In this document: one piece after another, positions 1 to 64,000 of the stretch
How the letters are laid out: each line of letters starts with the position of its first letter
Numbering within the stretch: the first letter of the stretch is position 1
Origin: Toxoplasma gondii ME49
Taxonomy: Eukaryota; Apicomplexa; Conoidasida; Eucoccidiorida; Sarcocystidae
Reading direction: 5' to 3'
NCBI RefSeq assembly: GCF_000006565.2
Contig: NC_031469.1
Span: 2,283,033-2,347,032 of the forward strand
DNA: 64,000 bases
Translations under genes and position numbers: made by a program
The notes under the pieces: generated by a model
The model's input: only the letters and a program-made list of their open reading frames with translations
Databases searched by the model: none
Told to the model about the DNA's origin: nothing

Positions 1-239
1 CACGGCCGTAATGCGAATGGAGAAAATACCGGTACAACATGAGACTAGATTCTTGGCGGCTCCACTGGGGAGCCCCACGGTCGCCACGTGAGAGGAAACG
101 CTTGTGCATTTGAGGTTCATAACATATTTAGATTGAAAGTTTTCCTCTTGGTTCGAGACACATGGAACACACACGAGCACTCGGGATTTTGAGCAAAGCG
201 GTGACAAACGGAGCGGTAGTTGATGGACTTACTTTGACA
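1..239. repeat. Segment X, left copy of the 2.2-kb repeat
   Basis: Near-identical to 15214-15452 (constant offset 15213). Here it runs directly into segment Y. In the right copy it lies about 130 bp after Y. That is the order expected if X-Y-link is the unit of a tandem repeat that has been cut and separated. No gene is visible in it. Confidence 0.9.
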
Positions 240-2110
240 CGATGTACTGTACAAGTCGTTCACTGCAATTTTCACAACTGTCTTCAGCCTGTAAAGGCTA
301 CTTCACCAACTCCCTGTCGTTGCACCCATCTCAGATTCAGCTTCATTGTTCAGTAACGTCATCAAATAGTGAACCTCTCTAATCACACATGTAGACACCT
401 CAATAGCTGTTTTAATTGGGGGAAAACCGTGAACCAGGTTACTCTAGATAGGTGTCTTCCTTTCAGTAAACTGTCTCTGGCAGACGGATGCCCGGGGATA
501 GATGCAACAGCACCGCTCGAGGGAAATTTTCTGAAGCGGCATCTGTTACGTGTGTGGGTCGAATGCTTTTGATCCTGTCAACAGCACATCAGGAACCGAT
601 TTATCCTTAACCACCATAACTGAGAGATCTCGCCGACTAGAAGAAATTGTGCGGTAGAGGAGGAAGAACAGCTGGTTCTCAGGCACACCGTGTTCCGATT
701 AGGCTACTTATCTGCAGCTTTTGTGGTTGTAGTTCGTTTGCGGCGATGAACGTTCAGTTCGAAATGTTGAAACAAATCCACCGTTCCACGTCAGGTGCTG
801 AGCCCGCACGAGGAAAGTACAAGATTTACTGTATCCCGTGATATAGCGTTGCTGCGAAACACGTATGGAGTAAATCGAAATGGACGAGGTGGTGTTGGCC
901 CCGATCCCCATTCCTATGTGGCAGACCAGGCCACGAGACTGCTTATAGCGCGCCTCCACCAGGATTAAATTCAGGGTGCAAGCACTCCATCGCAGGCCGT
1001 GATCATGCTGGCCCGAGCACAATAATAAAAAGTGGATAAGTGGCATGTGAAGTGAATTGATGGTTCCCAGCACACATTTTTCAGGAATTATGGATACAGT
1101 GCAGTTTCCAGACGGTAATATGAAGTTTTCTCCCTGGCTGAGGAGCAAGCTGACTCTGATTGCTCTAATGTGTCTACGTTTTCGGTGTGCAATTTGTCAT
1201 AGCAAGTTGCAACACACTATCTCTGTGTGCCGTGAGCAACACTGGTCAGCCCCTGCAGCCCTCAGCGACGACAGTGGCAGACATATTCTGTCGCAATTCC
1301 CCGTGGTAAACACAGTCAACGAATCGCGGAAGGAAACATCAGATGTATGCACATGCGTCCCTGATAGACCCAAAAAGGTGCTACATCATCATCCGGAAGA
1401 AGGTGGTGACGACAGTTGACGTAACAATGGCAGGTGACAGCAGCGAGCCCAAAAGAGGACGCACATTTCGCTCTCCACCAGAGAATTGCGACTCGCCAAG
1501 ACCTACCCTTATCCGCCAAGAGGATAGAGCTGCACAAATTGACAACCGGGAAAAGGCGGATACATAAGTCGTATGACAGTCCAGGTGTCCTACCTAATAG
1601 GGGTGATCGGTTGAACCTGAGTCAGTGTTGTGGTCCTGTCTCATTGCAGCACCATCTGGGGATATCCATACAGCTGTCTTTGGGACCTGATTTTCTGCAT
1701 CATGTTCACAGTCTGACGTTCCACGTTACAGACGGTGCCCAGCACGTTGGTAACCCCCTAGCCACGTGGCTGTCGCACGTCGCCGCACACAAGTCTACCA
1801 AATGTAGCGGATGATTATTGCATGATGAGGTAACCAGACTGTGCTGGAAGCAGATGGAGGGTGTCTTCTGAGGGCCGACGACAACCCGTGTAAACAGTGA
1901 AGTTTCATCCGATTTGGCTATCGAGAGAGAATCACAAAATGCAGTGGGGTTGTGGAGATCTCCCAGTTGTGTCCCTCGTTCACAGCGTTGTAGTAAGAGC
2001 CTGGGCCAATTCAAGGCAAAGCCTGCCACTGCAAATCAAGGAAGAAAGTAGTCGTTTAGGACTGCAGTCAGAGCTGCCTATAGATGTGAAAATCGTTTCC
2101 TGTTATCTGA
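221..2110. repeat. Segment Y, left copy of the 2.2-kb repeat
   Basis: About 1.89 kb matching 13196-15085 at a constant offset of 12975, with only scattered substitutions and compensating 1-nt indels (for example near 1278 and 1935). Short ORFs exist on both strands and are the same in both copies, but none shows a signal peptide, known domain or splice-compatible structure. I assign no gene. It ends at the 20-N gap. Confidence 0.9.
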
Positions 2111-2130
2111 NNNNNNNNNNNNNNNNNNNN
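2111..2130. other. Assembly gap (20 N)
   Basis: Twenty unknown bases separate repeat Y from the satellite array. The true distance and order across this point are unknown. Confidence 0.99.
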
Positions 2131-5100
2131 CGCCTCGGAGGGTGTAACAGACTGGTGGGCATGGACGAGCAGGTGATCCGGGCATCCTTCTTTGTCACGT
2201 GTAGTTGCTTCGCGGTGTCGCTACTTCTGTTCAGCGGGCAGAGGAAAGAGGGGATGTGCGCGTTTTATTCGTGTTTCGCAGCTACCACGACCACCGCAGC
2301 ATGCAGAGCCGGCAGGTGGTGGGGCTACACCCGCTGTTGTGTTATTTGCCCTGGATCAGAGACACTGCGTGTGCTCTAGGAACTGGGATCTTGTTCGCGG
2401 GTTGCAGGGATGCGGCTGCATTTGTTCCGGAATTCGCGAGATGCTGAATGTAGCGGAGCCCACGCGTCGGACGGGTATACCAGACTGGTGGGCATGGACG
2501 AGCAGGCGACCCGGGCATCCTTTTTTGTCAACGTGTAGTTGCTTCGCGGTGTCGCTACTTCTGTTCAGCGGGCAGAGGAAAGAGGGGATGTGCACGTTTT
2601 ATTCGTGTTTCGCAGCTACCACGACCACCGCAGCATGCAGAGGCGGCAGGTGGTGGGGCTACACACGCTGTTGTATTTTTTTGCCCTGAATCAGAGACAC
2701 TGTGTGTGCTCTAGGAACTAGGATGTTGTTCGCGGGTTGCAGGGATGCGAGTGCATTTGTTCCGGAATATGCGGCATGCTGAGTGTGGCGGAGCCCACGC
2801 TTCAGGAGGGTATAACAGACTGGTGGGGATACCGGAACGGGTGAACAAACGGGTGAGGCAGGCTTCATTGTGCTTCATCCCCCAGTCCTCTCGCGGTGTC
2901 GCTGCTCCTGTTCAGCGGGCAGAGGTAAGAGGGGATGTGCGCGTTTTATTCGTGTTTCACCGCGACCACGACCACCGCCGCATGCAGAGGCGGCAGGTGG
3001 TGGGGCTACACACGCTGTTGTGTTTGTTGTCCTGAATCAGAGACACTGTGTCTGCTCTAGGAACTGGGATGTTGTTCGCGGGTTGCAGGGATGCGACTGC
3101 ATTTGTTCCGGAATTCGCGAGATGCTGAGTGTGGCGGAGCCCACGCTTGGGACGGGTATACCAGACTCGTGGGGATAGAGGAACGGGTGAGGCAGGCGTC
3201 ATTCTGCTTCATCGCCCAGTTCTTCTGCGGTGTCGCTGCATCTGTTCAGCGGGCAGATGTAAGAGAGGGTGTGCGCGTTTTATTCGTGTTTCACCGCGAC
3301 CACGACCACCGCAGCATACAGAGGCGGCAGGTGTGAGGCTACACACGCGGTTGTAGTTTTTGCCCTGAATCACAGACACTGTGTGTGCTCTAGGAACTGG
3401 GATGTTGTTCGCGGGTCGCAGGGATGCGACTGCATTTGTTCCGGAATATGCGACATGCTGAGTGTGGCGGCGCCCACGCTTGGGACAAGTGTAACAGACT
3501 GGCGGGGATACAGAAACGGGTGAGGGAGGCGTCATTGTGCTTCATCGCGTAGTCGTTTCTTGGTGTCGCTGCTTCTGTTCAGCAGGCAGATGTAAGAGAG
3601 GGTGTGCGCGTTTTATTCGTGTTTCACCGCGACCGCGACCACCGCAGCACGCAGAGGCGGCAGGTGTGGGGCTACACACGCTGTTGTGTTTGTTGCCCTG
3701 AATCAGAGACACTGTGTCTGCTCTAGGAACTAGGATGTTGTTCGCGGGTTGCAGGGATGCGACTGCATTTGTCCCGGAATACCCTACATGCTGAGTGTGG
3801 CGGAACCCACGCTTGGGACAAGTGTAACAGACTGGCGGGGATACAGGAGCGGGTGAGGGAGGCTTCATTGTGCTTCATCGCGTAGTCGTTTCTTGGTGTC
3901 GCTGCTTCTGTTCAGCAGGCAGATGTAAGAGAGGGTGTGCGCGTTTTATTCGTGTTTCACCGCGACCGCGACCACCGCAGCATGCAGAGGCGGCAGGTGT
4001 GGGGCTACACACGCTGTTGTGTTTGTTGCCCTGAATCAGAGACACTGTGTCTGCTCTAGGAACTAGGATATTGTTCGCGGGTTGCAGGGATGCGACTGCA
4101 TTTGTTCCGGAATACGCGAGATGCTGAGTGTGGCGGAGCCCGCGCTTCGGACGGGTGTAACAGACTGGTGGGCAGGGACGAGCAGGCGACCCGGGCATCC
4201 TTTTTCGTCAACGCGTAGTTGTTTCGCGGTGTTGCTGCAACTGCGCAGACGCCGGAGGAGGTAAGAGGGGATGTGCGCGTTTTATTCGTGTTTCACCGCG
4301 ACCACGACCACCACCACCGCAGCACGCAGAGGCGGCAGGTGGTGGGGCTACACACGCTGTTGTGTTTGTTGCCCTGAATCAGAGACACTGTGTCTGCTCT
4401 AGGAACTAGGATGTTGTTCGCGGGTTGCAGGGATGCGACTGCATTTGTCCCGGAATACCCTACATGCTGAGTGTGGCGGAACCCACGCTTGGGACAAGTG
4501 TAACAGACTGGCGGGGATACAGAAACGGGTGAGGGAGGCGTCATTGTGCTTCATCGCCTAGTCGTTTCTTGGCGTTGTTGCTCCTGTTCAGCAGGCAGAT
4601 GTACGAGAGGGTGTGCGCGTTTTATTCGTGTTTCACCGCGACCACGACCACCGCAGCATGCAGAGGCGGCAGGTGGTGGGGCTACACCCGGTGTTGTGTT
4701 TTTTGCCCTGAATCACAGACACTGTGTCTGCTCTAGGAACTAGGATGTTGTTCGCGGGTTGCAGGGATGCGAGTGCATTTGTTCCGGAATATGGGAAATG
4801 CTGAGTGTGGCGGAGCCCGCGCTTCGGACGGGTGTAACAGACTGGTGGGGATACAGAAACGGGTGAGGGAGGCGTCATTGTGCTTCATCCCCCAGTCCTT
4901 CCGCGGCGTCGCTGCATCTGTTCAGCGGGCAGAGGTAAGAGGGGATGTGCGCGTTTTATTCGTGTTTCACCGCGACCACGACCACCGCAGCATGCAGAGG
5001 CGGCAGGTGGTGGGGCTACACACGCTGTTGTGTTCTTGCTCTGAATCAGAGACGCTGTGGCTGCTCTAGGAACTAGGATGTTGTTCGCGTGTTGCAGGGA

Positions 5101-6998
5101 TCCGACTGCATTTGTTCCGGAATATGCGACATGCTGAGTGTGGCGGAGCCCGCGCTTCGGACGGGTGTAACAGACTGGTGGGCAGGGACGAGCAGGCGAC
5201 CCGGGCATCCTTTTTTGTCAACGCGTAGTTGTTCCGCGGTGTTGCTGCAACTGCGCAGACGCCGGAGGAGGTAAGAGGGGATGTGAGCGTTTTATTCCTG
5301 TTTCACTGCGACCACGACCACCGCAGCATGCAGAGGCGGCAGGTGGTGGGGCTACACCCGCTGTTGTGTTTTTGCCCTGAATCAGAGGTGTGTGCTCTAG
5401 GAACTGGGCTGTTGTTCGCCGGTTGCAGGGATCCGACTGCATTTGTCCCGGAATATGCGACATGCTGAGTGTGGCGGAGCCCGCGCTTCGGACGGGTGTA
5501 ACAGACTGGTGGGCAGGGACGAGCGGGCGACCCGGGCATCCTTTTTCGTCAACGCGTAGTTGTTTCGCGGTGTTGCTGCAACTGCGCAGACGCCGGAGGA
5601 GGTAAGAGGGGATGTGCGTGTTTTATTCGTGTTTCACCGCGACCACGACCATCGCAGCATGCACAGGCGGCAGGTGTGGGGCTACACCCGGTGTTGTGTT
5701 TTCTGCCCTGAATAAGAGACACTGTGTCTGCTCTAGGAACTGGGATGTTGTTCGCGCGTTGCAGAGATCCGACTGCATTTGTTCCGGAATATGCGGCATG
5801 CTGAGTGTGGCGGAGCCCACGCTTCGGACGGGTGTAACGGACTGGTGGGGATACAGGAGCGGGTGAGGCAGGCTTCGTTGTGCTTCATCGCCTAGTCGTT
5901 TCTTGATGTGGCTGCTTCTGTTCAGCAGGAAGAGGTAAGAGAGGGTGTGCGCGTTTTATTCGTGTTTCACCGCGACCACGACCACCGCAGCATGCAGAAG
6001 CGGCATGTGGTGGGGCTACACACGCTGTTGTGTTTTTGCCTTGAATCAGAGACACTGCGTCTGCTCTAGGATCTGGGATGTTGTTCGGGGGTTGCAGGGA
6101 TGCGACTGCATTTGTTCCGAAATATGCGTCATGTCGAGTGTGGCGGCGCCGACGCTTCGGACGGGTGTAACAGACTCATGGGGATACAGGAAGGGGTGAA
6201 GGAACGGGTGAGGCAGGAATCGTTGACTTTCATCACCCAGTCCTTTCACGGTGTTGCTGCAATTGCGCAGACGCCGGAGGAGGTAAGAGGGGATGTGCGC
6301 GTTTTATTCGTGTTTCACCGCGACCACAACCACCGCAGCATGCAGAGGCGGCAGGTGGTGGGGCTACACCCGCTGTTGTGTTTTTTGCCCTGACTCACAA
6401 ACACTGTGTCTGCTCTAGGAACTAGGATGTTGTTCGGGGGTTGCAGGGATGCGACTGCATTTGTTCCGAAATATGCGTCATGTCGAGTGTGGCGGCGCCG
6501 ACGCTTCGGACGGGTGTAACAGACTCATGGGGATACAGGAAGGGGTGAAGGAACGGGTGAGGCAGGAATCGTTGACTTTCATCACCCAGTCCTTTCACGG
6601 TGTTGCTGCAATTGCGCAGACGCCGGAGGAGGTAAGAGGGGATGTGCGCGTTTTATTCGTGTTTCACCGCGACCACAACCACCGCAGCATGCAGAGGCGG
6701 CAGGTGGTGGGGCTACACCCGCTGTTGTGTTTTTTGCCCTGACTCACAAACACTGTGTCTGCTCTAGGAACTAGGATGTTGTTCGGGGGTTGCAGGGATG
6801 CGACTGCATTTGTTCCGGAATATGCGACGTGCTGCGTGTGGCGGCGGCGCACGTTTCGGCAGGGTATATCAGTCTGGTGGGTATGGAGGAACGGGTCAGA
6901 CGTGCTTCGCTGTATGTCAGTGCCTAGTGTTTTTGCCGGGCTGTTGCTTTTGTACAGACGGCGGAGGTAAGAGAGGACAAGCGGGCGCGTTTTAAGCG
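2131..6998. repeat. Tandem satellite array, ~338-bp monomer, about 15 copies
   Basis: The landmark GCGTTTTATTCGTG recurs near 2261, 2595, 2942, 3276, 3609, 3942, 4278, 4618, 4952, 5288, 5619, 5952, 6300 and 6649, with a degenerate copy near 6988. Spacings are 331-349 bp. Monomers fall into two types, according to whether TTCAGCGGGCAGAG-like or GCGCAGACGCCGGAGGAG sequence precedes GTAAGAG. ORFs of 60-165 codons appear in several frames on both strands and shift from monomer to monomer, so I treat them as chance. T. gondii has known ~350-bp subtelomeric satellites; identity with those is not tested here. Confidence 0.93.
6076..6773. repeat. Identical satellite dimer
   Basis: Monomers 6076-6424 and 6425-6773 (349 bp each) appear identical, while other neighbouring monomers differ by several percent. 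This implies a very recent tandem duplication or local homogenisation. Confidence 0.85.
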
Positions 6999-7305
6999 TT
7001 CGTGGGAGAGAGTGAGAGTGACGTTTTCTTCATGCATACAAGGAGTAGCGCGAGGCCGATTGGCTCATCGCAGTGTTTTCAGTTGGTGACACGGTTTCAT
7101 TGGTTGTCTGTGACACGCAGCTATGTGAGCTACTGCGTTGTAAGGACTAGCAGGCAACCGCTTTCAACACTATTTTATGCATCTATCCCCGCATAATTCC
7201 ACGGGCTAGGAAGCTTCACTTGGCCATGTTTCTCGCAGCGACCCTTGTGCGCTAAAGTACGTTGTTAAACTGTCGGGAAGTTCTCTCACGTGCTGTTGCT
7301 GCGCC

Positions 7306-7584
7306 ATGCAAACGTGTCTAGGCACAGGCCAATACTGCCCTGGCCTGCACATGACAGTGAACAAGACCCCTATGGCCACCTTCGGGTATTCCGTGAAAGG
7401 CCCCTACCGCTCGGAGCACGTAACAGGAAGTCATCTTCGACGGTCAATTCCATCGTCTGGTGTCCTTGGTTTCGTCGGTGCGTTGAGTCTCGTTGCTGCT
7501 AATTGCCTCTTCCGTCTGTTTTGCTTCGCGGCCTGCGTCTCTGTGGTAAAGCGAAGAGCTGGTGTAGCGAAGCCATGTTCTTAG
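7306..7584 (+). CDS. Hypothetical small protein, 92 codons (weak)
   Basis: Starts at a true ATG. A hydrophobic stretch lies around residues 50-78, followed by a short basic tail (VKRRAG). A potential splice donor (GTAAAG) lies near 7544, so the terminal codons may be intronic. I recognise no family. It lies just beyond the satellite array and 260 bp upstream of another membrane-type ORF in the same frame. It could be a chance ORF; length alone is not significant. Confidence 0.12.
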   Translation: MQTCLGTGQYCPGLHMTVNKTPMATFGYSVKGPYRSEHVTGSHLRRSIPSSGVLGFVGALSLVAANCLFRLFCFAACVSVVKRRAGVAKPCS

Positions 7585-7845
7585 ATGAGTGTTACCATTG
7601 ATCGCGCTATCTTACATGCGTGTTGCAATAAGTGAGTTTTCTGGAATTCTTTGGTGTCGCTTGTTTTCCGTGTACGAGGTTGTTGCTGTCAATACAATGA
7701 AGCGTCGACATGGTTTGCGGTTCCCCGTGGACACACGGGCCAGTGTCACAGGCATCTATTTTCGCCGCAATAAGTCCAATGTAGGACCTGGTGCGTTATA
7801 TTCGTTGGGGAGTATTCTGGCGGTGAGCGTGGGGGGGTTGTAAGC

Positions 7846-8076
7846 ATGGCCAGACAGGAGGGGCCTCTGAAGCGTCCACCACGATGGCTGTGGGACTATT
7901 CACAGGTGCCCGTATCCAAATGCGACCGAATCCGTGATGCGTTGTGTCATATTACGAGGCCTGTGGTCAAGCTATTTGATGTCCTGTCTGTTGAGAGGCT
8001 TCTCATAGTGGCGGTTTTTGCGTACGGGATGTTACTTACGTCTCGTGGTGCGTTTCATTTTCTCCACTTGCGCTGA
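7846..8076 (+). CDS. Hypothetical single-pass membrane protein, 76 codons (weak)
   Basis: The ATG sits in a favourable context (AGCATGGCC). The product starts MARQEGPLKRPPRW, is basic, and carries one hydrophobic segment near residues 50-68 (LLIVAVFAYGMLL). The frame is open upstream to 7774, so the ATG may be internal to a longer exon. No homologue was recognised. It stays tentative because spliced genes are the norm here and no flanking splice sites were validated. Confidence 0.18.
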   Translation: MARQEGPLKRPPRWLWDYSQVPVSKCDRIRDALCHITRPVVKLFDVLSVERLLIVAVFAYGMLLTSRGAFHFLHLR

Positions 8077-11000
8077 CTGCGCCTCGTCACCGGTTTTCCA
8101 CTGGCGCGCCCAGGCGGTAGGCAGCGGTCCAGTGCCGGTGTATTTAAGCGATGAGGAGTGATAAGGTGGAGCAAGGGTGAGCTACGGAGCGTCTGGGCGT
8201 GCTGTGCATACGCATAGCGGACGGACCCAGACGCAGCAGTGAGCCAGTGGCAGCTGCAATGACGAGATGGTTTTGAGATGTTGGGGTTGCAAATGTGTGA
8301 GTAGCTGTGCAAATTCATCTTGAGTATCGACCACAATAGTCGTCCATATGTGCATCGTTTTATAATAAAAAAGATATTGGATGCTGAGTTGCAGCAATTC
8401 TCTCTGTCCTCCGAAATGCAAGGCCGTGGTGTCACACACATGGGATCAGAGAAACTAGGTTGGAGTGCAGCGCTGGTGACGAAAATGGTGTTATCGCGGA
8501 TGACCTTCCGCAGCTGGTCGCCGGTGTTGCATTTCTCCTGTCTCTAACTGCCGAGGAAGGCGAATGCCAGATGGCGGAGCCGGAGTACGTTGATTGCCAC
8601 CAAGAAGCGACTTCTGCAGGCTGAGCTCGCAGCCATTGGTGAGAGGGATCAGGCCGCCGCTATGGTTGTGACCAGCGAACACTGTGTAACAATGAAGGGC
8701 ACCCTCTCTAGTCTGCTCGCCTTTTACTAATACCACATTAGTCACAGCGGTTCTAAGAGCAACCTATTGCGCCTCACTTGCAGAAATCGGCAGTAAGGAG
8801 TGCTGACATTGTGAGAGGGGTCGTGGAAAGGTTACACTCTTGTAGAAGAAGATGAGCAGCCAGAGGTAGGAGCCGTCTCACCCTTCGTGACAGAATAAAT
8901 GCCGAGCGGAGGAAGGGGGACTACTCCATCGCTTCTGGAATATCTGCGGGGACAATTTTGGTGGAAAGCGGATATGCCCACCTCCCGTCTTGGTGAACGG
9001 AGTACTGTGCTGGGAGGGCCGGCTCGTGTGGTATTGCTTCCGGCATATCGGTATAACACTTATGTAGCCAATGATTGGTGGCACAGCGGTGGGCATTGTT
9101 ATCCTAAGGGGCTGCCATAAGCTAGTTCGAGTAATTTGACGCCGGAAGGCTTGCCCCGGCGAACTCGATGACAACGAATCCACGACGTAGGAATCGCGAC
9201 CATTCATTTGTCACCAACCGTTAGTGACTGGTAAATATGAAATCACTCAATGTGTTCCCGCAGAAGAGCAAATCCTCGAAGAAAACGCTGCCTATCATTC
9301 TTGTCGGAATTCTCAGTTGTCGCCGTATTCAGTCGCCGTGTGTATGTTGACACCGCCGACATCCATGGTGTCGTATTGGTCACTGGTTGAAATAGGGTGC
9401 ACCACCTCGTGTATTTGATTATTTTCTTTGTTGCTAAGGCCTAGCCACTGGCAGTAAGGATGACGTTCTAGACTTTCTTACTTGTGCAGGGATGAAAGAG
9501 TCTGCAGCAGTTCCTCTCATAGCTCCGCTGCATGATGGTCATTGTCTCTCGCCGCAGAATTGCACAGTGAAACACTGGACCAATTGTAAACGGTGGACTA
9601 GCAGTGTTGGTGTCGGCTCCAGTGCTCACATTTCATGATAGAAGAGGCGGAGGCAGGCGTGCATTTCTTGGCCAAGAGGATGTGTACGCTGATTGGGGCA
9701 CGGTTGCTGGGGGAAGGGGTGCTCTAGACGCTGTAGAGGGGAAGAGAACCGTAGGAGATGGCAGGACGCAATGCGTCGCGTGCTGCTTGATGGGGTAGCA
9801 TCGCGTCTGTTCAGCTGGGCGCATGTCACGTCTCTCCGCGATTTGCAACCGATGACGCGCGACGGGTTCCAGTTGTGCCACTTGTGTTCACGGGCGTGCG
9901 TATGTTTCAGAAGATTTTAACGGACCCTTGATAAAATTCTGAGAATAAGAGTGAGGGACATTCTGACTCTCCTCACGTATACTGAATGTGAGACTGCTTA
10001 CCGGCAACGAATGTGAATGTTAACACCCGGTAGTACTGCACCTTCAGGTGTTCCGTTCTTCCGTGTTGCACTCTCCTTCCTGCTAACAATTCCTTCTCTC
10101 GTTTTTTGATCTTTTGACGGTTCGTGTTGATATCCGTGTAGAAGTGAAAGAGGCTGACTCGCCTTACGGATATTTCTCGTGATCTGTTTCCTCTTCATTC
10201 TCGTCTGATGCGAAAATTTCGTTTTATCATACAACAATTGCCAGTCGCGTCTGGGGGAGCTCCGTTTGGCTATTGTTGGGCACGCCTCACACCTGCCACG
10301 AAAATTAAAATGTGTGGTGGGAATCAGGAAACTGTAGCTTGCGGTTCCAGTTGGCTCAGGTCATCCCTCGTCTACCTTCAGCTAGTACCTGTGATTGTTC
10401 CAAAGTCTTTTCTTCTCCAGCCGTTACTCTTGGATACACCAGCTGTGTGCGCCATGTGTGGGTGTTCGACGATGAATCCAGCTAGGGAGGGGAACACCAG
10501 CGGCTAGAAAATGTAGGAACACAGATGAGCCGGAACGGAGCTAAATCAGATGCTTGATGAAGAAAGGGTGTTCTTGGAGAGAAGTCTTCCAACCTTACAC
10601 CTAATTCCACAGAGTTCCTGAGTGGAGACCGATATCGCGTCCGGTGGGTTTTTGCTTTAAGAACAAACAAGGGCCGGGTGCCCGAAAAGATTGCTCGCCA
10701 AGCTCGCGTAGAAGAGAAGGGTCTGAGTTATCATGAAGGTCTGGCAGCAGACATCAGCGGAACTAGGACATGTGGGTGAGAGTGCTATTGGACGACATCG
10801 GAAGACCAGTCAGCCCATTCGGTGTCTGCGGAATGTGTTGTCGTTCATAGCGAGGCGTCACGGTGGTACGGGTCGAAAGGGGCTGGGCACTATCGTGGTG
10901 TGTAGTATCGCGTGAAAAGAATTGTTTTGTGCCTTTCGGGAATTGAGTACCAGACGCACTGCGGCGAATGTCACTGGGTTGCTGCGCTGGAGAAGACTGC

Positions 11001-13195
11001 AGCAGCGTGCTTGAGAGGTTTCAAATTTCTCTATGATGCGCCAATATAATGCTAGACGCCGCGTAAAGACCTGAGACTAGGATTCTCGTACGGAAGCATA
11101 GGTTGATGGCGTCGTGTTGGACGAATTCGTGAAAACGCTTTTCAGGAGATGTAGGAACGGCCGGATGAGACAAGCAGTATATAGAGCGTGTGTCAGGGTA
11201 ACGTTGCACAGGATCTGCCGCGTTTATCTGATACCGGATTGCGCGCGTGCACCCGTATCGATCGTCGAATGGAAACAGAGACTCTTTCGAAGAACGAAAA
11301 AATTGGCGGAAAAAGTCCACGTCCAAATCTATCCTAAATGGAAAGACAAGTCTGTTGAAAACCGGATGGACGGTAAATGAGACAAATATCGTATCACAAA
11401 GCTGGTGAGCATGGTACAATGATAGGTGCATGTTGTTTGATGTGGTTGCCTAGATAATAGAGTGGACATTTCTCTCATGGCATGTACCAGTTTGTCCCGC
11501 ATAAACTGTTGCTTCCGTCCGTCACTCCTGAGGGCTCTTTTTCGAGCTCGTAGGGAGCTATCTAAATGGAGCCCTCTAACGTTATGGTCAGGTACTACCG
11601 TGTGTTCTTACGGCTGACAGGTTACAATGAAATGGCTGAGGAGAACGGGACATAACCGTTGAAAAAAGGTTTGCATCAAAGAAGCGAAAACTGCAAAGCA
11701 AAACATGTTGTGTATTTGACAGAGTTGGTGCTGGTGCGCGTGGCTCGCGTGTTGATGACAGTCGACACCGCCCTCTGTCATATGTCCGTCCAGGCGAGTT
11801 TGTCGGTGAACATATGGTGTTTATGCTGGTCTCGATCAAATATCCTTAGGGGACGTCTGTAGGTGCCATCCGTGAGTTTCACGAATGTGTGCCCACCGTT
11901 CTCAGGGTGCCCTGGAGAATACCACTGATATGGTGTGCCCACAAATGAACAGGACATGTGCACCAAATGTAGCGCCACAATGACTATGAACGGAATTAGC
12001 ACTTTTAATTCCGTCGTTTTGGGCTGCGGTAATCATGCATTCTTTATGAAAGTGCATCGGTCACACCATATCCCCAGCGTAAAAAAGCTATACAAAGTCG
12101 GTAACTTGTGGTGACCATATCCCAACGATCACTCCCATTTTCCAGTAAATGTAGCCTCCCGATAAAGCTCTGTATCCTTAAATACGTGAAAATCAGAGAC
12201 GGATATCATGCTAGAAGCTTGAGACCAGCGGGCTGCTGATTTTGAATGAGGATCGCCCTTTTTCAGTTGTAAGATCTCCGGGCGTCCGGGTGCTTTACGG
12301 TTGTCAGTTAAGTGTGAAGGTGCTGCCCAAACTGAAAAGTTTGAACTCCCATTGACATGTGTGTTTCCGTGAGGGGAGAAGCGGGAGGATGTTTTTGTTC
12401 CACTTTTTGCCTGACCCTCATGACAGTAACCACACGTATTTATGTGCGTCCACCTAAAGCAAGAAAGGCTTCTTTATCGCAGATCTCTTCTGATTTTGGG
12501 CGTGTTTTTTCGCCTTGGCTCATTTGTCGTCAGGTGCGTGAAGCAACATCAGAAGGAAAACAACTTCACTTGTAATTGCGAACTCGGAAGAAAGCGGCAG
12601 CCAGACGGAACGCCATGCTGGACCAGTAGGCCAAGCAGCGGCTGAGACCGAGCGACATTTTCTGTCTGTCCTGTTGGGTTGCCATGGACTCGTCTTTGTT
12701 ACCGACGTCCCAGGCCGGCATTGGGCGAAACGTTTGAGGACAATGTGAAATGATTCATCATGGAAACTAGCAGAAACAGAAGACAGGTGGATTTTCTCTG
12801 CAGTCAGTCGTGAATGGCAAAGTCATCAGAACTGGCATCTTCCAAAACGTGTGACCGATGTTATCTTCGTCAACATTCTATTTACACAAGTCTACGTAGA
12901 GGGAAGAATGCCGTTTGTTGTGTGTGCATCGGTGTACAATAATATCTTTCCCGTATGCTTTTCTATGTGAATGGTAAACCCTGTCTCATTTCTTGCTATC
13001 TGAAGGTTAAATAAGCACAAAAACTCGCGATATCGTGATGAAGTGTTTTGCGTGACTGTGAATGGACGAACAGTACACCCGTGGCGACTCTCACGTCTGC
13101 GGGTGTCGTCGCAGAAGCGCATACATATGATTTGTAGCCTGCCTAGAAAAGAGGGTACTATGATAGGAAGGTTTAGAGCAGTGAAACGAAAGTCC

Positions 13196-15085
13196 TGATG
13201 GACGTACTTTGACACGATGTACTGTACAAGTCGTTCACTGCAATTTTCACAACTGTCTTCAGCCTGTAAAGGCTACTTCACCAACTCCCTGTCGTTGCAC
13301 CCATCTCAGATTCAGCTTCATTGTTCAGTAACGTCATCAAATAGTGAACCTCTCTAATCACACATGTAGACACCTCAATAGCTGTTTTAATTGGGGGAAA
13401 ACCGTGAACCAGGTTACTCTAGATAGGTGTCTTCCTTTCAGTAAACTGTCTCTGGCAGACGGATGCCCGGGGATAGATGCAACAGCACCGCTCGAGGGAA
13501 ATTTTCTGAAGCGGCATCTGTTACGTGTGTGGGTCGAATGCTTTTGATCCTGTCAACAGCACATCAGGAACCGATTTATCCTTAACCACCATAACTGAGA
13601 GATCTCGCCGACTAGAAGAAATTGTGCGGTAGAGGAGGAAGAACAGCTGGTTCTCAGGCACACCGTGTTCCGATTAGGCTACTTATCTGCAGCTTTTGTG
13701 GTTGTAGTTCGTTTGCGGCGATGAACGTTCAGTTCGAAATGTTGAAACAAATCCACCGTTCCACGCCAGGTGCTGAGCCCGCACGAGGAAAGTACAAGAT
13801 TTACTGTATCCCGTGATATAGCGTTGCTGCGAAACACGTATGGAGTAAATCGAAATGGACGAGGTGGTGTTGGCCCCGATCCCCATTCCTATGTGGCAGA
13901 CCAGGCCACGAGACTGCTTATAGCGCGCCTCCACCAGGATTAAATTCAGGGTGCAAGCACTCCATCGCAGGCCGTGATCATGCTGGCCCGAGCACAATAA
14001 TAAAAAGTGGATAAGTGGCATGTGAAGTGAATTGATGGTTCCCAGCACACATTTTTCAGGAATTATGGATACAGTGCAGTTTCCAGACGGTAATATGAAG
14101 TTTTCTCCCTGGCTGAGGAGCAAGCTGACTCTGATTGCTCTAATGTGTCTACGTTTTCGGTGTGCAATTTGTCATAGCAAGTTGCAACACACTATCTCTG
14201 TGTGCCGTGAGCAACACTGGTCAGCCCCTGCAGCCCTCAGCGACGACAGTGGCAGACATATTCTGTCGCAATTCCCCTGGTAAACACAGTCAACGAATCG
14301 CGGAAGGAAACATCAGATGTATGCACATGCGTCCCTGATAGACCCAAAAAGGTGCTACATCATCATCCGGAAGAAGGTGGTGACGACAGTTGACGTAACA
14401 ATGGCAGGTGACAGCAGCGAGCCCAAAAGAGGACGCACATTTCGCTCTCCACCAGAGAATTGCGACTCGCCAAGACCTACCCTTATCCGCCAAGAGGATA
14501 GAGCTGCACAAATTGACAACCGGGAAAAGGCGGATACATAAGTCGTATGACAGTCCAGGTGTCCTACCTAATAGGGGTGATCGGTTGAACCTGAGTCAGT
14601 GTTGTGGTCCTGTCTCATTGCAGCACCATCTGGGGATATCCATACAGCTGTCTTTGGGACCTGATTTTCTGCATCATGTTCACAGTCTGACGTTCCACGT
14701 TACAGACGGTGCCCAGCACGTTGGTAACCCCCTAGCCACGTGGCTGTCGCACGTCGCCGCACACAAGTCTACCAAATGTAGCGGATGATTATTGCATGAT
14801 GAGGTAACCAGACTGTGCTGGAAGCAGATGGAGGGTGTCTTCTGAGGGCCGACGACAACCCGTGTAAACAGTGAAGTTTCATCCGATTTGGCTATCGAGA
14901 GAGAAATCACAAAATGCAGTGGGGTTGTGGAGATCTCCCAGTTGTGTCCCTCGTTCACAGCGTTGTAGTAAGAGCCTGGGCCAATTCAAGGCAAAGCCTG
15001 CCACTGCAAATCAGGAGGAAAGTAGTCGTTTAGGACTGCAGTCAGAGCTGCCTATAGATGTGAAAATCGTTTTCTTGTTATCTGA
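13196..15085. repeat. Segment Y, right copy
   Basis: Second copy of 221-2110. Differences are few and include single-base indels that change ORF lengths between the copies (for example a deletion near 14278 truncates a frame that is longer in the left copy). This argues against strong protein-coding constraint. Bases 15086-15213 after it form a link seen only once in the window. Confidence 0.9.
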
Positions 15086-15213
15086 GTTTGGCACCTGTGG
15101 CAGCGCCCCGAAAGCGTAGTCATAGCAACACGATTGTTGTCATATGTGGGTCCATCGTGTCCACGGTTGCCAGCCAATGGTTTGTTCCGCATTACGGCAC
15201 CAGTAGTCCGCTT

Positions 15214-15452
15214 CACGGCCGTAATGCGAATGGAGAAAATACCGGTACAACATGAGACTAGATTCTTGGCGGCTCCACTGGGGAGCCCCACGGTCGCCAC
15301 GTGAGAGGAAACGCTTGTGCATTTGAGGTTCATAACATATTTAGATTGAAAGTTTTCCTCTTGGTTCGAGACACATGGAACACACACGAGCACTCGGGAT
15401 TTTGAGCAAAGCGGTGACAAACGGAGCGGTAGTTGATGGACTTACTTTGACA
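15214..15452. repeat. Segment X, right copy
   Basis: Matches 1-239. Its position after Y, rather than before it, shows that the two copies are circular permutations of one repeat unit. Confidence 0.9.
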
Positions 15453-16120
15453 ATGCTTCCGTGCAAAGAACGTTATCATCCGTTGTGCTCCAGCTGTGTA
15501 TTTTGTGGTTAGAGACTACGGTAAAGGAGGCGGGAGGGTAGGGAAGGGGCATTACGCGAATATGTAGGGAATGAACTGCTGCACTTGGATGACCCCAGTC
15601 ATGTCGTAGATGATGAGGAAGACGTCTTTATCCTTACAACCACTGCTACGACCGGTTACACTGAGCACCGGAAAACGCCTTGCTGCTTGGCATGGTTCGG
15701 CATCTGCATGTTGAAGGGCGTTTTGTAGCTGCTTTCTGATAGGACACCTGCGTTTTGGTGGCCCAGGAGCGACTTCCGGTTCGGCTTATAGATTTCTCTA
15801 AGCACACGTTCAAGTCTGTTTCTAGGAACCGTCCGTATTGCGCCGTCGAGACAGTTGGGATGGAACAGCTACAACGGCGGTCGTTGTCGCACGTTGTGAT
15901 CCTACTCTCCTGTTGAGCCCCTGCTTTGGACTTACCCTTAAATGCGTAGTCGCTTGTTTGTTGCACTTTGCTCTTTTCGTTTCGATTCTGCTCAAAACAC
16001 CTTTTTCGACACCATCATGCATTTGAGTTGGATGTGGTCCTTTCAGGTAGAATTCACCGTGTAGCAGTCCTCTAGAGTTCGCTCGTTGATTACCCCCTTA
16101 AATGTCTTTAGCGTGCGCTT
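15453..16120. other. Intergenic, upstream of minisatellites
   Basis: No repeat, gene or RNA is supported. Short ORFs on both strands have no recognisable content. It may hold promoter sequence for the gene at 16494. Confidence 0.4.
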
Positions 16121-16192
16121 GGTACGGGTGCGGTTACGGGTGCGGTTACGGGTGCGGGTACGGGTGCGGGAACGGGTGCGGGAACGGGTGCG
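16121..16192 (+). repeat. 12-bp GC-rich minisatellite, six units
   Basis: Six tandem units of the form GGTACGGGTGCG, with GTT and GGA variants at the first three bases. The plus strand has regularly spaced GGG runs, so it could form a G-quadruplex. It lies about 300 bp upstream of the ATG of the membrane-protein gene at 16494 and may lie in its promoter or 5' UTR. Confidence 0.9.
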
Positions 16193-16241
16193 TCTCCGGT
16201 TCTCAGTCGGGCCCGTCCGCCGAGGGCAAAAGGGGGGGAGA

Positions 16242-16295
16242 GGTGTTGATTCGTCGTTTGGTGTTGATTCTTCGTTTGGTGTCGGTCCTTCACTT
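16242..16295 (+). repeat. 18-bp minisatellite, three units
   Basis: GGTGTTGATTCGTCGTTT is followed by a one-base variant and then a more diverged third unit. It is multiple-of-three in period and sits between the 12-bp array and the gene at 16494. Confidence 0.8.
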
Positions 16296-16493
16296 GTATT
16301 CCACTCACTTACTTTCAAGCGCACGAACAGTTCCACTTTGAACGCAAATATAAACGAGGGAAATCGACTCATCTTACGATTAGGTTCCGTGTGTAAACAG
16401 CACAGACGCATTGACCGAGCGGTGTCCCCTTTCCGTGACCTGTGGGCTTGAACGCTTGAACGGTAGAGTGTCAAATTGTACCACGTCATCAAC

Positions 16494-17256
16494 ATGATGG
16501 TGAATACGTGCTCAGCGGCCATAATGGCCTTGTTCATCGGAGTTCTTTGCGCTCTGAGCTGCTGCTCTATTGAGAGTAGGGCGATGACGACTGGGGAAGT
16601 GACCTCTTCAGCACCAGCGGTCACAACTGGAGCTGCACACGCCGGAATGGAAAATGACTCGCTTACTGCTCTGAGGAAATTGAGGAGGTAGGATTAACAT
16701 GTTGAGATGAAACGCTGACCCGCTCCAACGGAGGGACATATGAGTGTCCACGACGACGCTCCCTGTTACAACGTGGAGCATGAGCTACCAGAGAAAGTTA
16801 GTCACTGGGTGTTGGCGGCTGTTGGCAACCTTTGGGGGTCTTTTCTGCTGGGGTCCATACATTATGCTGCTGTTAACTCTGGGCATTCACCTTTCATGCG
16901 AAGTGCTGGTTTCCTGCCAAATTCGATACATACGATCAGTCTGTCGGCTCCAGTGGTTCTCCAATACAACTGAAGATGTGTGTGTATTGCATTACAGAAG
17001 CAGACAAAGCCCCAGCCAGAAAAGAACGGCGGTGATATCTGGCAAAAGGCTGGCGACTGTTACCACAGCAGCTGTTTTGCTGACAGCCGTCGTGGGGATG
17101 CTGATGGCATCTGGCAAGCTGCGACAGTGCCTGCACGCAATGATGAACCAGACCGGCGGCGAAATCGAAGGAAACAAAAAACGAAGACTTGCAGAAGGGA
17201 ATGATGAAAGCGACAAGTGTGTAAGCTTAGCTGCCACATCATTGGGATGTCGATAG
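16494..17256 (+). CDS. Two-exon secreted or membrane protein, 150 aa
   Basis: Exon 1 is 16494-16687 (64 codons plus 2 nt). The intron is 16688-16997 (310 bp, GTAGGA...ATTACAG). Exon 2 is 16998-17256 and ends in TAG. The joined phase-2 codon is AGA, so the frame is kept. Residues 1-25 form a signal peptide with hydrophobic core ALFIGVLCAL. Residues 30-60 are Thr/Ala/Ser-rich. Residues 65-82 are basic (SQKR, SGKR). Residues 83-102 are one transmembrane helix (ATVTTAAVLLTAVVGMLMA). The polar tail has an N-Q-T sequon near 115 and a KKRR cluster. Signal, linker, basic stretch, helix and tail resemble the small subtelomeric families of Toxoplasma (KRUF and lettered families); this is a resemblance of architecture from general knowledge, not a search result. 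Start choice: the first of two adjacent ATGs after in-frame stops. Function is unknown; it may be exported or sit in secretory organelle membranes. Confidence 0.6.
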
Positions 17257-17610
17257 CGTGCCTGTCCACTTGATCCAAAGCAAAACTCCGCCTCACCAAC
17301 TCTCCGCAGCTCGACAGTGTCTCCTGGAAATTTCGTTCCCACCATCTGTAAAATATTCACGCCGTGAGGCATGATCTCTGTACGAGGCGCTGGTAAGTGG
17401 CCTCTCACCGAGGTTGTTTCGTGGACAGTGTTTACATTATCGCACATGGCAAGGGTACAGCAAATCATCAAGCAGCTGTTGGATACAGACAGTACACCGC
17501 GGCGGTCCCCTCCCTCCAAGAGCTTGAAGTCACCCCGAGACGCGCCGCCACGCTGGAATATAATGCCTGTTTCCGCTTGGGCAGCTGATTAATGCCGGTT
17601 ACCCCACATA
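17257..17610. other. 3' flank of the two-exon gene
   Basis: No repeat or additional gene is supported. It presumably contains the 3' UTR; no polyadenylation signal can be fixed with confidence. Confidence 0.4.
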
Positions 17611-18031
17611 TTTTCTGTGTTGTGTCGGATGTCCAAGCGCTGCGTTAATGCGACAGAAGACCGCGTGCGCGTTGAGCCGCAAAGGAAAGTGTCAGTGCCG
17701 AGCCGGTCCCTCGGGCAGGGTGGTGCCTATAGGGGATGTGCTGATATCGGCGAAAGACGTGGTTTTTGATTCGTTAGGGGGGAATTGCATATCGACCCCA
17801 TGTAATTGCCTTGCAGGATAACGATTTTACTTGTGGGTTGCTGCGATAATACGGGACAGGTCGTCGAGGCTCTCCCGGTTGTCTGGAGAACATGATTGGC
17901 CGCAAATGGTAAAATCGAATGTCATCTCAATGGGTGCGTGTGGTCTATTGCCATGTGGCTTCACAGGCTGTAAGCAGGCACTGGGCGGAAGGAAAGAGGA
18001 CGAGGATGTATTGTTCTTATTGACGAGCCGA
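17611..18031. repeat. Repeat B, copy 1
   Basis: About 420 bp, roughly 95% identical to 19211-19629. It includes the element TTCACAG-GCT-GTAAGC near 17961-17975, the 3-nt version of the splice-pair motif described in the findings. Confidence 0.88.
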
Positions 18032-19210
18032 AGTCGAGGGCGGGACACGTGGTACTCGTACTGTCGGATACAGCCGAATGAGGCTAGGACATGCTGTCGC
18101 CGGCAGTATTCGGTTGCCCGTGAAAGGAAAATGCAGTGTTGAGTAGTTTGTGCCACCGGTTCGCAAAATGGCTGTGCGGCAGTGTTGTTTGCCTTTGAGG
18201 CAGAGTAAGGACACGGTGGTACGAGGGGTCGAGTGAAATCGTGTCCATTGTGGCAGTGGAATGTGCACTGCATGAGCTATGCTATGGGCGTGACGATGTG
18301 GTGGTATTGACAGCGGCGTGGCATTCGCTTATGGGTGACATACGCATCATGCTCGACGATGGCTGGCTTCAACACGTGGGAGTAGATTAGCGCATCCAGT
18401 GGCGCTGTCACGAGCCAGGTGGGTGGCCCTCCGACGGCTGGAAAGGCGTGATGTGGCTCTCCCGCGTTTCTGATACACGTGGGTATGCTTTCGGCATAGA
18501 CCTAGACGCCCCTGTGTCGTTCCTGTGCTCAGCAAGGACCAGTACGTAGTGGGGAGTTTTGCCAGTTTGCACAGAAAACGATCCCGTTGATTGAGCTCGT
18601 GAAATGTTACCGGACTGCGACTGGTCCAGCGGCGTGTACGCCTGCTGTGGGTCACGAAAAATAGGCCAGGTTGCATGTGCGCCGGGAGTTTGATAGAGAT
18701 CGCAGGTTGACAGTAGGCTGATGTGCGGTTAGCCTGACCCCCTAATGTTGCTTAGTAGCCACCGACAAACGAGGATGGCTGCCCTCCTGAACCGCGCGTT
18801 TCTTCAGCTCCACGAGGTAAGCACTTGTCACAGGCAAGTCAGGCTCGTCGACCGAGGCATTGTTAGTCTTTGGTCGTAGTACAAGCCCGGTACTGTGGTT
18901 AGTCGAGGTGCTCGACAGCACGAAAACGTCATGTGGGGCATCTCGTATTCCACCCAACGTCAGTGACACGGATCATCCTGACAGGTTTGGCATGACACAG
19001 CAAGGGATCGGTTCGCGTCTTCCTAGAACACTAGAAATGTTTCCTTCTGTTTCTCCTGTCATTTCCGACAATGTTTTTTTTTTGTTGAGGCGGCTCATCC
19101 GTCTCGTTCCCTCCCTCCCGTATACTGGTCTCGCGTGTGAGCCAGAGGGCCACTCTTGTTCATACCGTCCGGGTACTGCATGCACGCGAAAGAATGCTAA
19201 ATGCCTCTCA
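18032..19210. other. Spacer between repeat B copies
   Basis: No gene is supported. A longer open frame enters the second repeat B copy from about 18900, but it starts without ATG and has no recognisable features. Confidence 0.4.
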
Positions 19211-19629
19211 TTTTCTGCTTTGTGTCGGACGTCGAAGCGTTGCGTTAATGCGACACACGTCGGTGTGCGCACTGAGCCGCAAACGAAAGTGTCAGTGCCG
19301 AAGCGGTCCCTTGGGCAGGGTGGTGCCTACAGGGGATGTCCTGATATCGGTGAAAGACGTGGTTTTTGATTCGTCAGGGGGGAATTGCATATCGACCCCA
19401 TCTAATTGCCTTGCAAGACAACGATTTTACTTGGGTTGCGGCGAAAATACGGGACAGGTCGTCGAGGCTCTCCCGGTTGTCTGGAGAACATGATTGGCCG
19501 CAAATGGTAAAACCGAATGTCATCTCAATGGGTGCGTGTGGTCTATTGCCATGTGGCTTCACAGGCTGTAAGCAGGCACTGGGCGGAAGGAAAGAGGACG
19601 AGGATGTATTGTTCTTATTGATGAGCCGA
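19211..19629. repeat. Repeat B, copy 2
   Basis: Matches 17611-18031 and keeps the CAG-GCT-GTAAGC element at 19562-19573. Both copies end at the same point, after TTCTTATTGAYGAGCC. Confidence 0.88.
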
Positions 19630-19700
19630 GACCGAGGGAGTTCTAAGCGATCGAGGAAATATAGTATATACGGGAAGTGACGTAAGCAGGATTCCGCTGG

Positions 19701-20319
19701 GATTCATGGCTATGGGCGACAACTTGTTGGGTAATCTGTGAGATCAGCGCTACACGAGTAGCGGAGGTCCGGGGCAGTGGAACGGAGTTAGAAAGATTGA
19801 GAGTGTCGGTCCGGATCGATACGGTTTGGCTTAAGCACGCGGTGTAGCGTGCAAGAGCCACGGTGTCACCCAAGAGGAACTGCCAAAATACCGATACAGA
19901 ATATGGTGCCCACTACACAGGTTAGTCAGGGGTTTGTCGTCCAACACAGCACACTGGAATACGTCTGGAGCAGCAATGTCCTGGTGCGAAACGAGGCGGT
20001 AGTCCTACAACTGGAGGTCATTATTAGTTTCTGTCTGTTTCAGATGTACATCATCGTGTTTTGAGCGTCGCGCCTAGCGTTGCTTTCTCTTGTACATGAC
20101 CAGGTTTCAGCAGTAGGTGGCTATGAAGTCGCGCGCCACGACGGAGTCCACAGGGTGTTCCGATAAGAAGCGTACTATGCTTGCGGGTTTGCTCATCCAG
20201 CTGGGTGACAGGAAGACGTGGCTGCGTTCATGCTGCTTAGGAGTTGCTCGCACCTGCAGTTGGCTGTTAGTGTCACGTTGGATTACATCAGCTGAAGGCA
20301 GTACGCGGCTGCGACGCAC
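19701..20319. repeat. Repeat C, copy 1
   Basis: Near-identical to 21262-21880; its first ~300 bp also match 23918-24218. It contains a CAG-N9-GTAGG element at 20101-20117. Confidence 0.9.
20104..20112 (+). other. Putative 9-nt micro-exon
   Basis: CAG-GTTTCAGCA-GTAGGT; the second copy is 21665-21673. Pyrimidine content upstream is moderate. A second CAG lies inside the 9-mer. Confidence 0.25.
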
Positions 20320-20880
20320 GGTTCTTTCAGGCCCGTCTAAAGAGAGAGGGAGGGGTCGTAAGACGCGCTGCCATGTGTAACTGGACGAGTGTCAAATCGG
20401 ATAGAGCGTGTCGATTGCCGGCCGACGCCGCCTCTGGCAAGGCTCCTGTACTTGACAACGGTGGAACGGATTGTTGTGATACGCCTGATCCCATGAAGGA
20501 CTGAGCGGACCAGCGACTGCCGAGAGTCGTTGAGATAGAGAGGTCGTTACGGCTCTGTAAGTTTGTTCTGGACTTTTGTCTGCCTCCCAAATGCTGTTTG
20601 CGAGAGTGCCGTGTCGTTTTTTGTCTACTTTGCGGAACTAACGCGCGCCGGCAGTTTGGGACACAATGTCGGGTGCTGCGGGAGTGCTTTTGTTTTCCGC
20701 CATCGTGTGACGATAGTTTCGTTACGCCGATTGGTCCTGGGACGCGATGCCGCGCATGTCGATGACGCTTTCATCGTGTGGATGCTGAATAAAAGCGGCC
20801 CTCTGCGTTTCTGTCAGGGAAGGGCGGCAAGCGATTCATCGAGACTGGGTAAATGTTTATGTTTGTATCCTCGCTAATGT
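20320..20880. repeat. Diverged tail of repeat C
   Basis: Recognisably related to 21881-22110 and to 24530-24740 (shared stretches such as GCAAGGCTCCTGT and GATTGTTGTGAYACGCC) but far more diverged than repeat C itself. Homogenisation seems to have been limited to the adjacent segment. No intact gene is visible. Confidence 0.5.
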
Positions 20881-21880
20881 CGCTTCAATGAATAGGTCTT
20901 GTTCCGTCGGCGGACGTGTTTCGGGTAGATTCGCGGCTCGACAGCGCCCCACGCATAGTAGCTACTTCGGTAGGGCCACTTGCGTCCGAGTTCCTGGGAT
21001 GGTTGAAGCCTCGCGGCCGCCTTTGAGCAATCCAGCAGCAGTCGTGCAGCTGCTCGCATTCCATGGCCTGCCCGACATCAACATCGCGTTGTGTGGCATG
21101 CCGAACAGGCTGTAGGATACTTGTCACGCTATTGCATGCCTATTGGGCACCGGTGTCCATATCAGATGTAGAGACGTGGGGGAGCATCCTTTGCTTCTGG
21201 AGCGAATGGAGCCACGGGACGAGGACAGCAGCACTCTGTAGAGGTCAGGAGGATCCCGTTTGATTCATGGCCATGGGCGACAACTTGTTGGGTAATCTGT
21301 GAGATCAGCGCTACACGAGTAGCGGAGGTCCGGGGCAGTGGAACGGAGTTAGAAAGATTGAGAGTGTCGGTCCGGATCGATACGGTTTGGCTTAAGCACG
21401 CGGTGTATCGTGCAAGAGCCACGGTGTCACCCAAGAGGAACTGCCAAAATACCGATACAGAATATGGTGCCCACTATACAGGTTAGTCAGGGGTTTGTCG
21501 TCCAACACAGCACACTGGAATACGTCTGGAGCAGCAATGTCCTGGTGCGAAACGAGGCGGTAGTCCTACAACTGGAGGTCATTATTAGTTTCTGTCTGTT
21601 TCAGATGTACATCATCGTGTTTTGAGCGTCGCGCCTAGCGTTGCTTTCTCTTGTGCATGACCAGGTTTCAGCAGTAGGTGGCTATGAAGTCGCACGCCAC
21701 GACGGAGTCCACAGGGTGTTCCGATAAGAAGCGTACTATGCTTGCGGGTTTGCTCATCCAGCTGGGTGACAGGAAGACGTGGCTGCGTTCATGCTGCTTA
21801 GGAGTTGCTCGCACCTGCAGTTGGCTGTTAGTGTCACGTTGGATTACATCAGCTGAAGAGAGTACGCGGCTGCGACGCAC
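20881..21880. repeat. Repeat C, copy 2 (extended)
   Basis: Bases 20881-21562 match 23537-24218 (offset 2656), and 21262-21880 match 19701-20319. Copy 2 is therefore the only one carrying both halves. CAG-N9-GTAGG recurs at 21662-21678. Confidence 0.9.
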
Positions 21881-22332
21881 ATCTCGGCAAGCACCGTGTG
21901 AAAGGGAGGGGGTGTCGGGAAATGTAGGGATGTCGCCGTACGGGCCGGGTGTCGTGTTGATCAGCCAGTTTCAATTGCAAGCGGACAGCGTGTCGGGCAA
22001 GTCTCCTGTGCGAGTCGACAACAGCTTAATCGATTGTTGTGACACGCCAGGTCCTGCAAAGAAGAGACCGGACGCGCGTCTTCCCTGATTTGTCGAGACA
22101 GTGTTAACAGTTTTTTGTCTTGGTTTTTTGTCTCGCAGATGCTCTTTCCGGACTTGCTGTGTCGTTCGTTATCTGCTGTGAGGTCCTGGAGCGCGGGGAC
22201 GCATTCAGTCCGGTGCCATGACCTGTTTGAGCTGGGTCGGTGAGCAGCCATGCATCCCGGCGGCCAGTCCTAGTAGCTTGGTCTATTATGGGCTTTATTT
22301 TTATATCGAAGGACCCATGCATCGTGGATTAG

Positions 22333-22689
22333 ATATGTGCATGGGTGTCGAGCTGTGGAAGAGCTCCATGTCCTGACGTATACACGAGCGACCAAGGATT
22401 TTTCTTGATCCTGTGGAAACATTTGTATTTGACTAGAAAGAGGGGAAGCAAGTCGAGCAATGGCTCGGTACAGATCCAGTGGGGGAACACGCTGCTTTGG
22501 ATTCGCGGTGATCACTTGATAGACTTTTTTTTGACGTTCTTGCCGTGCTTCTCAACATCACGATCGCTCGTGAGAAGCGTGCTCGCACGCGTGCGCAGAC
22601 ACGGTTCGTATCGCGAGATGTTGACGGACCTCACAGACCGTACGCAGACTCAAGAGTTGGTGGACAGAATAAGGGGGGGAGCGTGCTAA
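22333..22689 (+). CDS. Candidate internal or terminal exon, ~118 codons (weak)
   Basis: Open from after TAG at 22330 to TAA at 22687, with no suitable ATG, so it would need an upstream exon. The translation has a hydrophobic patch (LIDFFLTFLPCF) followed by a basic, helical-looking C-terminus (LVRSVLARVRRHG, ELVDRIRGGAC). Not repeated elsewhere in the window and not recognised. Confidence 0.17.
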   Translation: MCAWVSSCGRAPCPDVYTSDQGFFLILWKHLYLTRKRGSKSSNGSVQIQWGNTLLWIRGDHLIDFFLTFLPCFSTSRSLVRSVLARVRRHGSYREMLTDLTDRTQTQELVDRIRGGAC

Positions 22690-23536
22690 GGGGATGATTA
22701 ATCAGGAACGTTTTCCGCGGTAGCGCGACTTGATTGACATCGACAGTAGCAGACTCTGTGACGAGCAACAGAGGATCGTTGCTCTTGTGGGACTAGAACT
22801 CGTGACGTGGTGTATATATGAGGGCTGTGTGCATATGCACATGGACGGCCAGCAGACTCACAAATGTGGCCCATCGCGACACGACAGAGCCAGTCATCGC
22901 GGATCGCGAAGCTCGGGATGTCATCTTGGAGAAATAAGTAAATGCTCTTATGGGCGTTTACCTGGCACCCTGGCCGTTGACACCAAGCCTTACACAAGGC
23001 ACTAGAGTATTTGTCGGAAAGCAATTGAAGGGGACAAATGAACAGCATCCGCACATTTGCAGCGCGTCACTTGTGGCCGACCGTTTCGGACGTATCATGA
23101 TGTTTGCCGTGCATATCCTCTAATTTTCCTCGTCCCGTTCCGCCCTCAGGTTGATCGCGTAGGCAGAACTCGTTTTCGAGTTAGGCAGCATACGAGGCCA
23201 TTGTTCGTCATCGGTGTCACTCATGTTGCGAGTGGGTAGTGCGACTCGGGTGGTAAAAGCATGCGTTGAGAAACAATTTGAGGACGCGAGGGGCCATTTT
23301 CTCGGTTAAGGATACTTGCTTATGGCCCTGGAGGGCTGCGAAGTCGGCATCATGAGCGACAGGCGTGACTGTTCATCGCCTTGCTTGACACTGTCGTCAA
23401 TGAAACACTCCCTGTGTCGACTGTCACCGGCATCATCAGCCCCCGCGAGTACGAGAACGACATGCATCTCGGTACACAGTACCCGAACAAAAGGGTCGGA
23501 TGTCCTCTCCGTGTGGTTTCACAAGCTGAGTGATGC
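22690..23536. other. Single-copy spacer
   Basis: No gene, repeat or RNA supported. Short ORFs only. Confidence 0.4.
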
Positions 23537-24218
23537 CGCTTCAATGATAAGAGCGTGTTTCGTCGGCGGACGTGTTTCGGGTAGATTCGCGGCTCGACAG
23601 CGCCCCACGCATAGTAGCTACTTCGGTAGGGCCACTTGCGTCCGAGTTCCTGGGATGGTTGAAGCCTCGCGGCCGCCTTTGAGCAATCCAGCAGCAGTCG
23701 TGCAGCTGCTCGCATTCCATGGCCTGCCCGACATCAACATCGCGTTGTGTGGCATGCCGAACAGGCTGTAGGATACTTGTCACGCTACTGCATGCCTATT
23801 GGGCACCGGTGTCCATATCAGATGTAGAGACGTGGGGGAGCATCCTTTGCTTCTGGAGCGAATGGAGCCACGGGACGAGGACAGCAGCACTCTGTAGAGG
23901 TCAGGAGGATCCCGTTTGATTCATGGCCATGGGCGACAACTTGTTGGGTAATCTGTGAGATCAGCGCTACACGAGTAGCGGAGGTCCGGGGCAGTGGAAC
24001 GGAGTTAGAAAGATTGAGAGTGTCGGTCCGGATCGATACGGTTTGGCTTAAGCACGCGGTGTAGCGTGCAAGAGCCACGGTGTCACCCAAGAGGAACTGC
24101 CAAAATACCGATACAGAATATGGTGCCCACTATACAGGTTAGTCAGGGGTTTGTCGTCCAACACAGCACACTGGAATACGTCTGGAGCAGCAATGTCCTG
24201 GTGCGAAACGAGGCGGTA
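23537..24218. repeat. Repeat C, copy 3 (left part)
   Basis: Matches 20881-21562 and stops abruptly after GAAACGAGGCGGTA. Beyond that point the sequence is only distantly related to the other copies. Confidence 0.9.
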
Positions 24219-24316
24219 CTCACACGCTCCGGGTGCATCATTACGTTCTGCCTTTCAAATGCATATCAATGTTATTCGAGACTCGACCGCCGTTAGTTTT
24301 TTGGCGTCGTGTTCAG

Positions 24317-24325
24317 GGTGAAACT
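24317..24325 (+). other. Putative 9-nt micro-exon
   Basis: TTTTTTGGCGTCGTGTTCAG precedes GGTGAAACT, followed by GTAGGT. It is the diverged homologue of the element at 20104, with a different 9-mer. Confidence 0.35.
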
Positions 24326-25695
24326 GTAGGTGGTTCGGATGTCGCAGAGCAGTGCTGAATTGTTGCGTTCTGATGAGCACGGTCCCGTGCTTGCTGGTTT
24401 GCGTATCCAGCTGGTGAACGAAGCAGTTGTTGCGGTCATCCCACTATGGAGATGCTCACAGCTACGTCCGCTGATGGTGTCACCCCGAATTACATCAGCC
24501 CGAGACAGTACGCTACTGCGTGGCACAGATCCATAAACACCGTGCGAAAAAGGGGGGCGTGCCGGGAAATGCGTTGATGTCGCCCTCTGGACCGGGTGGC
24601 GTTGATCACTGACAAATGTAAGCAGACATCGTCGGGCAAGGCTCCTGTGGCAGTCGACGACAGTGGAATGGACTGTTATGATACGCCAGTTCGTACAAAG
24701 AAGAGACAGGACGCGCGTCCTTCGAGAAAAGTCGAGACGGTGTTATGATTTTCTATGAATTCATTCTGGTATTTTGTCGGTCGCCGGGGGCGGTTTCCAC
24801 GTGCGGCGCTGCGTACAGTTGTTGCGTTGCCGATCTGTGCCGCAGTGACACGTCTGGGCGGGATGCCGTATTCTGCTCTGTCTCCGTTTGCTCCCGTCTA
24901 GTTGGTAGTTTCGTATCCATCGGATTGCCCGGTCGTTATGGAAATGCGTCAGTCGCATGCCTGGAAGCCGTGTAATTTCCCGCTTCCCCGTAGATTTCGT
25001 GGATATATGAGGAACCATCGAATTACCGATTACTACTGTGTCAGGCTAGCGTCAATTCTGAAAGGCTGGGGGCGGCTCTCGTCTCCCTTGAGCGCGCCTG
25101 GTCATTAGTGGCGAGATCGTATCTCTTCATGCTCTCGGCGAATATCGTGCTCCGTGTCCATATGTCACAGCTTGTAAGCTAATGGAAGGCAGGGCGCGTG
25201 GAGATTGCGATGACAGGGCGTTCGTGGGAGCGACAGAATGAATCAGGAGCATCCCTCCTCTACGATGAGAGGGGTGAAGGATGCTTGCAGACCGCCACCG
25301 CATCAGCACATTGCCGCCGGTGGGAAGGGGTGACGTCTTGGCGGACTCTACATCAGGGACATCCTCTGTCGTATTAAAGGGTGGGAAGGTGATGCGGCGT
25401 TCGCGAACGCTGAAAACAGTGTTTCGTGTCAATGCGACATGGCCTATAGGGTTGACCGTTTTCGTGAGTGTCGTGCAATGATGACGTGAGCATCCGAGAA
25501 ATAATAATGCAGACAGATCCCCACCGGACAGCTAGTATGCATCGTTCTCATTTTAACGATACCCCTTCGCAGCCCACTAAGGAATGAGCTGCCCCCTCGA
25601 CATATTGGACTCGCGACGGATGCACGCTATGCCATAAGCACCTGGTTGTGCGCCCACAGTCATCCGAACGTCTCCTTGGTCCTTCAATTACTCAG

Positions 25696-25704
25696 CGTGT
25701 GCCG
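25696..25704 (+). other. Putative 9-nt micro-exon
   Basis: CCTTCAATTACTCAG, then CGTGTGCCG, then GTAGGTAGTGAG. Confidence 0.38.
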
Positions 25705-25937
25705 GTAGGTAGTGAGAGTTTTGTGGCGCCGGAGTCAGCGCTCATTTGTTCCACAGTTTGTCAAACGTGTGCCCATGCTGCCAGCACCCGCGACAGCCTC
25801 AGTTCCTCATCACTCTCGGGTTTTCGGCTGACAAGCCAATTCAGCGGAGAATCATAAAAATGTTTTTAGTTGGCATCGCGAGTTTCTACAGCTCAAGATG
25901 GTATGGTGCTTGCAAGAAAGCCTCTCTGCGCAATGTG

Positions 25938-26772
25938 AAGGGACTTGCCTGCGTGTATTGTTCGACGGGAGGGTCTTTAACGGCACATCGGAGTCTGCCC
26001 GAGACTCTCTGAACGGGGATGGAGTACACTTGTGGCATCACATTCCTAAGAGGATGAGGCGATTGCGGGCGCTGCTGGCAGGCGTAGTAGTGTGCGGGCA
26101 AGGCTGTTTTGCGTCTGCGTCTTTCTGACTGTTAGCTCGCTCACTGTGGAGAGAAGCTTGGTTGTTGGTTTTACGACTGCCTTTGTACATTTCATTCGTT
26201 ATTCGATGGTCGTGATAGAAGTCGATGGATGTTTTGTGGAATTATGCCAAAGAATTAGATGTCGTGCCAAAAGCATTTAAGGTGATGCGCTCTGTGCTCC
26301 TTGCGTCTCGGTCTTCTATCTCGGCAAGCGCGAAGCGAGTGCTGCCATCTTCACCAGCCAACACAATGGGTTTAAGACACTTTGCATGTGTTGCTGTTAC
26401 CCGTACGCCGTTGATACTGCTGATATTTCGGTGTTGCAACCAGACTGTAGGCTATCAGTACATACTGATACGAGGACTGAAGCAGGGACGGCGCAGAGAT
26501 ATTACCAGAAATGGAAGCGACGCCGCGACCAGGAGCTAGGGGGCAGACCAATAGAGTGGAGAGCCATGCGGATGGGGCTGTGATCTGCTGAGCGGAGACG
26601 AATTTTGGGGTGTGTTTCCTGTTGTAGCGGGTTGCAGCGGTAGAGCACAATACTGCTATGGAGGGAGGAGGGACTGAAGGATACGATGTGCCGACTCGAG
26701 AAATATCTGCATGTTATTTTTTAGTATTGTAGCGGCGAAGAGGCAGTCAGGGGGCCATTGACGACGAAGCCA
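25938..26772. repeat. Repeat S, copy 1
   Basis: Matches 31861-32694 (offset 5923, ~99%). The first ~200 bp also match 28927-29137. Short ORFs are conserved only because the DNA is nearly identical. Confidence 0.92.
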
Positions 26773-27483
26773 GGCGGATCCATTTGTGTCCATGTGAACT
26801 ATGAAATTCTAGACTGTCGGAGAGAATGCGCCGAACGGTGTTGCCTTGGGAAACACCGTAGTGTGTGAGGCTTGCAGGATTTTGTGTAGCGGTCTGTAAC
26901 AGCGGATGCTGGAGTGCTGAGCTGCCGGGCAGTTATGCGGTGTTTCTAATGGCCACCGTAATGTCGGCTTCAGACTCAGCAGGTACGATGGCAGTGGCTT
27001 TGTGCTGACTCAGAATATGGCCGCGTTAATTCTGATGTAGTCCCGGAAGCCTGTAAACTCGCAGAGTGTCTTTGCTTGGTTGCGAAACGGCGGAACACAC
27101 CTTTTGTGATGTCGGTTGGGCTGACTTATATTCAAAGCGTCGCCTTAGAACCTCTACCCGAATTCTTTGATGAGTATGGTTTCTATCCCCTATCGGCTGC
27201 CGCGCATGCGTGTCTTGGGCACAGTGTCGCGTTGTGCTCGTCCAGCTGAAGACCGTATGCACAAATGAGAGGGTCCAAGCAGGTTTCTAGAAGCCTTAGC
27301 GTGCAGCGCCCGCGAAATCACTCAGTCACGAGTGCTGTCTTGCGAAATTTCTGGATGAGCTTGCGGCTGTCTGTCGGTGTTGTTTTTGGGTGCCGGCTTT
27401 AGTCGGGCACCTTGGGATGGTCCTGGTGTTACGGCGCCGATGGCGCACGACGTCATGAGGCAGACGCGTAAGCTCGTGGAAAC
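26773..27483. other. Spacer between repeats S and P
   Basis: No gene, repeat or RNA is supported in this 0.7 kb. Confidence 0.4.
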
Positions 27484-27816
27484 CCATGACTGCGAATTTG
27501 TGTGAGTCAGGCAGTGTTGTCCTCCCTCACCGCCGGTGTTGGCTCTGGCGTTTTCTGCGCAGTATGTGCGTGCATGGCAGTGGACGAGAGGGGCGAGGCA
27601 CGCCTGGCTCGCGATGGCCTCCCATGGGTCGGTTGAGGTCGTGCGTCCTGGCAAGTAGACCGCGAGTCCGTTGATAATGTGAGCGCCATCGCCTTCTGTC
27701 GGAGGCTGCAGCGTTTTTTGGATAATTGCGTGGTGAGGTGGCATGCACAGGTTTGCAGATTCAGTGTGAACTTGACCGGTATCGCCTTGAGTGCGGGTGC
27801 GTCCCATGTGGGCGAT

Positions 27817-28064
27817 GACGAGGCAGTGGGTTGTGGTAAGAGGTACTTTTTATTCAGGCGTTGTAATGTTTCCGATGATATGTGCACTCCGGCTGGTCGT
27901 TGGGTACACGTTGCCTCGACAGTGAGGGACGAGTCATTGGGGACTGCCGTTGGAATCGAACGCATTCGGAGTCGTATGGCAAGAGGTTGTCCATCCTTAA
28001 CTCGACATATCGGCATTTTGGCTTTTTTTTCGTTGCTCAGGCTGTAGGCAGAGATGGCTGGTAG
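27817..28064 (+). pseudogene. Diverged family fragment with KRYFLF block
   Basis: One frame reads KRYFLFRRCNV...PAGRWVHVASTVRDES; the end matches the frame ...VAQAVGRDGW. This weakly resembles the fragments at 35885 and 37365 (RLYC...PAHLQCALIRLVARDD, then AQAV). The parts are in different frames, so the copy is either spliced or broken. Copies with the same change occur in the repeats at about 30750-30997 and 32920-33167. The opposite strand also has a long frame here, so coding strand is uncertain. Confidence 0.2.
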
Positions 28065-28575
28065 CGTTCAACGTTGTGGAAGCGTCTCGGAAAAGAGACC
28101 GGGTGACTCAGAGCAAGTGTCGGAAGGGCAGCTGCGGTAGCGGCAGCCTGCGGGGGACACTGTCACCAGATTCTTGGTGCGATGTTTTAGGTCGAGTAGC
28201 AGGTAAAGCTGCCGGATCACGGGCTCTCCGAATTCGTATTATCGGGCGCGTTTGACACACGGACACAGAGCGGTGAATGTGGTGCCCGGGTTCAGTGCAA
28301 CATGGCAAATTCGTTAGGTGACACATGCAAGGAGTGAAGTCAGACTATCGGTGGAGTGTCCGAAATGTAGGAAAAGGCGATACGTGGTCACTTGACGGTC
28401 TGTGTGCATGAGCGTTACTTTGCTATGCATTGCAATGTTGCATGCCACACACATCGTCCGGGGAAAGAAGGGGCTTACTGACTACGTAGCCGGCGGGACT
28501 GGCTGCGAGCTGTCGAAGATTTTCTGGGTGGTGCTAAACTGGTGCCTTGCACCCTTCTGCTTTCTCAATGTTTAG

Positions 28576-28584
28576 ACTGCCGGC
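28576..28584 (+). other. Putative 9-nt micro-exon
   Basis: GCTAAACTGG branch-like site, then CTTCTGCTTTCTCAATGTTTAG, then ACTGCCGGC, then GTAGGTAGTGAAG. It is duplicated at 31509-31517. This is one of the most complete branch-tract-AG-donor sets. Confidence 0.42.
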
Positions 28585-28870
28585 GTAGGTAGTGAAGGGT
28601 TGGTGGTGCCGGGATCCAGGATCCTTGTTCGGACGGTTTAGCAATCTATATACGAACTGCAGCAGTGATGAGGGCGGTGTGCAGCTGTGATGCGCACGAT
28701 AGTGTAAGCACTCAGATCTGTCTGTGAAGGGTGAGACGCCGACAGCGATACGAGGATTGGAGGATTGAGGCGTACAGAGGGAGCAGGCATGCGGGAGTCG
28801 CGCATGGTGACGAGCCGCTGCAGCCGAGTATTCGTGAACATGTGGTCACCCGGTATCCGTGCTTCTGCAG

Positions 28871-28879
28871 ATCGAGCAG
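28871..28879 (+). other. Putative 9-nt micro-exon
   Basis: CCGTGCTTCTGCAG, then ATCGAGCAG, then GTATGC; duplicated at 31804-31812. The same 9-mer occurs at 36705 in unrelated flanks. Confidence 0.35.
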
Positions 28880-29137
28880 GTATGCCCTCGGCATGGTGCC
28901 ACAGAGTGAAGTGCTCAGGACAATGAGAAGGGACCTGCTTGCGTGTATTGTTCGACGGGAGGGTCTTTAACGGCGCATCGGAGTCTGCCCGAGACTCTCT
29001 GAACGGGGATGGAGTACACTTGTGGCATCACATTCCTAGGTGGATGAGGTGATTGCGGGCGCTGCTGGCAGGCGTAGTAGTGCGCGGGCAAGGCTGTTTT
29101 GCGTCTGCGTCTTTCTGACTGTCAGCTCGCTCACTGT

Positions 29138-30416
29138 TAGGCCGGTGGTCGTCATTTTTGTTGCTCTCATTGGTAGATGTTCTTTCCAGAATAGTGATTC
29201 CATCGAAGGTAGGTGGGTGTTTGGTAGGAATCGAAGTAAGACTCGTCGGGGATGTTTCTTACACGGCGCTAGATGGTCCCTGATTGTGGAGTTCTGTCTA
29301 CGCGGGCGAGATTCCTTTACGGACCGCTACGCTATTCGGCGCAATTTGTGTGAGGCTGTTGCCACACTGTGGTGTCGTTGCTTGTGATTGACTGCTGGTG
29401 TGCTGATTGTTAACGCGTTACAATCAGGTTGTAGGTCATCCGTTCATACTGGTTTGTAGCAGCAGGGATGTTGGAACAACGTAGCTACGGACGCAAGCGC
29501 GTTTGGCGATCCGGAATTGGACCGAACGTTGTTCGTCTAGGGAACCACAAGAAGAGGGTCGCTGTTTCACTGAAAACCGGGAGTGGTTTAAAGAATGAGT
29601 GTTTTGTGCTGGCAAGTCTTGTGCTTGATGAATAATGTTCATATTCGAGGAGCGCCGTTGTTGAAGGGAGAGACCTCAGTTTCACACTTATACAGGTAGA
29701 GTGTCGTGTGTCAGTTGATGAAGAGGGCTGACGTCAATTCCTGCTGTGGTTGTCGCACCAGATTATTCGCTCCATGGGTTTCGATATGCGCGGTGGCGTC
29801 GCGATATCATTCGGATGCTGTATGCCTGATTGGTATTGCCAGGTCGACGGGGTAAGACACCTGATGCTTTGAGTCGTCTCCAGCAATGGGTCCCGATGTA
29901 CAGACATCAACCAGCATCAGGCGGGTGACGCAGGCGGTTTCTCAAGGGTGTGCTGCGTCGAACCTGGCTGCAGAGTCTGCCGACGGCCAGAAATAACGCG
30001 CGTTGCTTTAACGTCGGAATAGCCGTCTGCTGCGTCTGCTTTTGTGGCGTTGTTTGGAATATAGTAGCACAACTATAGGCATGAGCAGATAGATGTCAAA
30101 ATCGTTCCCGTATTGGGTGACGCGTATCCCTCACAAGCGTAATGTCGCGTGGCTTGTTTCTGTAGGCTGAGACAGTACGCAGTGGCGATATCGGATCCGC
30201 TGCACGCGTTCTCATACCAATACGGGCGTCACCGACGATACGTTTTTTTCCTGCGGCTTGGGCGTCGTATTGGTTTTTGATGCTATGTTTTCGTGCGACT
30301 GCTGCGCTTGAGCGTACGCTAAGGCACGTATGGTCGTTGCATTTCCTGTTTTCCGCCTTGTTCGACGCACAAGGCGATACCGTCCGTCCACCCAACATGC
30401 ATAGACTCGTGGAACT
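29138..30416. other. Spacer between repeat P copies
   Basis: No gene can be supported. A minus-strand ATG ORF of 214 codons runs from 30740 down to 30096, entering this spacer from the repeat. Its counterpart in the other repeat copy ends differently, and it has no recognised features. A CAG-GTT-GTAGG site lies at 29425-29435. Confidence 0.4.
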
Positions 30417-32694
30417 CCATGACTCCGAGTTTGTGTGAGTCAGGCAGTGTTGTCCTCCCTCACCGCCGGTGTTGGCTCTGGCGTTTTCTGCGCAGTATGT
30501 GCGTGCATGGCAGTGGACGAGAGGGGCGAGGCACGCCTGGCTCGCGATGGCCTCCCATGGGTCGGTTGAGGTCGTGCGTCCTGGCAAGTAGACCGCGAGT
30601 CCGTTGATAATGTGAGCGCCATCGCCTTCTGTCGGAGGCTGCAGCGTTTTTTGGATAATTGCGTGGTGAGGTGGCATGCACAGGTTTGCAGATTCAGTGT
30701 GAACTTGACCGGTATCGCCTTGAGTGCGGGTGCGTCCCATGTGGGCGATGACGAGGCAGTGGGTTGTGGTAAGAGGTATTTTTTATTCAGGCGTTGTAAT
30801 GTTTCCGATGATATGTGCACTCCGGCTGGTCGTTGGGTACACGTTGCCTCGACAGTGAGGGACGAGTCATTGGGGACTGCCGTTGGAATCGAACGCATTC
30901 GGAGTCGTATGGCAAGAGGTTGTCCATCCTTAACTCGACATATCGGCATTTTGGCTTTTTTTTCGTTGCTCAGGCTGTAGGCAAAGATGGCTGGTAGCGT
31001 TCAACGTTGTGGAAGCGTCTCGGAAAAGAGCCCGGGTGACTCAGAGCAAGTGTCGGAAGGGCAGCTGCGGTAGCGGCAGCCTGCGGGGGACACTGTCACC
31101 AGATTCTTGGTGCGATGTTTTAGGTCGAGTAGCAGGTAAAGCTGCCGGATCACGGGCTCTCCGAATTCGTATTATCGGGCGCGTTTGACACACGGACACA
31201 GAGCGGTGAATGTGGTGCCCGGGTTCAGTGCAACATGGCAAATTCGTTAGGTGACACATGCAAGGAGTGAAGTCAGACTATCGGTGGAGTGTCCGAAATG
31301 TAGGAAAAGGCGATACGTGGTCACTTGACGGTCTGTGTGCATGAGCGTTACTTTGCTATGCATTGCAATGTTGCATGCCACACACATCGTCCGGGGAAAG
31401 AAGGGGCTTACTGACTACGTAGCCGGCGGGACTGGCTGCGAGCTGTCGAAGATTTTCTGGGTGGTGCTAAACTGGTGCCTTGCACCCTTCTGCTTTCTCA
31501 ATGTTTAGACTGCCGGCGTAGGTAGTGAAGGGTTGGTGGTGCCGGGATCCAGGATCCTTGTTCGGACGGTTTAGCAATCTATATACGAACTGCAGCAGTG
31601 ATGAGGGCGGTGTGCAGCTGTGATGCGCACGATAGTGTAAGCACTCAGATCTGTCTGTGAAGGGTGAGACGCCGACAGCGATACGAGGATTGGAGGATTG
31701 AGGCGTACAGAGGGAGCAGGCATGCGGGAGTCGCGCATGGTGACGAGCCGCTGCAGCCGAGTATTCGTGAACATGTGGTCACCCGGTATCCGTGCTTCTG
31801 CAGATCGAGCAGGTATGCCCTCGGCATGGTGCCACAGAGTGAAGTGCTCAGGACAATGAGAAGGGACCTGCTTGCGTGTATTGTTCGACGGGAGGGTCTT
31901 TAACGGCGCATCGGAGTCTGCCCGAGACTCTCTGAACGGGGATGGAGTACACTTGTGGCATCACATTCCTAGGTGGATGAGGTGATTGCGGGCGCTGCTG
32001 GCAGGCGTAGTAGTGCGCGGGCAAGGCTGTTTTGCGTCTGCGTCTTTCTGACTGTTAGCTCGCTCACTGTGGAGAGAAGCTTGGTTGTTGGTTTTACGAC
32101 TGCCTTTGTACATTTCATTCGTTATTCGATGGTCGTGATAGAAGTCGATGGATGTTTTGTGGAATTATGCCAAAGAATTAGATGTCGTGCCAAAAGCATT
32201 TAAGGTGATGCGCTCTGTGCTCCTTGCGTCTCGGTCTTCTATCTCGGCAAGCGCGAAGCGAGTGCTGCCATCTTCACCAGCCAACACAATGGGTTTAAGA
32301 CACTTTGCATGTGTTGCTGTTACCCGTACGCCGTTGATACTGCTGATATTTCGGTGTTGCAACCAGACTGTAGGCTATCAGTACATACTGATACGAGGAC
32401 TGAAGCAGGGACGTCGCAGAGATATTACCAGAAATGGAAGCGACGCCGCGACCAGGAGCTAGGGGGCAGACCAATAGAGTGGAGAGCCATGCGGATGGGG
32501 CTGTGATCTGCTGAGCGGAGACGAATTTTGGGGTGTGTTTCCTGTTGTAGCGGGTTGCAGCGGTAGAGCACAATACTGCTATGGAGGGAGGAGGGACTGA
32601 AGGATACGATGTGCCGACTCGAGAAATATCTGCATGTTATTTTTTAGTATTGTAGCGGCGAAGAGGCAGTCAGGGGGCCATGACGACGAAGCCA
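30417..32694. repeat. Repeats P (copy 2) and S (copy 2), fused
   Basis: 30417-32064 matches 27484-29131, and 31861-32694 continues as repeat S (25938-26772). This copy shows the complete P-S order, of which the other copies are partial versions. It is truncated at the right by a 20-N gap. Confidence 0.92.
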
Positions 32695-32714
32695 NNNNNN
32701 NNNNNNNNNNNNNN
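32695..32714. other. Assembly gap (20 N)
   Basis: The gap joins the end of repeat S to the middle of a third copy of repeat P. Both flanks are multi-copy, so the join may be wrong or copies may be missing. Confidence 0.99.
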
Positions 32715-33509
32715 CGATGGCCTCCCATGGGTCGGTTGAGGTCGTGCGTCCTGGCAAGTAGACCGCGAGTCCGTTGATAATGTGAGCGCCATCGCCTTCT
32801 GTCGGAGGCTGCAGCGTTTTTTGGATAATTGCGTGGTGAGGTGGCATGCACAGGTTTGCAGATTCAGTGTGAACTTGACCGGTATCGCCTTGAGTGCGGG
32901 TGCGTCCCATGTGGGCGATGACGAGGCAGTGGGTTGTGGTAAGAGGTATTTTTTATTCAGGCGTTGTAATGTTTCCGATGATATGTGCACTCCGGCTGGT
33001 CGTTGGGTACACGTTGCCTCGACAGTGAGGGACGAGTCATTGGGGACTGCCGTTGGAATCGAACGCATTCGGAGTCGTATGGCAAGAGGTTGTCCATCCT
33101 TAACTCGACATATCGGCATTTTGGCTTTTTTTTCGTTGCTCAGGCTGTAGGCAAAGATGGCTGGTAGCGTTCAACGTTGTGGAAGCGTCTCGGAAAAGAG
33201 ACCGGGTGACTCAGAGCAAGTGTCGGAAGGGCAGCTGCGGTAGCGGCAGCCTGCGGGGGACACTGTCACCAGATTCTTGGTGCGATGTTTTAGGTCGAGT
33301 AGCAGGTAAAGCTGCCGGATCACGGGCTCTCCGAATTCGTATTATCGGGCGCGTTTGACACACGGACACAGAGCGGTGAATGTGGTGCCCGGGTTCAGTG
33401 CAACATGGCAAATTCGTTAGGTGACGCATGCAAGGAGTGAAGTCAGACTATCGGTGGAGTGTCCGAAATGTAGGAAAAGGCGATACGTGGTCACTTGACG
33501 GTCTGTGTG
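32715..33509. repeat. Repeat P, copy 3 (partial)
   Basis: Matches 30544-31339; homology stops after GTCTGTGTG. It keeps the GCTCAG-GCT-GTAGGC element at 33139-33152. Confidence 0.92.
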
Positions 33510-34719
33510 ACCATGTGAAATTTGCCACACATGTTTGAGGTGGGCGACTGCCAAAAGGCTGCATTTTCTCAGGTCCAGGATGCTCACAGTGCGAACGGTG
33601 CATCACTTCTGTTATTCTCATGGGATCAGATTGAAGCCGTAAGAGGTCGAGTATTTCGATATGATGATAATTGGCTTTGGCGCGGAGTGGTGGCGAGCTG
33701 TGGGTGAACTGGACAGGAGAGCCGAAGGGTCTCCGCTTGCGTTGGGGGTCATTCGGCGCACCTCACGGTTGCCCCACTCGATATGGGGGCGGTGGCAGAG
33801 AGTTGATGGTCGAACTCGCAAGGCGCAGCTGTCTCAACCTCTTATGCAGTTGGAACGTGATGCCCAGGCTGGATATAAATTGAGGTGAATGGCTACCTGT
33901 GCACTCTGGAACCAGACGGAAAATGTACGTAAAACGGCTGCCACAATGATAGACGCGTTTAGGCCTCCAACGGCTCTGAGCGTAGTACCACACGATCTTT
34001 CCAAGAGGTGAGTTACCTGTCGAGACTGTCGCGGTGCGCTACAGCAGTAAATCTGCGTTCTCCGTCACCTGGTATCCCATGATCGTTGCACGCCTTTCGG
34101 ATTAGGGTGGCCCGCGGGTTGGACATCCTTCCCAACCCCCATGACGGTTGCAATGCGCTTCGTTTGCACATTTCACTCCGCTGTTTTCATGGTGTGGCTC
34201 CTGGCGGCCCCGCCACGCGTCACAGAGGATTTGTTACTGAAGGCCTCAATTACCCGGGGCACGCGGGATGGATTAATCCTTGCAAGCTGTTTGGCACAAC
34301 GTCGAGAGAATCTGGAGACTCGACACCATGGGCAGAGGAGGTCTCTTGCAGTGCTTTCGTGTACCGGCTTCGTGCCATTGCACTGCGTGTTGATGCGGCT
34401 TGTAGGCAACAGTGATAAAAATTAATTGGTCTTGGAGTGCTTCCTGTTTTCCCAAGTAAATCGATTCGTCGTGAATTAAAGGGCCGCATGTCTGGGAGCC
34501 TAGGCGCTTATTGCAAGTTCCGGTCTCGGTTCACAGGCTGTAGGCAAACACTACGTGATTTGAGAAGTGCTTGGTCGGGGATAGGCTGCATACCGCCTAG
34601 TACGCACGGGCGCGGGTCAGAACAGGCGCAGTGGCAAATGACACTCCATGGCAGCAAGCTAGCCGGTGACCGTGCCAATTCGTCGTCCATATTGCAAAAA
34701 GGAGGCGCACCAACGTGAC
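33510..34719. other. Single-copy segment with splice-pair elements
   Basis: Contains CAG-ATTGAAGCC-GTAAGAG (33627-33645), which has a near-consensus donor, and TTCACAG-GCT-GTAGGC (34531-34545). ORFs up to about 110 codons (34086-34415) show no recognised content. Confidence 0.4.
33630..33638 (+). other. Putative 9-nt micro-exon
   Basis: CTTCTGTTATTCTCATGGGATCAG, then ATTGAAGCC, then GTAAGAG, the donor nearest to consensus in the series. Confidence 0.4.
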
Positions 34720-35105
34720 GTATGTGTAGGAATTGTGGGGAGGACGCGTGAGGCCGGTCGGAAGTCTCGCGGACATTGCAGGGGGTTCTGGCCGTTTTTC
34801 GACCCGGTGCACTATGGCAATTCGCTTCGGTGCTCATTGCGAGGCGCCGGAAGGTAGCATAGAGGAACCCGGATAGGTGAGGTACTTGGAATTCCGTGGC
34901 CTTCTGACGGGGTGCTTTGGCGTTTGAGCGCATCTGAATGTGCGGTGGGCTCCAATAGCCTGAGGCGAATTCGGGCGACATTGCAACGCCAGCAAGGATT
35001 ATGTCGCCTCGCGCTATTTCAGATCTATCTGGGTGTGGCGATCAGGGAGGAACCGTCGTTTCCTTGCCTTTACTCCATGCGCAGGCTCAGTCTGTAGGTA
35101 GTCAG
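34720..35105. repeat. Repeat E, copy 1
   Basis: About 97% identical to 36341-36724 up to the final CAG. The 9 nt after that CAG (GCTCAGTCT) differ completely from the other copy (ATCGAGCAG), and then GTAGGTAGT is shared again. Confidence 0.9.
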
Positions 35106-35796
35106 AGACCTGAGTCTTGATGGGATATGTGACTTCACTGATTGACGACATTGCGAACCGGAAGGGAGTCGCAATGGGCTTCCGGAGGAGTCCGTGGGAG
35201 ATGCGTACCATGATGTGTGAGCATTCGAGGCCGCGATGAGGGTCGATTGGCTGCCGGCAGATCGCTTTTTGCGGTCGGTAGTGACAATTATGCTTGAAAC
35301 GTGGTGTCGACGACTGAGTGGCGTCTCCACCGGCTTTTTCGCAATTTGTCGGCTGGTTTCCGGCGCCGGGTTCGGCAGCTATTGCACGTACGCACCGGTC
35401 AAGCGCCGTTTGGAATCGTTCACACGAATGAAATGGGTTAACAGCGATATTCTTTGACGCGCCGACGTCCGTCGGTTGTAGAGAATGTGAAGTGCAGGCA
35501 CACGTTGTGCCTCGAGTCTCCTCTCCAGCTCGCCAACAATGAGATGAAGTGCCGTGACACGTCTGATCGCATGAAGCAGGGGGTGTTCCTTCATTCTCAA
35601 AAAACAGTCGCTCATATCTCTGTGAATTCGTTGTTGACGTTCCTTTCTGATCCTGGAGTCGTTTGCGCTGAAATGATCGTGTTCGATCGATGTGTTGCCG
35701 GCCGTCGGGGCGGGACTGCAGCAGGGTCCGCGTGTCACATCCTTCTATTCGTTCGATTAGTCCGAGAGATCTGTCTGCCGTTGCGCCATTTGCCAT
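35014..35796 (-). CDS. Longest ORF of the window, 260 codons, hypothetical (weak)
   Basis: A minus-strand ATG ORF with no signal peptide, membrane segment or known domain; composition is rich in Arg, Thr and Cys. Its 3' part runs antisense through repeat E, including the plus-strand splice-pair element at 35082-35098. A single ORF of this length is not far from chance in 64 kb at ~50% GC. A chance shadow is as likely as a gene; included because of length. Confidence 0.15.
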   Translation of the reverse strand: MANGATADRSLGLIERIEGCDTRTLLQSRPDGRQHIDRTRSFQRKRLQDQKGTSTTNSQRYERLFFENEGTPPASCDQTCHGTSSHCWRAGEETRGTTCACTSHSLQPTDVGASKNIAVNPFHSCERFQTALDRCVRAIAAEPGAGNQPTNCEKAGGDATQSSTPRFKHNCHYRPQKAICRQPIDPHRGLECSHIMVRISHGLLRKPIATPFRFAMSSISEVTYPIKTQVSDYLQTEPAHGVKARKRRFLPDRHTQIDLK

Positions 35797-35884
35797 GTAA
35801 CTTCATCGTTCCATCTGCGTTCCGATCGTGATGTGTACGTACGATTCGTCGGTCCGCATGCCGTTTGCCGACGCCAGCGTGATA

Positions 35885-36278
35885 GAACCACCTTGTCCTA
35901 TGAAGGACAAGCGTCACCTCTCGGTGCCGCATCACCCCACTAGAATATATTGTACCGTTTTCGAAGGAAGCGGAGCATTGGGCTTCCACGATAAATGTGC
36001 AGGGTGCGTTGATCCCTCTTGTGGCTCGCGGGCATAGAACGCGATGGGAGCATTTTTCTGTCACCATTCGTGCTCCTGAGGAGCACGGTTGGTCGGACGG
36101 GCATCGATCGCATGTCTTCGGTAACTCGATTCGACTGGCCGTTTGTGGTTTGGCTGCTCAGGCTGTAGGCAGTGATTGGAATACTATTGAAGAGGAGGAG
36201 TGTATTGGGATCGTGCTGAGTCACGGGCATTTGGCAAGGCCTCTGAAGTCGACGGTGTCACCGGATAACAGTAGCTGA
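35885..36278 (+). pseudogene. Frameshifted family member (copy P2)
   Basis: Aligns codon by codon with 37365-37658: the N-terminal part reads PPCPMKDK...HPTRIYC, and the C-terminal part reads QGALIPLVARG...SVTIRAPEEHGW...RLAVCG, then AQAVGSDW. A net 2-nt deletion between 35955 and 35985 puts the two parts in different frames. The other copy is continuous there, so this one is broken. The last part stays open to a TGA at 36276. Substitutions between the copies do not strongly favour third positions, so both may have drifted, and the antisense frame is also open. Confidence 0.38.
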
Positions 36279-36340
36279 ACCAGTGATTGCCAGCGCCAGC
36301 ACTTTGCCGTTGCTGCAAGGAAAAGATCAACCAATGCCGC

Positions 36341-36724
36341 GTATGCGTAGGAATTGTGGGGAGACGTGTGAGGCAGCTCGGAAGTCTCGCGGACATTGCA
36401 GGGGGTGCTGGCCGTTTTTCGACCCGGTGCAGTATGGCAATTCGCGTCGGTGCTCATTGCGAGGCGCCGGAAGGTAGCATAGAGGAACCCGGATAGGTGA
36501 GGTACTTGGAATTCCGTGGCCTTCTGACGGGGTGCTTTGGCGTTTGAGCGCATCTGAATGTGCGGTGGGCTCCAATAGCCTGAGGCGAATTCGGGCGACA
36601 TTGCAACGCCAGCAAGGATTATGTCGCCTCGCGCTATTTCAGATCTATCTGGGTGTGGCGATCAGGGAGGAACCGTCGTTTCCTTGTCTTTACTGCATGC
36701 CCAGATCGAGCAGGTAGGTAGTGA
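36341..36724. repeat. Repeat E, copy 2
   Basis: Second copy of 34720-35105. It ends at CAG-ATCGAGCAG-GTAGGTAGTGAGG. The same 9-mer occurs at 28871 in repeat P, in unrelated flanks. Confidence 0.9.
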
Positions 36725-37364
36725 GGATCATTGGCTGTCGGAATACTGAGTTGGGATTGTTGCGAGTGCGGAGACAGACGACACGATACAAATGGTGCCA
36801 ACATTTTGATGCGTCACATTTCTTTCGTGCTGGATGCGACTACTCAAATTATTTCAGATGACAAGAGTAAGAATATCCCGGCATTATCCGTGGCTTTGCA
36901 CGGTAGTCTGCAGAGATACCGTGACACACCCCGCGTCTCCATTTTTATGGGGGAAGTCAGCACGGACTGCCAGGGACGTCACATATATCGTGAGGCCCCG
37001 AATAGAAACATGAAGAACTGTACAAATCTGAACGAGAGGTCGGCCACGCTGAACAGCTTCCTGGTATGTCGAATGATAGGCAGTGTTCCTCTGCACAATA
37101 CTCGCCCCACCAGTGGAATTCTACACTGCCTCGAACATGGACATTCTTTGACATGTCCAATGAGTTCGCCTTAGTTTCCGGCGATATGTCAGCGTGTCGC
37201 AATACACTGCATGCGACTCAACCTCCTATACTTCGTTTCCACGGGGTCTGCATTCCAGTAGACGTTTTCGTGGCTTGGAAGTGCCAGCCTTGCGTCTGCG
37301 TCCTAAATGCGTCTTGCCTGGTGATGAAATGTTTGCAATGAGGGTTTCTGATGGTGATGTGGGA
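36725..37364 (+). other. Possible upstream exon of the next family fragment
   Basis: A frame open from 36731 to 37174 includes NIPALSVALHG...RVSIFMGEV, a hydrophobic-alternating pattern similar in kind to the C-terminal blocks of neighbouring fragments. No ATG or splice sites could be fixed. Confidence 0.2.
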
Positions 37365-37658
37365 GAAACACCTTGTCCCGTGGAGGACAAGAGTGACCGG
37401 CTGAGTCTTGATCCGGCCAGACTATATTGTGTTCCGCTTCCAAGGGAAGTGGAAAATTGCGCTTCCCCGGCACATTTGCAGTGTGCGTTGATTCGTCTTG
37501 TTGCTCGTGACGATACTGCACAATGGGGATTTCTTTCTGTCTTCCTTCGTGCTCCTGAAGAGCAGGATTGGTTGCGAGGGAAGTGATCCTCTGTATTTGG
37601 TCACTCGTCCCGTTTGGCCATTTGTGGTGTGACTTCTCAGGCTGTGAGCCAGTATTAG
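37365..37658 (+). pseudogene. Family member with premature stop (copy P1)
   Basis: The frame reads TPCPVEDK...DPARLYC...QCALIRLVARDD...FLSVFLRAPEEQDW and stops at a TGA (37584-37586). The aligned codon in copy P2 (36105-36107) is CGA. Beyond the TGA the same frame resumes homology (VFGHSSRLAICG...SQAV) to a TAG at 37656. A CGA-to-TGA change would explain this. Alternatively the product really ends there in this copy. Confidence 0.38.
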
Positions 37659-38170
37659 CGGGTCGGTGGCACTTGTGACGGGACTGCGTCGTTGAGCAGA
37701 CGGCGACTCGGAGGCATCCTTCATGATAGCAGGAAGATTGGATTGTTCAAAATGTCGTTAGCTCCATTTTGCTGCTTCTTGATGTAAGCAGCCACAAGTG
37801 GTTTCATTTGCAGGCGGCGGAACCAGGTATGTGGAAGTAGTGTGACGGAGAGGCATCAATTAATGAATATGTCTCTTTACCATTTGTCTATGTATATCCG
37901 GTTCAGTATGTTTGTATTACGGCGTTTTCGCGTCAGATGAACGCCCGAGCTCTGGAATCGGGTAATGGGTGGAGACTTGGCAGCCTGCGTGTCGATGTCA
38001 TACCATGCACACTGCCGTGAATATCTTTATGAGGACCAAAATCATAGGCAGCAATGACGGGGCTCTGGAATTCTCACAAGGCTTAACTGTTTGACGACCA
38101 TTTCAGGCCAACGTCGATCTGCTCAATCTGTTGTCCCGTATGGCTCATTCGATTTGGGGTTCAGGCACAG
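37659..38170. other. Spacer
   Basis: No gene or repeat supported. A pyrimidine-containing run ends in GGGGTTCAG at 38162-38170, followed by the splice-pair element. Confidence 0.4.
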
Positions 38171-38395
38171 GCGGTAGGTGGACAATTTTGGTGTTTGGTT
38201 GAAGTGTCTGTTCGTCTACGGGATGCTTGGCATGTATGCAAACGCTACAGCGGGGTGGATTCAATTCGCGTGTGTTGTGGGAAATCAGGAATAGTCCGAC
38301 CCGGGTGTCGCGATGCCAGCGCTGATAATGCATTCGGTTTCGTTCCTTGGAATGGAAGCTGGGGGTCCCGGGTGATACCGGAGTTATCAAAGTAG
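38171..38395 (+). CDS. Candidate exon, 74 codons and stop
   Basis: Opens immediately after CAG at 38168-38170 and reads AVGGQFWCLVEVSVRLRDAW...VCCGKSG...GFVPWNGSWGS to a TAG. It has alternating hydrophobic strands (FWCLVEVSV) like the other family fragments. If the GTAGG at 38180 is used as a donor, only the first 9 nt (GCACAGGCG counted from 38171 upstream variant, or GCGGTAGGT) would be exonic and this ORF would be intronic. The two readings exclude each other. Confidence 0.25.
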   Translation, partial: AVGGQFWCLVEVSVRLRDAWHVCKRYSGVDSIRVCCGKSGIVRPGCRDASADNAFGFVPWNGSWGSRVIPELSK

Positions 38396-38444
38396 CGCAT
38401 TCATCCTGAGGATCCCTAGCGGTCCTTTGTGGGATGTCTTCCAG

Positions 38445-38453
38445 CTCAGCGTA
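38445..38453 (+). other. Putative 9-nt micro-exon
   Basis: GGATGTCTTCCAG, then CTCAGCGTA, then GTAGGT. Confidence 0.33.
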
Positions 38454-39883
38454 GTAGGTCCTCGTGCGACTTTCGCTGTAGATGAAGCTGGTGAATGGGG
38501 ATTGGCAGCCCTGTTGTCACCGACGAGTTGCAGTGATGGGAATAGGATGTCCTCGAATACGTCAGGCGAAACACTCGATCGAGGTGGTGAGGCTCTTGTT
38601 CATGTGGGACAGGTCAAAAACATGAATGGAGTGGTGAACAGTTATGGCTAAATGTCATTTCGAGTATCTGTTACGCAAGTCGGCACAAGGGGCATAATTG
38701 CCCTCTCGTGTCGGTCCCGTCGTGAAGCAAGTGAACGCGCGCCTGGATAATCGGTTCAGAATGGCCCCCATAACAGTGTTGGAATTGTTTTTTTATATTC
38801 CCCTTTGCCCAAACGTGATTCCCTCGTGCATTGTCAAGTGTACCCTTCAGTTGCTGTCTCGGCCCTTTAGACGGAATGCGTAGAGATCCGGGAGCCACCC
38901 GCTGGTTCGTGTCCTGTTGACCCCGCCTGGACACATGCTGTTTCCCAGGTAGATCTCCTTTACTGCGAGCTCACCGTGTTCCATCACGCATTGGAATGGC
39001 AGCAGCGTAGCAGGCCGCAGTGTCAGTCTACGGTGGGTCACTTGGAGCGGATAGTTCTTGATTTTCTGCCGACGATGGAGATGGTGACCAGATTCTCTGA
39101 AAGAATCGTCCCTCGGCTGTGTGCTATTGTGCTGCTCGACACAGTTGGTTTCGGATTGAGACGACGCTGCGAGAATGGTTGTCGAGCTGTTTCCATTTTG
39201 CTGTAGAGCACGATTCGTGTTGTATAGGAGAGCACATGGCTTCCCAGACAGTCCGTGTATGTTGAGATGTCGACGGCCATCAGTGAATGAGGGCGCAGTT
39301 GGAGGATATGTGGAATGATTGATCGGAAGACATCAAGAGCTCAACCAGTAGTTCGACGCGTAGTGTATAGTGTCCGGGAGAATCATATACGTTCGTCTGT
39401 GTCGGCATCTTCATGATGACGTTGACTGTCGGGCATTCTCGAGGGCTGCGGAGGTCGTGGTTGATCTCGGCAAACTTGCCGGCCAGAGCCAAACACTTTG
39501 ATAGGCGATGGCGATACTTCGTGCAGTAGTATATGTAGAGATGTGCGGACGTGTGAGTCGACCGGGCTGCTGAAGTAAACACGAAGAACCGCGCATAAAT
39601 TAGCTGTCCAATAGCATGTCAAGACCTCCCAACGCACTCTGTTCGACGACCTGTTACTGCGTGAAGCAGCGGAACTGAGCAACCGATTAATATGTGGGCA
39701 CCCTGTCCCGTATCTATCAATCTGACTCTTGCTCAACGCAGTGGCATACGCGTCCCGCTGGAGCATCCTAGAAAGGCTCGAAGCGACGGCGCTCCGACGC
39801 CGGCAACGCCTGACTCTGGTCACTTGCCCAGTGCACATCGGGGGAACCCAGCACCGCCTCTACTAACTCTGCTACGTGTCTAG

Positions 39884-39892
39884 GAGGCGCCA
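39884..39892 (+). other. Putative 9-nt micro-exon
   Basis: TACTAAC branch consensus, then TCTGCTACGTGTCTAG, then GAGGCGCCA, then GTAGGC. Confidence 0.42.
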
Positions 39893-39929
39893 GTAGGCAC
39901 TATTGAGTTTGGCGTGATATGCTGATGGA

Positions 39930-40244
39930 ATGTTTATCGATGGCAGGTCCTACGATGGAAATGGGAATACACATTGGGTTCAAATTATGGCCAAGCCGGG
40001 GGGCCTTCAGACACCAACAACGCGTAACTGGTGGGTGAGTAGTCGAGCCCGCATCGTCGGCCGACATGGTGGCCCCTACGTACTCTGTGTTCTGCGCGTA
40101 CAGGAGTTGCCAGTAGGTAGTGCTGAGACATGTTGCGAGGAGTTAGCGCGAGGAAATTCTGTACGAGCGTTGCGACAGGTGTGCGAGCTGGGCCGTGGAA
40201 TCGGGAGGCGTAATCACGTAGCATGTATGCATGTTGTGGCGTAG
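39930..40244 (+). CDS. Hypothetical protein, 104 codons (weak)
   Basis: True ATG; the product starts MFIDGRSYDGNGNTHW and includes a strand-like segment PYVLCVLRV before QELPVGSAETCC. The frame runs through a CAG-GAGTTGCCA-GTAGG element at 40101-40117. If that is a splice pair, residues after QELP are intronic. No homologue recognised. Confidence 0.2.
   Translation: MFIDGRSYDGNGNTHWVQIMAKPGGLQTPTTRNWWVSSRARIVGRHGGPYVLCVLRVQELPVGSAETCCEELARGNSVRALRQVCELGRGIGRRNHVACMHVVA
40104..40112 (+). other. Putative 9-nt micro-exon
   Basis: CTCTGTGTTCTGCGCGTACAG, then GAGTTGCCA, then GTAGGTAGTGC. The 9-mer differs from that at 39884 at only two positions. Confidence 0.38.
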
Positions 40245-41012
40245 ACTGGGAATTGGGCTACGAAGGGGTCGGGATACAGACAGTCTACTCAGTTTGGGTG
40301 GCAGGGCTGCGCGATTGGCGGGCACGTCTGTGGTCGTGCCACTGAGACATGCCTACATTTTACGTCTGTTGGCCTCACGACAATTGATTTCATTAGCCGA
40401 AGAAAGGAGTACGCTTTTGTCACGGGAGTTTCAACGGTAGTCCTTTGAAGTATGGGACGTCAAAGAGGGTGGCATCTTCATGTGGGGGTTTCGTGTTTGG
40501 TCGAGGCCCTCGGCGGCGCATTTCCGCAATGTCACCTATTTACCATCCTTGTTGAGGACAGCACTTCTAGACATGCCGCAGAGCATGCGTGTTCTGCGAA
40601 CAGCTCACGACTCCTGTTCGCCCGGAAAAGCAACCGATGTTGCTGGGTACTGCTAGAATTCAGCCCTTTACTATTTATTTATGGTGGTTTATGGCGTCGT
40701 CAAAGACCAGAATGCTTTTTGTGGGATATGGAGGAATGCACTGGGCAGAACCCTCACGATGATAGAGACACACTCAGCCGCGTCATTTCTGCAGGAGGAT
40801 ATGAGTGATGAGGGCAACATCTTGTGGAATTGTTCGTCTAGCTGCTGCGCGACTGTGCAACACAGCTTTCTTTGCATTTCTTGTCCGAGTGCCGTTACGG
40901 ATTTTTTCAGCCACCACCAGTACGCAAATGTCACGTTCTGTCCGGTTATCCCCTTTAGACGGTTTGCTCTGAGCCGGGTGCGGTAATGTAACTCGGCGCC
41001 ATTTGGTAGCTG
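40245..41012 (+). other. Spacer with one candidate ORF
   Basis: An ATG ORF at 40681-40986 (101 codons, starting MVVYGVVKDQNAF) ends in a strand-like block (ANVTFCPVIPFRRF). Similar hydrophobic-alternating ends occur at 46000 and 61440. No other support. Confidence 0.2.
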
Positions 41013-42681
41013 ATGGACGACAGCGACGCCCGCAGGATACAGTGGCTAGTCTCAGCAATTCATGTTGTAAAGAGAATTGCGGCGGATCATAGCACGACTA
41101 TTGCCGAAGACGTTTATGTTAGTCAATCTGTTCCTTGCAGAGGCATCAAGCCGTGGTGGTCCACGAAGTGTCCACATTGCCACGCGTGTGCACGGATTCA
41201 CGGTGCGTGTTCTGATGGAATGTCGCGCCGCCTTCAGGACAGCGTTGAAGGGGCTTCCCGCGTGTGAATCAAAAGAAATGGGTGGGAATGTCGCTTCTGT
41301 TTCGCACACGTTGGATGCTTCTGTCGGGTATGTTGTGTTGACGGTCCTTTCAATCTGCTGAATAGGAAGGACCGACATATGGGGGGCAGGCGTCGTTGCG
41401 AACCAGCTGCCTCAGGTTCAGCCTTATACCTTTTCGCATTTTGCGCGTCAGTGCGTATTCATCCTGGCGAAGGATGCACGTGGGATGTTGTTTTCCTTGG
41501 GGCGCTTGGTGGTGGACGGACTGCTACAGGACCCCCATGCTGTGAGCTGTAATTGCCTGGAATACTCCTCTCCAGTTGTCCTGACATTCCCGTTTATATG
41601 AGAAAATGAGAGGCCTCGTCCTAGCAGAGTCATCGAGCCATACTGGGCCACAAAGCTGTATGCGAGCTTCCGGTCAATGTTTTTCTGTTTATCAGCCTTC
41701 GTTGCTCCTGAGTGTGCTTTTCTGTTTCGTTGCGTTCCCATTCTCGTGGCAGGGTCCCGCTGAGGCGAGAATGCCCTACGCATCGGGATACCAGTCGTGT
41801 TCCGTTGGCGTGAGGGATCCCCATGCATGAAAACCCGTTACGCAAGGTCCGAGAATCTTTTGGAAGGATGCGGCAGTTCAACGGACTGTGTGAGGTTGAT
41901 GTTTGCTCGTTTTTTGGGATTATAGGCGTGGCAGCGAATTGAGGTCGGAGGGCATAAAGGTCCCACAAGGATGACTGGCATGTCTGCCTGCTCACGAGAT
42001 GCTTCACGCGCAACATCCCGTGCCTGCCGCGATGCCAATCACGTTCTCAATTAGGTGACGAGGGTAGGCAGGTGTTACGACATATATGGAGGACATGCTC
42101 AGACAGGTTAAGGAGACTGCACGAGCACATCATGCCCGAGGGTGCGTATCGTGTCGGATTGACAACGTCCACAGCAGGCACACATGATTCCACCCAGCAC
42201 GTGTCCGAATTGAGAGATCGTGTGAAGGACCTTGGCGTCCATGCTGGTAATGTGCGACGACAGGAAGCTCGTCAGCGGAGAATAAACGTAACGCAAGCGT
42301 CCACACAGCCTCATCTATGTTGGATGTTCATTCCTATCTGACAAGATCGTGGATTTCGTTTGTTGCATTCTGCTGTAGTCGTGCGCTGGGACATGGATGC
42401 TGTATCGGTGTCGTACCTGGGCGCCACGAGCCACCTGCTTGTCTGTGGTGGTTTACGATGTTGCACTAATGCGTTTGAATTCTGTCCGGTTACAGCATTC
42501 CTGTAGAGGAGGACTGTGGTTCGTCGGCTGGACGAATGTCGATGGTCTCATACAGGTGTGTCGGGCGTTTGCCTTAGACACGGATGAAGGTGTCCGTTCG
42601 CGTGGATTTCCCCCGTCGTCTTCATGTGGTCCCTTGATAGTTACACTTGTTACGGTCCACTGCACCCCGGCAGCATTTTAG
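41013..42681 (+). pseudogene. Distant, broken member of family B (B0)
   Basis: Three blocks in order. (1) 41013-41361 includes CPHCHACARI and then CRAAFRTALK; both blocks recur near 47180-47290 (PHCHACTQI, CRAVFK). (2) About 42140-42460 aligns with the family B exon. FHPARVRIERSCEGPWRPCW differs from the B1-B3 copies almost only at third codon positions, and so does the following RNASVHTASS block. It has an in-frame TGA just upstream (42186), a TAA after CW and a 2-nt frameshift near 42340. (3) 42496-42681 matches the last exon (GWTNV against GWTYV) after a branch-like CACTAAT and TTACAG. The pattern of constraint followed by lesions marks it as an old pseudogene of a formerly translated gene. 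Confidence 0.5.
42055..42063 (+). other. Putative 9-nt micro-exon (B0)
   Basis: CACGTTCTCAATTAG, then GTGACGAGG, then GTAGGC. It occupies the position equivalent to the 9-mers at the start of the B1-B3 exons. Confidence 0.35.
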
Positions 42682-43508
42682 CAATCAGGTTGCACAGGAA
42701 CCGGTCAGCCTTGAACTTCGTTTTCCAACCCAATTGCAGGTATATCTCGTGGAGTGTTCCGATAATTCGTGATTGATGCCAGCAGGCCCCAAACTGCCAA
42801 CTAGCAAATAGAATAGTATCCTTCGCCTGATGTCCAGTGACCTGTGCAGCGAAGACGTTTATGTTAGTCAATCTGTTCCTTGACTGAGGATGCAGATTGC
42901 TGCATTAGATTGCAACAGCCCTCTCCCGCACGGGAGGACTGAAGGATGTTACCGGAGCATGATATTTGCTAGCTGCGTCTTCTTCGTCGGAATGACAAAT
43001 GCTCTTGTGAGGGCGTGTGCAGAGGAATTGGGAAGGCGTATTATGGGAAACAATGCGGCTGTTTCACGAAGGGCAATCACACCTCCACGATCAGTTTTGA
43101 TTTTGGCACAATCATGCGAAGGACTCAATCGGGGACAGGACCTACAGCCTAGGGCAACACCAAGTGTCTCGTCGACACCACGAAGGGATAAGCGCTTTTG
43201 TTGCTTTATCTGCTCCGCAGGGTATCACTACAGGTTTCTCTCTCCCCTTTCATTTTCCTATTCCCGTTGCAGGCTGACCTGGTAGGTGTTCACCCCGTGT
43301 CACCAAACGGGGTCACGCGAGCCCAGTTCGTTGTCGCCGTGATAGACTGCCCATGTCGGACCCTCCAGGGGGCGGGTGTTATGTGAGGGCAGCTGGGAAT
43401 AAACTGCATCAGCATCGGATCCGGCTGCCGCGGATGCGACGGGGACAACGAGATGCTGCACATAATGGTCAAGCGAGGCCTTCACTAGTCGACCTACATC
43501 GTGTCACG
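42682..43508. other. Spacer with element duplicates
   Basis: 42847-42882 repeats 41096-41130 (GAAGACGTTTATGTTAGTC...). A strong acceptor-like run (CTCTCTCCCCTTTC...GTTGCAG) precedes GCTGACCTG-GTAGG at 43273. The frame beyond it (VGVHPVSPNGVT...QFVVAVIDCPC) stays open to TGA at 43384 and may be a terminal exon. Confidence 0.35.
43273..43281 (+). other. Putative 9-nt micro-exon
   Basis: A long pyrimidine run (CTCTCTCCCCTTTCATTTTC...) ends in GTTGCAG, then GCTGACCTG, then GTAGGT. Confidence 0.42.
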
Positions 43509-45620
43509 ATGTTCGTCAGCTGCTGAGTGTACGCGCTTGCCGGGCCGTTTTCACCGATGACGATTGACATTGATGGATGGACAACTGCAGAGAGGTCCTG
43601 TCGTTGGCTGCATCTTGTGTGTGGTCGAGGATGCTGACAGCAGCAACACAGCAGCACCTGATGTCTCGGATCACGTGTTGGGGTTGGGAGTGCACGGAGG
43701 AGGGATTTACCCGAGACGTCGTTTTGCCGTTTGCTGCCTCAACTGGACCGCCCTCTCGGTGTTTGTGGGGGGACACAGGATGGTCGTCGCGCCATGAGGT
43801 CCGTGACCTCCGATGGTTTCCAGCTGCGTAGGGAGTGGCGGTTCTTCTGCTGGTGTAGTCCCTGACCCTCTGGCGTGAACTCCGTGTCTAGAAGGTTCGC
43901 AAGAAGTCTAGTCGTAGAAAGGTTCTGTTGTTTCGTACACCTTAATTTGGCTTGGGAGTTAGCGCTGCTTGTATGGGGGCTGACATATATGGAGACCGCA
44001 ATGGAAGTCGGTGGAAGGGGAGCAGCTGTGTGCGCGGAGGAGTCACGCTAGCAACGTTTTCATCCCAGCATCCACATTCATGGTCTGCGTTTACGAGCGC
44101 CTCGGAATTCTTCAGCTTGTTCGAGTATGGTTTGACAACCTGGTTGTTGTGGAACGCTTCGAATGAGCGGGCGGGATAGATAGTCGGTGTCATGTGACGA
44201 ATCTTGCATTGAGTTCTTTGCCTTCGGTCGGCGACGTCGAGGGCGCCCTCCCATGGTGACACATGCCTTTTGTGCGAGTCGCGAGAGGTGGTGTGAAGTG
44301 TCTTGTTACTTCGTGTCGTATACTACGACGAACCGCACGACGCAGACTGGTAGTAGAGGCGGAGGCGCACTGCGTTGCAGTGACCTAGCGAGATGAGATG
44401 CGCCTCTCCGCCGCGAGGAGCTGGCGAGTGCTTGTCCGCTGTCATTCCCGCCGGACTGTGTTCATTGTTTTGCTCGTGTTGAAGGTTTGTCCCTACCTTG
44501 TCAGGGGACCGAGCTCGTAGGCTATCTGCAATCGGATCCTGTTCCTATCCCCTGTGTGCCTTGACTGGATCGTTGTATGGGTCCGCTCGTGTATCGCCCG
44601 CGGGTCGAAAAGACGGTGGTTTAGTTGCGAAGTGTGGGGCGTTGGCATGAGGCAGGCTGTGGAGGCGGGATGCTAAACGCACTCGGAGTGCAGTCGCCTG
44701 CTGTGTGAGTTCGGAAATTGGTACGAACTTCTAGCATTGCCTCCTTCGAAGACGGAAACACGTAGAATCCACTCCTCGACTTTGTTTAGAGACATTCGGA
44801 CCCCGGCATCTCTTTGTCGCCCTTAAGGTCCCAAGATATTCTTTGTACGCTTACGACGGTAAGCAGAAGAGTAAAAGGGTACTAGGACAGTTATGCGTGT
44901 ATCAGGCTTGATTACAAGTTGCTTTAGCACTATTTATTTTCCCAATGGATTGAAACCGCCTTTATTGACATCAGCCTCGAGTTGTACGCAAGCGTCCCGT
45001 CATGCTCAATGGCGTTTTTCAGGCAGCTGGAGCCGACGCCGACGAAAAAGCATATGCTGGGCTGCACTTCGCGCCTGATCACGGATGCTGACTGCTGGCA
45101 GGGTTTCGGTGTGTTGGCAGTGCTTTCACTCTGCAGAATAGGAAGGACTGGCAATTGAGCAGGCGTGGCTCCGGGAAAAATAGCCTTCAAATTCAACTCC
45201 ATTTTTTTCGTCTTTGTTCTTCCACTACTTTTTCCAGGAGGCCGGAGTACGCACGCCGCATGGTCGTTTTCATCCAGGTGCTTCTGATGGGTCGAGCGCT
45301 GCAGGGACGTCCTAGCTATGGCCCTCCATCGTGTCTGGTCGTGGACGTCCCCGGCAGTTATTTGCAATTCCACCCGACACGCGTTCGAATTGAAAACTCG
45401 TGTGAAGGACCTTGGCGCCCGTGTTGGAAAAGTACTAGGGGGGCCTCGTTCTGGCGGAGTCAACGTGACGCAACGGTCACCACAGCATCATCTAGGATGG
45501 ATCTTCCTTCCCGTCTCTCCTCAGATCGTGCATTTCGGTTGTATTCTCTACTCGAGCGTACGGGCACCGGTTCTGGGTCGGTTTCGTACCGGGGCGCCAC
45601 TTGCGTTCTGCATGCTTTCC
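43509..45620. repeat. Mosaic repeat, copy 1
   Basis: Modules in order: delta (43509-43942), epsilon (43943-44340), zeta (44341-44925) and the family B segment to 45620. The same modules recur in different combinations at 47820-50378, 53815-57650, 57634-59244 and 62576-64000, at about 97-99% identity. Confidence 0.9.
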
Positions 45621-45709
45621 ATCTGTTTTGGCGCTCGATCTCTGTCGATGTGTTGCCAAGCATCGGCTTCGTTGTACGTGTCATTGAGGCGCGTGATTCC
45701 CATGCATAA
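44930..45709 (+). CDS. Family B member B1 (partial model)
   Basis: The main exon is proposed at 45238-45709, after CTACTTTTTCCAG. Its frame reads RPEYARRMVVFIQVLL, GPPSCLVVDVPG, FHPTRVRIENSCEGPWRPCW, ATVTTASSRMD, DRAFRLYSL, then SVSYRGATCVL to TAA. Comparison with the distant copy at 42140-42460 shows third-position-biased change in this frame and register, supporting past or present translation. Entry phase (one base, then codons) matches B2, B3, and the exons at 16998 and 61344. The terminal exon seen in B2/B3 is degenerate here (stops within the equivalent of GALCDGWTYV), so the end differs. An upstream block (44970-45090) may be a further exon. No signal peptide was located. Function unknown. 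Confidence 0.42.
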
Positions 45710-45848
45710 GGAGCGTGATGCGACAGGTGGAACCATGTTGTTGGATTAATACGCGTGCCTTGGGTCTTTGGCGTAGTCATTGGTGCAGGTGTCGAGTCGC
45801 GTGCTTTTCGCCGGGCGTTTTCCGGTGTCCTGCTGGTACATTTGTCAG

Positions 45849-46051
45849 GGTCGTCAGCAGCGCGGCGGTATTTTCTCATTCAGTTTGGAGAATTACGGAT
45901 TAACGTTTATCATTCTTCGACCCATATAATTGTACGTACATATCGTGGAGTGATCCAACAGTTCCTGGTTGCCTTTCAGGGGGCAATTGGGGAGCCCGTG
46001 GGTGGTCACTTCGTGACTGTGACATTTGCATTTCAGCTTGCCGCGGATTGA
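45849..46051 (+). CDS. Candidate terminal exon
   Basis: Follows CTGGTACATTTGTCAG. It reads SSAARRYFLIQFGELRINVYH, ...IIVRTYRG..., then GHFVTVTFAFQLAAD and TGA. The RYFL start and hydrophobic-alternating end resemble the fragments at 27817, 37365 and 61344. It may be the 3' exon of a family member whose upstream part is B1 or lost. Confidence 0.25.
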
Positions 46052-47159
46052 CGTATTATTGAATTCGTTGTGAATCTAATGTCGGACGGTCACGCACATA
46101 CTTTCGACAGCAAGTGACTTATTATCTACTCAATACTCGCATGCCCCTGGCTCCGGTCACGTCGATGCGGTAGAGGCTGATGCCGGAGGACGGGAGCGTT
46201 TTATTTTTGGTCGTGGCAGGAAGGGGAAGGAAAGCCTGGGTTTGGCTGTGCGGCGGCACTGCTCGCGTTTGATGTAGACAGACAACAGGGACAGGTGATG
46301 GGATTGTGTGTGGTCACATGGTTCATTGTGATCCGGCGTATTCACTCAGGGAGGATGACGGTAGTCACGCCGGAGGCCTGTACTGCCATGCCAGATGCAT
46401 GGGCTCGTTCTGCGCGTGCCATGCGGATGGACTCCTGGTCGGTGGCGTACCGTGCGGACCGCGAGTGAAGTGGCGTTGGTCGTACTAGCCTGCGAGTAAG
46501 GCAGGCGTAAAACCGACCCGAGCAGACCGTGTCAGGTGACGGTCTCGGTTCAGACGGTACTGTGGCCTGTCACAGCGTCGCTCCTGCCACCCCTCTGTCT
46601 TTAAACATGTTCAGCCGGCGATAGTAGGTTGGCAGGAATAACTTTTTGAGCCAGGACGCAACTACTCAGATTGACTTATGCGACAGTGTCTGAACGTGTT
46701 GGGACGCCTTATGGCCCTGCTACCGTGAGATCGCACGCCAGTGTAGTGTGCTTCTGTAGTAACGCGTTTTCATCGGCGTTTGATGTACTGTGTCTCGCGC
46801 TGGCAATATAGGGGTGCGAAGCATGGTGGATAGTTGTCAGGAGCATGGGAACGGCGGGCGGGCATTTCTGCCGAGTAGCCGCATCATCTCCTTGTCCATC
46901 CCCTGTCTGCTCCGAGATGATCCTGGACGCCGTCATCCGTTGACACACATATTACGTTGTCCTGCGGGCGTCCTGATACTGCTAGCTGGGCGAACCACGC
47001 CACTCCACAATCTGGGTTGCATTTCGTGCCTGATGAACGACGCTGCGTGCTGACGCGCATGACTTGTTTCTCCCATTTGCACTGAGAGGAAGGGCGCGAC
47101 GTTTTGTTACGACTTTGGCTAGAGCACGAGGTGACTAGTATGGTGCACAATCTTCGAGC
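46052..47159. other. Spacer
   Basis: No gene supported. One clean splice-pair element, CTCTGTCTTTAAACATGTTCAG-CCGGCGATA-GTAGG, lies at 46593-46628. Confidence 0.4.
46615..46623 (+). other. Putative 9-nt micro-exon
   Basis: CCTCTGTCTTTAAACATGTTCAG, then CCGGCGATA, then GTAGGT. Confidence 0.4.
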
Positions 47160-48012
47160 CGTAGTACTGGGCAGGGTATCCGCACTGTCACGCCTGTACG
47201 CAGATTGTGCCGATAAGGTGCCGCGCCGTCTTCAAACATCCTCCGAGGAGGCTCGAGGCATCTGAGTCAAACGAAACGTTTGGAAATGTTCCAGGTTCAC
47301 GCACGTTGTCTGCTGGCACGGCTTGATGCGTTGGCAGCGCCTTCACTCTGCAGCATAGAAAGAACTGACAATTGATGAGCAGGCGTGGCTCCGGGAATAG
47401 CCTTCAAATTCAACTCCATTTTTTTCGTCTTTGTCCTTCCTCTACTTTCAGGCTCCAAAAGTACGCACGTCGCATGGTCATTTTCATCCAGGTGCTTCTG
47501 ACAGGTCGAGCGCTGCAGGGACGTCCTAGCTATGGCCCTCCATCGTGTCTGGTCGTGGACGTCCCCGGCAGTTATTTGCAATTCCACCCGACACGCGTTC
47601 GAATTGAAAACTCGTGTGAAGGACCTTGGCGCCCGTGTTGGAAAAGTACGAGGGGGGCCTCGTTCTCGCGGAGTCAACGTGACGCAACGGTCACCACAGC
47701 ATCATCTAGGATGGATCTTCCTTCCCGTCTCTCCTCAGATCGTGCATTTCGGTTGTATTCTCTACTCGAGCGTACGGGCACCGATTCTGGGTCGGTTTCG
47801 TACCGGGGCGCCACTTGCGTTCTGCATGCTTGCCGTGTGTTTTGGTTTGCCATCCTAAACTGCTGCGTGTGCCTTCCCTCCGACTGGGGCAGTTCTATGG
47901 AAAAGGAGCGTTGTGCGACGGCTGGACGTATGTCGAACACTTCACAGGGGTGTCCCGGCCCTCTGTCTCTTTGATCGCGGTGGAGGCGTGCGGTTGCGTG
48001 CCTCGCGCCTGA
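47160..48012 (+). CDS. Family B member B2 (three-exon model, uncertain)
   Basis: An upstream block with PHCHACTQI and CRAVFK (47190-47290) is preceded by an in-frame TAG where the B0 copy has TGG. The main exon starts at 47452 after CTCTACTTTCAG and reads LQKYARRMVIFIQVLL, then the same conserved blocks as B1. The terminal exon is proposed at 47893-48012, after a CTAAAC branch-like site and GACTGGGGCAG. It reads FYGKGALCDGWTYVEHF...SVSLIAVEACGC and TGA; GxLxxGWTxV is shared with B0. The donor joining the last two exons is not identified. Alternatively the main frame runs on without splicing to TGA at 47972. Intactness is doubtful. Confidence 0.36.
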
Positions 48013-50378
48013 TGTTTTGGGGCGGTATTTTTTTAACATTTCGGCTCTCAAGGTCTTCTGCGGTGGGTCGAACGGGTTAGCCCAATGTTTTGTGGCCTGC
48101 GTACATTGCTGCGCACACAACTTGTGCAGCATCGAAATTTGTCGCGGCCGCCACCTAGCAGGCTACTAGCCCCCTCATGGCTGTTGCTGGTTTTCCTCTG
48201 AAGGGATATAAGAAGCGGTGCGAATGTGGCGTCCAGAACACATCTCACGCACGACGTTGTAGTTTTGGGCCGGTTGAGCCCACACAAGTGTAGGATCGCG
48301 AGAGATTCATGATGGACTATCTGCGGTCCCGATGCCCTGGACAGGCATCCTGATGCATGATAGTCGAAGGTGGCAGTTGCAGCTTGCTTTTCTTTCTAGG
48401 GAAGGCGACTGTTAGTGGAATTGCCTGCGCAGCGGGTCGGCGCGAGGGGAATGTAGGGGAACAGTGGCACGGAGTTCGAGGGGTGGAGTGCAGTTTTCTG
48501 GTCCATCGGAACTGCGCACATCCACTCAGGCTTCTTTGCGGGAGACACGCGCTTATCACGAAGCGAGCGCCAGGGGCGTGGAACTGGGTTGAGTGGGCCA
48601 AGTCGATGGCGTTTTTCTTGGCGGCTCGCCTGGAGCACACATGAATGTGCATTGGTTGGGAAAAAATAGCTTAGGGAGAAGCGAGGCGGCACTTGGACTT
48701 CATGAAGGTGTGACTGATTTCGCACTTCCTCGGGTGGCGCGTGGTCTCATTACAACGTGGCTGGTTTTCGTTCTGCCTTTTCTGGCTTCAGGCTGAAGGG
48801 GTAGGTGTTCAGAGCTGGCGGTGTTCGCATGGAGGCGTGCGAGACCATTGGGCTTCCCCGTGGAGAGGCTGTATGCGTGGACCGTGCGAGTGTGGCGGTT
48901 TGTGAGGGAATTCAGGACTACACGGCATAGACATCGATGTTGGCTGCAAACTGCAGCCGAATGGGGGGCAAGAGCAGTGACCAAGGCCTTCGTGCTTCAG
49001 GCAGGTGTTTACCACAGGTCAACTCACTTTCCATCGAAACTCGCATCAGCTGGTGGATGTACGCGCTTGCCGGGCCATTTTCACCGATGACGATTGACAT
49101 TGGATGGACAACTGCAGAGAGGTCCTGTCGTTGGCTGCATCTTGTGTGTGGTCGAGGATGTTGGCAGCAGCAACACAGCAGCACCTGGTGTCTCGGATCA
49201 CGTGTTGGGGTTGGGAGTGCACGGAGGAGGGATTTACCCGAGACGTCGTTTTGCCGTTTGCTGCCTCAACTGGACCGCCCTCTCGGTGTTTGTGGGGGGA
49301 CACAGGATGGTCGTCGCGCCATGAGGTCCGTGACCTCCGATGGTTTCCAGCTGCGTAGGGAGTGGCGGTTCTTCTGCTGGTGTAGTCCCTGACCCTCTGG
49401 CGTGAACTCCGTGTCTAGAAGGTTCGCAAGAAGTCTAGTCGTAGAAAGGTTCTGTTGTTTCATACACCTTAATTTGGCTTGGGAGTTAGCGCTGCTTGTA
49501 TGGGGGCTGACATATATGGAGACCGCAATGGAAGTCGGTGGAAGGGGAGCAGCTGTGTGCGCGGAGGAGTCACGCTAGCAACGTTTTCATCCCAGCATCC
49601 ACATTCATGGTCTGCGTTTACGAGCGCCTCGGAATTCTTCAGCTTGTTCGAGTATGGTTTGACAACCTGGTTGTTGTGGAACGCTTCGAATGAGCGGGCG
49701 GGATAGATAGTCGGTGTCATGTGACGAATCTTGCATTGAGTTCTTTGCCTTCGGTCGGCGACGTCGAGGGCGCCCTCCCATGGTGACACATGCCTTTTGT
49801 ACGAGTCGCGAGAGGTGGTGTGAAGTGTCTTGTTACTTCGTGTCGTATACTACGACGAACCGCACGGCGCAGGGTGGTTCCTATATCCTTGTATAAGTTG
49901 GCGGGTGATTTCTGTCTCTGTGTGGGTTCTCGGCCGTACGGGATGAGCCGCTCTCGAACCGGGGTGCCACGAACACTTCGCTGTTCTTCGCGTTGCAGCA
50001 CAGTATGCAGGGGGGTTCGCGCTCTCGTGACGTGTCAGAACAGCGTCAGATCTCGGAAGGATTTGTACAGGAGGAGTCATCTGTCTGGTGGCAAATGTAG
50101 CGAATCACATCTGGGGAAGACGGTCGCTCATCTTGAGGCCAGCAGTGTGCCTTCAGGCATTTGTCTGCTTCATAAGGACGACGGGGTCGTTGACGACTGA
50201 GGGGACCGTGTGTCGGCCCGAGGCTCGGTTCTGCGCGTCGACGATGCTTGTGATTTGTGGCACTCGAGCGAGTCGGGTTGTTCCGGTTCTTGCCAGAAGC
50301 GCATTGGGGAGTGACTGGGGCAGTCACATGTCCACCCACATTCGTTGCATTGGGCACGTCGTGGACTCATATCGCAGG
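47820..50378. repeat. Mosaic repeat, copy 2
   Basis: Modules beta (47820-48180), gamma (to 49035), delta (49036-49469), epsilon (49470-49866) and eta (49862-50378). Eta here replaces zeta of copy 1. The switch falls at the sequence CGAACCGCACGRCGCAG. Confidence 0.9.
48792..48800 (+). other. Putative 9-nt micro-exon
   Basis: CGTTCTGCCTTTTCTGGCTTCAG, then GCTGAAGGG, then GTAGGTGTTCAG. The copy at 54788-54796 has GGTGCAGGG in almost identical flanks. Confidence 0.42.
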
Positions 50379-50759
50379 GAGTAAGCATGTGTTGGAGGCT
50401 TCCTGGACGTTTTCGATTAATCTCCATTTGTCCTCTAAACGGTGCAAGAAACGGCGTTTCGGTTGTGTGGCAGCGTAAGGGATTGGGGACCCCGGATAAC
50501 GGCATCAGCAGATCGTTACTCTTGGGGCGAAAGGGCGGTTACTCGTGGCATTGTTGATGTATAGGAGCCACGGGAGCACGTGAAGCAGCAGAAAAGTTAT
50601 ACAAAGTTGACAAGCGTTGCCTTGGTTTTGCGGGGCAGATTGTGTCGATAACACATTTCAGATTTTGTCGGAGAAGCATTGTTTCCGGGGGAAGCGGCAG
50701 GAGTGTGGTATGGGTTATTCTGTCCACTCGGTAGAGTGTTCCTCAACGGCAGGTACTAT
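50379..50759. other. Junction spacer
   Basis: Homology to copy 4 ends at the CAG-N3-GTA element (50375-50385). After it no gene or repeat is seen until the zeta remnant. Confidence 0.4.
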
Positions 50760-50849
50760 GTAGTAGAGGCGGAGGCGCACTGCGTTGCAGTGACCTAGCG
50801 AGAAGAGATGCACCTCTCCGCCGCGAGGAGCTGGCGAGTGCTTGCCCGT
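50760..50849. repeat. Isolated 90-bp remnant of module zeta
   Basis: Matches the first 90 bp of zeta at 44349, 55983 and 63204 (AGTAGAGGCGGAGGCGCACT...). It is detached from the rest, marking a past deletion or conversion boundary. Confidence 0.85.
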
Positions 50850-51282
50850 TGGATCATTCGCGGCTGAGTGTGCTCCTACCTTGTTTCGTGCTGCACCTCT
50901 GTATATACCTCGTCTTCAGCAAGATCCGGTAGGTTACCAGGACATGGATGTATAAGGGTGTAACACGTGTTTGGGAGCGTTGGAAATATGTACACGGGTG
51001 GGGAGGTATGTGATCACGTCGTGCACCGTGGTGAGTTGGCATCGGAGCCGGCCGTGGCGGTCGTGTCGTTGACGGTATGCTGACATTGGAGAAGTATACG
51101 TGCAGGTAGAGGCATTTAGGCGCATGTGCGCAGGGGGGTTGGCGGCAGGCTGTAGCGTGAGGAAAGGCGGATGGGGCACACGAGCGTGTGCGATGTCGGG
51201 TGGCAGGTGATAAGAAGGATGTGTTGTGTAGGCACCCTTTACCTGATCTATATCCTAATGACGACATTGGGTTTGTAATCAG
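50850..51282. other. Spacer
   Basis: Long minus-strand frames of low sequence complexity (His/Pro/Thr-rich), with no recognised content. At the right end TATCCTAATGAC and TTTGTAATCAG form a branch-point and acceptor pair. Confidence 0.4.
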
Positions 51283-51544
51283 ATCTGGCGAGTACGGTCT
51301 TGTCCCGCAGCATCCGGTAGAGGGATTCACACGGACAAAAGGGAGCTCGCAAAGGTGTCCGACCAAAGTCTGCGTCCCGTGTTTTCATGGTGATGACTGC
51401 ATTTACGCGTGGACGGGCCTAATAGCCCTACGCCTCGGCGGTAGTACGATTAGTTGTGTTACAACGGTTCATGGTCGCCGTATTGTCGAAGCACTGTGGT
51501 TTGCGAAACTATCTCAGTTCGGTCTCGATGTTCTCTCTGCTTAA
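51283..51544 (+). CDS. Candidate terminal exon related to family B start motif
   Basis: After the acceptor at 51280-51282 it enters in the same phase as B1-B3 and starts SGEYGLVPQHP, where B1-B3 have RPEYARRMV, LQKYARRMV or LKEYARHMV. It continues with CVPCFHGDDC, AWTGLIALRLGGS and ends QFGLDVLSA, TAA. The shared acceptor, phase and E/K-Y pair suggest a diverged homologue; beyond that the similarity is weak. Confidence 0.28.
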
Positions 51545-53814
51545 CATCCGTTATTTTCCACGTTCATTGGAGGTCGACGTTTGGCCGCCCGCTGAATATC
51601 AGTAACAAGTGTGCTTGTTGCATCTTTTATGAATGACGCGGCGGCCGTTGTGTGATATAAGAGGCTAACAGCGATTTGAAGTCGATACTTGGTTTCAGAG
51701 GGTACCGGGTCGCCTTCGCAATACTCCCAGATCGGTGCGAATGGTGTGATGTCAGACTAATTTGGGGGTCCCGCCTGCCGAGGCGGTCCACGTAAAGTGT
51801 TTGTCGATTCCACGTGCGAGCTTGGGCACAAGAGCAGCTCAGTACTTCAGGCACCTGCCTTTCCCTTGAAGAGCTCATGTGATCGTGACACGCTGATCGC
51901 TTGCCTTTCCACTGTCGACGCATGTCGTCGATCGCGGTGTTGCATCTGCTGGTAGACGTGCCAGTGACGATCCTTGGAATTACGAACAGCGCGTGGTTTC
52001 TGCGGCAGAATGTGGATCAGTTACGTATCCCATATACGGCAGCAAAAGGTCGATGGTCCCCGAGCTCGTCAGATCACTTTGTGGTTCTTGGGGTAAGGAA
52101 CAGTGGATCGCTGACGGTTCTGGCAGGAGAGCTGCGCGGTTGCGGAAGGCCCCGAATATATATGCGGAGTCGCACGATACAAAGCCTGCATACCTCGATT
52201 CCTAACTCCATGCCAGGGCGTGAAACGGTCGATAAGACACGCAGCGGTTATCGGTGGGGTGATGTGTGTCCACTCCATGACGTCTTCACTAGTCCCAAGT
52301 CCTATGAGCCTCATGTAAACTCTGATTGAGTAGGAATTCCTCTGTGCCGCAGGCGGCACTGCGGCACCAGCGATGCATGGTTAGTTTCGCGATAGTTGAA
52401 ATCCGCTTCGCTTCTTTCTCAGCGTGGTGTCTGCTGCCGCTCTGTCGTTGACACGTGCTCAGGATATCGAAGTAGGCTGTCAACAATCCATTCTTGGCAT
52501 CGGCGATTCTTCCTTTTGTTGGGGGCCTTGAGGGGGCGTGGTGCAGTGTTCCGTAGCAGTCGAGACACAACTGATTGCGTTGCGGACTGTGACGTGTTTT
52601 CATCTGAGATGGCTGTAGCAATTGGGCGGTTGACAGCGACTCGAGTTCGGTGGGTTCTGAGGGCAGGCGGAAGACCGACCGACATGGCGGGGTGCCTATC
52701 TTTGAGTAAGGCGTTGATTCTCGCGAGCGCATCAAGTCTGATCACCAATGTCTTCAGAACCCCATAGTACGCGCATCGGACGCATGGTTTCCTGAAGAAT
52801 CTTAATTTAGAGAATGAGGACACACAGGGACGTCATGTGTCCGGCCGCCTTTCGTGATTGGTCTTGGAAGACGACCACTTCTCGTTCTAGAGTGTGTCAG
52901 CGATACGTATCGACAACGTTAATGTGCAGTGTCTCTGCACGCTTGTTGATAGGCCGCAAGGAGAACCGCCCTGTCCTTGCCGATCCATCGGACCACCGTT
53001 TTACTTAGTGGTGCGTTACATGTCGGGTGTCGATTCTGGGGTGTCGTCCGTTGGCCGAGGCACCAATTTAAGGCTTGGTGCCTGTGGTATTCTACAACGC
53101 TGCGAGAAGGTGGTACTTCTCCTGAGGGGCCGGCATGTGTGTTACGTTCCGCACAGTTTTACGGAAGACGTACTATACAGATTTAGACGAGCGATGGAGC
53201 ACTGTGTGCCGCGCCATTAACACGCGCCGCAGGGCATCTACTGCGGGCCTCTTTGTAAAAGCGAATCTGCGGCTTTCCGATCTACATTGAATGAGCGCGG
53301 AGTCGGGGTTGTACCGGGCCTTATTCCGGCAGGGTCTGAAGGTCGGTGGGCTCCAATGGCGCTCAGAAGCGCAAGCCTGCCTCCTGACGCCATTCTTCGA
53401 CACCGACTCGAGGCTGCAAACGTTGCACCCTCCAAGACACTCCCACGGTTTTCCGCAGGCAACGTTCGTACGCGACTTCTGTTCACTGAACCTGCTAGGT
53501 CTAATCGAAGGTCTGCGCTGCGGCCTCGCATCGCGAGTTACATTTTATTCCTGGCACAGGAAGTCCGACACGGCTACACCTGATGGCACCTATCCCCCGA
53601 TCGTCTTGGAAGGACACATGGGGGCATCGAGCCATGAGTGTGCGTATAGAGAGAAGAAAGAGACCCCCGCTTCTAAGACATGTCATGCCAGAGTTGTCAC
53701 AACGCCTGCTCCGACATCGCTAGTATCTTCTCCATATTGTGCCCCTTGAATTGTTTCTTCCCCAATTCTGTTCGCGCCATGAGAGACACCGCTCGGACAA
53801 AACCGAACTGTAAT
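51545..53814 (+). other. Diverged single-copy segment
   Basis: Frames at 51925-52329, 52894-53220 and 53291-53749 have strand-like hydrophobic blocks (HFVVLGVRNSGSLTVLAG; FYLVVRYMSGVDSG) but no fixed splice structure. At 52751-52770, TCTTCAG-AACCCCATA-GTACGC resembles the family B exon start with TAG replacing GAG. The segment is probably decayed. Confidence 0.3.
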
Positions 53815-53888
53815 GTTCTGCATGCCTGCCGTGTGTTTTGGTTTGCCATCCTAAACTGCTGCGTGTGCCTTCCCTCCGACTGGGGCAG

Positions 53889-54008
53889 TTCTATGGAAAA
53901 GGAGCGTTGTGCGACGGCTGGACGTATGTCGAACACTTCACAGGGGTGTCCCGGCCCTCTGTCTCTTTGATCGCGGTGGAGGCGTGCGGTTGCGTGCCTC
54001 GCGCCTGA
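53889..54008 (+). pseudogene. Orphan terminal exon of family B
   Basis: Identical in structure to 47893-48012 and 57309-57428 (FYGKGALCDGWTYV... TGA) but without an upstream family B exon: homology to the others begins only at 53815, just after unrelated sequence. It cannot be expressed as in B2/B3. Confidence 0.5.
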
Positions 54009-55232
54009 TGTTTTGGGGCGGTATTTTTTTAACATTTCGGCTCTCAAGGTCCTCTGCGGTGGGTCGAACGGGTTAGCCCAATGTTTTGTGGCCTGCGTAC
54101 ATTGCTGCGCACACAACTTGTGCAGCATCGAAATTTGTCGCGGCCGCCACCTAGCAGGCTACTAGCCCCCTCATGGCTGTTGCTGGTTTTCCTCTGAAGT
54201 GATACAAGAAGCGGTGCGAATGTGGCGTCCAGAACACATCTCACGCACGACGTTGTAGTTTTGGGCCGGTTGAGCCCACACAAGTGTAGGATCGCGAGAG
54301 ATTCATGATGGACTATCTGCGGTCCCGATGCCCTGGACAGGCATCCTGATGCATGATAGTCGAAGGTGGCAGTTGCAGCTTGCTTTTCTTTCTAGGGAAG
54401 GCGACTGTTAGTGGAATTGCCTGCGCAGCGGGTCGGCGCGAGGGGAATGTAGGGGAACAGTGGCACGGAGTTCGAGGGGTGGAGTGCAGTTTTCTGGTCC
54501 ATCGGAACTGCGCACATCCACTCAGGCTTCTTTGCGGGAGACACGCGCTTATCACGAAGCGAGCGCCAGGGGCGTGGAACTGGGTTGAGTGGGCCAAGTC
54601 GATGGCGTTTTTCTTGGCGGCTCTCCTGGAGCACACATGAATGTGCATTGGTTGGGAAAAAATAGCTTAGGGAGAAGCGAGGCGGCACTTGAACTTCATG
54701 AAAGTGTGACTGATTTCGCACTTCCTCGGGTGGCGCGTGGTCTCATTACAACGTGGCTGGTTTTCGTTCTGCCTTTGCTGGCTTCAGGGTGCAGGGGTAG
54801 GTGTTCAGAGCTGGCGGTGTTCGCATGGAGGCGTGCGAGACCATTGGGCTTCCCCGTGGAGAGGCTGTATGCGTGGACCGTGCGAGTGTGGCGGTTTGTG
54901 AGGGAATTCAGGACTACACGGCATAGACATCGATGTTGGCTGCAAACTGCAGCCGAATGGGGGGCAAGAGCAGTGACCAAGGCCTTCGTGCTTCAGGCAG
55001 GTGTTTACCACAGGTCAACTCACTTTCCATCGAAACTCGCATCAGCTGATGGGTGTACGCGCTTGCCGGGCCATTTTCACCGATGACGATTGACATTGAT
55101 GGATGGACAACTGCAGAGAGGTCCTGTCGTTGGTTGCATCTTGTGTGTGGTCGAGGATGTTGACAGCAGCAACACAGCAGCACCTGGTGTCTCGGATCAC
55201 GTGTTGGGGTTGGGAGTGCACGGAGGAGGGAT

Positions 55233-55338
55233 CGGACCCCTTTTTTGTTCAGAGCAGCGAGAGGAACGCCGTCGCGAGACATAAGTCGAGCACGATTGTT
55301 GCTCACTACTGTGTCGGAATTCGCGTTCATTTCCTGAT
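55233..55338. other. 106-bp insert in module delta
   Basis: Present here and at about 57987-58092, absent from copies 1, 2 (between 49233 and 49234) and probably 5. Its ends share GAT with the uninterrupted copies, so it could be an insertion with a 3-bp duplication or a deletion at 3-bp microhomology. It contains no ORF or terminal repeat. Confidence 0.75.
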
Positions 55339-56867
55339 TTACCCGAGACGTCGTTTTGCCGTTTGCTGCCTCAACTGGACCGCCCTCTCGGTGTTTGTGG
55401 GGGGACACAGGATGGTCGTCGCGCCATGAGGTCCGTGACCTCCGATGGTTTCCAGCTGCGTAGGGAGTGGCGGTTCTTCTGCTGGTGTAGTCCCTGACCC
55501 TCTGGCGTGAACTCCGTGTCTAGAAGGTTCGCAAGAAGTCTAGTCGTAGAAAGGTTCTGTTGTTTCATACACCTTAATTTGGCTTGGGAGTTAGCGCTGC
55601 TTGTATGGGCGCTGACATATATGGAGACCGCAATGGAAGTCGGTGGAAGGGGGGCAGCTGTGTGCGCGGAGGAGTCACGCTAGCAACGTTTTCATCCCAG
55701 CATCCACATTCATGGTCTGCGTTTACGAGCGCCTCGGAATTCTTCAGCTTGTTCGAGTATGGTTTGACAACCTGGTTGTTGTGGAACGCTTCGAATGAGC
55801 GGGCGGGATAGATAGTCGGTGTCATGTGACGAATCTTGCATTGAGTTCTTTGCCTTCGGTCGGCGACGTCGAGGGCGCCCTCCCATGGTGACACATGCCT
55901 TTTGTACGAGTCGCGAGAGGTGGTGTGAAGTGTCTTGTTACTTCGTGTCGTATACTACGACGAACCGCACGACGCAGACTGGTAGTAGAGGCGGAGGCGC
56001 ACTGCGTTGCAGTGACCTAGCGAGAAGAGATGCGCCTCTCCGCCGCGAGGAGCTGGCGAGTGCTTGTCCACTGTCATTCCCGCCGGACTGTGTTCATTGT
56101 TTTGCTCGTGTTGAGGGTTTGTCCCTACCTTGTCAGAGGAAGGAGCCCGCAGGCTATCTGCAATCGGATCCTGTTTCTGGTGTGTGTGCCTCGACTGGAT
56201 CGTTGTAGGGGTCCGCTCGTGTATCGCCCGCGGGTCGAAAAGACGGTGGTTTAGTTGCGAAGTGTGGGGCGTTGGCATGAGGCAGGCTGCGGAGGCGGGA
56301 TGCTAAACGCACTCGGAGTGCAGTCGCCTGCTGTGTGAGTTCGGAAATTAGTACGAACTTCTAGCATTGCCTCCTCCGAAGACGGAAACACGTAGAATCC
56401 GCTCCTCGACTTTGTTTAGAGACATTCGGACCCCGGCATCTCTTTGTCGCCCTTAAGGTCCCAAGATATTCTTGGTACGCTTACGACGGTAAGCAGATGA
56501 GTAAAAGGGTACTAGGACAGTTATGCGTGTATCAGGCTTGATTACAAGTTGCTTTAGCACTATTTATTTTCCCAATGGATTGAAACCGCCTTTATTGACA
56601 TCAGCCTGAAGTTGTACGCAAGCGTCACGTCATGCTCAATGGCGTTTTTCAGGCAGCTGGAGCCGACGCCGACGAAAAAGCATATGCTGGGCTGCACTTC
56701 GCGCCTGATCACGGATGCTGACTGCTGGCAGGGTTTCAGTGTGTTGGCAGTGCTTTCGCTCTGCAGAATAGGAAGGACTGTCAATTGATGAGCAGGCGTG
56801 GCTCCGGGAAAAATAGCCTTCAAATTCAACTCCATTTTTTTCGTCTTTGTCCTTCCTCTACTTTCAG

Positions 56868-57428
56868 GCTGAAAGAGTACGCACGTCACATGGTCATTTT
56901 CATCCAGGTGCTTCTGACAGGTCGAGCGCTGCAGGGACGTCCTAGCTATGGCCCTCCATCGTGTCTGGTCGTGGACGTCCCCGGCAGTTATTTGCAATTC
57001 CACCCGACACGCGTTCGAATTGAAAACTCGTGTGAAGGACCTTGGCGCCCGTGTTGGAAAAGTACGAGGGGGGCCTCGTTCTCGCGGAGTCAACGTGACG
57101 CAACGGTCACCACAGCATCATCTAGGATGGATCTTCCTTCCCGTCTCTCCTCAGATCGTGCATTTCGGTTGTATTCTCTACTCGAGCGTACGGGCACCGG
57201 TTCTGGGTCGGTTTCGTACCGGGGCGCCACTTGCGTTCTGCATGCTTGCCGTGTGTTTTGGTTTGCCATCCTAAACTGCTGCGTGTGCCTTCCCTCCGAC
57301 TGGGGCAGTTCTATGGAAAAGGAGCGTTGTGCGACGGCTGGACGTATGTCGAACACTTCACAGGGGTGTCCCGGCCCTCTGTCTCTTTGATCGCGGTGGA
57401 GGCGTGCGGTTGCGTGCCTCGCGCCTGA
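56868..57428 (+). CDS. Family B member B3 (two-exon core, uncertain ends)
   Basis: The main exon begins at 56868 after CCTTCCTCTACTTTCAG and reads LKEYARHMVIFIQVLL, GPPSCLVVDVPG, FHPTRVRIENSCEGPWRPCW, ATVTTASSRMD, DRAFRLYSL and SVSYRGATCVL. The terminal exon is proposed at 57309-57428 (FYGKGALCDGWTYV...VEACGC, TGA). The central segment IFIQVLLTG is hydrophobic. Upstream exons may lie at 56610-56720 (NGVFQAAGADADEKAY block). B3 is the least damaged copy in the window, but no initiator ATG or signal peptide was located. The antisense frame (57093 down to 56560) is also open and conserved; the codon-position bias against B0 favours the plus strand. Confidence 0.42.
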
Positions 57429-57633
57429 TGTTTTGGGGCGGTATTTTTTTAACATTTCGGCTCTCAAGGTCTTCTGCGGTGGGTCGAACGGGTTAGCCCA
57501 ATGTTTTGTGGCCTGCGCACATTGCTGCGCACACAACTTGTGCAGCATCGAAATTTGTCGCGGCCGCCACCTAGCAGGCTACTAGCCCCCTCATGGCTGT
57601 TGCTGGTTTACCCCTGAAGTGATACAAGAAGCG

Positions 57634-59244
57634 GTGCGAGTGTGGCGGTTTGTGAGGGAATTCAGGACTACACGGCATAGACATCGATGTTGGCTGCAAA
57701 CTGCAGCCGAATGGGGGGCAAGAGCAGTGACCAAGGCCTTCGTGCTTCAGGCAGGTGTTTACCACAGGTCAACTCACTTTCCATCGAAACTCGCATCAGC
57801 TGATGGGTGTACGCGCTTGCCGGGCCATTTTCACCGATGACGATTGACATTGATGGATGGACAACTGCAGAGAGGTCCTGTCGTTGGTTGCATCTTGTGT
57901 GTGGTCGAGGATGTTGACAGCAGCAACACAGCAGCACCTGGTGTCTCGGATCACGTGTTGGGGTTGGGAGTGCACGGAGGAGGGATCGGACCCCTTTTTT
58001 GTTCAGAGCAGCGAGAGGAACACCGTCGCGAGACATAAGTCGAGCACGATTGTTGCTCACTACTGTGTCGGAATTCGCGTTCATTTCCTGATTTACCGGA
58101 GACGTCGTTTTGCCGTTTGCTGCCTCAACTGGACCGCCCTCTCGGTGTTTGTGGGGGGACACAGGATGGTCGTCGCGCCATGAGGTCCGTGACCTCCGAT
58201 GGTTTCCAGCTGCGTAGGGAGTGGCGGTTCTTCTGCTGGTGTAGTCCCTGACCCTCTGGCGTGAACTCCGTGTCTAGAAGGTTCGCAAGAAGTCTAGTCG
58301 TAGAAAGGTTCTGTTGTTTCATACACCTTAATTTGGCTTGGGAGTTAGCGCTGCTTGTATGGGCGCTGACATATATGGAGACCGCAATGGAAGTCGGTGG
58401 AAGGGGGGCAGCTGTGTGCGCGGAGGAGTCACGCTAGCAACGTTTTCATCCCAGCATCCACATTCATGGTCTGCGTTTACGAGCGTCTCGGAATTCTTCA
58501 GCAATCCCAAGTACGCTTGTGACAACCGGGCTGTTGTGGAACGCTTCGAATGAGCGGGCGGGATAGATAGTCGGTGTCATGTGACGAATCTTGCATTGAG
58601 TTCTTTGCCTTCGGTCGGCGACGTCGAGGGCGCCCTCCCATGGTGACACATGCCTTTTGTACGAGTCGCGAGAGGTGGTGTGAAGTGTCTTGTTACTTCG
58701 TGTCGTATACTACGACGAACCGCACGGCGCAGGGTGGTTCCTATATCCTTGTATAAGTTGGCGGGTGATTTCTGTCTCTGTGTGGGTTCTCGGCCGTACG
58801 GGATGAGCCGTTCTCGAACCGGGGTGCCACGAACACTTCGCTGTTCTTCGCGTTGCAGCACAGTATGCAGGGGGGTTCGCGCTCTCGTGACGTGTCAGAA
58901 CAGCGTCAGATCTCGGAAGGATTTGTACAGGAGGAGTCATCTGTCTGGTGGCAAATGTAGCGAATCACATCTGGGGAAGACGGTCGCTCATCTTGAGGCC
59001 AGCAGTGTGCCTTCAGGCATTTGTCTGCTTCATAAGGACGACGGGGTCGTTGACGACTGAGGGGACCGTGTGTCGGCCCGAGGCTCGGTTCTGCGCGTCG
59101 ACGTTGCTTGTGATTTGTGGCACTCGAGCGAGTCGGGTGGTTCCGGTTCTTGCCAGAAGCGCATTGGGGAGTGACTGGTGCAGTCACATGTTCACCCACA
59201 TTCGGTGCATTGGGCACGTCGTGGACTCATATCGCAGAAAGTAG
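57634..59244. repeat. Mosaic repeat, copy 4
   Basis: Joins the beta/gamma border directly to the end of gamma (deletion scar at 57634-57647), then delta with the 106-bp insert (57795-58328), epsilon (58329-58735) and eta (58731-59244). Epsilon in this copy has a different 9-mer at 58502-58510. Confidence 0.9.
58502..58510 (+). other. Putative 9-nt micro-exon, variant cassette
   Basis: GAATTCTTCAG, then CAATCCCAA, then GTACGC. The four other copies of this module have CTTGTTCGA-GTATGG at 44116, 49643, 55748 and 62966. Flanks are near-identical on both sides. Confidence 0.45.
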
Positions 59245-60648
59245 GCGGGCATCCGATAGTTTCTGGACGTTTTTGACTGCGCTTCATTTGTTGTGTAGGG
59301 GCCACAGCAGATCGAATTTTTGTTGCGTGAAAGTGTGGGTTTCCGCTAGCACCGGGACTGTGGTGACCTCGCATTGCACTTGGCTGTGGCTGTCGGTGCG
59401 TTGCCGTCCGACATTGGGGGACTGTATCTGCAGGCTGAGGCGCTTAGGCGCCTGTAGTGGGTGGGGATCGGCAGCACCCGCTAGCGTGAGGAAGAGGTCT
59501 GGGTGCAAATTTTTTGGGAAAACACTCGGATAAGAAGACATCAGAAGGAAGATGACACGGATCCCTATGGAACATGGTTCGCTGGCACTCAGGGCCGTTT
59601 GTATTTCCTACGTTAGGGACACTTGCCTGGTGGAGGTCGGTCTGTCATGGACCTGAGGGAGATGTTTCTGCTGTTTTTTGTGTGTAGGATCAATAACCGC
59701 ATACAGGTGAGCGCGTGTGGCAGGTAATGGATACTGTTCAAGGAAGACCAGGGTGATGGGGGGCTCCCTCCTCTGAAGGGTGAACCCACATGTGCCTACC
59801 GGGGTGGAGGCCAGCTACCACAGCCCAACGTGGCACGAGATGTAGATGGTGAACGGCGAAGGTGTGCTAGCATCTTCCAGTTCGCGACATTTCTACACCT
59901 GTCCCTGGGGCTGATATCGTGGTTTGCACTGCGACGATCACCTAGCCGGGCAAGCTACTGTACATATATCACCAATTTCAGCGCATTCGTAAGATGAATA
60001 TGCCTCAGAGGAGGCTACCGAGTGGAATGGCACATGACCATCTTGGTTTTTGGTATTGGGCGGACGTGCCACAGACATCGATTACTTCTACATTTTCCTA
60101 CAGGCTCTGTAGGTGGAAGTGCGTAATAATTTGGCTCGGTGTTCCTCGCTACCAATTGAGCGAAGCTGGACACCCGTTGAAAGGCACGGGTGCATTAGTG
60201 TGACAATCGGCAACTTATTTCCGGCGGCTGGCCACTCGGCAGTGTACCCCATGGACGCGCATTGCGTTTCTTCACGGTCGGCCTTACGGCGCGTCCGACA
60301 TTTTTTTCTCTGTGCTGCAACATAGATTTTGTGTTGATAGGATTCAGTGTCGCCTTCTCCAGCATGAATATTGTCAACCGCGTTCATTGCGGCTCACCTA
60401 CGAGGTCACGAAAAAGATGATCGGCAGGGATGGCGTCTTAGTGGGTTAATTGCAGAGGTTCTATTTTCGGTTGGAAGGTTGCTTATTAAATTGCCCATTT
60501 CTTCAAGACTGCGAATTCTCGGGTGTCGGTTTAAAAGATAATAGTGTCAGTTAACTTTAGGCTGTGTTACTTCCCTCTGTTTCAGCAGCTGCGGTAATAC
60601 GGGGGGTTCAGGCGTTTTTTAAGAAGGTGCTCGTGGGTTTCTAGCTCG
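59245..60648. other. Single-copy segment
   Basis: Homology to copy 2 ends at the CAG-AAA-GTAGG site (59235). A strong acceptor-like run, CTTCTACATTTTCCTACAG, lies at 60085-60103, followed by a frame reading LCRWKCVIIWLGVP. ORFs are short. No gene can be fixed. Confidence 0.35.
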
Positions 60649-60665
60649 TTGGCGGGGCCATTAGC

Positions 60666-61031
60666 ATGGGGGGCATGGCAGCTTTGCAACGGGCCTTGTT
60701 TGGACAGTGCTTCTGCTACATGTGGAAAGAACTCTCAACAAAAGCTCGTGGAGCACGGGCCGATGTGTGGTTACCGGGAGACCGCACAGCTGTTCGTTTT
60801 CTTTTTAGAGTCAAGCAGTGCCTATATCTTGTCAGGGGCTGCAGCACACAGCGGCATAACAGCATGGTACCTCAGTATACAGGCTTATGCTACTTTGGGG
60901 CGATAGGCCTCCTGACAAAGGTTTTTGATCGACATCGCGCCGGGGGCCCACCACCGGCAACGCTTTGCTCTGGAAGCCGCAGCAACGCCTTCGTGCTGGC
61001 AATTGCTAGATTCTGCACGAGTCCAGACTAG
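60666..61031 (+). CDS. Possible first exon of the telomere-proximal gene (weak)
   Basis: True ATG with a frame of 121 codons reading MGGMAALQRALFGQCF...WKELSTKARG...VRFLFRVKQCLYLVRG. It is amphipathic at the start but not a clear signal peptide. No donor with phase 2 (needed to join the exon at 61106) was identified, so the connection is conjectural. Confidence 0.18.
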   Translation: MGGMAALQRALFGQCFCYMWKELSTKARGARADVWLPGDRTAVRFLFRVKQCLYLVRGCSTQRHNSMVPQYTGLCYFGAIGLLTKVFDRHRAGGPPPATLCSGSRSNAFVLAIARFCTSPD

Positions 61032-61105
61032 TGTTGTTCTGCGTTTTTGCTTCTGCCACCGTTGTGCTCCTTCCGTGTTGTATGCATGTCCCCTCTCGAT
61101 TGCAG

Positions 61106-61479
61106 AACGCACGCTGCCTCGGGTATCGCCGACGATGTCAAGTTCCGCATTTCCAGACGAGCAGAACCGGTTGATTGCGGCGCGCATGGCCGAAGGAATC
61201 GACTTGCTCCATTTTACTCTCGCGTTTGCCGTACGGAATGGGGGGCCAACAGGTTGTTTGCGTCTTCGTGCACGACGCAGGGGTACGGGCGGTACTCGCT
61301 TTTATCTCCTGGCATCTTTACGTAGCATACTAATTGGTTTTAGGCTGCGAGCGGTGTTCCCTTATCCACTAGTGAATACATCTGTGCCATGTGCCACTGA
61401 TAAACAGCCGCCGTTTCGTTTCTGTGTCCGCCTTAGCGGCTCAATAGAATTTTTATCTATTTTTGAGGAGGACGTGTAA
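61106..61479 (+). CDS. Two-exon 3' part of a telomere-proximal gene
   Basis: Exon a is 61106-61252, after GTCCCCTCTCGATTGCAG; its frame reads THAASGIADDVKFRISRRAEP...RTEWGAN. The intron is 61253-61343 (91 bp), starting GTTGTT and ending with a branch-like TACTAAT 14 nt before GGTTTTAG. Exon b is 61344-61479 and reads LRAVFPYPLVNTSV...PFRFCVRLSGSIEF...EEDV, TAA. Both boundaries are phase 2, as at 16998 and in family B. The donor is not a good match to consensus, and alternative frames are also open in exon a. No domain recognised. Confidence 0.35.
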
Positions 61480-61519
61480 AACGTACCCACGTTGGTGCCT
61501 GGACCCTAAACCGTTATTC

Positions 61520-61753
61520 ATGCGAGTCGTAGAGTTCACGACCATGTATTTTTCGTATGTGATGTGTTACGACACCGAATGTGCAATGGTGTGTTTCATT
61601 GGCGGACATGGTGGCAAGACTAAGAGCTCTGGATTATCTATTTGCGTAGAACTCGCCAGTGCTGACCTTAAGCGTGTTGCTTGCGTCCCTCCCTGGTATG
61701 TGTGTGCCTCTGCACACAATAATCCGACGGATTTGTTCTGCATTTACTGGTGA
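61520..61753 (+). CDS. Hypothetical protein, 77 codons (weak)
   Basis: ATG ORF reading MRVVEFTTMYFSYVMCYD...MVCFIGGHGGK...GLSICVELASADL. The alternating hydrophobic strands resemble neighbouring terminal exons in style only. It could be the next exon of the gene ending at 61479 or an independent fragment. Confidence 0.2.
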   Translation: MRVVEFTTMYFSYVMCYDTECAMVCFIGGHGGKTKSSGLSICVELASADLKRVACVPPWYVCASAHNNPTDLFCIYW

Positions 61754-61903
61754 GTCACGAGAGCTATTTTTCGTCGGACACGCGATGACTGCATTATTCT
61801 CCCCGTTCAGCGACATGTTTTCTGTCACAGTTTGACGATCGCATCTGGTGTGACTACTGAGTTGGTTTACTCTATACTATCCGGTAGCTCTGTTGCCGTG
61901 CAG

Positions 61904-62288
61904 GTGGTTACATTGTAATCCCGGGCAGAAAGGCAGTGACCCATCAGTCATGACAGAGTATCCACTGTTACCCTCTGAAGCTCATGGCTACACTTTAGCC
62001 GATGATGGGCTGACATCACTCTGTCACTTTAGACGCTCCCATGGGGACTCCGTGAAATTCGCGGCTACTCACACACACGCGCCAACCCTAACGCAATACT
62101 GCTTAATTGCCTGGGTCAAGGGCGTCCTCGACGCTCCTCACTCTCTACGCTCTGCTCGATTTAGGATTCTTCAACGCCTACGTGTCACGGTTTTTTTTGG
62201 TACTGGTATTTTCTTTCCTCCGATAGTATTTTTAGGTTTTCTGGGTTTAGGGTCGTTTTTTAGTGTTTTAGGGGTTTTTCGGGTTTAG
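61904..62288 (+). CDS. Last exon before the telomere-like tract (truncated?)
   Basis: Opens after CTGTTGCCGTGCAG in the same phase as the other exons. It reads WLHCNPGQKGSDPSV...EYPLLPSEAHG...SLCHFRRSHGDSVKFAA...QYCLIAWVKGVLD. From about 62190 the frame enters T-rich and TTTAGGG-like sequence and is translated as Phe/Leu/Gly-rich residues to the stop. The natural 3' end therefore appears to have been replaced by telomeric sequence. The block QYCLIAWV is reminiscent of QCALIRLV at 37365. Confidence 0.28.
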
Positions 62289-62555
62289 GATTAGGGTTTT
62301 TTAGGGTTTAAGGTTTTTTTTTAAGGGTTTAGGGGGTTTAGGGTTTTTTAGGGTTTAGGGTTTTTTAGGGTTTAGGGTTTTTTAGGGTTTAGGGTTTTTC
62401 AGGGTTTAGGGTTTTTTAGGGTTTAGGGTTTTTTAGGGTTTAGGGTTTTTTAGGGTTTAGGGTTTTTTAGGGTTTAGGGTTTTTTAGAGGGTAGGGTTTT
62501 TTAGGGTTTAGGGTTTTTTAGGGTTTAGGGTTTTTTAGGGTTTAGGGTTTTTTAG
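62228..62555 (+). repeat. Telomere-like tract, TTTAGGG plus TTTTTTAGGG
   Basis: It begins degenerate (62228-62335) and then becomes regular, alternating TTTAGGG and TTTTTTAGGG as a 17-bp unit repeated about twelve times to the gap. TTTAGGG is the telomeric heptamer of coccidia. The G-rich strand points rightward, as expected for a right chromosome end. Strict alternation with the decamer is unlike a simple telomerase product. Confidence 0.9.
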
Positions 62556-62575
62556 NNNNNNNNNNNNNNNNNNNN
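62556..62575. other. Assembly gap (20 N)
   Basis: Separates the telomere-like tract from a fifth copy of the mosaic repeat. A telomere facing a gap and then more sequence suggests two contigs joined wrongly or an internal telomeric block. Confidence 0.99.
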
Positions 62576-64000
62576 TGCCGTTTGCTGCCTCAACTGGACC
62601 GCCCTTTCGGTGTTGTGGGGGAACACAGGATGGTCGTCGCGCCATGAGGTCCCGTGACCCGATGGTTTTCCCAGCTGCGTAGGGAGTGGCGGTCTTTCTG
62701 CTGGTGTAGTCCCTGACCCTCTGGCGTGAACTCGTGTCTAGAAGGTTCGCAAGAAGTCTAGTCGTAGAAAGGTTCTGTTGTTTCATACACCTTAATTTGG
62801 CTTGGGAGTTAGCGCTGCTTGTATGGGCGCTGACATATATGGAGACCGCAATGGAAGTCGGTGGAAGGGGGGCAGCTGTGTGCGCGGAGGAGTCACGCTA
62901 GCAACGTTTTCATCCCAGCATCCACATTCATGGTCTGCGTTTACGAGCGCCTCGGAATTCTTCAGCTTGTTCGAGTATGGTTTGACAACCTGGTTGTTGT
63001 GGAACGCTTCGAATGAGCGGGCGGGATAGATAGTCGGTGTCATGTGACGAATCTTGCATTGAGTTCTTTGCCTTCGGTCGGCGACGTCGAGGGCGCCCTC
63101 CCATGGTGACACATGCCTTTTGTACGAGTCGCGAGAGGTGGTGTGAAGTGTCTTGTTACTTCGTGTCGTATACTACGACGAACCGCACGACGCAGACTGG
63201 TAGTAGAGGCGGAGGCGCACTGCGTTGCAGTGACCTAGCGAGAAGAGATGCGCCTCTCCGCCGCGAGGAGCTGGCGAGTGCTTGTCCACTGTCATTCCCG
63301 CCGGACTGTGTTCATTGTTTTGCTCGTGTTGAGGGTTTGTCCCTACCTTGTCAGAGGAAGGAGCCCGCAGGCTATCTGCAATCGGATCCTGTTTCTGGTG
63401 TGTGTGCCTCGACTGGATCGTTGTAGGGGTCCGCTCGTGTATCGCCCGCGGGTCGAAAAGACGGTGGTTTAGTTGCGAAGTGTGGGGCGTTGGCATGAGG
63501 CAGGCTGCGGAGGCGGGATGCTAAACGCACTCGGAGTGCAGTCGCCTGCTGTGTGAGTTCGGAAATTGGTACGAACTTCTAGCATTGCCTCCTCCGAAGA
63601 CGGAAACACGTAGAATCCGCTCCTCGACTTTGTTTAGAGACATTCGGACCCCGGCATCTCTTTGTCGCCCTTAAGGTCCCAAGATATTCTTGGTACGCTT
63701 ACGACGGTAAGCAGATGAGTAAAAGGGTACTAGGACAGTTATGCGTGTATCAGGCTTGATTACAAGTTGCTTTAGCACTATTTATTTTCCCAATGGATTG
63801 AAACCGCCTTTATTGACATCAGCCTGAAGTTGTACGCAAGCGTCACGTCATGCTCAATGGCGTTTTTCAGGCAGCTGGAGCCGACGCCGACGAAAAAGCA
63901 TATGCTGGGCTGCACTTCGCGCCTGATCACGGATGCTGACTGCTGGCAAGGGTTTCAGTGTGTTGGCAGTGCTTTCGCTCTGCAGAATAGGAAGGACTGT
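62576..64000. repeat. Mosaic repeat, copy 5 (truncated both ends)
   Basis: End of delta (62576-62792, with several indels next to the gap that look like low-quality sequence), epsilon (62793-63189), zeta (63186-63790) and the start of the family B upstream block to the window edge. Closest to copy 3. Confidence 0.9.

Follow-up and report, generated by a model that had tools for sequence, protein, structure and literature searches.

Exon lengths that keep the reading frame are typical of the micro-exon genes (MEGs) of schistosomes. The MEGs of Schistosoma mansoni (PMC4015677) appear to be alike in working principle to the candidate gene reported here, a likeness for which no kinship is claimed, and schistosome genes at the host interface are described as undergoing accelerated evolution (PMC4350168). 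In Toxoplasma, most family B members have a signal peptide, one TM domain and a "highly variable C-terminal end," and are located at chromosome ends (PMC9498087 section 2.5). TgTASL regions with their sat350 and sat680 repeats offer a like chromosomal setting, being oriented and flanked toward the centromere by a border gene (PMC4008256 section 6; PMC9498087 sections 2.1-2.4); they are described as mostly silent or gene-free save for that border gene (PMC4008256 section 6).

The 64-kb stretch of Toxoplasma gondii DNA analyzed here (the window), whose end appears to be the right end of chromosome II, may be one of the TgTASL regions, and differs from these as published in that its repeats carry phase-0 exon candidates. 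The MEG-type arrangement of very short exons between long introns may have a counterpart in the putative exons of 3 and 9 nt, which are flanked by splice-like borders. MEG-type frame-keeping lengths are matched by size spikes at 3 and 9, a near stop-free phase 0 and a phase-0 donor in the head gene. In contrast to schistosome MEGs, the candidate exons of Toxoplasma, which belongs to a different phylum, are almost only 3 and 9 nt in size and lie in tandem genomic repeats, one heptad per repeat, in genes that point toward the telomere and have a family B head. Judging from the sequence, 17.9-59.3 kb very probably makes up the body of a single very large micro-exon gene that runs toward the telomere and has such a head. 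The candidate exons are as follows:

16494..16687, plus strand: family B head, exon 1; signal-peptide-like hydrophobic N-terminus; donor GTAGGA at 16688, phase 2
16998..17220, plus strand: family B head, exon 2; hydrophobic segment, end ...KC; phase 0, donor GTAAGC at 17221
17967..18816, plus strand: unit 1; 17967-17969 (A), 18533-18541 (QGP), 18808-18816 (LHE)
19565..20300, plus strand: unit 2; 19565-19567 (A), 20104-20112 (VSA), 20292-20300 (LKA)
21109..21861, plus strand: unit 3; 21109-21111 (A), 21665-21673 (VSA), 21853-21861 (LKR)
22637..23448, plus strand: unit 4; 22637-22639 (T), 23150-23158 (VDR), 23440-23448 (PPR)
23765..24507, plus strand: unit 5; 23765-23767 (A), 24317-24325 (GET), 24499-24507 (PET)
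25171..25900, plus strand: unit 6; 25171-25173 (L), 25696-25704 (RVP), 25892-25900 (LKM)
25532-25534, plus strand: second 3-nt candidate (L) near unit 6, outside its 3+9+9 set
26444..27254, plus strand: unit 7; 26444-26446 (T), 26974-26982 (TQQ), 27246-27254 (LKT)
28041..28879, plus strand: unit 8; 28041-28043 (A), 28576-28584 (TAG), 28871-28879 (IEQ)
29428..30174, plus strand: unit 9; 29428-29430 (V), 29843-29851 (VDG), 30166-30174 (AET)
30974..31812, plus strand: unit 10, near copy of unit 8; 30974-30976 (A), 31509-31517 (TAG), 31804-31812 (IEQ)
32367..32369, plus strand: unit 11 fragment, 3-nt exon (T) alone; assembly gap 32695-32714
33144..33924, plus strand: unit 12; 33144-33146 (A), 33630-33638 (IEA), 33916-33924 (TEN)
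34537..35387, plus strand: unit 13; 34537-34539 (A), 35085-35093 (AQS), 35379-35387 (LLH)
36162..36866, plus strand: unit 14; 36162-36164 (A), 36705-36713 (IEQ), 36858-36866 (MTR)
37641..38453, plus strand: unit 15; 37641-37643 (A, donor GTGAGC), 38165-38173 (AQA), 38445-38453 (LSV)
39248..43528, plus strand: start of a mostly 9-nt-only region; 39248-39256 (TVR), 39884-39892 (EAP), 40104-40112 (ELP), 40911-40919 (PPP), 42055-42063 (VTR), 43273-43281 (ADL), 43520-43528 (LLS); with weak pyrimidine tracts, 40441-40449 (SFE) and 3-nt 40222-40224
44116..49651, plus strand: 44116-44124 (LVR), 44975-44983 (PRV), 45238-45246 (EAG), 46615-46623 (PAI), 47452-47460 (APK), 48792-48800 (AEG), 49050-49058 (LVD), 49643-49651 (LVR); possible 12-nt exon 44505-44516 (GTEL)
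50378..59240, plus strand: 3-nt sites 50378-50380 (G), 59238-59240 (K); 9-nt starts 50920 (QDP), 51283 (IWR), 52463 (DIE), 52758 (NPI), 53459 (ATF), 54788 (GAG), 55046 (LMG), 55748 (LVR), 56605 (PEV), 56868 (AER), 57800 (LMG), 58502 (QSQ)

Under this reading, the family B gene would act as the head, with a signal-peptide-like exon 1 and an exon 2 that carries a hydrophobic membrane segment, ends in an invariant Cys and would be joined in phase 0 onto a long run of exons of 3 and 9 nt. In the first half of the body, each copy of a genomic repeat of ~1.5 kb would supply an exon of 3 nt (A/T/V/I/L) and two of 9 nt (xxx and, in most cases, Lxx), which together make up a heptad whose hydrophobic residues are spaced as in a coiled coil. 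The second half would consist mostly of 9-nt exons. Since all micro-exons are in phase 0, any subset would join in frame. Their content would diversify fast while most splice borders are retained. Motif, strand, spacing, frame, conservation pattern, head donor, orientation and recurrence at other ends are read from the sequence itself; from these we infer that the elements are spliced and translated, that the product folds as a coiled coil anchored in a membrane, and that diversity is selected for.

A preliminary description of this DNA had reported a recurrent plus-strand element, CAG-N9-GTANG, as a likely in-frame micro-exon, and the element is real and stronger than stated. YAG-N9-GTANG occurs 73 times on the plus strand of the window and twice on the minus strand, compared with a mean of 6.7 and a maximum of 15 for one strand of 60 first-order Markov simulations of the window; for the narrower CAG-N9-GTANG, the proposed count on both strands and in random sequence gave 65 versus 2, with a simulated mean of 4.2 and maximum of 11. 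All nine coordinates quoted in that description coincide with the first base of the 9-mer between YAG and GTANG. When spacings of k=0-60 were scanned, k=9 ranked highest, and second on the plus strand was k=3 (23 versus 6). Recursive-splicing sites (zero-nt exons, AG directly followed by GT) were considered and rejected, as k=0 shows no spike, with five plus-strand and three minus-strand cases for GTANG. The raw N9 count is inflated by copies, which fall into 47 BLAST clusters over the whole window; a stricter flank-identity filter applied between 17 and 64 kb leaves 42 versus 1 for N9 and 16 versus 3 for N3. Two of the 73 sites (62963 and 63820) lie past a telomeric repeat and an N gap, within a 99%-identical copy of 55.4-56.8 kb, and are probably an assembly artefact. 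Some N9 matches are probably due to chance, such as the pyrimidine-poor 27824, 30757, and 32927 and the stop-bearing C8R 4480433.

The context of the elements was scored at 150 de-duplicated N9 sites and 77 N3 sites from five chromosome ends. An upstream pyrimidine tract (≥10/16) precedes 67% of the N9 sites, bearing out the pyrimidine-rich run described earlier, and 39% of the N3 sites, as against 17% at control spacings of k=10-40 (546 sites) and 19% over the full set of 6843 YAG. Branch-like motifs, also put forward in the preliminary description, were not borne out as a general feature: within -45 to -9, CTRAY is found at 10% of N9 sites, 18% of N3 sites, and 7% of controls, with no enrichment at N9.

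The head gene belongs to family B by its similarity to the annotated protein P0001 (E 1.2e-73, 96% identity, 90% of the query), which is named "Toxoplasma gondii family B protein"; the exon 1/2 junction of the head agrees with the annotation, and hydrophobic stretches in both exons were spotted by eye. Of 20 family B loci found, 14 were read, and all 14 have a phase-0 GTANG donor directly after Cys; this C-terminal Cys of exon 2 is invariant in the 14 sequences, and identity drops past the donor. P0001 leaves the genomic read-through at the Cys and goes on into a different, longer downstream sequence, so that the gene models give the micro-exons no direct support. The family B database proteins read stop inside the read-through or shortly past it or, in the case of P0001, in a predicted exon, whereas we read the variable C-terminus as intron, the gene continuing into the candidate micro-exons. 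Of 19 family B matches placed no farther than 250 kb from an end, 18 point to the nearby telomere; one weak match (C13) is oriented away from the nearer end.

N9 elements contain one stop in 732 codons in phase 0 and 22/488 and 32/488 in the other frames, and none of 105 three-nt elements is a stop codon. Together with strand, spacing, pyrimidine tract, borders and head donor, this supports the earlier proposal of in-frame 9-nt exons on a telomere-directed transcript. Where 3+9+9-nt elements follow in order, they spell heptads whose residues 1 and 5 are mostly hydrophobic, a coiled-coil spacing. Position 1 of 43 distinct heptads is A/T/V/I/L throughout (A22, T8, V7, I3, L3), and position 5 is L in 28 and I in 4; with one extra candidate heptad, 75 of 88 residues at these positions are LIVMFA, a number that never exceeded 59 when residues were shuffled within heptads 50,000 times. 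Complete units take in only 45 of 108 three-nt sites, and 23 of 105 three-nt elements code for residues other than A/T/V/L/I. A protein search found no annotated proteins carrying the heptads, and no larger exon conserved between units, nor a last exon or poly-A site of the candidate gene, was found.

The 9-mers vary about 2-10 times as often as the surrounding DNA, while the splice-like borders are mostly kept. With alignments grouped by identity (70-80, 80-90, 90-96, and ≥96%), mismatch was.202,.077,.033, and.012 in the surroundings,.389,.315,.192, and.123 in N9, and.044,.017,.036, and.000 at fixed border positions; in the 90-96% class the borders were thus kept no better than the surroundings. 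At ≥90% identity, N9 codon changes comprise 1 synonymous (6.8 expected) and 47 non-synonymous, and between 70 and 90% identity the synonymous counts come close to those expected (3 versus 4.4; 13 versus 17.6). Across 14 aligned units, two of which are gapped there, no 15-column window is better conserved than the one at the 3-nt element. If the elements were splice sites of long non-coding transcripts running toward the telomere, their 9-mers devoid of protein information, this would account for strand bias, pyrimidine tract and kept borders, and would suit regions described as gene-poor and mostly silent (PMC4008256); we consider this improbable, however, as it leaves unexplained the sizes of 3 and 9, the lack of stops in phase 0 only, the heptads, the non-synonymous excess in young copies and why a coding gene with a phase-0 donor stands where the array starts.

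The element is present in both aligned copies in 95/156 cases at 70-80% identity, 20/27 at 80-90%, 26/38 at 90-96%, and 48/48 at ≥96%. Its presence in only one copy in 61/156 cases of the lowest class, the copied segments, and the scarcity of published transcript evidence (PMC4008256 section 6; PMC9498087 sections 2.2 and 2.5) would fit relics of a once micro-exonic gene family now decaying in silent heterochromatin. That possibility is very slight, since border mismatch of 0-4% where surroundings differ by up to 20%, and the near-absence of stops, call for recent or current constraint.

The N9 signal lies on the telomere-pointing strand at all five ends read, with de-duplicated counts toward/away from the telomere of 42/2 at the window's own end and 37/1, 30/1, 19/0, and 22/0 at the four others. 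Within 250 kb of an end, 37/38 CAGGCTGTANGC and 29/30 YAGN9GTAGGTRGT matches are telomere-directed; farther away, orientation is even (13 versus 15 and 7 versus 7). The preliminary description had proposed a genome-wide search for the same spacing; there, YAG-Nk-GTANGY on both strands shows no clear excess at k=9 (5030, compared with 4739 at k=8 and 4622 at k=10, so that the surplus is no larger than about 300-400), and the reversed-pattern control at k=9 (8463) exceeds the pattern itself: N9 enrichment is local. The elements occur within tandem repeats and satellites, among them 16 near-identical C4R sites mostly 724 bp apart, a setting that would suit a DNA-level motif (a recombination, chromatin or satellite-maintenance element) merely resembling splice signals, yet such a motif is hardly credible, having no reason for an upstream pyrimidine tract, for a donor-like GTANG in which the fourth base is free, for codon phase, or for a matching donor in a coding gene at the head.

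Extending the micro-exon gene reading, we tentatively propose, as somewhat short of an even prospect, that much subtelomeric repeat DNA including satellites may be the intron and micro-exon body of a family of telomere-directed giant genes building membrane-anchored coiled-coil rods, one heptad per repeat, with diversity arising as repeats are amplified, as change concentrates on the exons and as exons are freely chosen in frame, an unrecognized variant-protein system. If micro-exon genes of this kind exist, chromosome ends reported to be gene-poor and mostly silent house genes that rank among the most finely split on record. The variable tails of family B proteins would then in part be artefacts of annotation, and Toxoplasma would possess a rapidly evolving family of proteins that gene models and short-read mappers overlook. 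A 3-nt exon asks much of a spliceosome, and those proposed here would be a strong test case for how such exons are defined.

Absent from the preliminary description were the elements of 3 nt, the heptad order of 3+9+9 nt, the family B head (16494-17220) and the fact that the pattern recurs at other chromosome ends. Further N9 sites lie 5' of the family B head, where 2131..11858 is possibly an older micro-exon array:

2131-6896, plus strand: 333-bp tandem repeat with 7 N9 sites, one cluster
6955, 8781, 9330, 9442, 11847, plus strand: further N9 sites

DNA at 10.1-11.8 kb resembles the C4R tail, and 11.4-13.5 kb aligns with the C4R and C9L tails.

The recurrence of CAG-N9-GTANG on the plus strand, noted in the preliminary description, is borne out by counting. 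In the 64-kb window (G000:C3:2283033-2347032), which reaches the contig end, the pattern occurs 65 times on the plus strand and twice on the minus strand, or 73 and 2 times when the acceptor-like triplet is relaxed to YAG; 60 simulations of the window gave means of 4.2 (CAG) and 6.7 (YAG) with maxima of 11 and 15, and all nine coordinates originally named were correct. When the number of nucleotides between YAG and GTANG (k) was scanned from 0 to 60, k = 9 stood isolated at 73, the runner-up being k = 3 (23 versus 6). Removal of near copies left 42 versus 1 for k = 9 and 16 versus 3 for k = 3 between 17 and 64 kb. No spike marked zero-length exons (k = 0) in the window scan, and none in size was found with GTGNG donors. 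A branch-like motif was not distinctive of the N9 sites (near copies were taken out before motif and pyrimidine-tract counts), and over the whole genome k = 9 exceeded k = 8 and k = 10 by only about 300-400 sites. A reversed-pattern control gave more sites genome-wide than the motif pattern itself and, together with the small surplus at k = 9, this indicates that the signal is local.

The 9-mers have the character of codons in a single phase. Among the 42 de-duplicated 9-mers of the window, stops were found in 0 of 126 codons in phase 0 versus 5 and 7 of 84 in the other phases; across five chromosome ends the corresponding figures were 0 of 450 versus 16 and 24 of 300. Counting raw copies and an extended stretch of C8R (ends are named by contig number and L or R) gave 1 of 732 versus 22 and 32 of 488, and the single stop-bearing 9-mer (C8R 4480433) may be a chance match. 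The 3-nt elements, which have the same borders and were counted after those falling within 9-nt sites had been left out, contain no stop in 105 codons and specify A, T, V, L or I in 82 of them.

Similar arrays lie at other chromosome ends. A whole-genome search with two specific patterns gave matches concentrated at the ends, where 37/38 and 29/30 point to the telomere, as against 13 versus 15 and 7 versus 7 elsewhere; these orientation counts include the window's own sites and exclude matches on unplaced contigs (15/81 and 7/51; 1/20 for the family B matches described below). Four further ends, 50 kb each, were picked because matches had already been seen there, and the five ends covered, each in part, are among 28. 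Raw N9 counts toward and away from the telomere were 49/1, 43/8, 29/0 and 49/0 at the four, and 61/2 at the window's end; the eight opposite-strand sites at C9L fell to one after de-duplication. C8R and the window have diverged arrays in common, with 71-84% identity in most alignments, and the element is carried by a 724-bp repeat in C4R and by a 333-bp repeat in the window. The latter forms a tandem array at 2131-6896 of about 14 copies, at least seven containing CAG-N9-GTANG, and its units may themselves be exon carriers. Other spacings at C4R (k = 19, 25 and 15; raw counts 24, 17 and 16) were satellite copies, reduced to 4, 5 and 3 by de-duplication. Candidate 6-nt exons (SR, SG) with strong pyrimidine tracts, three of them 588 bp apart, were observed at C9L (L018-L022, oriented 21394-33163), close to 9-nt elements that read LPL, PPS and SPS. 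In the window, a CAG-N12-GTAGG element lies at 44502-44522, and its copy at 56134 has GC for GT at the donor.

The two element sizes are combined in a recurring unit, in which a 3-nt element is followed after 400-620 bp by a 9-nt element and, after a further 150-340 bp, by a second, giving seven residues (a heptad). The first five ends hold 39 complete units with 38 distinct heptads; with the C8R extension added and one double count removed (the weaker of two 3-nt candidates for one 9+9 pair), the totals become 44 units and 43 heptads, and 45 of 108 3-nt sites fall within complete units. All 43 heptads start with A, T, V, I or L; their fifth residue is L in 28 cases and I in four, and positions 3, 6 and 7 are mostly polar. 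Hydrophobic residues at positions 1 and 5 of seven are spaced alternately by 4 and 3, as in coiled coils. L, I, V, M, F or A fill 75 of 88 of these positions with the double count (44 heptads) and 73 of 86 without it; the top value among 50,000 within-heptad shuffles of the 44 was 59, versus the 75 observed. The C8R extension, which was added afterwards, fits the pattern, its nine listed 3-nt elements outside 9-mers reading L, I, A, I, I, V, A, L and A, and its heptads (IVDTLET, VAANLET, AIMHVEA, LGDDENP) having L, L, V and E at position 5.

Copies of the elements tend to keep their borders as their interiors change; at 35082 and 36702, for example, the flanks are nearly alike and the 9-mers quite different. 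Divergence was compared in plus-strand alignments, both inside single ends and between different ends of the five; those shorter than 100 bp, C4R below 16 kb and C3R beyond 48 kb were left out. From the lowest to the highest of four identity classes, 9-mers differed at 1.9, 4.1, 5.8 and 10 times the rate of surrounding DNA and fixed border positions differed at 4.4, 1.7, 3.6 and 0%, although in the 90-96% class borders were kept no better than their surroundings. Both copies had the element in 95/156, 20/27 and 26/38 cases in the three lower classes and 48/48 in the top class. In pairs of at least 92% identity between 17 and 62 kb, including partners in the copied stretch past 62.5 kb, N9 positions differed at 62/261 versus 315/19352. 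Changed N9 codons were non-synonymous in 47 of 48 cases at 90% identity or more, where 6.8 synonymous changes were expected; at 70-90% synonymous changes were near expectation (16 versus 22). Because pairs share sequences, these codon-change and divergence figures are indications rather than formal tests. Either diversifying selection or an exon-focused mutational process would explain the changing interiors. When 14 units were aligned with MAFFT, conservation in windows of 15 columns peaked at the 3-nt element (0.75), where two of the units have gaps; next came the border of the first 9-nt element (0.63), which tied with two element-free windows.

Ahead of the window's array lies a two-exon gene (16494-17220, plus strand) that in other strains bears the annotation Toxoplasma gondii family B protein; a 12-bp tandem repeat of six copies (16121-16192) is directly upstream. 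Exon 2 has homologs at 20 places, 19 of them on chromosomes and all of these within 250 kb of an end. Eighteen of the 19 point to the telomere, the exception being a weak match (C13:220312-220545, G000) oriented away from the nearer end; a further marginal internal match, on C14, has an E value of 0.04 and contains a stop. At all 14 loci read, namely the window and 13 others (outside this set are C787, C6 3154712, C11 178189, C1, C12 7471972 and C13), a phase-0 GTANG donor directly follows an invariant Cys, past which the frame stays open for 9-105 codons. Pairwise identity averages.46-.68 across the final 60 nt of exon 2 and.72 over the donor; it then falls to.53 and.44 in the windows that follow and to.29-.38 from +30 onward. 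This donor suggests that the variable C-terminal end described for family B proteins (PMC9498087, section 2.5) is intron. P0001, an annotated family B protein, departs from the genomic read-through at the same Cys, into another downstream sequence. In P0006, a predicted Hammondia protein, AEEVCTGG comes after the conserved Cys in place of the usual read-through, which may reflect another splice at that donor. A protein search found no annotated protein with these heptads, the joined exons of the family B head matched no Pfam family, and no head was recognized in 16 kb for the C6 left array, where N9 counts were 1 versus 2.

The simplest account is one giant gene transcribed toward the telomere, beginning with a signal-peptide-like N-terminus, a membrane segment and the Cys, after which a phase-0 chain of micro-exons would encode a coiled-coil rod and then a second variable part. 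Since the main exon sizes keep frame, exon choice could vary freely. Larger coding exons were sought from 16 kb on in stop-to-stop frames of at least 25 aa, and none of the 1582 tblastn matches fell outside DNA-level repeats; between ends, the best matches were interrupted by stops or spread over several frames. The tails of C4R and C9L align with 11.4-13.5 kb of the window, but in a search for a terminal exon the suggested acceptor motif was present at one of the five ends, and no such exon was recognized. Similar regions are described as mostly silent in section 6 of one account (PMC4008256), so expression may, speculatively, be confined to particular stages. Titles and abstract openings in the open-access literature, searched for Toxoplasma micro-exons, short exons, family B/C and subtelomeric splicing, yielded no paper on Toxoplasma micro-exons. 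The closest known kind is the micro-exon genes of schistosomes (PMC10526429, PMC4015677, PMC4350168); the likeness is one of principle, and no kinship is claimed.

Two features concern the window's assembly and margins. At its telomeric end (62284-64000), TTTAGGG repeats (62284-62555) are followed by a 20-N gap and then by 1.4 kb duplicating 55357-56781 at 99.1%, a stretch that is probably a contig put in the wrong place beyond the telomere. Near the other margin, a 1.9-kb duplicate (221-2110 and 13196-15085, 99.6%) contains a minus-strand frame of 162 aa, and its first copy adjoins an N gap.
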